Assembly: GCA_963965975.1 (NCBI GenBank)
Contig: OZ014425.1
Location: forward strand, 1,749,501-1,813,500
Direction: 5' to 3'
Length of the DNA: 64,000 nt
Source: Xestospongia bergquistia
Lineage: Eukaryota; Porifera; Demospongiae; Haplosclerida; Petrosiidae
Each line of letters begins with the position of its first letter. The stretch's first letter is position 1. The translations under genes were made by a program, and so were the position numbers. Shown here one piece after another: positions 1 to 64,000 of the stretch. The notes below the pieces were generated by a model. The model saw only the letters and a list, made by a program, of their open reading frames with translations. It was not told the DNA's origin and ran no database searches.

Positions 1-2262
1 GACAGTGGAAAGTATATTTCTTGGTTGGTGTGTTCATTAGCTCTATGTGCAAGAGTTTAATTTATTTGCTAACTTTGATAATCCCTTACAACAACAATGT
101 AGACATTAGTCAGTGTTAATTCCTCCTGGCATGCTTTGCGCATGCCTGGCGGTCCTAAGATTGTTTTAGAGTGTGTGTGTGTGTGTGTGTGTATTAGTAT
201 GCCCATTATAATCTATTGTTAACTTGTGAGAGCAGTGAATAAAATTAACCTACAATAAGTAACTGACAATGTACATAGCAACCAATGAATATTATTACTT
301 TGCTACAAACACTGAATTGGGCGTGACTGACTGAACTTTCTCTTCATTGAGCAGTTCCATTGTTTCTGCCAACTATGCTGTCTTAAAACTTAGTAATAAT
401 GCAGTCTCTTACAGAAATAATGGTACCATCAAATAATCTTAGGATAATTTTTATAATTACAAACTTGTTTTTAAATCAAATTCAACTTATATGATTTTAA
501 GCCATGTGTTTTGTTCTTGATTGCTATGCCATATTGTAGGACAATAAAGACTAACACTATTAGTGTTATACAAGAATTGGAAGAGTATTATTTTGATGTG
601 TTGTGTGTATATTATGTATAAAGCCACTAGAAGGGAATGAATAGTGTGCATATTACAGTGGCTGTATTATGTATCCCAAGTTTCATTAGATTTTGACAAA
701 AGAGTAACTCTATATGTATCTACTATACATTAGTAACATTGCCAGTATCTTAATGAGGCAGACTCTTTCATAGAACAATGTAGTATATAATTGTTGTACC
801 CAGTAGCCAAATCTGGCTTGCCAATACTAAATTTTATCTTAGTATCCAGACCTATTCCTAGAATATTGCACTATGTTGTTGCCAGCCAAAGTCTGGTGAG
901 CCAATACTACAATTTACAAATCTAAGTATGTACTTGGTATATTCATTGAGTAATATAGACAATACAAAGTAAGGCTTGTGTCACTAGTTGGAATCCACTA
1001 ATAAAAGTCATGTTGTCCTTTTTTGATTAAATGTTTCAATCAAATATAAATGACTTTGTTGAAGGATATTGTGTTATGACCACATAAGTCATTTAATTTA
1101 ATGTGGTTTAAATTTCTTTCACACAACCACATTCAATACTTTTCTTGAATTGCAATTCCTTGTACATTTCTAACTACATTGCTGCAATACATTGTGCATC
1201 ACATCATAGATAAAAATAATCATGATGAGTATGGTCGCATAGTATGTTTTGTCCCACAATATGGCTGACTAATTAACACATGGTAGGTGTGGTTTCAAAT
1301 CTTATGAATAAATTAATACTGACAAGTCTATTTAATTTTTTAAAAATTGTATTTGTAATTAGCCACAATTGTGTACCTCAAGCAGTAAATGTGTATTTGA
1401 GCTATGACATCATTATTATAATATATATATATTATAATTTAATTTCTCTTTAAAAGAGATATATTAAACTATCAGGATGTTTTTGCTACTAACACTCAAA
1501 TTAAATTGTTGTGACAGCATAAATTAAACTTCATTCTCACAATCCTTGTTAGCTATTCACTAATACTAATATATACCTATATTAGGAGAGGACAGCTTCA
1601 TTGATAATTAATGTTAACTGTTGCTAAGTTTACAAAGGTGTGAAATCAACATAGACTCACACATATATATATATAGAAATACTAAGAATGTTGTGTAGTA
1701 TCCTGTGATGAGAAAAGACTTGTAGTTGACCTGTTGACACATGTTTCTTAGGCAAATGGAGTAGTGTTAGTTATAGTAACTGATATTACATGTACTGACA
1801 GTGAGATTATTCATTTTGTGGTGACACCAGCTGCTCAATAATTGTCTACCTACCACCTGGTTCTGTAAAGAAGGCTCTTTTGGCTCTTTTAGACTTTGTT
1901 CTGGTTACTTATCCCTCCTTTTCATTAGTTTAGTTTTAATAACAAATTTCTGGCTACTTGTGGGTTTATTTCAATAGAGAGAGAAATAAAGAGATATCTC
2001 TGTTATTTTTGGTGATTCTGGACAGAATAGAAAGTTTCTATTGACAGATGGAGTGTTAATAGTGTAGATGTTTAATCAAGTTAACTGTGTATAAAAGACC
2101 TGCTCTGGTCATTGTCAACAACCATGATGAATTTAAATTTAAGTATTTATTGTAGTTTGTTAAATCTTGCTGCTGACAGATATGTGAGTGTCAGTTAAAT
2201 CACTGTGATACTGGTTGTGATAGTAGTGATTTTATGATTTTATGGCACTTGTATTCATTTAG
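1..2262. other. non-coding flank or intron upstream of CLASP copy A exons
   Basis: I see no convincing coding exon here. A (TG)n tract lies near 169-192 and a short (AT)n stretch near 1421-1436. From about 1590 to the acceptor at 2261-2262 the sequence closely matches 61530-62194, which is the intron before the TOG3 exons of CLASP copy C. This stretch is therefore most likely the last part of the same intron in copy A, with its upstream exons outside the window. Around 660-740 there is weaker similarity to 43080-43140, inside the long intron of the chimeric gene, so an older shared origin is likely. Confidence 0.6.
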
Positions 2263-2443
2263 AATCTTGATGAATTAATCAAGTTATGCTGTTCAAAGTC
2301 ATGGTCTGAGAGAAGAGATGGTATTGCTCAACTTCACCTCTTGTTGGAAAGTGATCGAGAGTTATCGTAAGAAGATAATCTTAAGTTAAATGACTTCTCT
2401 CTGTCTGTCTGTCTCTCTGTCTCTCTTTGTTTCTCTGTCTCTG

Positions 2444-2476
<33 letters not shown>

Positions 2477-2489
2477 GTGTCTCTCTCTG

Positions 2490-2523
<34 letters not shown>

Positions 2524-5354
2524 TCTGTAGTCATTCTGACATGATGCGTGTAAAAGATGTCTTCAAACGAATGTTTTCAGAACCTCATACAAAAGTTGGT
2601 GACACTGTACTCTTTCATGTACACAGAATGTTAACAGATATACTTAAAATATTAATGTGTTTACAATCACTGCAGACTGTATAGAACTCCATATGTTTTA
2701 GTTGTTGAGAATGTTCATTATTCATTAATCTATCCAGCTGTTTATATACATGCTGAACATATCTCTAATTGTTTATCCATTTTTATAACCTGTGTGTCCA
2801 TTCTTTAATCTGTATGTCCATCTCTTCATTCAGGTATATGGAATGTTTCTAGAAACTCTATCTCGTTTTATTGAGGAACATCGAGAATATCTTGATGACT
2901 GGCTCTTTCTTCTTCTTTTACGATTATTACACAAACAAGGCACTGATATGCTCAAATCAGTTCAATTCAAGTTACAGTTAGTATTAGAACATGTGAGGTA
3001 AGACATCTACTAGTAATTGTATTGTAGTAAATTGTAGTAGTTTAAATGTCATGAAATGTCTACTATAAAATGTGTTGTCTGCCAAATGTAATTGGCTGGT
3101 TTCGAACTGATGTCTTGTGATATGAATTTAATGTCCTCTTAATTGTATTTGTGGTGAGTAAATTTTACTATATTATTTTCTAGTAATGATACTAATGTAC
3201 ATATGTTACTTACTGGTTTGTCAATTAGTAAGACAATAACCCTTGTTTCTTATTATTAAGGGTATAGTTTATTAGTTTAATTTATGTTCTGAAATTCTTT
3301 ATTATTACAGACGTCACTTTGACGTGTCTCAACAGTTCAGTGTTTTATGTCGTATTCTTAATGATCAAACACAACCAATGAACAACAAAGTCAAACATGC
3401 TTGGTTAGAATATGTACATGAATTACTTCCTCTAATGGATTGTGATGACTTTAAGGATACCTCAGGTATATATCATTTAAAATCATTGAAAATCGCCATA
3501 GTTACTTTTAGTTACTTCAATTCTTTAGAAATTCGTCAAGCATTCACTAAATTACTTGTTATGGTTGGAGAACCCAAAAGTGCTGAGATTCGTAAAGCTA
3601 CACAAAATGTTATAACTGGTCTCTTTGATTTAAATGCAGCTGTCTTTAGTTTACTGCAAAGAGGAGTCCCTCGTAATGTACAGGAATATGTTGAACGCAT
3701 TATTAAAGGATATATGCAAGAGAATTCTAGTGAAGATGAAGACTGTCTCTCTCCTACCACCAAAAACCCCTGTCTCTCTCCTACCAGCAAGACCTCTGTT
3801 GCTCCAAGAACACCTCGATCTCGTTTCTCTGAAAGTAAAGTCACACAGTCATTATCTCCTACCAGTTTAAGTCGACAAATCTCTTCTTCATCACCTGATA
3901 TTTCCTCTGTGGGTTACGAGGGTCCATCCACTCCTAAAGTACCACTTACTCCTCGTAGTCGTTTACCTATTCCTTCTGGGCGAGCAACACCTTCTGGTGG
4001 TAGAGCTACACCCTCTAGAATCCCTCGTCCATCCAGTAGACAAGGTGGACTCCCTCCAAGAGCTAGAAGTGTTGATCCAGATCGTATGTTGGCTACCTAC
4101 CAGGTACAAGAGCCACAGTCAAAACCTCGTGATCGTTATCAACGTCCTACTTCATCTCAATCAGAATACATTGGTTCATCATTACATGGAGGGGGATTCT
4201 CTAATGGTATTCGAAACCCTGTCATGCCACGACCACCTTCAACTCAAGGTTTTATGTTGGATCATTTTATTTCAACATTACCTGTGTTAGATTTTGGATC
4301 ACCTGACCCAGATGGTAAGTCACATGACATATAAATGGCAATATTTTATGGTAATTATTTTAGGTGAACCACGAGATCAAGTGGCTTTATTGTTAAAGGA
4401 AATTAAAAATGCCAGCAAGTGAGTTTGTGAAATATTGGAAAATCTGACTTTAGTGTATTTAATTTATAGTCCCAAATTACGTACAACAGCTCTACAAACA
4501 ATATTTTCTCTTGCTCGAGCTTATGAAAATAACAATTGGAAAGATCATATCACAGAAGCTTTAACTGTGTTTATTGATTGTCTTCAGGTAAGTAGTACTA
4601 CCATTATTATAACTACATCCCTTTCCAGGACACAGATGGGCTTGTAAGAACAATGGCACTGCGTGTTCTTCGTGAGCTCATAAAGGCACGTCCTCCTGGA
4701 ATCACTCAGTTCACAGAACAACTGACAAAACAATCATTAGAGACCTTTAAAGATACTGACTGCAATGTGAGTCAGGCTGCAGAAGATCTCTTCAGTCCTT
4801 TAGCTGGTGCTCTCCCTCCTCAACGTGTACTTGATATCTTAACACCCATGGTGTCTCAAGGAGCAGATACTTCATCACTGGGAGCTCTTAAACTGATCTC
4901 TAAGGTAATGGACAATAGGAACAAAGCCATTATAAGAATTATTGTATTTATTGATTATTAGGTGGTGAGCCATGCTGATGAGAGTATAATAAGCTCTAAA
5001 TTAAATGAACTAGTACCAGGTATTGTTCAGGTATGTTACAGTGTGTGTTTTGATTGCCTTGATTGTATTTGTTGTTTCATTGTTAGGGATATTGCGATGA
5101 AGAGAGCAGTGTTCGTAAAGCAAGTGTATTCTGTTTAGTTGAAATTCACGGAGTTGTTGGTGAGAAATTGAGACCACATTTATCAGCACTGTCATCTTCA
5201 CAGGTGAACCAATAACATTTTGTCTATATTGATGTTCATCTCTCTCTCTCTCTCTCTCTCTCTCCTTCAGTCAAAGTTACTTGATCTCTACATAAGAAGA
5301 CATCATGTTGCTCCTAAAAATGTCCCTTCCCATCCCACATCATCTGAACAATGA
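2263..5354 (+). CDS. CLASP: CLASP (CLIP-associating protein) copy A, 3' part
   Basis: CLASPs are microtubule-rescue factors that bind tubulin through TOG domains and reach plus ends through EB proteins. I read exons 2263-2366, 2531-2594, 2834-2997, 3311-3465, 3529-4314, 4364-4418, 4470-4587, 4629-4904, 4962-5030, 5087-5203 and 5271-5354 (TGA), all phase-compatible. The first five encode the third TOG domain (starts NLDELIKLC; later WSERRDG, DWLFLLLLRLL, EIRKATQ). Exon 3529-4314 continues into a Ser/Pro-rich linker with an SRIP tetrapeptide (4014-4025), fitting the known SxIP EB-binding motif. The last exons match the conserved CLASP C-terminal helical domain that binds partners such as CLIPs. 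The 5' half (TOG1, TOG2) must lie upstream of the window. The donor after 2594 (GTTGGT) is weak. Family assignment is secure from remembered CLASP sequence; expression is unknown. Confidence 0.88.
2367..2530 (+). repeat. polypyrimidine microsatellite filling a CLASP intron (copy A)
   Basis: This whole short intron is a degenerate CTGT/CTCT repeat ending in a consensus acceptor (CTCTCTGTAG). The matching intron of copy C (62299-62472) is also filled with the tract but has a different internal pattern, so the array has changed since duplication. Low-complexity open frames here (Ser-Leu or Arg-Glu runs) are artefacts. Confidence 0.85.
4014..4025 (+). other. SxIP-type EB-binding motif in CLASP copy A
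   Basis: The codons read Ser-Arg-Ile-Pro within a basic Ser/Pro-rich linker, the context of SxIP motifs that recruit CLASPs and other proteins to growing microtubule ends through EB1. The same motif is kept in copy C at about 63891-63902. The motif is seen directly; EB binding is inferred from the family. Confidence 0.5.
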
Positions 5355-5809
5355 CCACACCCCTTTATTAACAACAAATTTGTTCTACTGATTTTTTCTG
5401 GTGGCATGCAGTCCACTCAAAATAATCAAATTATTTTAACTCCATAAAATCAACTGTGCTTCCTAGAGAACTTTGCCCCTTCGTTTAAATGTATGCCTAG
5501 TTAGATGTTATATAAAATTGCCATCTTTAATTATTATTTATCCTTTACTTAATGTACTTACTTCGTTTGATGAGTTCTTCTATTTTTCTCTATCTACAAG
5601 TACATCACACTCTTATCACAAGTATAATGTACTGTTTATTAGTGTGCTATTATTGTGTAGTGTTATTGTTTGTTATTTTCTTTGTACATATACATGTGTA
5701 AAGTGTTGTTCTCTGTAAATGATGTTTGTTCTATGAAACATTAGCACTGTTAATTTTGTCTAGTAGGTCGGTCAGCAATATCACTGTGGTTTCTATATAA
5801 ATTTAAACA
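5355..5809 (+). other. 3' UTR / intergenic of CLASP copy A
   Basis: I see no coding signal. The stretch 5680-5790 is recognisably similar to 41815-41930, which suggests a piece of CLASP 3' flank was copied to the 41.8-kb region. Low-complexity AT-rich sequence otherwise. Confidence 0.5.
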
Positions 5810-6866
5810 ATGGCACTGTGTGCTCGTTGTGACCTCATAAAAGCATGTACTCCTCCAATAACTCAATTCACAGAACAATTTGCAAAACAGTCCCTTAAAG
5901 ATACTGACTGCAATGTGAGTCAGGCTGCAGAAGATCTCTTAAGTCCTGTAGCTGGTACTCTCTTTCCTCAATGTATACTTGATATCTTAACACCCCTGGT
6001 GTCTCAAGGAGCACATACTTCATCACTGGGAGCTCTTAAACTGATCTCTAAGGTAATGGACAATAGGAACAATGCCATTATAAGAATTATTGTATTTATT
6101 ATTTGTTAGGTAGTGAGCCATGCTAATGAGAGCATAATAAGCTCTAAATTAAATGAACTAGTACCAGGTATTGTTCAGGTATGTGTGTTTTAATTGCCTT
6201 AATTGTATTTGTCATTTCATTGTTAGTTTGAAACAGCCTTTAAAGATACTGACTGCAATGTGAGTCAGGCTGCAGAAGATCTCTTCAGTCCTTTAACTGG
6301 TACTCTCTCTCCTTAATGTTTACTTGATATCTTAACACCCATGGTGTCTCAAGGACCAGATACTTCATCACTGAGAGTTCTTAAAAAGATCTTCAAGGTA
6401 ATGGATAAAGGAACAAAGCCATTATAAGAATTATTGTATTATAGTTTCCATTAGGTGGTGAGTCATGCTAATGAGAGTATAATAACTTCTAAGTTAAATG
6501 AACTGGTACCTGGTATTGTGTGAACAAATGTTTAAAACCTAAAATGTGATTTAATCCTACTTATTATTCCTTTATTAGGGATATTGTGATAAAAATAGCA
6601 GTGCTCACAGAGCAAGTCTACTCCATATGCATATAGTTGAAATTCATGGAGTTATTAGTGAGAAATTGAGACCACCATTCAACATTGATATATACAAGAT
6701 GTTATCTTCACAGGTAATGATGGCACCTTGCCTATATCAATGTCTCTCTCTCTCACACACACACACGCATGAACACTTCCAGACTAAGTTACTTGATCTC
6801 TATATAAAAAGACATAATAAAGTCATGATCACCACTAAAAAGTGTCTCTTCCTATCTGAACAATAA
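5810..6866 (+). pseudogene. decayed tandem copies of the last CLASP exons
   Basis: Two further partial copies of the C-terminal exons of copy A lie directly downstream. The first has exon-like 5810-6053 (matching the exon at 4629-4904, with a small deletion where copy A reads ETF) and 6110-6178 (matching 4962-5030). The second starts near 6229 with the same KDTDCNVSQAAEDL segment. It carries an in-frame TAA near 6316 (CTCTCCTTAATG, where copy A reads CCTCAACG), then continues with 6455-6520, 6580-6714 and 6781-6866, ending CAATAA. Splice-site remnants are still visible, so the copies arose as genomic DNA and not by retroposition. They could in principle be alternative 3' exons, but the stop and lost exon order argue for decay. 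They end 3'-to-3' against the giant - strand gene. Confidence 0.75.
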
Positions 6867-7211
6867 CCAGATACCACACACCTCTCTCATAACTGCTAAT
6901 TCTTCAAACACATAGTTAACATCTCTGTTGATCTAAAATAACTTCATATGGAGCTAGTACCAACTTCATTTATTGAATTCTTTTTGTAACATCAAACTTT
7001 TTGATAAGTTATTATTTTAAAGAGAAAACTATTAAACTTTGCACAAAATTATTTAAAAGAAGATAATGTAATTAATAATCACACTGTCACTATGTAAATT
7101 TACCAACTAAAATGAAATTTTGAGGGAACAAAAAAAGTAGCAAATATATCTCTACATAATTATAGGAATTCTAAAAGGGGTCAGTAAACAAATTAAAGGA
7201 TTAGTTCAATT
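6867..7211 (-). terminator. 3' UTR of the giant - strand gene, candidate poly(A) signal
   Basis: On the - strand the sequence after the TAA at 7214-7212 is AT-rich and contains AATAAA (plus-strand TTTATT at 6969-6974), a reasonable polyadenylation signal about 240 nt past the stop. The + strand CLASP remnant ends just beyond it, so the two transcription units would converge here. No other gene is seen. Confidence 0.35.
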
Positions 7212-10200
7212 TTATGGAGTAGCAATTTGACATGTAATTTTACAGTCAAATTTACCACAATCACAGAAGGCATCTACACTTCCTTTGAACGAAATGTGGT
7301 GTCCCAAATGGCAAGTTTGCATACACTGATAACAACAGCCAGCTCTTGGATTAGTAAAGCAAGAATGACAAAAGTAAAAAGGTTGCCTTAGATATTGATT
7401 TCCAGTGAAATAGTAGGTGCATACTTTGGTCTGGTGAGAACTAATGCCACAATGACAGATAAAATCTTCAGCATCATGATGAGCGACTAATTCATGTCCA
7501 GAATGGCATTCATTAGCACATACTTCACAACAACCCATTCTTGAATCTTTACCCCAGCAGGACAGGCACTCGTACCATTTCTGATTCCTTGCAGCACTTC
7601 CATATTGATCGTATGTGCATTTCAATCCAATATTACAACGTATAGCACAGCACTCTAAGCCACAGTCACAAAATGCATTTCTGATTCCACTGTCTTCTAT
7701 ATCGTGACCTCTGTGACAATTTTCAACACAGGCTCTGCAACATCCCCTTTTACTCTCAGTAAAACAGGTGTGACATCGATAGAACGGCTGGTCAACATAT
7801 TCTTTCATTGTTGTAGTGTAGGTGCATACAACATTGTTATCAATAGATGACTCTTCTTCATCACTTTCTTTAAAAGTTACATCGTGATTGTTAGCACCAC
7901 AGTCACAGAAGAAATCTCCTGATTCATGCAGCACTAAATTATGTCCCGAATGGCATTGTTCAGCACATACTACACAGCACCCATAACCTGATTCTTCATC
8001 CCAACAAGATAGGCATTCATACCATTTCTGATTCCTGGCATCACTTCCATATCGATCATATGTGCATTTTGATCCGATCTTACAACGTGTGGCACAGTAT
8101 TCTAGGCCACAGTCACAAAATGCATTTATTATTCCACTGTATTCCACATTGTGACCATTATGACATTTTTCGACACAGGCACTACAACATCCCTCACTAC
8201 TTTCTGAGAAACAGGTGTGACATCGATAGAATGGCTGGTAAACATATTCTTTCTTTGTTGTAGTGTAGGTACATACAACATTGTTATCAATAGATGACTC
8301 TTCTTCATCGCTTTCTTTAAGAGTTACATTGTGACTGTTAGCACCACAGTCGCAGGAGAAATCTCCTGATTCATGAGACACTAAATTATGCCCTAAATGG
8401 CACTCTTTGGCACATACTACACAACACCCATAACCTGATTCTTCATCCCAACAAGAAAGGCATTCGTACCATTTCTGATTCCGGGCAACACTTCCATATT
8501 GATCGTATGTGCATTTGGGTCCAATCTTACAACGTGTGGCACAGCACTCTAAACCACAGTCACAGAATGCATTTCTGATTCCACTGTCTTCTATATCATG
8601 ACCTCTGTGACAATTTTCGACACAGGCTCTGCAACATCCCTTATTACTCTCAGTAAAACAGGTGTGACATCGATAGAACGGCTGGTAAACATATTCTTTC
8701 ATTTTTGTAGTGTAGGTGCATACAACATCGCTATCAATAGATGACTCTTCTTCATCACTTTCTTTAAAAGTTACATCGTGATTGTTAGCACCACAGTCAC
8801 AGAAGAAATCTCCTGATTCATGAGACACTAAATTATGCCCTAAATGGCATTCTTCAGCACATACTACACAGCACCCATAACCTGATTCTTCATCCCAGCA
8901 GGACAGGCATTCATACCATTTCTGATTCATGGAAGCACTTCCATATTGATCGTATGTGCATTTTGATCCGATCTTACAACGTATGGCACAGCACTCTAAG
9001 CCACAGTCACAAAATGCATTTGAAAATTCACTGTCTTCTATATCGTGACCTCTGTGACAATTCTCAACACAGGCTTTACAACATCCCTTGTTACTCTCAG
9101 TAAAACAGGTGTGACATTGATAGAACGGCTGGTCAACATATTCTTTCTTTGTTGTTGTATAGGTACATATAGCATCAATGCTGTAGTTTGGTGTTACTTC
9201 GTGACTGTTAGCACCACAGTCACAGGAGAAATCTCCTGATTCATGCAGCACTAAATTATGTCCAGAATGGCATTGTTCAGCACATACTACACAGCACCCA
9301 TAACCTGATTCTTCATCCCAACAAGATAGGCATTCATACCATTTCTGATTCCTGGCAGCACTTCCATGTTGATCATAGGTGCATTTGGGTCCAATCTTAC
9401 AACGTGTGGCACAGCACTCTAAGCCACAGTCACAGAATGCATTTCTGATTCCACTGTCTTCTATATCGTGACCTCTGTGACAATTTTCGACACAGGCTCT
9501 GCAACATCCCTTATTACTCTCAGTAAAACAGGTGTGACATCGATAGAACGGCTGGTCAACATATTCTTTCTTTGTTGTTGTATAGGTACATATAGCATCA
9601 ATGCTGTAGTTTGGTGTTACTTCGTGACTGTTAGCACCACAGTCACAGGAGAAATCTCCTGATTCATGCAGCACTAAATTATGTCCAGAATGGCATTGTT
9701 CAGCACATACTACACAGCACCCATAACCTGATTCTTCATCCCAACAAGATAGGCATTCATACCATTTCTGATTCCTGGCAGCACTTCCATGTTGATCATA
9801 GGTGCATTTGGGTCCAATCTTACAACGTGTGGCACAGCACTCTAAGCCACAGTCACAGAATGCATTTCTGATTCCACTGTCTTCTATATCGTGACCTCTG
9901 TGACAATTTTCGACACAGGCTCTGCAACATCCCTTATTACTCTCAGTAAAACAGGTGTGACATCGATAGAACGGCTGGTCAACATATTCTTTCTTTGTTG
10001 TAGTGTAGGTGCATACAACATTGTTATCAATAGATGACTCTTCTTCATCGCTTTCTTTAAGAGTTATATTGTGACTGTTAGCACCACAGTCACAGGAGAA
10101 ATCTCCTGATTCATGAGACACTAAATTATGTCCTGAATGGCATTCTTCAGCACATACTACACAGCACCCATAACCTGATTCTTCATCCCAACAAGACAGG

Positions 10201-11521
10201 CATTCGTACCATTTCTGATTCCTGGCAGCACTCCCATATTGATCATATGTGCATTTCGATCCGATCTTACAACGTATGGCACAGCACTCTAAGCCACAGT
10301 CACAAAATGCATTTGTGAATTCACTGTTTTCTATATCGTGATCTCTGTGACAATTCTCAACACAGGCTTTACAACATCCCTTGTTACTCTCAGTAAAACA
10401 GGTGTGACATTGATAGAACGGCTGGTCAACATATTCTTTCTTTGTTGTTGTATAGGTACATATAGCATCAATGCTGTAGTTTGGTGTTACTTCGTGACTG
10501 TTAGCACCACAGTCACAGGAGAAATCTCCTGATTCATGCAGCACTAAATTATGTCCAGAATGGCATTGTTCAGCACATACTACACAGCACCCATAACCTG
10601 ATTCTTCATCCCAACAGGACAGGCATTCATACCATTTCTGATTCCTAGCATTACTGCCATATTGATCATAGGTACACTTACATCCAAACTTACAAGGTAT
10701 GGCACAGTACTCTAGGCCACAGTCACAAAAAGCACTGGATATTCCACTGTATTCCACATTGTGACCTATGTGACATTTCTCTATACATGGAGTACAACAA
10801 TGTGTGTTTTTGCAGGTATGGCATTTATAAATATGCTGTTTAATAGTATTGGTTTTGACAGAACCATATGTACAGGCAGTGCCACTTGTTGCCATAGCAC
10901 TCAGGTGAGATGCTGAATGATTGTTTAAACCACAGTCACATGAAAACTCTTTTGCTTCATTTAGTACTAGTTCATGTCCTGAGTGACATTCTTTAGCACA
11001 GAGCTTGCAACAGCCAAAATCAGATGTATTTGGCCAGCATGTTTGACATGAATACCATTCTTGTAACTTTAAGGTATTACCATATTGGTCATAAGTGCAT
11101 CGCTTTGTTTTGTGGCTATTTTCACCACAGTCGCAGATGAAATTTGTGGAACCAAGAGGCACTAAACTATGTCCCAAGTGGCATTCATTAGCACATGTTT
11201 CACAACAGCTAAATTCAGATTTCTCTCCCCTGCATGTGTAACATTCAAATCCTCTCATTTTGGACATGTTAGAATGTTCATCATGTTCATCAAAAGAACA
11301 TTTATAACCAATTTTACAGTTATTTTCACATTCTTTGAGACCACAGTCACAAAAGCCATTAAAAATACCACAATACAGAATGTTATGGCTAATATGACAG
11401 TTTTGAATGCAGGAGACACAGCAACTTTCAGTAGAACAATCAACACAACGATAGAATGGTTGCTTAACATGTTTTGTCTTCATTAATGAATATGTACAAA
11501 CTCCATCACAGGTCATTTTGT
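7212..11521 (-). CDS. giant gene, last exon: array of 20 UBR-box zinc fingers
   Basis: This exon encodes about 1,435 residues made almost wholly of tandem UBR-box zinc fingers (about 70 residues each). Each unit starts C-T-Y, continues with a C-x2-C pair (for example CHTC, CLSC), a GCC-x2-C motif, C-H-x-G-H, and ends F-x-CDCG. I count 20. The middle ones alternate in pairs between a CTYTTT type and a CTYDQ type, giving DNA repeats of roughly 420-450 bp. In known proteins (UBR1-UBR7) a single UBR box binds basic N-terminal degrons and feeds the Arg/N-degron pathway. I see no RING, HECT or other E3 domain here. There is no ATG at the 5' end of the frame. An acceptor (TTTCTTACACAG, ending at 11522) joins it in phase to the donor after 11611, so it is the 3' end of the giant gene and not a separate gene. 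TAA stop at 7214-7212. Confidence 0.85.
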
Positions 11522-11610
11522 CTGTGTAAGAAAAGAACAATAATGTATAATGAATTATTAATATATTGTTCCAAAATTAGTATATGACATACATGTACAA
11601 AAAAACTCAC
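11522..11610 (-). other. 89-nt intron joining the repeat exon to the UBR-array exon
   Basis: The upstream frame ends ...AAA GGA G|GTGAGT and the downstream frame starts CTTACACAG|AC AAA ATG. The split codon becomes GAC (Asp), and both open frames continue without a stop. Donor and acceptor match the consensus, and neither flanking frame has an ATG at its junction. Without splicing, the upstream frame would end at 11558 after 17 unremarkable residues. Confidence 0.8.
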
Positions 11611-14600
11611 CTCCTTTTGTGCTTTTCTTAATGATCTCAACTGATAATAACTCTGATTCTTCACTAAGTTGCTGCACAGATATCTCACTTGAAGAATATC
11701 CACAAAGAACTTGTTGACTTAAAGCTTTAAAATCAAAAATTTGAATCTTCCCTGTTTCAACCTCTAATGCAACTTGATGCTCCCAAATCTTTTCTTGACA
11801 TTTGTCTGGAGTTAAATTTGCATATTCTACAATGTTCTTGTTAGTGCATTTTATGAATACTTTGAGAGAAGAGGCAGAGTGAAGCTTAGATTTGATCGAG
11901 GCAAGATTAAGTTGAAGTTTCATTCTGTTTTTATCCATAGAAAAATGATGGCTATAGACAGATATTGGTAAAGCAGGATCACTAACATCAACAAGTTCAA
12001 CCTGGTATTGATAATCCTCTCTTTCTTCAAAAATTACTTGGATAGTGTTATCTTCTTTTTGGTAGTTCATCTCCATTGCCAAGAACTCAATTTTAGTTTC
12101 TCTGCTAGGGCTAGAAATACAATTAGGACCCATAGCAGTTATCTGGACAATGTACTCCCTTCTGTTAAGACTTTTCATGTCATTTTCACTCAAAAAGTAT
12201 ACTGAAGGTAAATAATCAGTGCATTTGACAATACTACGAGGTGGATAGCATTCCTCAAGTAAGGCCAAAACATCTTTGTCATCAACAGTTATGATTTTTG
12301 TGAGAATTGGCACTCGGTTTTCCTTATCACAGAACTCAATCTTGTAGGCCTGTGCATGTGGGACTTGTGTCCAGATTACGATGAGGGTTCCAACTTCCAA
12401 TGAATAGAAAACATTCAATGCTTTTAGAGTTGGAAGTAGATTTATTTCATTGGAAAGTAAAGGATCACTATCCAGGGTATTTTCATCACCTTTTGCAATG
12501 ACCATGCTTTCAAGGCAGATAAGTTCTTGTACAAATTGTTTTCTTACTTCCTCAAGAGAAAATTCATGAGAGAAAACAACTTCGCCATCTGGACACAGCT
12601 GGTAACTTGTTAGATCAAGAGAATGTTCTATTAGATACAATGGAGTCTTTCCTTCAGGAGTACATTTCAAAATTACAGACAACCCTGACTTAAAATTGTC
12701 AATAGATTTAAATGGTAATGTCAGCTTTGCTTCCAAATTTTCATTAAGTAAACATGACAACTTTGGAAGATGCTGCTGGTTGAATAATTGCATACATTCA
12801 TGATGCTCACTACTAGTTCCTTCAGATGAAATGGAAAGAGCTCTTATTTGGTATGGACTTTGAAAGTCAGCAAGTGAATCAGGGAGTTTGAGAGAAAAAC
12901 CAATATTGTCATTATGAGAATGGGATAGTAATTGACGGTTCAATACTCTTTTGGTTGTGTCTACTATTTCAACAAGGTATTCAGCAGCATTTTCAACTGT
13001 TTCAATCTCACCAGATATGCACTTTTCAAGACAATTGTTGTAAGGACGTAAAATTACAGGAGGATGAAGATCTTGGCAATGGTTAATCTCTTTGAAAAAC
13101 TCACAGTGAAGTATTTTGCCAAGAAGAGTAACTTCTGTTCTCACAAGTTCAGTACCAGTACGTAAACGGAAACGACTCATTTGTTGTTCATACGTTGGAA
13201 TGATGTCTTTATTAAACTCAGGCTGGACAGTCATTCTAACACAGGCTTTAATGGAAACCTTAATAGAGATTGCCCTTGAAACCACTTTGGAGAAATTATC
13301 ATCTTTTATAATAAGTGGGTCATTACTAGCACGCCTCCTTATATATTTGAGCTGTAGTTCATTTTCAGTAATTTTGCCTTTAGAAACTACAGTAGCAATG
13401 ATGGTGACTATGTAATCAACTTTACCTTCTTCTTTCTCAGTGACTTCATCATCCATTTTCCAGCTTAACGAAATGTTATTGTTTGAGTCAAGTTTCATAT
13501 CAAGTTCCTTTACAGTCAATAGTTCAGATACTTCTTGTTGAGCTAGGTTGCTGATTTCATCTATATGAACTAGATCTTTCATCATTTGGTCTACTTCAGG
13601 AGCGACATCATCTCCATCACAAGCAGAGCACATGTCCTTTATAAACTGTCCTATACCAATTACTGCAGCGTATGGTCCAAACAACTCTGCAAATGGAGGT
13701 ACTTTGTTTGAATGTTCAATTGGTTCACACTCCCATTTTCCACTTTCTTTATCAAAATAAAGCTTCCCTCCAATAATGCTAGCTGCAATACCATGATCAC
13801 TCTTAACTTTAATACAATTAAAAATGCACCGAAAAAAGCTCCCAATAGCTCTCCCAGCTGTTACAACTCCTCTTGCCACCATTCTAGCATCTTCAATGAC
13901 AGCTCTTCCAGCATCAACAACATTTCTTACAGCACTTTTGACAATATTTCCAGGGATTTTTATAAGTTCATACCTGACCACATTCCAAAGTGTTTCAAAA
14001 ATTACAGCATAATTTTCTTTTGCAAGTTTTAAAAGAAACTGTGACCAACTGTCTGCCAGAAACCCTGTTGGGATTCGTATACGAATAGGAATTTCCAATG
14101 CTTCAATTTCAAATCCCAAGAACATTACCCCAAGTACAATAGTGAAGTTACATATCATCAGATATCTGTCTGGATCTGGATTCTCATCAGTACTAAATCT
14201 TACTTTAACTGTAGGAGTTGGCCTTAGACTTTTGACAAGTCTATATAAGAATATAGCATATTTTTTAATACAACCCAGGAATTCACCAAACAATTCAAAA
14301 GGATCAAGTCCAAGTTCTAACTTTACAACTCGAAAGTCCTTTTTTCTCCATCTTACAGTAATTGACGGCTGGAAGAATTTTACAAGACAAAGTTTTGGAG
14401 AACCTTCGAAGTAAGTTCGCCCACGGCGACCACGTTCTTTCTTCTTGATCATTGACAGTGTACCCTGCAAAAATTGCCATCCAAAGAGCTCTATACCAAC
14501 TTCAAATCTGGTACATCCTTTCTCATGGACTATTGCTGGTCCATTTTTAAACTCAAGATCTGTAAACTTCACAAAAGCAACTTTTATTTTTTCACATGCA

Positions 14601-17600
14601 TATCCTTTCATCCACTCTAGCTTACGCTTCTTACTAAAATGAGCATGGACTGAGAACTCTTTGTCTAAGGAAAAAACAGAAGCTTTTATGTTGAGGTCAT
14701 ATCCCTCTTTATATTTTTCTCCTGAATCAGTGAAACTTTTTGAAGCAAAATAAAGTGTGCCCCCTTTCTTCAAAACAAGATCAAGTGATTCCAGATCTTC
14801 TGATTCTATGTCAACAGCTTTTAGAAGACTACATACAGATATTTCTTCAGATAATGTTATTTTCAAAAGTGTTAGTTTTGTAGCTTCAAAATGTAGTAGA
14901 CAATTAAAGCAGATGTTTGCTTTTAAGTCAAGTAGTCCTGTAATTTTGACTTCTGGTTTCTTTTTTTTCTTTAAGATTCCTTCAACTTTAAGGTTTCTTA
15001 CAGTTCCTTTGATCTTCTTCAATCCATGTATAGAATCACTTTCAAATCCTTTAGCTGTAAGAGTTGCTGCATCATTCTGTATATTAAGTTCAGCATCAAC
15101 ACAAAGTCTGCCACTGCCTAGTGCTATTGAGACCTTACCTTTTGCTAACAAGTGCTGCTTTCCTTTTTCCCATGTATAGCGAAACATGAGATTGTTCACT
15201 TTAATTTCATCATTTTCTGTCAACAACCATTCTGACAGATGGCCACAGAATATCAACTTTGGTTTTGCATTCTTCAAGTTTCCTTTGCTGATACAAACAC
15301 CTATTTGTATCTCATTCAGAGAGGAAGTGTCAGTGATTTCTTTCAATCCATGAAAAAAGCTATTTTCAGAGAAGGAAAGAGCTCCTGTTAGAATTACACC
15401 TGAACCTTCTATAGATGACTTCTCTAGTAAATCTAAATGAGAAGATGAATATAAATTGAGAGAAGGTAGAGATGTCTTGTCCTTATGGCTTTCTAAAGTT
15501 GCTTGAAAGATGTCGGTAATTTTATTATTCAGAGTTTCAAGTGAACTCTCAGGGAGAGAATAAACAAGAAGTTCTGCTGACTTAATTTGTATTAAGTTGT
15601 CAATTTCAGAGAACATGCCAGCATCTGACAGACTTGAGAACTTAAAATTCTTAACTTGAACAGATAAGACAAAGTTTGGATGTTTATTTATTCCCCTTTC
15701 AATGAACATACTTCCTGATCCCAAGCCCTTGATACTACCATCTATCAACATACAAGGTTTTGACATGTTGAAAGCTACTTTGGCTGATGTTAGGGATAAC
15801 ATACGTATGTTGGTAGGTGCAAGATCAGTAAACTCATTGTTACTTTTTTGGCCAAATTTTGCAGCAGTGGAAAGAGGTAGATCAGATTTTAGTGTTCCAA
15901 TAATAACACTTTCTTCTGAAATGTACATTGCACCCTTTATCTCAAAGCTATTGAAGGAAACTAAACAACTTAAGTAAAGGGACTGATAATCTTTTTCCCA
16001 TATATACTGTGCAACTGCTTTGTTGATGTGGATGTCTTCAGCAAGAGAAAAGTCAGCAACATCACCATATAATTCAAGTTTTGGTGTTTTGTCATTTTTC
16101 TGTTTGGTAACATTAATTCCAAATTTCATTTTAGTTGATTGATTCCCTGTTATCTTTTGTAATTTACTAAGAGGACTATCCTTCATAATATCAATGTCAC
16201 AAAATAAGATAAAGCCAAATGAATCTGAAGGAAGTGAAATTTTGGGATCTGCAAAAGTATTTAAGGATGGAAGATTTAATAAATCAGGGAAAGATTTCAA
16301 GATATTTTTGATAACACCCTTAGCAGATGAATCCTGTAAGCAATACATTAACATTTCTGCAGACTTTATTTTCAGTAAATTGTCTACTTGTGTAAGAGTG
16401 TCACTTAGACTAGAAAATTGAAATCCTTTATCAAGTGACATAGACAATGCAAACCCTTTACTATTTAGGTCAATGAACAAACCACCACTTCCTAAATTAG
16501 TAACACGACCTTCCACAAATATAGTAGACTTTGTTGTGTTCATCAGAACTGAAGCAGACTCAAATGAAAATCCATGTTTATCAAACAAATTGAATGCATC
16601 TTTATCAAAGAGAGCATCAGTTACAGTAGTCAAATTAACATGTGAAGTGATATGACCGTTAAAGAAAGAATCACACTCACTGTCAGATAGTAACATTGTT
16701 CCTTTTGCAGACACTCCAATCTCTTCAAAGGACACATTGAAGTAGAGACTTAAGGTAACATCTGACTCTTTTTTGCTGTAGTTGAACATGGCCTTCTCAA
16801 CAGTAATAGAGCTAAGAAATAGCTGTGACACTTCACCACAAAGTTCCATGGTAATGTCTTTTTCACCACTGGTCATCCACATACCAACCTCAATGGTGTC
16901 TCTTGACTGACTAACTTCAGACAATCGCTTCAGAAGGCCACTTTCAGTCTTCAGCAGGACTTTACCAACAAAGAGGAGACCAGAACATTCTTTTAAAACA
17001 TCAGTTGTCATATTTTCTGGTACCTTTACACCTGAGAAGGCCTTTGAAGACAAGACATGCTTTTCTTTATTAACAGAGCGGGATTTGTGTGTATCTACTG
17101 CACTAAAGAACACATTGGTCAATATTTCTTCAACGTTCTCCAAGGAATACTTTGGAAGAGAGAATGCTAGGAGACGAGCATACTTTATATCTAAAAGCTT
17201 GTCGATTTCTGAGAGATTATCAGAGAGGTGTTCAAACAGAAAATTGTCCTCAAGTTGAACTGAAAGTGCATATCCTGCCTTGCTTTTGTCTCCTCTTTCA
17301 TAGAAGAGACTTCCCGATCCTAGATTGGAGATTTTACCTTCCACTAGCAAACATTCTTTTGAGATGTTAAAAGCCATTGAAACTTCCAAGGCTGCCCCAA
17401 AGGATATGCTGTGTTCAGGAGAGGGTTTTACCAGCTCCTGATGTGAAATGGTGCCAACAATGCTGGAAAGATTAAGATCTGATGAAAGCTTCCCAATGAT
17501 AATGGAGTCTTGATCTTTGTCCTCACACAGTGACATTGTTCCTTCTCCGGTCACTCCGATCTCTTCAAAGGTCACACTAAAGTAGAGATTTAAGGAAGTA

Positions 17601-20600
17601 CCTGACTCTTTTTGGCTGTAGTTGAACGTGGCCTTTTCTACAGTAAATGAGCCAATGGACAGCTCTGAGACTTCGCCACAGATTTCCATACTTGTCTCTT
17701 TTTCACCAGTACTCACCCACATACCTACATCAATGGTATCACTAGACTTACTAACATCAGACAGTCGTTTCAGGAGGCCACTTTCAGTCTTCAGCAAGAC
17801 TTTACCAACGAATAGGAGGCCAGAACATTCTTTTGAAACATCAGTTGTCATATTTTCTGGCACAGTTAGACCTGAAAATGTCTTCAAAGACACAAGTTGC
17901 TTGTCTTTGCTAACAGAGTGAGACTTGTGTTTTTCTATTGCACTAGAGAAAAGATTGGTCAGTATTTCCTCAATTTGGTGGAAAGAATTGTTTGGAAGTG
18001 AGAATGCTAGGAGACGAGCATACTTTATACCTAAAAGCTTGTCAATTTCTGAGAGATTATCAGAGAGGTGTTCAAACAGAAAATTGTCCTCAAGTTGAAC
18101 TGAAAGTGCATATCCTGCCTTGCTTTTGTCTCCTCTTTCATAGAAGAGACTTCCCGATCCTAGATTGGAGATTTTACCTTCCACTAACAAACATTCCTTT
18201 GTGATGTTAAAAGCCATTGATACTTCCAAGGCTGCCCCAAAAGACATGCTGTGTTCAGTAGAGGGTTTTACCAGCTCCTGATGTGAAATGGTGCCAACAA
18301 TGCTGGAAAGATTAAGATCTGATGAAAGCTTCCCAATGATAATGGAGTCTTGATCTTTGTCCTCACACAGTGACATTGTTCCTTCTCCGGTCACTCCGAT
18401 CTCTTCAAAGGTCACACTAAAGTAGAGATTTAAGGAAGTACCTGACTCTTTTTGGCTGTAGTTGAATATGGCCTTTTCTACAGTAAATGAGCCAATGGAC
18501 AGCTCTGAGACTTCGCCACAGATTTCCATACTTGTCTCTTTTTCACCAGTACTCACCCACATACCTACATCAATGGTATCGCTAGACTTACTAACATCAG
18601 ACAGTCGTTTCAGGAGGCCACTTTCAGTCTTTAGCAAGACTTTACCAACGAATAGGAGGCCAGAACATTCTTTTGAAACATCAGTTGTCATATTTTCTGG
18701 CACAGTTAGACCTGAAAATGTCTTCAAAGACACAAGTTGCTTGTCTTTGCTAACAGAGTGAGACTTGTGTTTTTCTATTGCACTAGAGAAAAGATTGGTC
18801 AGTATTTCCTCAATTTGGTGGAAAGAATTGTTTGGAAGGGAGAATGCTAGGAGACGAGCATACTTTATATCTAAAAGCTTGTCAATTTCTGAGAGATTAT
18901 CAGAGAGATGTTCAAACAGAAAATTGTCCTCAAGTTGAACTGAAAGTGCATATCCTGCCTTGCTTTTGTCTCCTCTTTCATAGAAGAGACTTCCCGATCC
19001 TAGATTGGAGATTTTACCTTCCACTAGCAAACATTCTTTTGAGATGTTGAAAGCCATTGAAACTTCCAAGGCTGCCCCAAAGGACATGCTGTGTTCAGGA
19101 GAGGGTTTTACCAGCTCCTGATGTGAAATGGTGCCAACAATGCTAGAAAGATTAAGATCTGATGAAAGCTTCCCAATGATAATGGAGTCTTGATCTTTGT
19201 CCTCACACAGTGACATTGTTCCTTCTCCGGTCACTCCGATCTCTTCAAAGGTCACGCTAAAGTAGAGATTTAAGGAAGTACCTGACTCTTTTTGGCTGTA
19301 GCTGAATGTGGCCTTTTCCACAGTAAATGAGCCGAGGGACAGCTCTGAGACTTCGCCACAGATTTCCATACTTGTCTCTTTTTCACCAGTACTCACCCAC
19401 ATACCTACATCAATGGTATCGCTAGATTGACTAACGTCAGATAGTCGTTTCAGAAGGCCACTTTCAGTCTTCAGCAGAACTTTACCAACAAATAGGAGGC
19501 CAGAACATTCTTTTGAAACATCAGTTGTCATATTTTCTGGTACTATTAGACCTGAAAAGGTCTTCAAAGACACAAGTTGCTTGTCTTTGCTAAGAGAGTG
19601 AGACTTGTGTTTTTCTATTGCACTAGAGAAAAGACTGGTCAGTATTTCCTCAATTTGGTGGAAAGAATTGTTGGGAAGGGAGAATGCTAGGAGACGAGCA
19701 TACTTTATATCTAAAAGCTTGTCAATTTCTGAGAGATTATTAGAGAGGTGTTCAAACAGAAAATTGTCCTCAAGTTGAACTGAAAGTGCATATCCTGCCT
19801 TGCTTTTGTCTCCTCTTTCATAGAAGAGACTTCCCGATCCTAAATTGGAGATTTTACCTTCCACTAGCAAACATTCTTTTGTGATGTTAAAAGCCATTGA
19901 AACTTCCAAGGCTGCCCCAAAAGACATGCTGTGTTCAGGAGAGGGTTTTACCAGCTCCTGATGTGAAATGGTGCCAAAAATGCTGGAAAGATTAAGATCT
20001 GATGAAAGTTTCCCAATGATAATGGAGTCTTGATCTTTGTCCTCACACAGTGACATTGTTCCTTCTCCGGTCACTCCAATCTCTTCAAAGGTCATACTAA
20101 AGTAGAGATTTAAGGAAGTACTTGACTCATTTTGGCTGTAGTTGAATGTGGCCTTTTCCACAGTAAATGAGCCAATGGACAGCTCTGAGACTTCACCACA
20201 GATTTCCATACTTGTCTCTTTTTCACCAGTACTCACCCACATACCTACATCAATGGTATCGCTAGACTTACTAACATCAGACAGTCGTTTCAGGAGGCCA
20301 CTTTCAGTCTTTAGCAAGACTTTACCAACGAATAGGAGGCCAGAACATTCTTTTGAAACATCAGTTGTCATATTTTCTGGCACAGTTAGACCTGAGAAGG
20401 CCTTCAAAGACACAAGTTGCTTGTCTTTGCTAACAGAGTGAAACTTGTGTTTTTCTATTGCACTAGAGAAAAGACTGGTCAGTATTTCCTCAATTTGGTG
20501 GAAAGAATTGTTTGGAAGGGAGAATGCTAGGAGACGAGCATACTTTATATCTAAAAGCTTGTCAATTTCTGAGAGATTATCAGAGAGATGTTCAAACAGA

Positions 20601-23600
20601 AAATTGTCCTCAAGTTGAACTGAAAGTGCACATCCTGCCTTGCTTTTGTCTCCTCTTTCATAGAAGAGACTTCCCGATCCTAGATTGGAGATTTTACCTT
20701 CCACTAGCAAACATTCTTTTGAGATGTTGAAAGCCATTGAAACTTCCAAGGCTGCCCCAAAGGACATGCTGTGTTCAGGAGAGGGTTTTACCAGCTCCTG
20801 ATGTGAAATGGTGCCAACAATGCTGGAAAGATTAAGATCTGATGAAAGCTTCCCAATGATAATGGAGTCTTGATCTTTGTCCTCACACAGTGACATTGTT
20901 CCTTCTCCGGTCACTCCAATCTCTTCAAAGGTCACGCTAAAGTAGAGATTTAAGGAAGTACCTGACTCTTTTTGGCTGTAGTTGAATGTGGCCTTTTCCA
21001 CAGTAAATGAGCCGAGGGACAGCTCTGAGACTTCACCACAGATTTCCATACTTGTCTCTTTTTCACCAGTACTCACCCACATACCTACATCAATGGTATC
21101 GCTAGATTGACTAACGTCAGATAGTCGTTTCAGAAGGCCACTTTCAGTCTTCAGCAGAACTTTACCAACAAATAGGAGGCCAGAACATTCTTTTGAAACA
21201 TCAGTTGTCATATTTTCTGGTACTATTAGACCTGAAAAGGTCTTCAAAGACACAAGTTGCTTGTCTTTGCTAAGAGAGTGAGACTTGTGTTTTTCTATTG
21301 CACTAGAGAAAAGACTGGTCAGTATTTCCTCAATTTGGTGGAAAGAATTGTTGGGAAGGGAGAATGCTAGGAGACGAGCATACTTTATATCTAAAAGCTT
21401 GTCAATTTCTGAGAGATTATTAGAGAGGTGTTCAAACAGAAAATTGTCCTCAAGTTGAACTGAAAGTGCATATCCTGCCTTGCTTTTGTCTCCTCTTTCA
21501 TAGAAGAGACTTCCCGATCCTAAATTGGAGATTTTACCTTCCACTAGCAAACATTCTTTTGTGATGTTAAAAGCCATTGAAACTTCCAAGGCTGCCCCAA
21601 AAGACATGCTGTGTTCAGGAGAGGGTTTTACCAGCTCCTGATGTGAAATGGTGCCAAAAATGCTGGAAAGATTAAGATCTGATGAAAGTTTCCCAATGAT
21701 AATGGAGTCTTGATCTTTGTCCTCACACAGTGACATTGTTCCTTCTCCGGTCACTCCAATCTCTTCAAAGGTCATACTAAAGTAGAGATTTAAGGAAGTA
21801 CTTGACTCATTTTGGCTGTAGTTGAATATGGCCTTTTCTACAGTAAATGAGCCGAGGGACAGCTCTGAGACTTCGCCACAGATTTCCATACTTGTCTCTT
21901 TTTCACCAGTACTCACCCACATACCTACATCAATGGTATCGCTAGATTGACTAATGTCAGATAGTCGTTTCAGAAGGCCACTTTCAGTCTTCAGCAGAAC
22001 TTTACCAACAAATAGGAGGCCAGAACATTCTTTTGAAACATCAGTTGTCATATTTTCTGGTACTATTAGACCTGAAAAGGTCTTCAAAGACACAAGTTGC
22101 TTGTCTTTGCTAACAGAGTGAGACTTGTGTTTTTCTATTGCACTAGAGAAAAGACTGGTCAGTATTTCCTCAATTTGGTGGAAAGAATTGTTTGGAAGGG
22201 AGAATGCTAGGAGACGAGCATACTTTATATCTAAAAGCTTGTCAATTTCTGAGAGATTATCAGAGAGGTGTTCAAACAGAAAATTGTCCTCAAGTTGAAC
22301 TGAAAGTGCATATCCTGCCTTGCTTTTGTCTCCTCTTTCATAGAAGAGACTTCCCGATCCTAGATTGGAGATTTTACCTTCCACTAGCAAACATTCCTTT
22401 GTGATGTTAAAAGCCATTGATACTTCCAAGGCTGCCCCAAAAGACATGCTGTGTTCAGTAGAGGGTTTTACCAGCTCCTGATGTGAAATGGTGCCAACAA
22501 TGCTGGAAAGATTAAGATCTGATGAAAGCTTCCCAATGATAATGGAGTCTTGATCTTTGTCCTCACACAGTGACATTGTTCCTTCTCCGGTCACTCCAAT
22601 CTCTTCAAAGGTCACACTAAAGTAGAGATTTAAGGAAGTACCTGACTCTTTTTGGCTGTAGTTGAATATGGCCTTTTCTACAGTAAATGAGCCGAGGGAC
22701 AGCTCTGAGACTTCGCCACAGATTTTAATACTTGTCTCTTTTTCACCAGTACTCACCCACATACCTACATCAATGGTATCGCTAGATTGACTAATGTCAG
22801 ATAGTCGTTTCAGGAGGCCACTTTCAGTCTTCAGCAGAACTTTACCAACAAATAGGAGGCCAGAACATTCTTTTGAAACATCAGTTGTCATATTTTCTGG
22901 TACTATTAGACCTGAAAAGGTCTTCAAAGACACAAGTTGCTTGTCTTTGCTAAGAGAGTGAGACTTGTGTTTTTCTATTGCACTAGAGAAAAGACTGGTC
23001 AGTATTTCCTCAATTTGGTGGAAAGAATTGTTTGGAAGGGAGAATGCTAGGAGACGAGCATACTTTATATCTAAAAGCTTGTCAATTTCTGAGAGATTAT
23101 TAGAGAGGTGTTCAAACAGAAAATTGTCCTCAAGTTGAACTGAAAGTGCATATCCTGCCTTGCTTTTGTCTCCTCTTTCATAGAAGAGACTTCCCGATCC
23201 TAAATTGGAGATTTTACCTTCCACTAGCAAACATTCTTTTGTGATGTTAAAAGCCATTGAAACTTCCAAGGCTGCCCCAAAAGACATGCTGTGTTCAGGA
23301 GAGGGTTTTACCAGCTCCTGATGTGAAATGGTGCCAAAAATGCTGGAAAGATTAAGATCTGATGAAAGTTTCCCAATGATAATGGAGTCTTGATCTTTGT
23401 CCTCACACAGTGACATTGTTCCTTCTCCGGTCACTCCAATCTCTTCAAAGGTCATACTAAAGTAGAGATTTAAGGAAGTACTTGACTCATTTTGGCTGTA
23501 GTTGAATATGGCCTTTTCTACAGTAAATGAGCCGAGGGACAGCTCTGAGACTTCGCCACAGATTTCCATACTTGTCTCTTTTTCACCAGTACTCACCCAC

Positions 23601-26600
23601 ATACCTACATCAATGGTATCGCTAGATTGACTAATGTCAGATAGTCGTTTCAGAAGGCCACTTTCAGTCTTCAGCAGAACTTTACCAACAAATAGGAGGC
23701 CAGAACATTCTTTTGAAACATCAGTTGTCATATTTTCTGGTACTATTAGACCTGAAAAGGTCTTCAAAGACACAAGTTGCTTGTCTTTGCTAACAGAGTG
23801 AGACTTGTGTTTTTCTATTGCACTAGAGAAAAGACTGGTCAGTATTTCCTCAATTTGGTGGAAAGAATTGTTTGGAAGGGAGAATGCTAGGAGACGAGCA
23901 TACTTTATATCTAAAAGCTTGTCAATTTCTGAGAGATTATCAGAGAGGTGTTCAAACAGAAAATTGTCCTCAAGTTGAACTGAAAGTGCATATCCTGCCT
24001 TGCTTTTGTCTCCTCTTTCATAGAAGAGACTTCCCGATCCTAGATTGGAGATTTTACCTTCCACTAGCAAACATTCCTTTGTGATGTTAAAAGCCATTGA
24101 TACTTCCAAGGCTGCCCCAAAAGACATGCTGTGTTCAGTAGAGGGTTTTACCAGCTCCTGATGTGAAATGGTGCCAACAATGCTGGAAAGATTAAGATCT
24201 GATGAAAGCTTCCCAATGATAATGGAGTCTTGATCTTTGTCCTCACACAGTGACATTGTTCCTTCTCCGGTCACTCCAATCTCTTCAAAGGTCACACTAA
24301 AGTAGAGATTTAAGGAAGTACCTGACTCTTTTTGGCTGTAGTTGAATATGGCCTTTTCTACAGTAAATGAGCCGAGGGACAGCTCTGAGACTTCGCCACA
24401 GATTTTAATACTTGTCTCTTTTTCACCAGTACTCACCCACATACCTACATCAATGGTATCGCTAGATTGACTAATGTCAGATAGTCGTTTCAGGAGGCCA
24501 CTTTCAGTCTTCAGCAGAACTTTACCAACAAATAGGAGGCCAGAACATTCTTTTGAAACATCAGTTGTCATATTTTCTGGTACTATTAGACCTGAAAAGG
24601 TCTTCAAAGACACAAGTTGCTTGTCTTTGCTAAGAGAGTGAGACTTGTGTTTTTCTATTGCACTAGAGAAAAGACTGGTCAGTATTTCCTCAATTTGGTG
24701 GAAAGAATTGTTTGGAAGGGAGAATGCTAGGAGACGAGCATACTTTATATCTAAAAGCTTGTCAATTTCTGAGAGATTATTAGAGAGGTGTTCAAACAGA
24801 AAATTGTCCTCAAGTTGAACTGAAAGTGCATATCCTGCCTTGCTTTTGTCTCCTCTTTCATAGAAGAGACTTCCCGATCCTAAATTGGAGATTTTACCTT
24901 CCACTAGCAAACATTCTTTTGTGATGTTAAAAGCCATTGAAACTTCCAAGGCTGCCCCAAAAGACATGCTGTGTTCAGGAGAGGGTTTTACCAGCTCCTG
25001 ATGTGAAATGGTGCCAAAAATGCTGGAAAGATTAAGATCTGATGAAAGTTTCCCAATGATAATGGAGTCTTGATCTTTGTCCTCACACAGTGACATTGTT
25101 CCTTCTCCGGTCACTCCAATCTCTTCAAAGGTCATACTAAAGTAGAGATTTAAGGAAGTACTTGACTCATTTTGGCTGTAGTTGAATATGGCCTTTTCTA
25201 CAGTAAATGAGCCGAGGGACAGCTCTGAGACTTCGCCACAGATTTCCATACTTGTCTCTTTTTCACCAGTACTCACCCACATACCTACATCAATGGTATC
25301 GCTAGATTGACTAATGTCAGATAGTCGTTTCAGAAGGCCACTTTCAGTCTTCAGCAGAACTTTACCAACAAATAGGAGGCCAGAACATTCTTTTGAAACA
25401 TCAGTTGTCATATTTTCTGGTACTATTAGACCTGAAAAGGTCTTCAAAGACACAAGTTGCTTGTCTTTGCTAACAGAGTGAGACTTGTGTTTTTCTATTG
25501 CACTAGAGAAAAGACTGGTCAGTATTTCCTCAATTTGGTGGAAAGAATTGTTTGGAAGGGAGAATGCTAGGAGACGAGCATACTTTATATCTAAAAGCTT
25601 GTCAATTTCTGAGAGATTATCAGAGAGGTGTTCAAACAGAAAATTGTCCTCAAGTTGAACTGAAAGTGCATATCCTGCCTTGCTTTTGTCTCCTCTTTCA
25701 TAGAAGAGACTTCCCGATCCTAGATTGGAGATTTTACCTTCCACTAGCAAACATTCCTTTGTGATGTTAAAAGCCATTGATACTTCCAAGGCTGCCCCAA
25801 AAGACATGCTGTGTTCAGTAGAGGGTTTTACCAGCTCCTGATGTGAAATGGTGCCAACAATGCTGGAAAGATTAAGATCTGATGAAAGCTTCCCAATGAT
25901 AATGGAGTCTTGATCTTTGTCCTCACACAGTGACATTGTTCCTTCTCCGGTCACTCCAATCTCTTCAAAGGTCACACTAAAGTAGAGATTTAAGGAAGTA
26001 CCTGACTCTTTTTGGCTGTAGTTGAATATGGCCTTTTCTACAGTAAATGAGCCGAGGGACAGCTCTGAGACTTCGCCACAGATTTTAATACTTGTCTCTT
26101 TTTCACCAGTACTCACCCACATACCTACATCAATGGTATCGCTAGATTGACTAATGTCAGATAGTCGTTTCAGGAGGCCACTTTCAGTCTTCAGCAGAAC
26201 TTTACCAACAAATAGGAGGCCAGAACATTCTTTTGAAACATCAGTTGTCATATTTTCTGGTACTATTAGACCTGAAAAGGTCTTCAAAGACACAAGTTGC
26301 TTGTCTTTGCTAAGAGAGTGAGACTTGTGTTTTTCTATTGCACTAGAGAAAAGACTGGTCAGTATTTCCTCAATTTGGTGGAAAGAATTGTTTGGAAGGG
26401 AGAATGCTAGGAGACGAGCATACTTTATATCTAAAAGCTTGTCAATTTCTGAGAGATTATTAGAGAGGTGTTCAAACAGAAAATTGTCCTCAAGTTGAAC
26501 TGAAAGTGCATATCCTGCCTTGCTTTTGTCTCCTCTTTCATAGAAGAGACTTCCCGATCCTAAATTGGAGATTTTACCTTCCACTAGCAAACATTCTTTT

Positions 26601-29600
26601 GTGATGTTAAAAGCCATTGAAACTTCCAAGGCTGCCCCAAAAGACATGCTGTGTTCAGGAGAGGGTTTTACCAGCTCCTGATGTGAAATGGTGCCAAAAA
26701 TGCTGGAAAGATTAAGATCTGATGAAAGTTTCCCAATGATAATGGAGTCTTGATCTTTGTCCTCACACAGTGACATTGTTCCTTCTCCGGTCACTCCAAT
26801 CTCTTCAAAGGTCATACTAAAGTAGAGATTTAAGGAAGTACTTGACTCATTTTGGCTGTAGTTGAATATGGCCTTTTCTACAGTAAATGAGCCGAGGGAC
26901 AGCTCTGAGACTTCGCCACAGATTTCCATACTTGTCTCTTTTTCACCAGTACTCACCCACATACCTACATCAATGGTATCGCTAGATTGACTAATGTCAG
27001 ATAGTCGTTTCAGAAGGCCACTTTCAGTCTTCAGCAGAACTTTACCAACAAATAGGAGGCCAGAACATTCTTTTGAAACATCAGTTGTCATATTTTCTGG
27101 TACTATTAGACCTGAAAAGGTCTTCAAAGACACAAGTTGCTTGTCTTTGCTAACAGAGTGAGACTTGTGTTTTTCTATTGCACTAGAGAAAAGACTGGTC
27201 AGTATTTCCTCAATTTGGTGGAAAGAATTGTTTGGAAGGGAGAATGCTAGGAGACGAGCATACTTTATATCTAAAAGCTTGTCAATTTCTGAGAGATTAT
27301 CAGAGAGGTGTTCAAACAGAAAATTGTCCTCAAGTTGAACTGAAAGTGCATATCCTGCCTTGCTTTTGTCTCCTCTTTCATAGAAGAGACTTCCCGATCC
27401 TAGATTGGAGATTTTACCTTCCACTAGCAAACATTCCTTTGTGATGTTAAAAGCCATTGATACTTCCAAGGCTGCCCCAAAAGACATGCTGTGTTCAGTA
27501 GAGGGTTTTACCAGCTCCTGATGTGAAATGGTGCCAACAATGCTGGAAAGATTAAGATCTGATGAAAGCTTCCCAATGATAATGGAGTCTTGATCTTTGT
27601 CCTCACACAGTGACATTGTTCCTTCTCCGGTCACTCCAATCTCTTCAAAGGTCACACTAAAGTAGAGATTTAAGGAAGTACCTGACTCTTTTTGGCTGTA
27701 GTTGAATATGGCCTTTTCTACAGTAAATGAGCCGAGGGACAGCTCTGAGACTTCGCCACAGATTTTAATACTTGTCTCTTTTTCACCAGTACTCACCCAC
27801 ATACCTACATCAATGGTATCGCTAGATTGACTAATGTCAGATAGTCGTTTCAGGAGGCCACTTTCAGTCTTCAGCAGAACTTTACCAACAAATAGGAGGC
27901 CAGAACATTCTTTTGAAACATCAGTTGTCATATTTTCTGGTACTATTAGACCTGAAAAGGTCTTCAAAGACACAAGTTGCTTGTCTTTGCTAAGAGAGTG
28001 AGACTTGTGTTTTTCTATTGCACTAGAGAAAAGACTGGTCAGTATTTCCTCAATTTGGTGGAAAGAATTGTTTGGAAGGGAGAATGCTAGGAGACGAGCA
28101 TACTTTATATCTAAAAGCTTGTCAATTTCTGAGAGATTATTAGAGAGGTGTTCAAACAGAAAATTGTCCTCAAGTTGAACTGAAAGTGCATATCCTGCCT
28201 TGCTTTTGTCTCCTCTTTCATAGAAGAGACTTCCCGATCCTAAATTGGAGATTTTACCTTCCACTAGCAAACATTCTTTTGTGATGTTAAAAGCCATTGA
28301 AACTTCCAAGGCTGCCCCAAAAGACATGCTGTGTTCAGGAGAGGGTTTTACCAGCTCCTGATGTGAAATGGTGCCAAAAATGCTGGAAAGATTAAGATCT
28401 GATGAAAGTTTCCCAATGATAATGGAGTCTTGATCTTTGTCCTCACACAGTGACATTGTTCCTTCTCCGGTCACTCCAATCTCTTCAAAGGTCATACTAA
28501 AGTAGAGATTTAAGGAAGTACTTGACTCATTTTGGCTGTAGTTGAATATGGCCTTTTCTACAGTAAATGAGCCGAGGGACAGCTCTGAGACTTCGCCACA
28601 GATTTCCATACTTGTCTCTTTTTCACCAGTACTCACCCACATACCTACATCAATGGTATCGCTAGATTGACTAATGTCAGATAGTCGTTTCAGAAGGCCA
28701 CTTTCAGTCTTCAGCAGAACTTTACCAACAAATAGGAGGCCAGAACATTCTTTTGAAACATCAGTTGTCATATTTTCTGGTACTATTAGACCTGAAAAGG
28801 TCTTCAAAGACACAAGTTGCTTGTCTTTGCTAACAGAGTGAAACTTGTGTTTTTCTATTGCACTAGAGAAAAGACTGGTCAGTATTTCCTCAATTTGGTG
28901 GAAAGAATTGTTTGGAAGGGAGAATGCTAGGAGACGAGCATACTTTATATCTAAAAGCTTGTCAATTTCTGAGAGATTATCAGAGAGGTGTTCAAACAGA
29001 AAATTGTCCTCAAGTTGAACTGAAAGTGCATATCCTGCCTTGCTTTTGTCTCCTCTTTCATAGAAGAGACTTCCCGATCCTAGATTGGAGATTTTACCTT
29101 CCACTAACAAACATTCCTTTGTGATGTTAAAAGCCATTGATACTTCCAAGGCTGCCCCAAAAGACATGCTGTGTTCAGTAGAGGGTTTTACCAGCTCCTG
29201 ATGTGAAATGGTGCCAACAATGCTGGAAAGATTAAGATCTGATGAAAGCTTCCCAATGATAATGGAGTCTTGATCTTTGTCCTCACACAGTGACATTGTT
29301 CCTTCTCCGGTCACTCCAATCTCTTCAAAGGTCACACTAAGGTAGAGATTTAAGGAAGTACCTGACTCTTTTTGGCTGTAGTTGAATATGGCCTTTTCTA
29401 CAGTAAATGAGCCGAGGGACAGCTCTGAGACTTCGCCACAGATTTTAATACTTGTCTCTTTTTCACCAGTACTCACCCACATACCTACATCAATGGTATC
29501 GCTAGATTGACTAATGTCAGATAGTCGTTTCAGGAGGCCACTTTCAGTCTTCAGCAGAACTTTACCAACGAATAGGAGGCCAGAACATTCTTTTGAAACA

Positions 29601-32600
29601 TCAGTTGTCATATTTTCTGGTACTATTAGACCTGAAAAGGTCTTTAAAGACACAAGCTGCTTATCTTTGCTAACAGAGTGAGACTTGTGTTTTTCTATTG
29701 CACTAGAGAAAAGACTGGTCAGTATTTCCTCAATTTGGTGGAAAGGATTGTTTGGAAGGGAGAATGCTAGGAGACGAGCATACTTTATATCTAAAAGCTT
29801 GTCAATTTCTGAGAGATTGTCAGAGAGATGTTCAAACAGAAAATTGTCCTCAAGTTGAACTGAAAGTGCATATCCTGCCTTGCTTTTGTCTCCTCTTTCA
29901 TAGAAGAGACTTCCCGATCCTAGATTGGAGATTTTACCTTCCACTAGCAAACATTCCTTTGTGATGTTAAAAGCCATTGAAACTTCCAAGGCTGCCCCAA
30001 AAGACATACTGTGTTCAGGAGAGGGTTTTACCAGCTCCTGATGTGAAATGGTGCCAACAATGCTGGAAAGATTAAGATCTGATGAAAGCTTCCCAATGAT
30101 AATGGAGTCTTGATCTTTGTCCTCACACAGTGACATTGTTCCTTCTCCGGTCACTCCGATCTCTTCAAAGGTCACACTAAAGTAGAGATTTAAGGAAGTA
30201 CCTGACTCTTTTTGGCTGTAGTTGAATATGGCCTTTTCTACAGTAAATGAGCCAATGGACAGCTCTGAGACTTCGCCACAGATTTCCATACTTGTCTCTT
30301 TTTCACCAGTACTCACCCACATACCTACATCAATGGTATCGCTAGATTGACTAACGTCAGACAGTCGTTTCAGGAGGCCACTTTCAGTCTTTAGCAAGAC
30401 TTTACCAACGAATAGGAGGCCAGAACATTCTTTTGAAACATCAGTTGTCATATTTTCTGGCACAGTTAGACCTGAGAAAGCCTTCAAAGACACAAGTTGC
30501 TTGTCTTTGCTAACAGAGTGAGACTTGTGTTTTTCTATTGCACTAGAGAAAAGATTGGTCAGTATTTCCTCAATTTGGTGGAAAGAATTGTTTGGAAGGG
30601 AGAATGCTAGGAGACGAGCATACTTTATATCTAAAAGCTTGTCAATTTCTGAGAGATTATAAGAGAAGTGTTCAAACAGAAAATTGTCCTCAAGTTGAAC
30701 TGAAAGTGCATATCCTGCCTTGCTTTTGTCTCCTCTTTCATAGAAGAGACTTCCCGATCCTAGATTGGAGATTTTACCTTCCACTAGCAAACATTCCTTT
30801 GTGATGTTAAAAGCCATTGAAACTTCCAAGGCTGCCCCAAAAGACATACTGTGTTCAGGAGAGGGTTTTACCAGCTCCTGATGTGAAATGGTGCCAACAA
30901 TGCTGGAAAGATTAAGATCTGATGAAAGCTTCCCAATGATAATGGAGTCTTGATCTTTGTCCTCACACAGTGACATTGTTCCTTCTCCGGTCACTCCGAT
31001 CTCTTCAAAGGTCACACTAAAGTAGAGATTTAAGGAAGTACCTGACTCTTTTTGGCTGTAGTTGAATATGGCCTTTTCTACAGTAAATGAGCCAATGGAC
31101 AGCTCTGAGACTTCGCCACAGATTTCCATACTTGTCTCTTTTTCACCAGTACTCACCCACATACCTACATCAATGGTATCGCTAGACTTACTAACATCAG
31201 ACAGTCGTTTCAGGAGGCCACTTTCAGTCTTTAGCAAGACTTTACCAACGAATAGGAGGCCAGAACATTCTTTTGAAACATCAGTTGTCATATTTTCTGG
31301 CACAGTTAGACCTGAGAAAGCCTTCAAAGACACAAGTTGCTTGTCTTTGCTAAGAGAGTGAGACTTGTGTTTTTCCATTGCACTAGAGAAAAGATTGGTC
31401 AGTATTTCCTCAATTTGGTGGAAAGAATTGTTTGGAAGGGAGAATGCTAGGAGACGAGCATACTTTATATCTAAAAGCTTGTCAATTTCTGAGAGATTAT
31501 CAGAGAAGTGTTCAAACAGAAAATTGTCCTCAAGTTGAACTGAAAGTGCATATCCTGCCTTGCTTTTGTCTCCTCTTTCATAGAAGAGACTTCCTGATCC
31601 TAGATTGCAGATTTTACCTTCCACTAGCAAACATTCTTTTGAGATGTTGAAAGCCATTGAAACTTCCAAGGCTGCCCCAAAGGACATGCTGTGTTCAGTA
31701 GAGGGTTTTACCAGCTCCTGATGTGAAATGGTGCCAACAATGCTAGAAAGATCAAGATCTGATGAAAGCTTCCCAATGATAATGGAGTCTTGATCTTTGT
31801 CCTCACACAGTGACATTGTTCCTTCTCCGGTCACTCCGATCTCTTCAAAGGTCACACTAAAGTAGAGATTTAAGGAAGTACCTGACTCTTTTTGGCTGTA
31901 GTTGAATGTGGCCTTTTCCACAGTAAATGAGCCGAGGGACAGCTCTGAGACTTCACCACAGATTTCCATACTTGTCTCTTTTTCACCAGTACTCACCCAC
32001 ATACCTACATCAATGGTATCGCTAGACTTACTAACATCAGACAGTCGTTTCAGGAGGCCACTTTCAGTCTTTAGCAAGACTTTACCAACGAATAGGAGGC
32101 CAGAACATTCTTTTGAAACATCAGTTGTCATATTTTCTGGCACAGTTAGACCTGAGAAGGCCTTTAAAGACACAAGTTGCTTGTCTTTGCTAACAGAGTG
32201 AGACTTGTGTTTTTCTATTGCACTAGAGAAAAGATTGGTCAGTATTTCCTCAATTTGGTGGAAAGAATCGTTTGGAAGGGAGAATGCTAGGAGACGAGCA
32301 TACTTTATATCTAAAAGCTTGTCAATTTCTGAGAGATTGTCAGAGAGGTGTTCAAACAGGAAATTGCCCTCAAGTTGAACTGAAAGTGCATATCCTGCCT
32401 TGCTTTTGTCTCCTCTTTCATAGAAGAGACTTCCCGATCCTAGATTGGAGATTTTACCTTCTACTAGCAAACATTCCTTTGTGATGTTAAAAGCCATTGA
32501 TACTTCCAAGGCTGCCCCAAAGGACATGCTGTGTTCAGGAGAGGGTTTTACCAGCTCCTGATGTGAAATGGTGCTAAGTATGCTAGAAAGATTAAGATCT

Positions 32601-33243
32601 GATGAAAGCTTCCCGATGATAATGGAGTCAGCATGTCTTTTGTCAGACAATAATACTGTTCCTATCGCAATCATTTGATTTTCTGAATATGAAATTTTGC
32701 AATGCAAGATAGGAGGTGTGATTGGGTTTATTTTTATGAAGACATCTTCTATTAATATTTTGCTATTAAAGGTTTTTGTGGTTTGCACTCTAAATTGTAC
32801 ATTATCATCATGAAAAAATTTGAGGGACTTATAAGAGATAGGTGTAGTGATACACATTATATCATTGTTGTTATCTTTGTATTTTATTAGAGAAAACATG
32901 GTTTTGAGGTTTTCTTTTGTCATGTGGGACAAACACTCTACTTTCAAATTTAAAGCACTGTTATAAGTTACCTTAATTCTATTTCTTTTCCATTTTTTGA
33001 TCACTTCATGTGTCTGCTCCTGGATTTCATCCAGTATAGCTACTTGGAACGATTCTGCAAATTTGATTAGTTGTTCACCACAATTAAAAATGCTATTCAT
33101 TGTATTAAGTAATGTCACACTACTACTCATGCAGACAACGGAATGAAGGAAATACTGTTCATTCTGGAAATGCAACCTTAATTGTTCTGATAAGCTTTCT
33201 TTACCACAAGAGTTGGTTCCAATGAATATTATATATTGCGAAC
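11611..33243 (-). CDS. giant gene, 21.6-kb exon: P-loop-like start, tandem beta-rich repeats, FN3-like region
   Basis: One uninterrupted exon of 21,633 nt encodes about 7,210 residues. In order along the predicted protein: a P-loop-like GTNSCGKES (residues about 96-104, with Glu where Walker A needs Ser/Thr); a unique region to about residue 290; then about 19 near-identical 280-residue repeats (to about residue 5,450). Each repeat has short alternating-hydrophobic strands and signatures such as GKLSSDLNLSS, GSGSLFYERG and VGMWVSTGEKE. Diverged versions of the repeat follow to about residue 6,200, then a hydrophobic/basic region (FGWQFLQGTL, FLADSWSQFL) and, in the last 650 residues, two stretches resembling fibronectin III (for example IVIWTQVPHAQAYKIEF). 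The repeat recalls poly-beta scaffold proteins, but I cannot assign a family. The frame opens at a non-ATG codon beside an acceptor (TTTTGTTTGCAG), so upstream exons are needed. The exon being open over this length is itself strong coding evidence. Confidence 0.9.
17160..32632 (-). repeat. 840-bp coding tandem repeat, about 19 copies
   Basis: Exactly 840 bp (280 codons) separates equivalent positions. For example the plus-strand string GATCTGATGAAAG recurs at about 17477, 18317, 19157 and every 840 bp to 32597 (with one T-to-C change preceding it near 31752). I see no indel in the array, so the frame is kept throughout. Copies differ by scattered substitutions, many of which change residues at a few recurrent sites (ST/SP in VKPSxEHS, Ile/Thr in NITKE/NISKE, Lys/Gln in SDVxKSSD). 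The block nearest 17.1 kb diverges sharply and grades into older versions of the same fold between about 14.9 and 17.1 kb. Confidence 0.95.
21841..28800 (-). repeat. 1,680-bp higher-order repeat (dimer of two 840-bp types)
   Basis: Within the 840-bp array two alternating unit types form a 1,680-bp dimer. One type has plus-strand GATTTTAATA with TAAGAGAGTG; the other has GATTTCCATA with TAACAGAGTG. Comparing line by line, the four dimers 21841-23520, 23521-25200, 25201-26880 and 26881-28560 look identical. The next dimer starts to differ near 28842. Related but less exact dimers occur at 19.3-21.8 kb. This is the expected mark of recent unequal crossing-over or conversion, or of an assembly built through a collapsed or expanded repeat. 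Confidence 0.9.
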
Positions 33244-36025
33244 CTGCAAACAAAATAAATACTTAATTCGAAGATTCTTACATGTCATTTTAGATAGACT
33301 ATTACTATTAGACTGCATGTGTAGAGGCTTGGAAGACATCAATGATACATACATAGTACACATAGCCATATATGCATATTATTTGTAGTGTCTAATATGG
33401 TCCTGTTCTATTTTGACATGAATTTTCCCAGAGGAAGTGTTTAATTTGTATCCTGTGCACTTGGATAGATTATTTATAACTGTCCTTTTGCCCAAACTAT
33501 TTGTTTTATTCAATTGTAGATAGTGCAATCAAGAAATGGAACTATGTTGAGGAAGTTGTAAAATCAGATGGATACTTGAGTTTCAGAAAATTCATGCTTC
33601 GAATTCAATATATTATATGAATGTTAACATTATATGGATGTCCACTAGATTAGCATATGCTTTTTAATATCTTGCACTTAATGCAACAGTTCTTATAAAG
33701 GCAGTGGTTATTTGACTGTACGTGACCCGGCAATGTATGAATTTGGCAACTAACTAGCACTCTATTATGATTAGCCTTGTATCCAGGTTTTGGCAAAAAG
33801 AAGGAACACCTGGTAACTATTGCTTGCACATGCAGTAATTATTGTATTTATACAATATAATGACATCATAGCTACAACTTTTTTAAAAGGAAATTACAGA
33901 TCAATGGGCTGGGTTTCTACTAATAACCTGCAATCAAAAAATAAGGCTGACCCAAAGGGTCCAAACAATATGTAATTGGTTTGGCCAAAAAATTGCAGCA
34001 AGAGGGATTGAAGTAATTCTAAGAAATTCTTTACAAAGAAAGACACCCTGAAGAAAATGGCAGAAGTAAGTCATTCCTATATCTCTAAATTTCAATTATG
34101 TAATATACTGAAAAGGGGATATTGAATACAAACAATTGAATGTAATACCAAATGTCTTCTACCAACAGACTTCAATCTACATATATTTTTGTTTGTAGCT
34201 GTGGCACAACTTTTCTGTTATAGTTGTTCTGCAATGGTTTGTTTGTAAGCATTCAGCTGAATCTGCTTGTTGGGAGACACTTTGACTACAGACAATATCA
34301 AAGACAATATCAGAGACATTCCTTCAGCTTGTCAAGATGAGAATGACAATATTCATAGGATGAAGCAGTAATTTACAGAAGATTCATTAAAAAAAGATTC
34401 TAACTGTACTTGAAAATCTCACAGATTTAGAGTTGCTATGTAAGATATGTAAGAAAGATCTTAATGAAGAGTAAATTGGATTCAACAATTCTTTAAACTA
34501 GTATCATTTTAATTGTGTTGGTATTAAAAGGCTCCTAAAGCCAAGATATGACTTTGTGAAGATACTTCTATGGAAATATGTAGTATTAACTTCTGTATTT
34601 CTCAATTCAGTTTAAATAAAAAGATTTCACTTTTGTTAAAATAAAAACGTCAGTGTTTGTCTGTTTGATGGACCCCTTATTATAATGAAATGCACTGTGA
34701 AATCCTACACCTGTCAGTTATGTCACATGTATTAGCCAATCAGAATTGAGTGCCAGTTAAATAGCCAAAATTCATAAGTTGCCAGTCATGCTCAAATAAC
34801 CAATACTTTTTATAAAAAGCATAATACTGTACTTCTTTGATTAAATGTCTACTTCAAATAAACACCTGCCTTGATTAAACACTGGGAACAAAAACCTTCC
34901 TTGAGTAAATAAACATCTAACTCAGATAATGCCAGAACTGAATGTAACTTGAAGTTGCAGTTAGGATGCATGTGCAATAGATAGCATCATGACCCCTCAG
35001 TGTCATTAAAAACCTTGATATCAAAAATTCTTTGAAATAGCATGGTTTGTGTGTGAGACAGAAAAGAAACAACTGTTCTTAGTTTGAGTTAACTGCTTTA
35101 AATGTTTTAACATACAACTCTATCAAGTTTAAGATTACCCATGATTATTGTGCTTAAAGTAATTAAGCATATGACAGTTAGATCTACTATATATTGTGTC
35201 AATGTTGATTACTTGCTTCTGACATAAGTTATTATGATCACAATAGATTGCTTGATCATATAAGCATCAAGATACTTACTGCCAATACATTATTCACCAT
35301 AATGTACAGTAAAATTGATATTACATGGAAAATGTAGTCTCAAAGCAATGCACTCATCACTTCTTTCTTTGTATCACCACCATGTGGGAAGGTTAGCTTT
35401 AAGCTGAAAACAGTTCTCTCACACAAATGTGACCTGACTTGCAAAAAGGGACCACTTCTGTTGTAGTATTTGACGAAGTATATATTTTAAGAATTATCAC
35501 AATTATATATATTATATCAAATCACAAAATCAGTTACTTAAATAGTAAAGTATACATTCCACAGATATAACACATTAGTCCATAAGATATAACACATTTA
35601 CACCTAAGTTAACACATTAGTAACAATGCTTTATAGTTATGCTTATAGTTATGCCACATCTGTCACAACATTTGTGACCTGATTTGTGAAAAAAACACTG
35701 TTAAAACATAACAATAAACAGTTTTGCATACATGTAGAATAGTTATGCATATGTATCAACTGTATGTATACAAAACTGAGATGTTTGAGATGTTTTAACA
35801 GTAGTTTGTTCAAAAGTCAGGTCACAAATCCCTTTTTGCAAATCAGGTCACAAATAGATAGCAGATTAAGATCAGATTTAGTGCTATTAGCATTTGTACC
35901 ACACATAGAACTAAAGCACAAGAGGCATGATTGAGCATGAGATATCAACTACTTGACCATACTTCTCATGCATTAAATCTACAATACACTTGAGTTGTAC
36001 TTCATCTATTACATATGACCATTAC
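33244..36025 (-). other. intron 3 of the giant gene, no other gene seen
   Basis: About 2.8 kb of AT-rich sequence between predicted exons 3 and 4. I found no coding exon on either strand that I could support. It contains a foldback element at 35415-35862. A short ATGGCAGAA followed by a donor-like GTAAGT near 34057 (+) is too little to call. Confidence 0.5.
35415..35862. mobile_element. foldback/MITE-like element in intron 3
   Basis: The left arm near 35415-35455 (ACAAATGTGACCTGACTTGC, then AAAAAGGGA) is the imperfect reverse complement of 35820-35862 (ending AAATCAGGTCACAAAT). An inner pair, ACACTGTTAAAAC near 35695 and GTTTTAACAGT near 35790, is also inverted. No open frame lies between them. 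It is best read as a non-autonomous DNA transposon remnant; the termini are not sharply defined. Confidence 0.45.
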
Positions 36026-37277
36026 CTTTATCCTGATATTTCATTTCAAGAAGTATAGCATCATTATCAGAAGCATCCATCAAATGAAAAAAAATCTAAA
36101 ATTATAATCAACAATATATACATTAAAGGACGTGCATGGTTACCTCTTCTGGTTGTGGAGATGTATCTTCAATAATTTCATGCACTTGTTCACTTGAATG
36201 CTCAGCATCAAGGAGCAACAATACTATTACTAATATTGGTAAACAGGCCAGGACACCATACCTATACAAGCATCATGAATAAATACTGATATGTATGATC
36301 ATTTACAGATAGAGACACATGTTTTAATTAATACACTGTAAAAATTAATATGTCATTTTAACAACTAATGTGTACATTACATGGATGGATTACTATGGAA
36401 TATGGAATTCTTATGAATTACTCATTGTATAATTTGTTGATATGTTATACTTTTATATAATAACAAATTATACAATGAGTAACTTGCACAAATTCTAATC
36501 TTCATAGTAATTTGTCCATGTAAAGTACAAATTAGTTGTTAAAATAACATATTCATTTTTACAGTGCACTAACCCTTAACTTGAAAGAGTCTGACTAGGC
36601 TATAATAATACCCAATTCAAAGTAAAGGCTGGCAAAATGATTTGACACAAATCATGGTGAGTTTGCAGCAAACCATATTGTTATACAAAATTAATGAATG
36701 ACGGGCTTTTAGGCCAGTAGTAGAGAAAATGGTCAGTTAGGTTTTTAACATAAACATCATGAAAACATTCCTTTTATCGAGTTAAATGATTAACAAGCTT
36801 TTACATAACAATGTCAATGACCTATTACATTTAACATATATAAAGTTAGCATATTTAGATATAAGATCAGTGTATATAAACAGATACACTTTTCCACCAC
36901 TAATACACAACTGTGAATTTATAATTGCAATGTTAGATAAATGTCTAGCCCTTTTTCCTCACCACTAGCCTAATAGGTTAAGATAAACATGGACACTTTA
37001 AAGTCATCATTGGGAATGTAGTATCACAAAAACTCCCCTTTTTCTTTACACCACTTGTCATCAACATGTTGTTACATATGGTACTAGAAAAACTTCCCTT
37101 TTCCTCCACACTAGTTTAATTATGATGTGATTTTATTACATAAATGTAACTTATACACTTTTAAGTCTGTCACATTTAACATTTTTCACTGTAAACATAA
37201 TTGATCTCATACTTTGCATACCTGTGGTTCTGGGTTCTAGTAAAGCAATTATTGCATTCCTATGAGTGACCAAACCA

Positions 37278-37331
<54 letters not shown>

Positions 37332-37461
37332 CTGAAGTATCTAAGTCTGTTGAAGAGTGCTCAATATCATTTAGACAGAGCGGGTTAGAACAGAATTAAA
37401 GGACAAAAGAACAGAGCTCTCGCTATGTTGCTGTTACTCCGAGCTTCACACGTTATGCAAC

Positions 37462-37518
<57 letters not shown>

Positions 37519-37766
37519 ATATAATATAATAGGAATAAATGGGACACAGATGGTTTGCCTCACACAGTGATAGGCTAGATTTAATGACAAATGCAACTTT
37601 GATCTCCTAGTCTGTCCAGGATAAAGTAAACTTTTTAGCATTTGTAGTATAATTTCTGTATACTTAGCTTCTAACTTAGTCTTTGATCTTATTCACCTTC
37701 ACACTGTTCTAGACATCTTATACACATCTTTTAATTGTTTAAAATTTGTCTACATAGAAATACTCC

Positions 37767-37846
<80 letters not shown>

Positions 37847-37986
37847 TTTATATATATATATATATATACATATTATCATGTAATATGTATCATGTAATAA
37901 CTTACAACTTACCAACTCCAAAACTGGATGTTGAGTAACACAATGGCATAGGCCATCATAAATATAAGAGTTGAACCTTTGGCCAT
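36026..37986 (-). CDS. giant gene, predicted 5' exons 1-3 (two hydrophobic segments)
   Basis: Three small - strand exons join in phase to the giant exon. Exon 1 (37986-37913) starts at ATG in a good context (ACCATGG) and reads MAKGSTLIFMMAYAIVLL..., ending at GTAAGT in phase 2. Exon 2 (36261-36144) follows TTGTATAG, completes a Trp codon, and reads YGVLACLPILVIVLLLL, then an acidic tail, ending at GTAACC in phase 0. Exon 3 (36095-36026) follows ATTTTAG and ends AAAG|GTAATG in phase 1, matching the two leading bases of the giant exon. Residues about 7-18 and 26-41 are strongly hydrophobic, so an N-terminal membrane anchor, hairpin or cleaved signal is likely. Introns are 1,651, 48 and 2,782 nt. 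Phase agreement at three junctions plus the Kozak-like start supports this, but extra exons cannot be excluded. Confidence 0.6.
36334..36566. mobile_element. MITE: 233-bp element with long terminal inverted repeats, intron 1 of the giant gene
   Basis: The element starts CACTGTAAAAATTAATATG and ends CATATTCATTTTTACAGTG. The two halves pair along almost their whole length: TTTTAACAACTAATGTGTAC against its mirror near 36525-36545, and TACTCATTGTATAATTTGTT near 36420 against AACAAATTATACAATGAGTA near 36463. There is no coding capacity. The terminal CACTG...CAGTG resembles hAT-like ends, but no convincing target-site duplication was found, so the superfamily is open. Confidence 0.65.
36731..37186. 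repeat. dispersed repeat R, copy 1
   Basis: This sequence (contains ACATAAACATCATGAAA, ATTCCTTTTATCGAG, AACATGGACACTTTAAAGTC) is repeated with moderate divergence at about 37992-38570 and 39291-39745. Short Met-starting frames in it are not conserved between copies, so it is not a gene. Copy 1 lies in intron 1 of the giant gene. Confidence 0.65.
37280..37330. repeat. (TA)n microsatellite
   Basis: Near-pure AT dinucleotide tract in intron 1 of the giant gene. Confidence 0.9.
37464..37530. repeat. (TA)n microsatellite
   Basis: Second AT tract, ending in a short ATAAT repeat run. Confidence 0.9.
37770..37868. repeat. (TA)n microsatellite
   Basis: Third and longest AT tract in intron 1. It gives rise to a spurious Ile/Tyr repeat frame. 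Three long AT tracts within 600 bp are prone to length errors in assembly. Confidence 0.9.
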
Positions 37987-37991
37987 GGTCA

Positions 37992-38570
37992 GTTAAGTCT
38001 CTAACATAAACATCATGAAATTAAAATAAAATTAATATGAAACGCATTCCTTTTATCGAGCTAAATGAATGACGAGCTTTTACGTAACTATACGTCACGA
38101 CCAATTACATACATATACTATATAAAGTTGGCTATAGCTGTATCTTATCATTAAGATCAGTGTATATAAACAGACACACTATTTCCGCCACTAATACACA
38201 ACCATGGAATTTATAATTGCAGTGTTAGATAAACGTCTAGCCCTTTTTCCTCACCACTGGCCTATAGGTTTAGATAAACATGGACACTTTAAAGTCATCA
38301 TTAGTATCGCAAAAACTCCCCTTTTCCTTCACACCACTTGTCATCAACATGTTGTTACATGTGGTACCAGAAAAATACCTATTTCCTCCATAGTAGTTTA
38401 ATATGATGTGGTTTTATTAGATAAATGTAACCAATACACTTTAAGTCTGTCATGTTTAAAATTTAGCTAGTACAATGTTCTCATACAGCTCAATACTGTT
38501 AGTAACATCATTTATTATTAAAAATGAACGTACATGAATTTACACACAGCTCTCTAAATTTTGTACTCTA
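37992..38570. repeat. dispersed repeat R, copy 2, directly upstream of the giant gene start
   Basis: Second copy of repeat R. It begins six bases upstream of the predicted ATG of the giant gene (37986, - strand), so the 5' UTR and proximal promoter of that gene would lie inside the repeat. It ends with a segment (TCATTTATTATTAAAAATGAAC near 38510) shared with copy 3. Confidence 0.6.
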
Positions 38571-38589
38571 TATATTCAGAATTGTGAGG

Positions 38590-38965
38590 CTATAAGAGTT
38601 AGCTCATGTCTACCTGCAAACAATTTTTTATTAGTATGTTAATTAGCACATCTGGCTAATACTACTTGGTTGCATGTAGTTACACATATAGACAACTCTA
38701 TACAATGTTTACTTACCCTCAAGCCTTATTATTATTTAGTACACAACAGATCTAGAATAAAGTTCCCTTTCCCTCATTATTATACTAGATTAAACAGTTA
38801 AATGTCACATTAACAGTCTACTATCTGATGCATGCTCCATATACTTGATGAAAACCTGCTAGGCCGAATTTCTTTTTCAATAAAAACCATTCTAGTATTA
38901 TAAAATCGGCAACAAACTAATCCAGTCCTTCATTATTTAGCTATGTGGTATCTTTAACATGTACA
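38590..38965. repeat. dispersed repeat Q, copy 1
   Basis: The block AAGAGTTAGCTCATGTCTAC through TATGTGGTATCTTTAACATG recurs at about 41278-41700 with moderate divergence. Both copies contain TACACAACAGATCTAGAATA. No coding signal. Copies lie on either side of the PLAAT-like gene. Confidence 0.6.
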
Positions 38966-39116
38966 TGTTACGTATTAAGTAAACAGATACACTTTCCTCA
39001 CACTGATACACAACGATAAAAACTACAATTGGTGCTAGGCAAACACCTGGCCCTTTTCTCTATCACTAAGTGCTAGAAAACTCCCTTTTCCTTGTTATGT
39101 GTTGTTTATTGCAAAT

Positions 39117-39290
39117 AACTACTACACATAAATTGACATAATAGTGACATCAAGATGAAGTCACGGGTCATGCAGAGATAATCAAGGTGTGCAATGTATT
39201 ATGAATATGCCTCAGTGAGTTCTCAATCTCAGACATATCAATCTCGGTCTCATTCTGAATCTAGATGTTGTTCAGTATATCACCATCTAC
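39117..39290 (+). pseudogene. decayed fragment of CLASP Ser/Arg-rich exon
   Basis: The sequence aligns to 61211-61385, inside the Ser/Arg-rich exon of CLASP copy C. Both contain TAATAGTGA-ATCA-GATGAA, then a CAATCAAGG-ATGCA-TATGAA pattern, then GTGAGTTCTCAATC and a CTCGGTCTCATTCT run. Frame-breaking changes and the lack of flanking exons show it is a dead fragment. Confidence 0.65.
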
Positions 39291-39745
39291 AGCTAAATGA
39301 ATGACGAGCTTTTATGTAACTACGTCAACAATGTATTAAATTTAACATACATTGTATAATAAACAGACACACTTTTCTGCCACTAATACACAACTGTGAA
39401 TTTATAATTGCAGTGTCAAATAAACTTTTTCCTCACCACTGTGTAATACGTTGTAGATGAACATGGACACTTTAGAGTCATCATTAGGAATATAGTATCA
39501 CAAAAACTCCCCTTTTCCTGTTGCATGCTGTTACATGTAGTACTAAAAAATTACCATTTCCTCCACACTAATTTATGATGTTGTTTTATTAGATAAATGT
39601 AACCAATACACTTTAAGTCTGTCATGTTTAAAATTAGCTAGTATATACAATGTTCTCATACAGTTCAATACTGTTAGAAGCATCATTTATTATTAAAAAT
39701 GAACATACATGAATTTACACACAGCTCTCTCAACTTTGTACTCTA
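39291..39745. repeat. dispersed repeat R, copy 3
   Basis: Third copy of repeat R (starts AGCTAAATGAATGACGAGCT, ends near CACACAGCTCTCTC). Its left edge abuts a decayed CLASP fragment ending at 39290, which places a rearrangement breakpoint there. Confidence 0.55.
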
Positions 39746-40232
39746 AGTGAAAGGCTGAATACATGTCAAGCTAGAGTAGCGGTAATATTATTTGACTTAA
39801 AAATGCATTTTCTATTATAATTAAGGCTGATCTTATCAACATATGTCAATTCAATTTTCACTCTCAATGATATCTGGGCAATCATTCCATATTTTGAGTT
39901 CATGTATATGTCATAAAACTAGGTATCAGTCAGTGAATAGGATTAAGAAAGTGTAATATTTTGCTTGCGCACCCATTCACCTCCTCCTCAATCACCTAAC
40001 TATTGATATACGCATATACTTTCTTAGCTTGCATTATGTGCAAAGCAGAACCTGCATGTGTATAATATATCAGCATTATTACAAAACACGTGCATATTAA
40101 ACATTTTAGCAACAAAATTAACAATTAAAAAAATTATTGTGAAAAATTCAAATAAAACAGGGACACAAATGAAAGACACAAGGAAAATAACCTATTGATG
40201 TGTATTATATAGCATTCAAGATGTTTAATAAT

Positions 40233-40838
40233 TTAAAATTTTCCTTTAGCATAGTCAACAATCACCGGAATAGCCAAGGTGAATGCAGAGACCATTGCAG
40301 CACCTTTCACTATTTGTTCACTACCAACTGGAATATCTTTAGGGGCACCCAATCGTTTGGCCAATAGTTGAACATACTTTTGACAGTTGTTTTCAAATGA
40401 AGTGTAAGCTCCCATATCAAAAAGAATATCATATGAATTGTCAAAAATCTCTTGCATTGACTTATTTATGTCCCCAATGTAGGATGCCTTCCATTCTTTC
40501 TTCCATTTAAAAGGATTCATGATATCAAAGGTCAACATGACTTTGAACTTATTGCCCACTGCAGATTCATCTTTCTCATGTGTTAGATGAACAATAATGC
40601 CACTTACATCATCAATATCACCCTGAACAAACACGATAACGTAATGCTCAAATACAGTTTTGCTTAGCACGTATGTATTCCAGGTTATACTGGTATCCAT
40701 TCTAGGGAATTCGAATATTTTGGCATATTCTTGATTAAATTTGTTCACTCTCTCCCAAAAGTCTGCCTTCTGTTCATCATAGGGTTTTGCATACGTTCCA
40801 GGACTTGTCTGATCGGCTATTTTTGCTATTCGATCCAT
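40233..40838 (-). CDS. PLAAT/LRAT-like (permuted papain-fold, NlpC/P60-related) protein
   Basis: A single-exon frame of 201 residues from ATG at 40838 (context AAAAAAATGG) to the stop at 40233. The frame stays open seven codons further upstream, but without an ATG. His65 in EHYVIVF and Cys152 in ENNCQKYVQLLAKRLG match the H...NC layout of LRAT/PLAAT-type thiol acyltransferases and phospholipases. The spacing (87 residues) is close to the roughly 90 in PLAAT proteins. A hydrophobic stretch near the C-terminus (about residues 180-197, MVSAFTLAIPVIV) fits the C-terminal membrane anchor of that family. The protein is longer at the N-terminus than PLAATs, and the usual NCEHF is NCQKY. If the assignment is right it would act on membrane lipids; a non-enzymatic relative is possible. 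It lies between copies of repeat Q and has no visible operon-like or paralogous neighbour. Confidence 0.5.
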   Translation of the reverse strand: MDRIAKIADQTSPGTYAKPYDEQKADFWERVNKFNQEYAKIFEFPRMDTSITWNTYVLSKTVFEHYVIVFVQGDIDDVSGIIVHLTHEKDESAVGNKFKVMLTFDIMNPFKWKKEWKASYIGDINKSMQEIFDNSYDILFDMGAYTSFENNCQKYVQLLAKRLGAPKDIPVGSEQIVKGAAMVSAFTLAIPVIVDYAKGKF

Positions 40839-41277
40839 TTTTTTCCCAAGTCTCGTCAAGTCGCCAATGGCGTTGATCTAACCTCAGACGCAATGACGCT
40901 CTACTTATAGTCTAACGAGCTAGCCCCTCCTGCTTCAGGGGGAGGAGGAGGGAAACCAAGAACCATCATGCAATACGAGACTACACAGAGGAACAAGACT
41001 ATCGTGTCAAAAATGTGGTACATTTTACAAATGGGCTGTGACCCTGTAATACTACACCTGTTCTAACCATGTATTCATTCTCATAGACATTGGATGTACC
41101 TATTTCTGTCTGGGCTCTTTATATACAGCAAAATCATTTGTAAAAATTTGTTCTTGTATTGTACATGTGAGCTAATGAGTTACTTCAGTTAGTGGATAAT
41201 AGCCACTTGGCTATTGACATTAAGCTGCATTGAGCAGTAACATTAATATGTTAGGTACTGGTCAGTATTGTTGGACT

Positions 41278-41700
41278 AAGAGAGTTAGCTCAAGTCTACA
41301 CACAATTTGTTTTTTATTGGTATGTTAATTAGCACACCTGGCTAGTACCATTTTGTTGCATGTAGTGTTATAACTGTTATCTATATATTATATTGACAAA
41401 GTTGTAGTACATGTATAGACAGCCCTATATAGTATTTTTACTTACCCTGAAGCCTTATTATTATTATAGTACACAACAGATCTAGAATAAAATTCCCTTT
41501 TTCTTTCTTATTATATATTAGAATTAAATACTTAAATGTCACATTAACAGCCTACTCGACAGACACTCCATATACCTGATGAAAGCCTGCTAGGGCGAAT
41601 TTCTTTTTCAATTAAAGTCATTCTAGCATTACAGCATCAGCAACAGACTGATCCAGTCATTCATTCTGTTATAGCTATGTAGTATCTTTAACATGTACGT
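41278..41700. repeat. dispersed repeat Q, copy 2
   Basis: Second copy of the block at 38590-38965, in the same orientation, followed by CLASP-derived scraps from 41700. The stretch 40860-41277 between it and the PLAAT-like gene holds the presumed promoter of that gene and nothing else I can identify, apart from a G/C-rich inverted stretch near 40923-40950. Confidence 0.6.
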
Positions 41701-41930
41701 GTCAATCTGTCTCATTTTGAATCTAATTGTTCAATTCAGTATATCACCATCCACAAGTTTCTCAGTATCTTACTGTTCAATATCATGCAGTCTCTGAAAT
41801 GAAGGTTGTTGTTGTTTTTTGACATATACATATGTAAAATGTTGTTCTCTGTAAATGATTTTTTGTTCTATGAAATATTAGCACTGTAAACTTGTCTAGT
41901 AGGTGAGTCAGCAACTATAGGTGTATGTTG
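41700..41930 (+). pseudogene. scraps of CLASP Ser-rich exon and 3' flank
   Basis: 41700-41770 resembles the end of the CLASP-derived fragment at 39240-39290 (shared TTCAGTATATCACCATC). 41815-41930 resembles 5680-5790, the 3' flank of CLASP copy A (shared TGTTGTTCTCTGTAAATGAT). The order suggests a heavily deleted CLASP copy. Confidence 0.5.
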
Positions 41931-42008
41931 ACTTATTAAGTACAGATAACTTCACTACTACATCTCTGGATATACTCTGTAAAAAAGAGTTACTAATCCG
42001 AAAAACAG

Positions 42009-42109
42009 TCATGCTTGAGAATCATCCTCATCCACATACGAGGCTAGCTTGATTATTGGCTTTACTGGAACCCTGAACCACAATTTGAAGAGCACGTGTT
42101 TGGTCATGT
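42009..42109 (-). CDS. possible terminal exon, unrecognised
   Basis: On the - strand CTATTCTCTGTAG is a good acceptor, followed by 33 codons (MTKHVLFKLWFRVPVKPII..., ending in an acidic DEDDSQA) and TGA. I cannot identify it and cannot find convincing upstream exons; the open frame continues through the acceptor to 42245 with hydrophobic residues. It may be a real last exon, a remnant, or chance. It lies opposite and just upstream of the chimeric gene. Confidence 0.25.
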
Positions 42110-42528
42110 CTACAGAGAATAGACGATTATTAGCAATGCCAAGAAATTTAAACTTGAGGAAAGCTAAGAGGAGATAAAATAAAGAGCAGAAGGATGCGTA
42201 CAAAGCGTCTAAAATATTGTGAAAGTGAAGACGATCAAAGACCAAGTTAGAAGCTAGGTATACAGAAATTTATGCTACAAATACTAAAGTGTATCTAATT
42301 TTATTATGGACAGACTAAGAGATCAAAAATATTTAAGTTTACTATTATTCTGGGCAGACTAAAAGGTCAAAGCTACAATTATCAGTATAGCTATTTTGCT
42401 GTGTGAGCAAATCATGTATTCCTATTATATAATCTAAAGGTGGTAAATATTTTACATATTTTAAGAGTAGGCCGAGAGAGAAAGAGAAGGCATCGAAAAC
42501 AGACATTAGAACTAGTTCCAAATTAAAA

Positions 42529-45500
42529 ATGGAGGCTCTTAGGAGGAGTAGAGAGTCAAATATATCAGCTGGTTTCTTGCATAGTGACACATATACCAGT
42601 CTTCAAGGTGGGACACAGCTGCTGGACTATTTAAGAGATGAAAATAACTTAGCTGGGTATGTATTGTATGTAACAATGTAGCATTTGTGTTGTCCCTTAG
42701 AAGTACAAGTCATTCACATGCTATTATCTCACCACCTCCAATATCTAGTTCTCAGGTCTCCATCAGTCCAGTTGCTACTTCTAAACATCCTAATCCTATT
42801 ACAGTAAGTGCTACATATTATATGTTGTATTAAAGTACTGAATAATAATGACATATAGTGATATATATTGTACAATACAGAAACTATCTGTTGCAGTGGT
42901 ACTGTTTTATGATAATCAGGATATGTCACAAACATTTGACTTAATGAATGTATATTATACAAGAGGGTTCTAGTAGACTGACCCTAGTAATAAATTATTT
43001 ATAATTGGAACCACTAGAAGAGAAATTCAAATTGATTATGTGTAAATCAGAGTGTCCATATTATACATGCATATTTCAATTTTCATTAGATTTTGACAAA
43101 GAGTAGCTATATATATGTAGTGGTAAATTGATAGCATTGCTAGAATCTAATTTATTTACCTATAGTCTGTTTGCGTTCACCTTGCTGGTAAAAAAATTAT
43201 CATAACTTTCTAATAACTCGCCCAAATTTGAATTTCAAAGTCAAGTGGACTCCTGAGTCCTGACAACCATCCAGTTCTATTGACGTCATTTTTTATATGA
43301 TAGGACCCACATGAACAAGATTTGTTGTACTTTCCATAAGCATAGTATAGGAGATGACATTGACCATGAGGAATGTGATCTCATGAATTTCGTTAATCAA
43401 TGAAATGGCTGCCATTTGAAGAGAGAAAACAGTATGGTTAGAAATACATTCTAACTGTAAAAGTCTAATCATATAGATATAGATAAAGTACTATACTACT
43501 GTAGTTAATAAATTTGTTCTTACAAGAAAAGAAAATCAACTCTACACACGGACACATGGGGGTTTTATTTCCATGTCAAAGAATAGCACCACAAGTATTT
43601 AATTTATGATGTGTGGTATGTGATATGTATACTACTTACACACACTACTAATTTCTGGCGGCAAGGTGAATGTGAACAGACTATAGTCTAGTCCTCCCCA
43701 CTGAGTTGAAAAGAATGTGGTGAGGTGTTGGTACGTAATTATGATGTTATAAATAAATATTATTAGTATGTATTATTAGTAGTATTATTATTGGATTATT
43801 ATTATAGGCAACAAGGAAAGAATAATTAAATTTGCCTTTTTTTGATTTTAAACTTTATATATTTAACCTGTTAGAAGTAAAAAAAAAAACAAATATCTTT
43901 TGAAATTAAGTATGAAGTCGTTAAAAGTTTATGTATTAAGCCACCTATTAATAACATTAATAACATTTTTGTATGTCAGACAGATAGAATACTATAATAA
44001 TATTCATTTGCAAATACCTCCCATAATTACATGCCAACACTCATGACAGCTGAGTTATTTTTGGTTGTGTACAGATCTGAGAACAAGACTAACTACTTAC
44101 TTACCTGGATAATTAATTGAAATATGTAAATATTATATTCAGTTAGTTGAAGAACCAAAGTCTAGTTTACTAACACTGTATTTTATCTTAGTATGAGCTA
44201 TATTTCTTTTTTATAGCAATCTAAAAAGAAACGGACCAAAAAGAAAGTTACCAAACCTAAAGTACTACCAATAACAGATGAATCTTCTGATGTATCTGAG
44301 CCTAATATTACAGTCAGTATTGATAAGCTATGCGATATGATATGTACTAATATTATTTCTTTGTTTCTAGTCTACCTCTGAACAATCAATCAAAGGTTTA
44401 CTTTATGAGCATTTTTCATCAGTATCAGCTGTACCAATGATACCACCACCAACCTCTGAAACAACACCCAGTGAAAAAAAAACACTCCAAAAAGATTCAG
44501 CTAAGAAAAGTTCAGCTTCTAGTGAAAGAAAAGGATCTGCTAAGTCAAATAAACCAGTGGAACCTCCTCCTCGAATGAAACCAGCTGTCAAGAAAAAACC
44601 TATACTAGCTAAATTATCCAGTGTAGGGGGTGTGGCTACTGCTAAAAGCCAAGCCAATTCTGGAGCAAATGACATCTCATCATCTCCTATATTTAGTTCT
44701 CAGAGACAATCAAGATATTCAATGTATTGTGAAGATGTTAAGACAACTCAATCTCCATCTATATCACCTGATATATATACTTCAGGATCACATCACTCCT
44801 TTTATAGAACTACTAGTACATCACAGGTAACATCTTACTCACGATCGCATTCAAGGTCTCGGTCCATGTCACCTGGTTTTTCAGAATCACATCACTCCCT
44901 TTACAGAACAAGTAGTTCATCACAGATAACTACTATACATAATAGTGATATCAGGATGAACTCTGGAACCAGACCCATTGCACTAAGACGACCTAAGATT
45001 TCACCTGATGGCATTAGTCCTGATGCAAGGCATTCACATGCTTCCATCTCACCACCACCAATATCTAGTTCTCAGAGACAATCAAGATATTCAATGTATT
45101 ATAAACATGTTAAGACAACTCGATCTCCATCTATATCACCTGATATATATACTTCAGGATCACATCACTCCTTTTATAGAACTACTAGTACATCACAGGT
45201 AACATCTTACTCACGATCGCATTCAAGGTCTCGGTCCATGTCACCTGGTTTTTCAGAATCACATCACTCCCTTTACAGAACAAGTAGTTCATCACAGATA
45301 ACTACTATACATAATAGTGATATCAGGATGAACTCTGGAACCAGACCCATTGCACTAAGACGACCTAAGATTAAAGAGAAAGTAGAGTTCAAAGCTCCTC
45401 CACCTGGTTCTATGCCTGAAGCTAAGCCTGAGCCTGCCCAGATAACTACTATACATAATAGAGATATCAGGATCACTTCTGGGACCATTAAGAGACAATC

Positions 45501-46318
45501 AAGGAATACAATGCATTATGAAGATGCTAGAGTGAGGTCTCAATCACAGGTATCTCCTAATTCTGTTGTTATTGATGCTGAGGATTATCGTCGTATGGTA
45601 CAAGAACTTAAAACTTTGAAGACAATGTTATTACGTTTGAAAAGAGAATTAACAGCTGTTGTGAGTGTGTGGAATTATAAATTACATCATAATGACATAT
45701 TTGTTATATATGAAGTTATATTGATATGATTATCATATTATATTATTATTTGCAGGGAGCAGCCACACCTCCTACATCAACTCCGCCTACATCTATGGTA
45801 TGAATATGTTATGTGTCCATTCTTTATTCTATCTGTCTATTTGCCCAAATAGCAATCCAGCGTTGTCCGACTTAAACGAGGGGGTGGACCCAATAATACT
45901 GAACTACTCAACAAAATACAAAAACTAACATCTGTAAGTGTTACATAATCACATCACTATCACATGACATGTCACCATAGGAACGTGACAAAGCTCTAAA
46001 AGACATTGAAGCAGCAAAAAAGAACCAGAAAACACAACAAAACCAGTTAGACAAACTAAAACAAGAAGTAGAAACAACGCAAACAGAAAATAAGAGTTTA
46101 GTAACGAAAATAGATGAACTGGAGTCACATAGAGAATACCTAATGGATAAAGTAAATAATATCAATTGATCTCTTTATATTTATTGTGTTGTATACAATT
46201 GTAGATGGAAAGACTTCATGCTGATAAACATAAGGTAGAAGATCGACTTAACTCTTTAGAGAAATCAGCTGTTTATGAAAGGACTGTATTAGAGGATGTG
46301 TGGCCTGAAGAACTCTAA
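42529..46318 (+). CDS. chimeric CLASP-CKAP5 gene with C-terminal coiled coil
   Basis: Eight exons keep one frame: 42529-42656, 42701-42803, 44217-44312, 44371-45660, 45756-45797, 45853-45933, 45981-46151 and 46205-46318 (TAA), 674 codons in all. Exon 1 is a diverged copy of CLASP exon 1 (LLDYLRDENN shared with 57389-57583), including similar sequence upstream of the ATG. Exon 2 is Ser-rich CLASP linker. Exon 4 opens with the CKAP5 TOG4-TOG5 linker (SVSAVP, SETTPSEKK, as at 47448-47650). It then holds a 372-bp tandem duplication of the CLASP Ser/Arg segment (QRQSRYSMY, first at 44701, again at 45073). The last exons encode a charged coiled coil (ERDKALKDIEAAKKNQ..., MERLHADKHKVEDR). No complete TOG domain remains, so direct tubulin binding is doubtful; a basic microtubule-binding or scaffold role is inference. 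Confidence 0.7.
42804..44216 (+). other. long intron of the chimeric gene
   Basis: 1.4 kb, far longer than the other introns here, containing a 525-bp foldback element (43161-43685) and patches similar to the region upstream of CLASP copy A (43080-43140 against 660-740). No coding exon seen on either strand. Confidence 0.55.
43161..43685. mobile_element. MITE-like element, 525 bp, terminal inverted repeats
   Basis: The left end TATAGTCTGTTTGCGTTCAC, continuing CTTGCTGG, is the near-complement of the right end, which reads CAAGGTGAATGTGAACAGAC and then TATA. There is no coding capacity. It is probably a non-autonomous DNA transposon, and it explains much of the unusual length of this intron. 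The exact ends are uncertain because the flanks are palindromic (CTATAG). Confidence 0.55.
44690..45372 (+). repeat. 372-bp tandem duplication in the chimeric gene
   Basis: The Ser/Arg-rich block running from ATTTAGTTCTCAGAGACAAT to CGACCTAAGATT occurs twice in direct order with very few differences, 372 bp (124 codons) apart. The second copy ends near 45372. A single version of the same block sits in CLASP copy C at about 60981-61255, which points to the source. Confidence 0.9.
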
Positions 46319-46470
46319 GAGAGTGCATCATTTTATGACGAGAGTTTGGATAATAGAGTAAGTTAGATAAATAGATAGGTGGCAGATGAATGACAGCTGA
46401 TAGATTATCAGATACATAGTTAATAACACTTACTTCTTTAGTTCTACTATGAAGATGAAGAAGCAACTTT
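46319..46470 (+). other. in-frame continuation past the stop of the chimeric gene
   Basis: After CTC TAA the same frame continues with acidic codons (ESASFYDESLDNR) to a GTAAGT donor near 46358. A TTCTTTAG acceptor at 46440 then starts FYYEDEEATF and TAG. This looks like the original C-terminus, cut off by a new stop; stop readthrough is the less likely alternative. Confidence 0.4.
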
Positions 46471-46755
46471 CTAGTGAGAAACCAGCCACCATCTTTTTCT
46501 TAATCACTGAGACAGCAGTCACTTTTTTCAGGTTCACATTATTTTTTGCAATTTTTGTATCAATTTAATTTTCACTTTTCATATCATTGCAATTTATCAT
46601 TATTTTGGTTGACTCATCATTAATAATTATTGGTAATTAGTTAATTGTTGTGATATTGTTAATAATCTATTTATATTTTACATCATTTCTAATGGTCAGT
46701 GTACAATAAACACTTTTTTTACAGAATCCAAACTAGAAATATATTCAATATTACA
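46471..46755. other. intergenic, nothing recognised
   Basis: AT-rich spacer between the chimeric gene and the Rab-like remnant; an AATAAA at about 46707 could serve the + strand gene. Confidence 0.4.
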
Positions 46756-47168
46756 TTAAAAACAGCTTTGTTTATTGGTAACTGGTGTTTCAATTGTATT
46801 TGATGGAGACTGGGAAGGTTTGATGGAACGTTGTAAAATTAGGTCAATTAAACTCTCAATCGATTCTTTGCAGCTAATGTTCTCTTTACAAGATATTTTA
46901 AACACAGAATCAAAGTTGCACTCTTTCAATTCATGCTGTTCAGAAGGAACTTACTGACTAGAAGGAGATTGGGTACAGCATCGATTTGGTCATCAAATTC
47001 TTTTTTCCATTCTTTAGCTTTAAGGAGAGTATCTTTTTGTGTAATATTACAAATAACAATCACTCCATTGGCTCCTCGAACATAAAGTGAGAAAAGAGGT
47101 CTGCGTTTATCAGGATCGCAACTTATTGATATATCCCACATGATTACTTTCACAGTACGCTGCTGTCT
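46756..47168 (-). pseudogene. Rab-like small GTPase remnant
   Basis: Reading the - strand from about 47168, the frame gives KVIMWDIS (the WDTAG/switch II start), VRGANGVIVICNIT (equivalent to GAxGxxxVxDIT), WKKEFDDQI and VPNLLLVS. The frame then breaks near 46957. After the shift it continues with the C-terminal part, FKISCKENI (equivalent to the TSAKxN G5 motif), then ESIESLIDLIL, ending KQSCF and TAA (46758-46756). The G1 P-loop and switch I regions are absent, the Gly-Gln of the switch II motif is replaced, and the + strand CKAP5 sequence begins where they should be. It is therefore truncated by a rearrangement and frame-broken. The family is clear; the subfamily is not. Confidence 0.65.
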
Positions 47169-47229
47169 TATTGTTTTGTATAAACAAGCATTTGAAGAAA
47201 AGTTACCAGATATTATTAAACTGCCATCA

Positions 47230-47265
47230 GAGGTACAATCAGAGGTACAATCAGAGGTACAATCA
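47230..47265 (+). repeat. three 12-bp direct repeats in the CKAP5 exon
   Basis: GAGGTACAATCA occurs three times in a row, encoding (EVQS)x3 without breaking the frame; CKAP5 relatives have only one equivalent segment as I recall them. Confidence 0.85.
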
Positions 47266-49628
47266 TTAGTGCCATCATTATTTGCATGTTTGGAAGATCG
47301 CAGTGCTGATGTTAGAAAGAAAGCTCAAATTGTTTTACCTTTACTAATGGTGCCTGTTGGTTATGATGTCATGTTAAAATATACTGGAAAATTAAAGGTA
47401 ACACTTAAATAAAGTGATAAGTACTGTCATTATTTCTTTGTCTATAGCCTGCCTCTAAACAGACTGTTAAAGCTTTACTTGATAAACATTGTCCATCAGT
47501 ATCAGCTGTACCAACAAAACCATCAGCAACCTCTGAAACAGCACCCAGTGAAAAGAAGACCACATCCCAAAAAGGTTCAGCAAAGAAAAGTTCAGCTTCT
47601 GTTAAAGGCAAAGCTGCTGCTAAATCTTGTCCTAAAACTACTGGAGGCAAGGAAGCTGAGGAAGATGATGAAAGTTCAGTATTGACATTAATACCTCATA
47701 GTAAAGAACAACGGATGAAGATGAAGAAAAATTAAAAGTAAGTCATGTGACTGTCTTTACTATACTCTATAATTTCTGTAGATTTTAAAATGGAATTTTC
47801 AATTTCCTCATCCTGAACATATTGATCAATTAAAAGATCAATTATTATCTTGTGTTAGTCTTTCTATACACAAGAAATTATTCCACGAGGATTTCAAGCA
47901 ACATTTAGCAGCTGTAGCTACATTAACTAAAGCTATTAATAAAGATGTTGACACTACTATTGGATGTTCTGATCTCTTATTATGTTGGGTTACATTAAGA
48001 TTCTTTGATACTAACACAACTGTTATTATGAAATGTTTAGAATTCTTACATACTCTGTTTCTTGTACTAACAACAGCAGGTTATCAAATGAGTGAATATG
48101 AAGCTGGAGCATTCTTGCCTTATCTTGTTATTAAAGTAAGTCCCTCTGTCCAATGTTTAATAATTAGATTTTGTAATATAAGGTTGGTGATCCTAAAGAT
48201 CCAGTTAGGAGAGCTGTACGAAACCTTTTTAGAGATATTTGTAATTTTTATCCACCTGGTAAATTGTTTGTATATATTATAGATGGACTGAAGTCTAAAA
48301 ATGCTTGTCAAAGAACTGGTGAGAGTCAATTGATTACATTGTCATATAAATTCTTGTTGTCATAGAATGTCTGGAGTTATTGGGTGAATTAATTCAGAAT
48401 AATGGCATGATAATTTGTCAGCCCAGCCCTCAAGAGACACTACCATTAATTGCTGCTCAAATTACTGATAGAGACAATGCTGTACGATCTGCACCTCTCA
48501 ATGCTATGGTTGTTGTATATAGTAATGTTGGAGAAGGAGTATATAAGTTTACATCTCAAGTAAATAATTAATAAAATATTCATAATGCTGCTTGTGTTGT
48601 AGCTCTCAGAGAAAGAGGTCTGCTTATTGAAAGAACGTATAAGAGGATCTGGAAAAGTTTTCCAACAGCAACATCAACCAGCTAAGTCTAACATACCATC
48701 TACATCAGAACCAGAAATCAGGTATACTAACACCATATTGAATTTATTATATTGACTATTAATGTAGTGAGGCAATTGTTGAAAAACCACCCTCTCCTGT
48801 TCTTGTTGCCAAGACAACCTCTCCAAAGGGTTCTTCCCTTCCTAAGTTTACTGGTCCATTTTCTCTTGACATGAAGAAGTACTCAACTCCACCTCGAAGT
48901 CATTTAATACGACCTCGTGTCTCACGTCCTGATTTATCAAGATTGGAAGGAGATATTAAAATGCCTTCATATACCACATCAAAGTACATCTAATATAATA
49001 TATATCTATCATTGTATTATCCTTCTAGATTAGTAGGTAATCCTCCAAAGCCTTTGTCAATATCACCAGCTCGTATGACAACTACATCTTCTGCCATTAG
49101 TTATATTATATCACAAATAACTAGTTCAGATATTGAAATCAGTTCTAAAGCATTAGCTCAAATAGAAGGCATTGCTACTAGTTCTGAGCAACAATCTATA
49201 CTTGCTACACATATTGATGAATTGTTAAGAGCTGTTTTGATGCAGAAATGTATCAATTTTACAACTCATCTCAGTATGGCTACATCTCCAGAGGATTATC
49301 AAAAAGTATTGGACATGAGTAGAACATTAGCTGGAGTTCTAATAAAAGTATTTTGTGAAGTATCTCTGGCTAAGAAAGTAAGACAAGAGACACTTGTACA
49401 ATTGGAAAGAGATATTTTTGGGTACTTACTTGATGATCAGTTGTATTGTCTTGAGAATATAGCTCAATTAAATCGTGTTTATAATGTATTAATGGGACAA
49501 GTTGTAAAAAATACTGACAAAAATGCCATTTTTGGGTAAGAACTGTCCGTCTCTTCTTATCATCTGTCCATTTTATATGATAGGTCACTATTACAAGTGA
49601 TGTTGGAGACATTAGGTCCAGACGGATC

Positions 49629-49787
49629 TGTACTAATATTGTTTAACAAAGTATTATTGACTTCTTAAAGGAACAACGTTTACAAGATGGAAAATCAAAT
49701 TATATAGACAGTATACAGGATGTGGTTAAACTAAGTAAACATACATTTAATTAAGCAACTAAGAATCATAATAATACATTCATTACA
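49629..49787 (-). repeat. copia 3' LTR (159 bp)
   Basis: Starts TGTACTAATATTG and ends CATTCATTACA on the + strand, with TG...CA ends. Preceded by the target duplicate GGATC. Relative to the other LTR it has an extra TCATAATAA-like stretch near 49766. Confidence 0.93.
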
Positions 49788-49799
49788 CTCCTCCTTGAT
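49788..49799 (-). other. copia polypurine tract
   Basis: On the - strand the bases just before the 3' LTR read ATCAAGGAGGAG, a typical polypurine tract for plus-strand priming, immediately after the pol stop codon. Confidence 0.75.
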
Positions 49800-51715
49800 T
49801 CATAGTTGATAATTAACTAGTCCGAGTTTATCTCTCAATGCTTCAAAACGAGGTTTCGGTACAGCCTTGGTAAAAACATCAGTTAACATATCTTTACTTG
49901 CACAGTATGATATTCGAATTAGACCAGACTGAACAGATTCTCTTACAAAGTGGTGTCTGATGTCAATATGTTTTGTTCTCTTGTGTCCAACTGGGTTTCT
50001 AGTCATAGCTATAGTACCCTGGTTATCTTCTCGTATTTCAATTGGTTCTTGATTTTCAGCATGTAAATCATTTAGTAACCTTTTAAGCCATATAGCTTCT
50101 TGAGTAGCTGATCCTAATGACATATACTCCGCCTCTGAGGTAGAGAGTGCTACTGTTGGTTGTTTTTGACTAAGCCAGCTAATGGCTCCACCAGCCATAA
50201 CAAATACATTTCCTGTGGTAGAGTGACGATTGTTTAGATCATTTGCCCAGTCAGCATCTGAGTATCCAATTATTTCTTGACCTGTGACCTTGTATTGTAG
50301 TGAGAGATTGATAGTACCCTTAAGGTAACGAAGTATTCTCTTTACAGCAGTAAAGTGTGCAACTGTTGGTGACAAATTGTATCGTGATACAACAGCAACA
50401 GAGTGCGATATGTCCGGTTGTGTTGCTCTTGCCAAGTGTAATATACTGCCAACCATGGACTGATAGAGAATCGAGTCAACTGTCTTACTGTAACCATCAT
50501 CTTCAACTAGTTTGACATTAGAGTCCATTGGTGTGGCAACAGTATTAGCGTCAGATAGTCCATATTTCTCCAGTAAACGGTGAATATATTGGCTTTGGCA
50601 CATGTAAAGACTGTCTTTGGTTCTGTAAAAATTAATACCGAGGCAATAATGTAACTCACCAAGGTCTTTCATTTTAAATGTTGATGTCAAAGATTTCTTT
50701 AATCGTCTCATTTCTTCATCTGTTTCTGTAATGGCAATTAGATCATCAACATAAATAGCAATTATTTCAACTTTCTGATTCTTCCTTCGAATATATATAC
50801 AAGGATCTGCTCCACTTTCTTCAAAACCTAGAGATTTAACATGTTGAGTGAGCTTTTCGTTCCAGCATCGTGGAGATTGCTTTAAACCGTACAAAGATTT
50901 TTTGAGTTTGCATACCAATTTTTCTTTTCCTTTCTGTACATATCCTGGAGGTTGCTCCATATATATATCTTCATTCAGATCACCATTAAGAAATGCTGTG
51001 ATAACATCCATCTGGTGTATCTTCATTCTTTTCTCTACTGCATAAGCAAGTATTGTGCGAATTGATGAATAGTGAGCAACTGGAGCAAATGTTTCCTCGT
51101 AATCAATACCATACTTCTGTGTATGTCCTTGTGCTACGAGACGACCTTTGAACCGCTCAATACTTCCTTGTTCATTATATTTTACCTTAAATATCCATTT
51201 AGAGCCAATAGCCGTTCTTCCTTCTGGTAACTGAACTAAGTCCCAGGTATCATTTTCGAGTAATGATGCATATTCTGCATCTGTCGCTTCTTTCCACTCT
51301 TTAGAGTGATGGCTTTGAAATGCTTCTTCAATAGTAGCTGGTTCTACAATCTTGCTAGCTTGATCATATGCCTGGTTGGCATAATCATCATGTCCATAAC
51401 GAACTGGCGGTTTTCGTGATCTTTCAGATCGGCGTGGTGGTTGTGAGGTTGGTTCTTCATCTTGTGCAGGAGTGGTTTGTTGTTGACTAGGTGCTGTGGG
51501 TAAGGTAGGTTGCTCCTCCTGGTCTAATAATTCTTGATTCTCCTCCTGCACCTCAACCTCCCTTTCAATTAACATTTCCTCATTATCTATCTCTGTATTT
51601 GTCTCTTCTATAGACTCACAGTTATTAATTTCTTTTCCACCATAGTCATTCTCATTAAAGATGAGGTCATGTCTGACATAGCACCTCCTTTTCTCCTCAT
51701 CAAAGCTCTGTAATT
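49800..51715 (-). pseudogene. copia pol: reverse transcriptase and RNase H
   Basis: The open frame 51575-49800 (591 residues), which extends upstream to the second frame break near 51715, encodes the copia reverse transcriptase (conserved WIFKVKYNEQG, YVDDLIAI catalytic motif) and RNase H (SDADWANDL, STSEAEYM). It ends 12 bp before the 3' LTR. The domain itself has no internal stop. It is cut off from gag-protease-integrase by frame changes, so a full polyprotein would not be made from this copy. Confidence 0.9.
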
Positions 51716-51901
51716 CTTTGTTGTTTCAGTGTAACCAATGAACCGGAGCTTGTGGGCTTTCTTATCAAGCTTCTTTGGATTGCCTTCCCAGACATGGGAG
51801 TAGACAACACACCCAAAAACTCTTATATGTCTCAGGTTAGGTTTCTTTCCAAACCACAATTGGTAAGGGGTGAACTTTGACTGGAGTGCTGTTGTCACCA
51901 C
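51608..51901 (-). pseudogene. copia pol: integrase C-terminal segment in a shifted frame
   Basis: This piece carries the conserved copia integrase tail (PYQLWFGKKPNLRHIRVFGC, then RFIGY), but in a different frame from both neighbours. The breaks are near 51900 and 51715. Each looks like a one-base change, either real decay or a sequencing error. Confidence 0.85.
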
Positions 51902-53796
51902 CTATTTCTCAAATAAGATGCTGTAGATACAGCTTCAGCCCAAAGCGAGTTAGGGAGCTTTGCATGTATTAACATTGATTTAGCAGCTTCCATGAGGGTT
52001 CTGTTGAACCTCTCAGCAGTCCCGTTCTGTTGTGGTGAATGTGCTGCTGTAAATTCCTTTCGAATTCCATTCTCTTTCAGGTAAGTTAAGAACTCTTCAG
52101 AGGTATACTCTCCACCTCTGTCAGGTCTTAGTGCTTTGATAACATGATTTGATTCCTTCTCTACTTCAGCTTTAAATTCTTTAAACTTTTCTAAAGCCTG
52201 TGACTTGTATCTCATAAAGTAACATCTACAGTAACGGGAATGATCATCAATAAAAGTAATAAAATACCTGCTACCTCCAATTGATTCGGTTTGCATTGGA
52301 CCACAAACATCTGAGTGAATTAATTGAAGTGGTTCTGTGGACCTAATTTCATTGAGTGGGTGGTGTGGTTTTCTTTGCATCTTTGCTTCTACACAAGCCT
52401 CACAGAAATCATACTTGCCATTAGACGGTATGTCGATACCATCAGCAATAATACTCAGCTGTCGTAATTGTTGAATATTGACATGTGCTAGTCGTTTATG
52501 CCATAGATTGGTTTTCTGGTTATCCTCTTTAGTAACGTGAGCAGCTTGTTTTAAACATGGTACTATCTTACAGTCTAACTTGTACAGTTTTCCTACAGGT
52601 GATCCAACACCAACCAGTTGATTTCTTTTGCTACGTATCCAGCACCTTCTTCCAAATGATGTTACGTTTCCATTGGTCGCTGCTTCTCTAACACTAAATA
52701 AATTGGTTGAGAGTTTTGGAACATACAGTACATTGTTCAACCATCCAGTAATTCGTTTATGGTTTGGTAGTTGGGAGATAACTTTAATACTTCCAGTTCC
52801 TAATGCATTCACAGTATGACCATCCCCCAATCCCACTAACTCAGGAGTATCGAACTCCTTGTAATTTCGAATAATACCCCGTTGGAAGGTCATATGTCGA
52901 CTAGCTCCAGAGTCTATTATCCAGCCTTCATCTTGTGTTTCGGCTGTCAATGCAGTAGCTTCGTGAGCAATGAACATGACCTGTGGCTCAGAATCTGATT
53001 CAGAAGGAACACTGCTATCTGTCTTTTCTCCTGTTCTATCTGCTGTGTGTTCAGCGTGATGCTTTGGCCGCCGATGGCCACGATACTGTTTCTTCTTGGT
53101 TTGTTCAGGCAGTGACCTTCTGCAGTCTCTCTGGAAATGACCTACTTCTCCACACCTATAGCAACGTCTGTCACCACTATATCTGACTCTTAGTGCCGAA
53201 TCTCTGCCAGACTTTGTCTCACCACTGGCTCCACTACTCTGCCTTTGTTCCTCGTCTAGCAATGCTTGCTTTACAAATATAAGGGTTAGTTCAGCATCTC
53301 CCCTTGCAAGTAGGGCTGTCACCAACGTTGGGTAACTCTCCTGAACGCTTCGCAATAACACTGCTACCTTGTTTAGTTCACTAATGTTCTCTTCAAGGGC
53401 AGTCAACTGGTCTACAAGTTCATCTAGCTGTCTCAAATGGTCACGAATTGATCCTCCTTTCTTCATTCGAAGACCATACAGTTGCATCAACACGTTAACT
53501 TTGTTACTGACTGTCTTTCTCTCGAATAATTGACACAGTGTATCCCACAGTTCTTTTGGATCTTTGCACTTCATAACTGCTGGGATGTTCCTCTGTCCTA
53601 TACATTGAAGTATGGAGTAGAACGCTTTCTGTCTATTAGCCTCATACCCTTGAGCAGAGGAACTTGCTGTACCGGTAACAAACTCCCATTGGCTAGCTGC
53701 CTTCAGTGCATGAGTCACCTGGAACTTCCAGACTTGCCAATCTTTATCATTGTTCAATTGAGGTATGTTACCAAAAAGTCTGTCGTTATTACTCAT
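51895..53796 (-). pseudogene. copia gag, protease and integrase core
   Basis: Frame of 633 residues from ATG at 53796. In order: Gag (to about residue 200), a CCHC zinc knuckle (CYRCGEVGHFQRDC), an aspartic protease (WIIDSGASRHM), the GAG-pre-integrase segment (LWHKRLAHVN) and the integrase catalytic core (HSDVCGPM, FIDDHSRY, with the later E in QQNGTAERFN). The domain order is that of a normal copia polyprotein up to the break near 51900, where the frame ends prematurely. Confidence 0.92.
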
Positions 53797-53813
53797 GGTT
53801 CAGCTGGAGGATC

Positions 53814-53827
53814 CTGGGCTCATAACC
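53814..53827 (-). other. copia primer-binding site, complementary to the initiator tRNA-Met anticodon arm
   Basis: Immediately after the 5' LTR the - strand reads GGTTATGAGCCCAG. Its complement, CTGGGCTCATAACC, matches the anticodon stem-loop of eukaryotic initiator tRNA-Met (CAU anticodon inside) and not a tRNA 3' end. Drosophila copia is known to prime from an internally cleaved initiator tRNA fragment in just this way. The match is seen; the priming mechanism is inferred. Confidence 0.75.
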
Positions 53828-53977
53828 TGTACTAATATTGTTTAACAAAGTATTATTGACTACTTAAAGGAACAACGTTTACAAGATGGAAAATCAAATT
53901 ATATAGACAGTATACAGGATGTGGTTAAACTAAGTAAACATACATTTAATTAAGCAACTAAGAATACATTCATTACA
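53828..53977 (-). repeat. copia 5' LTR (150 bp)
   Basis: TG...CA ends, followed by the target duplicate GGATC at 53978-53982. Near-identical to 49629-49787. Confidence 0.93.
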
Positions 53978-55471
53978 GGATCTAGTACAAAGCTGTCAGA
54001 TTTGGCAATGAAAGTATGTTATATATATAGCTACACTTTTATACAATAATATGTAGTGTTTGTGGAGATTAACACAACAACTTCAAGACATTCTATCTGT
54101 CCTCAATGTGGACCAGTTATTGAGAGATCTAGATGTGTTTTTTGCTGGTTATGCTACCTTAAATCCCACCCCCTCTCCTAATGACAAACCATATCGCACT
54201 GTAAAGACAATACTTTATCATTTAGCTAACATTATGAGATCAGAGGTACAGCTAAAACTATTCTGTTGTATATCATATTGTCTTCTTTCTTTGTAGGTAT
54301 TGGACCACTTCTCATTAATAAAGGACCCAATGTCATCACAAGTTGTACAATATTTACATAAAACAATTAAAAAACGAAGCATTTCATCAAATAAAAGTGA
54401 AACGAAGAAATCTATAGACATTGCTACACCATCATCCACAACAAAACAAGTAGACTTAATCTTTTATAGAAAATGTCTAGTTATCTCACTCAAGGTTAAT
54501 CCACTGGAACAAAGTACATTACCTGCTGATGTAGCTTCTCATTTCACTAGTATAATGGAGACCATTAAAAATCCATCAACAACTCAACAGGTTTATCAAT
54601 GTATTAGATATAACACTAATATCTTTAATACCTTATATAGGGATTTGAAGAGCTTTATGATTTCAGAGAAGCTCATCCAGAAATTGATGTTAAAGGTTGT
54701 TTTAGTTCAACATCTCATTTTTTTCAAGCCTATATTGAGAGGAACTTGAACAAAGTTCCACAGTGGAGACAGAGTACATTGCCACAGAGGGTGGAGTCTG
54801 GTAAATAGATGTAATTTAAAATAATTATTATATATTTTCTTTTTTGATGAATGTAGAAGATTTTGAAAAGATAAGAAAAGGTCTTGAAAATGTGAGACTT
54901 AGAGCATCTCAAGTTGTGACCAATGTAATGCATTATAATAAATTTATATTACTATATTGCTAATATTACTCTATTGTTTTTTACTTACAGTGGGACCAAC
55001 ATGAGCCTCAGACCCAGATTTTCAAGCCAGAACCAGTATTAAAAGAAATACCATCTAATGAAAATAAAGTAAATACAGCTGATTTTAATAATATTTCATT
55101 TAAAACATGTGCTAGGATCCTTTTATGTCTAAAATTCTTGCTACTCAAATTACTGATGGAAGTGCTACTGTTGTCAAACACAAAGAACTTCTTCCTTCAA
55201 CCAATCAAACTTCACATAAACTGGATGATTTACATAAACGGCTTGAAAAACTCAAATGTACTCATTAAAATACTTCAACTCTAATAATTCATATCAACTA
55301 AACACATGTTGAATATTTAAAAATTGTAACAGTTTAAACTAGTCAGGTTTGGCCAGTGGCAGGCCCTGACAACCAACCAGTCCCCATACTTGTTGAAGGT
55401 TGTATTGTTACCTTTTTCATTGCATCACCATGGACTAACCCTGAGATTGCTGAAATCCTTCAGTATTGGCA

Positions 55472-56400
55472 TCAGAAGGCTGAACGTGTGGTTGAACATC
55501 TAGTATCAGTTTGAGGCTGTGAAGACCAGCCCATGTTTAAAGAGCCAGAATGAGTCTGGATGGTTGTGTGATTTCCATTTCCATACTGGTGGTACCAGAA
55601 TGAGGCTGCATTGTCTTCTGATGTTGTTGAGGAACCAGAATGAGTCTGAGGTTGCATAAGTTCCATTCTCATACTAGTGGTACCAAAAGAAGTCTTATTA
55701 GGTTGCATAATACCAGAATGAGGCTGTGATGTATCATATGACCAATCCATATCAGATTGGATTTTAGTAGCAATAGATATGATATTTGAATTACCATTAA
55801 TAGTAAAGGCCCACTCATTTTGGGAACCAGAATGAGTCTTAGCAGTATCATCAGATGTTGATTGAGTCATTTTTATACCACTGAACTGTACATCATGAGA
55901 TGTAGTAGAATTAGGCATAGGAAGTCCCTGTGTATCACCAATAAATGACTGAGAGGGTGTGACTGTCATTTTGCCCCATTGAAATTGATTCATTTCCTAC
56001 TTTGAATACTAGACCCAGTGGATGTGGTCTTATTAACAGTGGTGGGGTTGATGGTTGCAGTGCATTAATACCTAGTCTAGAGAAGATGTCATCATTCTAT
56101 GTATATAACACAACATTAATATAACAAACTGATTGATAATAATACCTTTGATATAATAGGAATTGATTTGATGGTAGATGACTTCCTACTTTAGTCGCAA
56201 TGACATCATGTCTTTCTCCTCCTCCTAAAGTTTCTATTGTTTTAGCAGCATCCTCTTGGCTTTATTTTCAACTATTACTCAAGCAAATTCCACAGTTGAT
56301 CTGAGGGAGATATTGAGGTAATCTTTGAGAGATACACTTACTTTGTTTGCTCTTCCATTTTAGCTAGTTGATCCAAATGTTTTTTTTTGTTCATTTTATC
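55472..56400 (-). CDS. unrecognised Gln/Ser/Thr-rich gene with HSGS repeats
   Basis: The last open stretch (55993-55472, 173 residues from an ATG) is rich in Gln, Ser, Thr and Asn and repeats THSGS or PHSG about every 25-30 residues (TAKTHSGSQNEW, SQPHSGIMQ, QTHSGSSTT, QTHSGSLNM). Upstream on the - strand are likely exons: about 56108-55990 after ATATACATAG (NDDIFSRLGINALQ), about 56260-56146 (EDAAKTIETLGGGERHDV) and about 56408-56344 (lysine-rich, KHLDQLAKMEEQT, donor GTAAGT). I could not join all of them in one frame: a TAG precedes the ATG at 55993. No family recognised; a low-complexity tail of an adaptor or kinase-like protein is possible. It converges with the CKAP5 remnant, whose stop is 200 bp away. 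Confidence 0.4.
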
Positions 56401-57388
56401 ATTTCTTTTAATACCTATTACAAATTGAATGAACTAAAACTACTTAACAAATATTATATGATAATATTATATTGAGTCCTGAGTCCATTGACAGTGGTAT
56501 CAAATATAATAAAGCTATTAGCAAGATACTGCCTCTCATATCTTAGTCTTTTGGATGTCATTGTTTTGTGATGTATACCTGTAAACAATACATGATAATG
56601 AGAACATAACATATAGCCATAGCTGCCTAATATTCCCATTAAAACTTAAATGATGTCTTAGATATGGTTGGTAATATATATATTTTCCATTATTATATGC
56701 TTATCAAGTTATTCCAACATTTGACCAACAACTAAAAAGCATTTAATATGAAGCTATAGCTAATAGTAATAAATATGTAACAACCGACAACACACACTTA
56801 CTGAACTAGATATTAACATAGAGGTCAGTTATATGTGGTACAATAGAATGCTAGATTAATGTGTAGTCTATCATATCAGCAAATGGAGGTAAGATATACT
56901 CACAGAGCTTGTAATAATATAATTAACTTATAATTATTCTCTAAATAGTAATAATAATGATTTACATGTACTTGGCTGTTATTAGACCCCATAACTCCTA
57001 ATGTCATTGATAAAATGTATTCTTTCATTTGTTCTAGGGCAGAAATAAATATATGTTGAAGAAATGTTTGTGATATCTAAAGTGGGTGTGAGTAATAGGT
57101 GTGGCAAACACTCGTATTTGCTATCTATTCCTGTATTAGTTGATAGATAGAAAATACTGGTGTTAAAACTGAGAATATGAATGTGTTATATTCTTGTATT
57201 GTACAGTCTTCGGCCATTAACAGGACAAGTAGTAGAACAAATAGTATCATTTTATGATCACAAAGCTCTACATATTCCTAGCATATAATCTAAAGGTGAT
57301 AAATATTTACATCAATTAAGAATGAGCTGAGTGGACTGCATGAGAGAGAAAGAAAAGAAGAACAGTAGAATTAATTCCAAATTAAAAG
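56401..57388. other. intergenic, presumed promoter and 5' UTR of CLASP copy C
   Basis: AT-rich. A - strand frame at 56639-56454 after a TTGTTTACAG acceptor may be another exon of the preceding gene, but I cannot support it. The last 100 bp before 57389 resemble the sequence before the start of the chimeric gene (42410-42528), so the duplication that seeded the chimera included CLASP 5' flanking DNA. Confidence 0.45.
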
Positions 57389-60300
57389 ATGGAGGCTCCT
57401 AGGAGGAGTATGGAGTCAAAGATATTAGCTGGTGTCTTGCATAGTGACACACACATCCGTCTTCAAGCTGGGGAACAGCTGCTGGACTATTTAAGAGATG
57501 AAAATAACGACTTAGCTGAGTATGAAGAGATAGAGAGTCTTATAGGAGGTCTAGCTAATTGGATGGCAAGTAGTAACTTTAGAGTAAGTATAAAAAAACT
57601 TAGAATAATCTCCATGTGACTTGTTGGGATTGTGGTTATATCATATATATGGCTGCATCCTTTTTTTAATAGTTTTAGTCTCTTCTTAGCCATATACACA
57701 TTAAATAAGTCTTATAGTGTTTAGTGGTTTAATAGTTTCAAGGGGTAGCTGTTTGTTCTAAATAGTGCCCATCTAGTGAATCTCTTCTTACTTGTTGGCA
57801 TGGCTGCTTAAACATATCCTAATTATTGCCCCCATTTCATGATGTCATATAGCTCAGTGTAGTGATATTTATGCTACCAAGTTCAGTTATATCAATAGCT
57901 TGTCATATATATTCCACATCAATAAAATTATGTATAAAAAAATCACGCTTAAAACTAAGGGTATACTATATAAAGCGCATTTATGTAAGCAAGTATATCA
58001 TTAATGAATCTGTTAGTGAGAACTCTAGGAAGTGACATAATAATAAACATCTATAAAATATGTACATAAGATAATAGTTAATAAACTTAATTTTTATCTA
58101 ATATAGATCAATTTACAAGCGATGGATCTTTTAATAATGATGATAATGCAATTAAAGAAAAAATTTAGACCACACATTTCAACATGCAAGTTATCCTTAT
58201 ATGTACATGTATTAGACTACCAGTACACCTGTACATACATGTATATGTACCACATGTATGTGTCATTTATTATAAGCATCTAATTAGTTTATGGAAGGAA
58301 GTTTACATATAAATAGTTTGTTGAGGTGTTCTGAGAAGCTGACTAATCTCCTTAGTCATGTTGTTAAATAGATGATAGAAGATGCAAGCATAATCATTAA
58401 ATTTGATGAGTAGGGTGTGTCTCAACTAGCAGTTAGTGTGTTGGTGTACATTGTATACATACCTGTTAATTGTAGAATGTCATATTATATAGTTTGCTGT
58501 TGCTTAATATGTTGTCTTTTGTGAGTATACACAGTGAACATAAAGTGTTTTGCCCATTGCTCTTAGCTCTGATATAATGAACACTTCATATTGCCCAATT
58601 TTTTTCCAAGTATTCAGGCAGGAAGAGTAAATCTGATCTAACTGTAGAAGCTAATATACATGATTCCAACAATATCTTGAGAGTACATGTGTGTATTTCT
58701 ATAAATGTAGTATTTCCTGTTATTCGAGGGAAACTTGGTGACTCAAAACATTCAGTTAGAGAAAAAACACAAGTCCTTATCCAACAGATAATGCAGGACT
58801 CTTGCATAAATCCTCAAGTATGTAACAATTGCTAGTATGTTAATAACATATCTTTACTTTTAATTGTTTTAGATACTGCTAGACAGAGTTTTAGAAAGTA
58901 CATTGACTCATAAGAATTGGCGAGTCAAAGAACAAGGGTTGTTTTGTATGAATAGAACTCTTAATTTGTAAGGAAATGAACCTCACATGTTGTAGCTCGT
59001 TAATTCCTCTCTCTTTCTCTCTCTCTCATTCACACTCTTTTACACATGCACACAAATAGTTTTGGTACTGGACAAATCTCAGTCTCCAAATATGTTGGTA
59101 AAATGTGTGACTTATTGGTTGATGCTAATGCTGTAGTGAGAGGTACTGCTATGGAGTCTCTTGTAGAAATATATCGTCATGTTGGAGTAAAAGTTAGAAT
59201 GGATCTGTCCAAACGAGATATACCAGGTCCAAAATTACAACAAATCTTTCAAAAGTTTGATGAAATTGATAAAGGAGAGAATATACAAAGTAGAGATGAG
59301 GTAAAGTTATTTCCTTGTATTAGAGAAAATTACTGAAGTGTGAGCCCTTGCTTACACTTCATTAATTTATGTGTAGAGTTATAAATTATAAAGTATCTTT
59401 ATTATTGTATCTAACTATTAATGGACGTCGATTCAAGAGAAATAATAAAAATAAAGTTATGTAATCTTCATGTTGGTTTCACTTGTTATGACAATCTGAA
59501 TATTGTAATCCCCTCACACACATACACAGACTCAGAGCCTATAATATGTTTGTTATCTCTACTTTTTGTCTTTTCTATTTTATATCATTTTCAGACTCAA
59601 TCTGTCTCCTCGTGTTCTTCAAATACTAGTCTTTCCTCTGCAAGAACTCAAGGCTCTGCTCCTCCCAATTCCTCATTAGTAACCAAACAAAAAGCCAGTG
59701 TTCCAGCTGCCACATACGCTGGCTCTGGAGGTGTTGATGAAACTCAATTTGAAGAAGCCTTTTTAGATGTACCTCATATTAATGTGAGTATGAGAACATT
59801 TAGTCTATTATATTTACTATCACACATGCACACAGATACTCACACAAAGTGATGTAGAAAAGATTATGGACAACATTTGTCAAGTATTAGGCAACAAAAA
59901 AACAAGTTGGGACAATCGTGTTACAGCACTCAAAGAACTAAGAGCTGTCATTCAATGTGAAGCTACTGACCATCAAGTCTTCCTCAGTCTATTACGTAAC
60001 ATGGATATATCCTTTAGTGATGCATTGAAAGATCTCCGTTCACAAGTAGTAAGAGAAGCCTGTGTTACTCTGAGTTGTTTAGTAGTCCATTTGAGAGTTG
60101 AGTTGTCTGCATTTGCTGAATTAATGTTACCACATCTGGTTGCTTTATTACCTAATTCAGCTAAAGTCATGGCTTCTTCAGCTAGTGTGTGTACAAAGAT
60201 TATTATAAAGGTACTACACTCTTTGTAATGGAAGATAATAAGAAATTTTTGTTTTTGATATCTTTCTACTTACATTCTACTTTTATTGATGGTTCTCAAT

Positions 60301-62393
60301 GTCCACTTTAGAATTGTCCTAGTCATCGATTAATACGTCCTTTAATTCATGGATGTCACGCAAAGTCAACAATAACTCGTAGAAGTTGTGCTGAATTAAT
60401 TGAACTAGTGACTCAAGTTTGGAACACTAGTGTTCTAGATAGAGCAGGGAGTTCATTAGAGGAAGTAATTGTAAAGGGAATTAAAGATGCTGACCCTACT
60501 GCTAGGAAATTAATGAGAAGGTAATTAATTCATTATTATATTAAATTATGTCATTCTTATGTTATTATAGAGCATTTTGGGGTTATCATCATCACTATCC
60601 TACTACAGCTGATAGATTATTTGACTCTTTTGATTCTTATCTTCAGAAACATCTCAATGATGAAAAAAGACTCTTGGATAGAGGACCAGCTGCTCCACCA
60701 ATGCAGCTGTCTCAAGTTCAGTATGTTAACATTTATCATATACATTAGTCATGTACATGTATATATCTTGTATGTAGATTTGTATGTAATAATATAACAT
60801 TTGTGTTGTCTCTATTAGTAACAATCATTCTGAGACCATACCCTTAAAAGTAAAGTTACCAAAACCCTCCCGTCTCAAAAAGACCACACCCATTACAGTA
60901 AGACAACCTAAGATTTCTCCTCTTTGCACTAGTCCTGACACAAGTCATTCACGTACTAACATTTCACCAACTCCAATATTTAGCTCTCAGAGACAATCAA
61001 GATATTCAATGTATTATGAAGACGTCAAGACAATTCGATCTCCATCTATATCACCTGATATATATACTTCAGGATCACATCACTCCTTTTATAGAACTAC
61101 TTCTATATCACAGGTAACATCTTACTCACGATCGCATTCAAGGTCTCGGTCCATGTCACCTGGTTTTTCAGAATCACATCACTCCCTTTACAGAACAAGT
61201 AGTTCATCACAGATAACTACTATACGTAATAGTGATATCAGGATGAACTCTGGAACCATTCAGAGACAATCAAGGTATACAATGCATTATGAAGGTATTA
61301 GAGTGAGTTCTCAATCACGGACATCTCAGTCTCGGTCTCGGTCTGGGTCTCGATCTCATTCTCAATCTCGTAGTTCCTATCAATGTTCTACTTCAGAATA
61401 CATTGATTCATCATTACATGGAGGGGAATTCTCTAATGGTATTGAAAACCCTGTCATGTTACCTTATTCTTATAATCCTATTACAGTAAGTACTGCTTAC
61501 TAAATGTTGCATTTAAGTACTAAGAGAGGACGGCTTCTATGATAATTAATGTTAACCTTTGCTAAGTTTACAAAGGTGTGAAATCAACATAGACTCATAT
61601 ATAATATATATAGAAATACTAAGAATGTTGTGTAGTATCCTAAAAGACTTGTAGTTGACCTGTTGACACATGTTTCTTAGGCAAATGGAGTAGTGTTAGT
61701 TATAGTAACTGATATTACATGTACTGACAGTGAGATTATTCATTTTGTGGTGACACCAGCTGCTCAATAATTGTCTACCTACCACCTGGTTCTGTAAAGA
61801 AGGCTCTTTTGGCTCTTTTTGACTTTGCTCTGGTTACTTATCCCTCCTTTTCATTAGTTTAGTTTTAATAACAAATTTCTGGCTACTTGTGGGTTTATTT
61901 CAATAGAGAGAGAAATAAAGAGATATCTCTGTTATTTTTGGTGATTCTGGACAGAATAGAAAGTTTCTATTGACAGATGGAGTGTTAATAGTGTAGATGT
62001 TTAAGCAAGTTAACTGTGTATAAAAGACCTGCTCTGGTCATTGTCAACAACCATGATGAATTTAAATTTAAGTATTTATTGTAGTTTGTTAAATCTTGCT
62101 GCTGACAGATATGTGAGTGTTAGTTAGATCACTGTGATACTGGTTATGATAGTAGTGACTTTAATGATTTTAATGGTGTTTTGTATTCATTTAGAATCTT
62201 GATGAATTAATCAAGTTATGCTGTTCAAAGTCATGGTCTGAGAGAAAAGATGGTATTGCTCAACTTCACCTCTTGTTGGAAAGTGATCGAGATTTATCGT
62301 AAGAAGATAATCTTAAGTTAAATGACTTCTCTCTGTCTGTCTGTCTGTCTGTCTCTCTCTTTGTCTCTCTCTGTCTCTGTCTCTGTCTGTCTA

Positions 62394-62438
<45 letters not shown>

Positions 62439-64000
62439 GTGTGTCTCTCTCTGTCTCTCTCTCTCTCTGTAGTCATTCTGACATGATGCGTGTAAAAGAT
62501 GTCTTTAAACGAATGTTTTCAGAACCTCATGCAAAAGTTGGTGACACTGTACTCTTTCATGTACACAGAATGTTAACAGATATACTTAAAATATTAATGT
62601 GTTTACAATCACTGCAGACTGTATAGAACTCCATATGTTTTAGTTGTTGAGAATGTTCAGTATTCATTCATCTATCCAGCTGTTTATATATTTTCCTTAC
62701 ATGCTAAATATTCCTCTAATTATTTATCCATTTTTATAACCTGTGTGTCCATTCTTTTAATCTGTATGTCCATCTCTTCATTCAGGTATATGGAATGTTT
62801 CTAGAAACTCTATCTCGTTTTATTGAGGAACATCAAGAATATCTTGATGACTGGCTCTTTCTTCTTCTTTTACGATTATTACACAAACAAGGCACTGATA
62901 TGCTCAAATCAGTTCAATTCAAGTTACAGTTAGTATTAGAACATGTGAGGTAAGACATCTACTAGTAATTGTATGGTAGTAAATTGTAGTAGTTTAAATG
63001 TCATGAAATGTCTACTATAAAATGTGTTGTCTGCCAAATGTAATTGGCTGGTTTCAAACTGATGTCTTGTGATATGAAATTAATGTCCTCTTAATTGTAT
63101 TTGTGGTGAGTAAATTTTACTATATTATTTTCCAGTAATGATACTAATATACATATGCTACTTACTGGTTTGTCAATTAGTAAGACAATAATCCTTGTTT
63201 CTTATTATTAAGGGTATGGTTTATTAATTTAATTGATATTCCTTTGTGTATGTTCTGAAAGTCTTTATTATTACAGACGTCACTTTGACGTGTCTCAACA
63301 GTTCAGTGTTTTATGTCGTATTCTTAATGATCAAACACAACCAATGAACAACAAAGTCAAACATGCTTGGTTAGAATATGTACATGAATTACTTCCTTTA
63401 ATGGATCGTGATGACTTTAAGGATACCTCAGGTATATATCATTTAAAATCATTGAAAATCACCATAGTTACTTTTAATTACTTCAATTCTTTAGAGATTC
63501 GTCAAGCATTCACTAAATTACTTGTTATGGTTGGAGAACCCAAAAGTGCTGAGATTCGTAAAGCTACACAAAATGTTATAACTGGTCTCTTTGATTTAAA
63601 TGCAGTAGTTTTTAGTTTACTGCAAAGAGGAGTCCCTCGTAATGTACAGGAATATGTTGAACGCATTATTAAAGGATATATGCAAGAGAATTCTAGTGAA
63701 GATGAAGACTGTCTCTCTCCTACCAGCAAAAACCCCTGTCTCTCTCCTACCAGCAAGACCCCTGTTGCTTCAAGAACACCTCAATCTCGTTTCTCTAAAA
63801 GTAAAGTCACACAGTCATTATCTCGTAGTCGTTTACCTATTCCTTTTGTGCGAGCAACACCTTCTGGTGGTAGAGCTACACCCTCTAGAATCCCTCGTCC
63901 ATCCAGTAGACAAGTTGGACTCCGTCCAAGAGCTAGAAGTGTTGATCCAGATCGTATGTTGGCTACCTACCAGGTACAATCAAAACCTCGTGATCGTTAT
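57389..64000 (+). CDS. CLASP: CLASP copy C, 5' part through TOG3 (runs off the window)
   Basis: Exons read: 57389-57583 (ATG), 58107-58185, 58711-58817, 58873-58967, 59060-59300, 59595-59783, 59836-60210, 60312-60520, 60571-60720, 60819-61485, 62195-62298, 62473-62536, 62786-62949, 63277-63431 and 63495 to beyond 64000. The first five form TOG1 (LVEIYRHVGVKVRMDLS is near-universal in CLASPs). 59595-60720 form TOG2 (DLRSQVVREAC, LLPNSAKVMA, KKG-like KGIKDADPTARK). 60819-61485 is a Ser/Arg-rich linker, and 62195 onward is TOG3. Copy C and copy A are recent duplicates, near-identical in TOG3; copy C lacks 96 bp of linker present in copy A at about 3858-3953. Short introns throughout; one is GC-AG (58186-58710). 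The start codon sits in AAAAGATGG with conserved upstream sequence. Confidence 0.9.
58186..58710 (+). other. GC-AG intron in CLASP copy C
   Basis: The exon ends ACA T|GCAAGT and the next begins after ATAAATGTAG with TA TTT CCT, giving Ser-Thr-Leu-Phe-Pro where CLASPs read ST-LP. No GT donor in phase is available nearby. Confidence 0.6.
61486..62194 (+). other. intron of CLASP copy C
   Basis: No exon found. From about 61530 it matches 1590-2262 closely, marking the extent of the duplicated block between copies A and C on the 5' side. Confidence 0.65.
62299..62472 (+). repeat. polypyrimidine microsatellite filling a CLASP intron (copy C)
   Basis: CTGT/CTCT repeats make up the intron and end in CTCTGTAG. 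A run of pure CTGT units near 62391-62420 is absent from copy A. Confidence 0.85.

Follow-up and report, generated by a model that had tools for sequence, protein, structure and literature searches.

UBR boxes are known as single substrate-reading domains, mostly in ubiquitin ligases, and in the known proteins they work in the cytosol. UBR4 has a mainly helical build, while FBXO11 is an F-box protein with one UBR box. Very long coding exons of near-identical repeats are a feature of AHNAK and other giant single-exon repeat proteins. According to PMC10687169, human UBR4 requires Phe1671 and Phe1713, and Asp1715 touches the N-terminus of the ligand; PMC7613979 describes the repeat of the RBG proteins as five strands plus a crossing loop.

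Here we describe a gene on the minus strand of a 64,000-nt stretch of sponge DNA (the window) that appears to join UBR boxes to a giant beta-repeat array. A mitochondrial contig carrying atp9 identifies the source as a sponge. Five exons of 74+118+70+21,633+4,310 nt, in that order and all joined in frame, stay open from ATG to stop and encode 8,734 residues (966 kDa), in agreement with the original prediction of a protein of about 8,700 residues from one 21.6-kb exon plus others. Exon 1 (37913..37986), which ends at a GT donor, holds the ACCATGG start context and the first of two hydrophobic segments; exon 2 (36144..36261) holds the second, and exon 3 (36026..36095) continues the open frame. 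Exon 4 (11611..33243) encodes an N-terminal region, 19 tandem units, two diverged units and a C-terminal region, and exon 5 (7212..11521) encodes 20 UBR boxes and the stop codon. These two exons lie in giant frames 1 (11558-33262, minus strand, 7,234 aa) and 2 (7212-11576, minus strand, 1,454 aa), which are connected by intron 4 (11522..11610, 89 nt). All four introns (1,651, 48, 2,782 and 89 nt) begin with GT and end with AG, and the phases match at every junction, as had been foreseen. A limited literature search found no described protein with such a layout, again as expected from the original prediction. The gene layout is firm, and the mechanism is what we infer from it: a multivalent N-degron receptor or scaffold that is anchored in a membrane and has no ligase of its own, a reading of the whole to which we give a probability of roughly 0.4 to 0.45.

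The 20-fold UBR-box array is recovered by two counts, with the Pfam profile zf-UBR (PF02207) matching exon 5 in 20 stretches (E 8e-114; 372 bits, cut-off 25.2) and a motif count also giving 20. The PDB chain closest to the boxes by sequence is UBR4 (E 2e-12 for an a-type box, 7e-9 for a b-type box), and the UBR box of FBXO11 also matches (E 5e-11). When the boxes are mapped onto UBR4 by sequence alignment only, the Asp is kept in 19 of the 20, and the aromatic, Phe and Asp are all kept in eight: boxes 6, 8 and so on to 20. From box 6 on, boxes with the ligand residues of UBR4 thus alternate with boxes without them, and 12 boxes in all are without one or more of these residues. The alternation is also strict in P0006, where 9 of 22 boxes are complete (every second from box 6), and looser in P0007, P0008, P0009 and P0010 (8/16, 5/14, 4/13 and 5/11 complete among motif-detected boxes). 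Judging from these residues, we regard it as an even bet that the array binds N-termini.

Elsewhere in the genome, on C1, a three-box UBR gene stands alone. It aligns to boxes 18-20 with 50% identity over 208 residues (E 5e-74) and stops at the same end, and inspection of the alignment by eye reveals the same keep-lack-keep order of ligand residues as in the array. As the last three boxes match this gene, the array probably grew by box-pair duplication once such a three-box module had become the final exon of the beta-repeat gene. This pattern bears on the best-surviving alternative, that the protein is a giant with a mechanical or surface role, in the manner of titin, AHNAK or the mucins, with the repeats as spacer or spring and the UBR boxes as zinc-binding contacts that read no N-degrons. 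The 12 boxes without the complete ligand residues are in keeping with this proposal, as is the drifting number of units across arrays (19, 18, 16, 12 and 4); however, eight boxes are complete, and in a regular pattern that recurs in the three-box gene. We consider the mechanical proposal unlikely.

That both giant frames belong to one gene we consider highly probable: the model is well supported by the phases, by the strength of the splice sites and by what a tandem paralogue conserves. Intron 4 ranks first of 17 in-frame GT-AG combinations in a simple consensus count, and its donor, GAG|GTGAGT, lies in phase within frame 1. The paralogue, B, is an adjoining tandem copy just outside the window that keeps all five exons and all four introns, and it shares its start context with the present gene, A. 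Exon 1 is identical at 67 of 74 nt and is followed by GTAAGT in B, exon 2 of B shows a gap of 39 nt, divisible by three, and exon 3 is unchanged. From unit 20 on, the two copies of exon 4 share 96.1% identity over 5,043 nt, interrupted by a single 3-nt gap; the first 600 nt of intron 3, roughly aligned, reach 54% identity and need 13 gaps. Between A and B, dN/dS is 0.31 for the stretch that runs from unit 20 to the C-terminus (5,055 sites, with five sub-blocks ranging from 0.17 to 0.67); for the N-terminal part it is 0.46. The pair is thus under purifying selection. Of the 89 sites of intron 4, 11 differ between the paralogues, as against 12 of 300 in flanking exon 4 and 8 of 300 in flanking exon 5, a divergence three to five times that of its flanks.

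Alternatively, the locus could hold two genes or an operon-like unit, with a beta-repeat protein ending at 11558 and the UBR array translated from an ATG at 11516; the acceptor at 11522 might then receive a trans-spliced leader. Exon 5 could indeed be a separate reading unit, as it has this well-placed, in-frame ATG 41 nt past the stop of the first frame, and a relative that stands alone on C1. Phase, splice sites and paralogue support the original prediction that the frames are exons of one gene, but with an ATG at 11516 its argument that neither frame starts with ATG is not sufficient proof. Against two genes stand the matching, in-phase donor of frame 1, which is kept in B as GTAAGT, the intron-like divergence of the segment between the frames, and the little space that 41 nt offers for a normal 3' end plus a promoter; we consider this arrangement improbable. 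Homologues of both halves of the one-gene model occur in other assemblies (pairs P0003/P0006, P0004/P0007 and P0005/P0008, the two members of each pair lying on contigs of equal length). A search with the last 1,984 residues of frame 1 found no homologue among 8,000 candidates scored, a result that is uninformative because the genome itself contains a 95%-identical paralogue.

The 19 units of exon 4 (16673..32632, minus strand) are each exactly 280 residues long, in line with the anticipated run of about 19 beta-rich repeats of identical length, and are followed by diverged units 20 and 21 (15173..16672, minus strand; 29% and 34% identity to unit 19). The unit has no credible relative in Pfam, NCBIfam or the PDB. 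DUF4265 reaches E 7e-9 over the whole protein (36.1 bits, cut-off 27), yet none of its individual stretches exceeds the threshold, and we attribute the match to chance since it sums weak matches over near-identical repeats; Flavodoxin_3 (E 9e-6, below its cut-off) is likewise a chance sum of weak matches. In pieces comprising a single unit and the C-terminal part, the best Pfam matches, Pfc11 (E 0.009) and HPD (E 0.15), and the best NCBIfam match, CheA (E 0.009), are also chance. Structure prediction of one repeat, as had been proposed, returned a beta-rich fold: the AlphaFold2 model of the 280-residue unit (pLDDT 77, pTM 0.75) is a long antiparallel meander. We read the fold from the 390-residue model only, in which each unit has about 12 strands and a long loop; an 840-residue model (pLDDT 64.5, pTM 0.51) is too weak to interpret and was used just for the strand count. 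The models cover the repeat array. The unit model has no confident fold match in the PDB, its nearest folds being, weakly, the sheets of apoB, LptD, VDAC and usher proteins, and five register tests for internal two-fold symmetry were not significant (best E 0.1). The unit is an unclassified beta-repeat.

Such a meander, with its weak likeness to apoB and the other sheets and a hydrophobic N-terminus ahead of it, could also suggest a lipid conduit, namely a bridge-like lipid transfer protein anchored in the membrane by its N-terminus, for which the UBR array would be a distal docking module. Hydrophobic and polar residues alternate along 24 strands of the weaker 840-residue model with a score of 2.31, against 1.56 when shuffled. 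However, some strands in that model are hydrophobic on both faces, the roughly 12 strands and long loop per unit depart from the five-strand-plus-loop plan given in PMC7613979, and the fold match is not confident. No Chorein_N or other RBG Pfam match was found in window positions 32630-33259 (E up to 10), where a distant version would escape, and VPS13, ATG2 and BLTP structures were absent from the best 50 listed in each of four fold searches, which excludes nothing. On balance the conduit proposal appears improbable, to the same degree as two genes.

Mean amino-acid identity among the units of the array is 0.947, and the long arrays show concerted evolution of their units. The four units of paralogue B are not homogenised (identity 0.82 within B and 0.85 between B and A). 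Four consecutive 1,680-nt unit pairs are identical at the DNA level, making the copy number in the present assembly less sure than the architecture. This run is absent from another assembly, which has 18 units, and might betray an assembly artefact or a decaying repeat locus, but a frame open for 21.7 kb, purifying selection and a layout repeated in other assemblies make that scarcely credible and limit the doubt to the exact copy number.

Outside the arrays, the two predicted N-terminal hydrophobic segments are evident in the hydrophobicity of exons 1 and 2, and we infer that the pair anchors the protein in the membrane. The predicted degenerate P-loop is present as a motif, GTNSCGKES (33194..33220, minus strand), and is probably not functional. 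Profile searches of the N-terminal region, which had been proposed alongside those of the repeat, gave only a sub-threshold AAA_15 match there (E 6e-4; 19.9 bits, cut-off 32.1). The motif lacks the S or T that follows GK in Walker A (GxxxxGK[ST]), and although unchanged in P0003 it reads STSSCGKES in paralogue B, where the first G is lost, and GTSSYGKER in P0004, which speaks against a working P-loop NTPase. The C-terminal part of exon 4 (11611..15172, minus strand) gave no credible match in Pfam and none by sequence in the PDB, and it carries a hydrophobic stretch at about 14084-14167. The FN3-like stretches once proposed were not borne out, as no FN3 Pfam match appeared in window positions 11558-16000 (E up to 1) or in 11613-13102 and 13100-15127 (E up to 10).

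Taken as a receptor or scaffold, the protein would be held by its N-terminal membrane anchor with the rest in the cytosol, and the beta-repeats would form a long spacer, either rigid or grooved, that can drift freely in length. The UBR array may act as a receptor that binds, at many sites, proteins whose exposed N-termini are destabilising, the complete boxes (every second from 6) holding aromatic or arginine N-termini as UBR4 does and the intervening incomplete boxes serving as structural spacers or binding something else. One UBR4 box on its own binds no more tightly than tens of micromolar, so the array would owe its grip to avidity. No HECT or RING Pfam match was found in exon 5 (E up to 1) or in the scanned pieces of exon 4 (window positions 11558-17512 and 29411-33262), and PDB sequence searches returned UBR-box stretches alone from exon 5, or nothing. 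With no ligase domain recognised by profile in these parts, substrates would be gathered at the membrane or presented to other machinery, not ubiquitinated. A bolder and rather improbable version is a sponge 'N-terminus net', in which a beta-sheet arm of new fold reaches from the membrane to the 20-box, ligase-free N-degron receptor. The arm would be expandable, possibly with a lipid-carrying groove of more than 200 strands, and the box array would catch proteolysed or arginylated proteins by avidity, the box alternation being by design. If a 20-box array does lack an evident ligase, N-terminus reading would here serve to capture or scaffold proteins, an idea that the alternation of ligand residues renders directly testable with single recombinant boxes. 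In-frame copy-number change and homogenisation inside one 21.6-kb exon also offer a clean case for concerted evolution within a protein.

Each of the closest described systems shares a part of this layout. AHNAK-type giants have in common with the sponge gene a very long exon of near-identical repeats; to our knowledge, the AHNAK repeat is unrelated to the sponge unit and UBR boxes are absent. In VPS13, ATG2 and BLTP1-3 (RBG), the predicted likeness is a membrane-facing N-terminus, a long amphipathic antiparallel beta-sheet and repeats (PMC7613979). Unlike these proteins, the sponge protein has no Chorein_N match, another unit plan and no confident fold match to them. We know of no UBR array in the RBG superfamily. 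FBXO11 has a UBR box of similar sequence, whereas the scanned pieces of the sponge protein gave no F-box match. UBR4 and plant BIG share with the sponge protein their giant size, and UBR4 has the UBR box closest in sequence among PDB chains; when exon 5 was searched against the PDB, the best stretches in the UBR4 and BIG chains were confined to the UBR box. They carry one UBR box; the sponge protein, with no ligase domain by Pfam, carries 20, together with its beta-repeats.

The minus strand of the window contains, within 7212..37986, two frames, 7,234 and 1,454 residues long without a stop, that overlap at 11558-11576. The original prediction assigned both to a single gene, here called A, and joining its five exons in frame does give a continuous 8,734-residue open frame, with four introns of 1,651, 48, 2,782 and 89 nt that are all GT-AG and a predicted protein of 966 kDa. 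The decisive intron is the fourth (11522..11610, 89 nt), which connects the giant beta-repeat exon 4 to the UBR-box array of exon 5. By a simple consensus count, its proposed donor and acceptor are the top-scoring of 17 in-frame GT-AG combinations, and two other combinations use the same acceptor with donors one point lower.

Searching the genome (146.5 Mb, 21 contigs) for copies of A returned one closely similar copy, the tandem paralogue B, which lies about 1.5 to 17 kb past the window's right end on the contig that carries A; for the C-terminal and the N-terminal query alike, all 27 matches listed, a lower bound (28 candidates scored), fall within A or B. B keeps the ATG in its ACCATGG context, all five exons and all four introns, each bounded by GT and AG; it has an exon 2 that is 39 nt shorter, a giant exon with 4 canonical units in a 3,040-residue open frame, and a UBR frame of 993 residues. 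Between the two genes, 11 of 89 sites differ in intron 4, against 12/300 and 8/300 in the flanking exon stretches. The dN/dS is 0.46 for the N-terminal region. For exon 4 from unit 20 onwards it is 0.31 (0.17 to 0.67 across five sub-blocks), and the UBR exon gives 0.51 and 0.40 at its two ends, where sites are few.

In other assemblies, protein searches found three relatives for the C-terminal portion of exon 4 (P0003, P0004 and P0005, with 99%, 90% and 88% identity) and five for the UBR exon (P0006-P0010, 76-84%). Both halves very likely lie next to each other in those assemblies as well, since the members of each of the pairs P0003/P0006, P0004/P0007 and P0005/P0008 list longest contigs of equal length (1,538,468, 335,303 and 437,947 bases, respectively). 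A further search, with the last 1,984 residues of the first frame, gave no relatives among 8,000 scored candidates, an outcome that carries no information because a 95%-identical paralogue exists in the genome. It is possible that the UBR array is instead a separate or trans-spliced unit, as would be suggested by an in-frame ATG at 11516, 41 nt downstream of the first frame's stop, and by a UBR gene that stands alone on contig C1.

That stand-alone gene, a 268-residue open frame with three UBR boxes (L053:4965-5771), aligns collinearly with boxes 18-20, the final three of A, at 50% identity over 208 residues and ends at the same point; by eye, its alignment keeps the aromatic, Phe and Asp ligand residues described below in boxes 1 and 3, not in box 2. 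A zf-UBR search of the genome gave at least 29 matches from 43 candidates, of which 24 fall in A or B, 2 on C1 and 3 on C8; it is incomplete, as the matches in A and B are fewer than the boxes counted there. Two successive box pairs in A still share 99.3% DNA identity. The simplest history would be that a three-box module was fused to the beta-repeat gene as its last exon, and that the array was then enlarged through duplication of box pairs.

A may have been duplicated together with a CLASP-like gene next to it. The stretch 59794-60228 (+) matches CLASP_N, and exons of a CLASP-like gene seem repeated across the window (3276-4334, 59794-60228, 60793-61503 and 63233-64000, +), those other than 59794-60228 being putative CLASP exons. 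By eye, 3276-4334 is almost repeated by 63233-64000, and the 1.2 kb directly past the window share 92% identity with 4140-5303. Two long frames at 49800-53799 (-), encoding gag, integrase and reverse transcriptase, belong to a copia-type retrotransposon, and a 214-residue open frame upstream of A (40233-40877, -) matches nothing in Pfam with an E-value of 0.01 or lower.

The genome also includes an 18,997-bp contig, C21, which carries COX1 with 9 TGA codons within the matched frame and, under code 4, a 78-residue open frame matching ATP synthase subunit C (E 1.6e-13). Mitochondrial atp9 combined with code 4 is a mark of sponges. Stop-containing COX1-like stretches on the large contig C6 (3154917-3155898 and 3199148-3200446) are probably nuclear copies of mitochondrial DNA.

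In a single protein made from A, two hydrophobic segments (residues 2-48) would serve as the membrane anchor, with the rest facing the cytosol; the beta-repeats would form an arm of variable length, and the C-terminal UBR array could capture proteins with destabilising N-termini through avidity. By sequence search of PDB chains, those nearest to the boxes are from UBR4. A study of human UBR4 reports that Phe1671 and Phe1713 are required to bind N-terminal Tyr and Arg peptides, that Asp1715 contacts the N-terminus, and that affinities for the best peptides run from 18 to 56 micromolar (PMC10687169). When these positions are mapped by sequence alignment, the 20 boxes of A have an aromatic at 1671 in 8, Phe at 1713 in 12 and Asp at 1715 in 19, with all three together in boxes 6, 8, 10, 12, 14, 16, 18 and 20. 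Among motif-detected boxes of the relatives, the three are kept in 9/22 (P0006), 8/16 (P0007), 5/14 (P0008), 4/13 (P0009) and 5/11 (P0010), and of these five proteins only P0006 alternates strictly from box 6 on. No ligase domain was recognised by profile in exon 5 or the exon 4 pieces 11558-17512 and 29411-33262; UBR4 is reported to have an atypical hemiRING (PMC10873205).

Judged by titles and the beginnings of abstracts, none of the open-licence full-text papers found, PMC4506424 included, describes UBR-box arrays or repeats. Papers from the same literature on sponges and giant proteins likewise showed no such array among the matches listed. Other giant proteins with which A can be compared are titin, AHNAK and the mucins.
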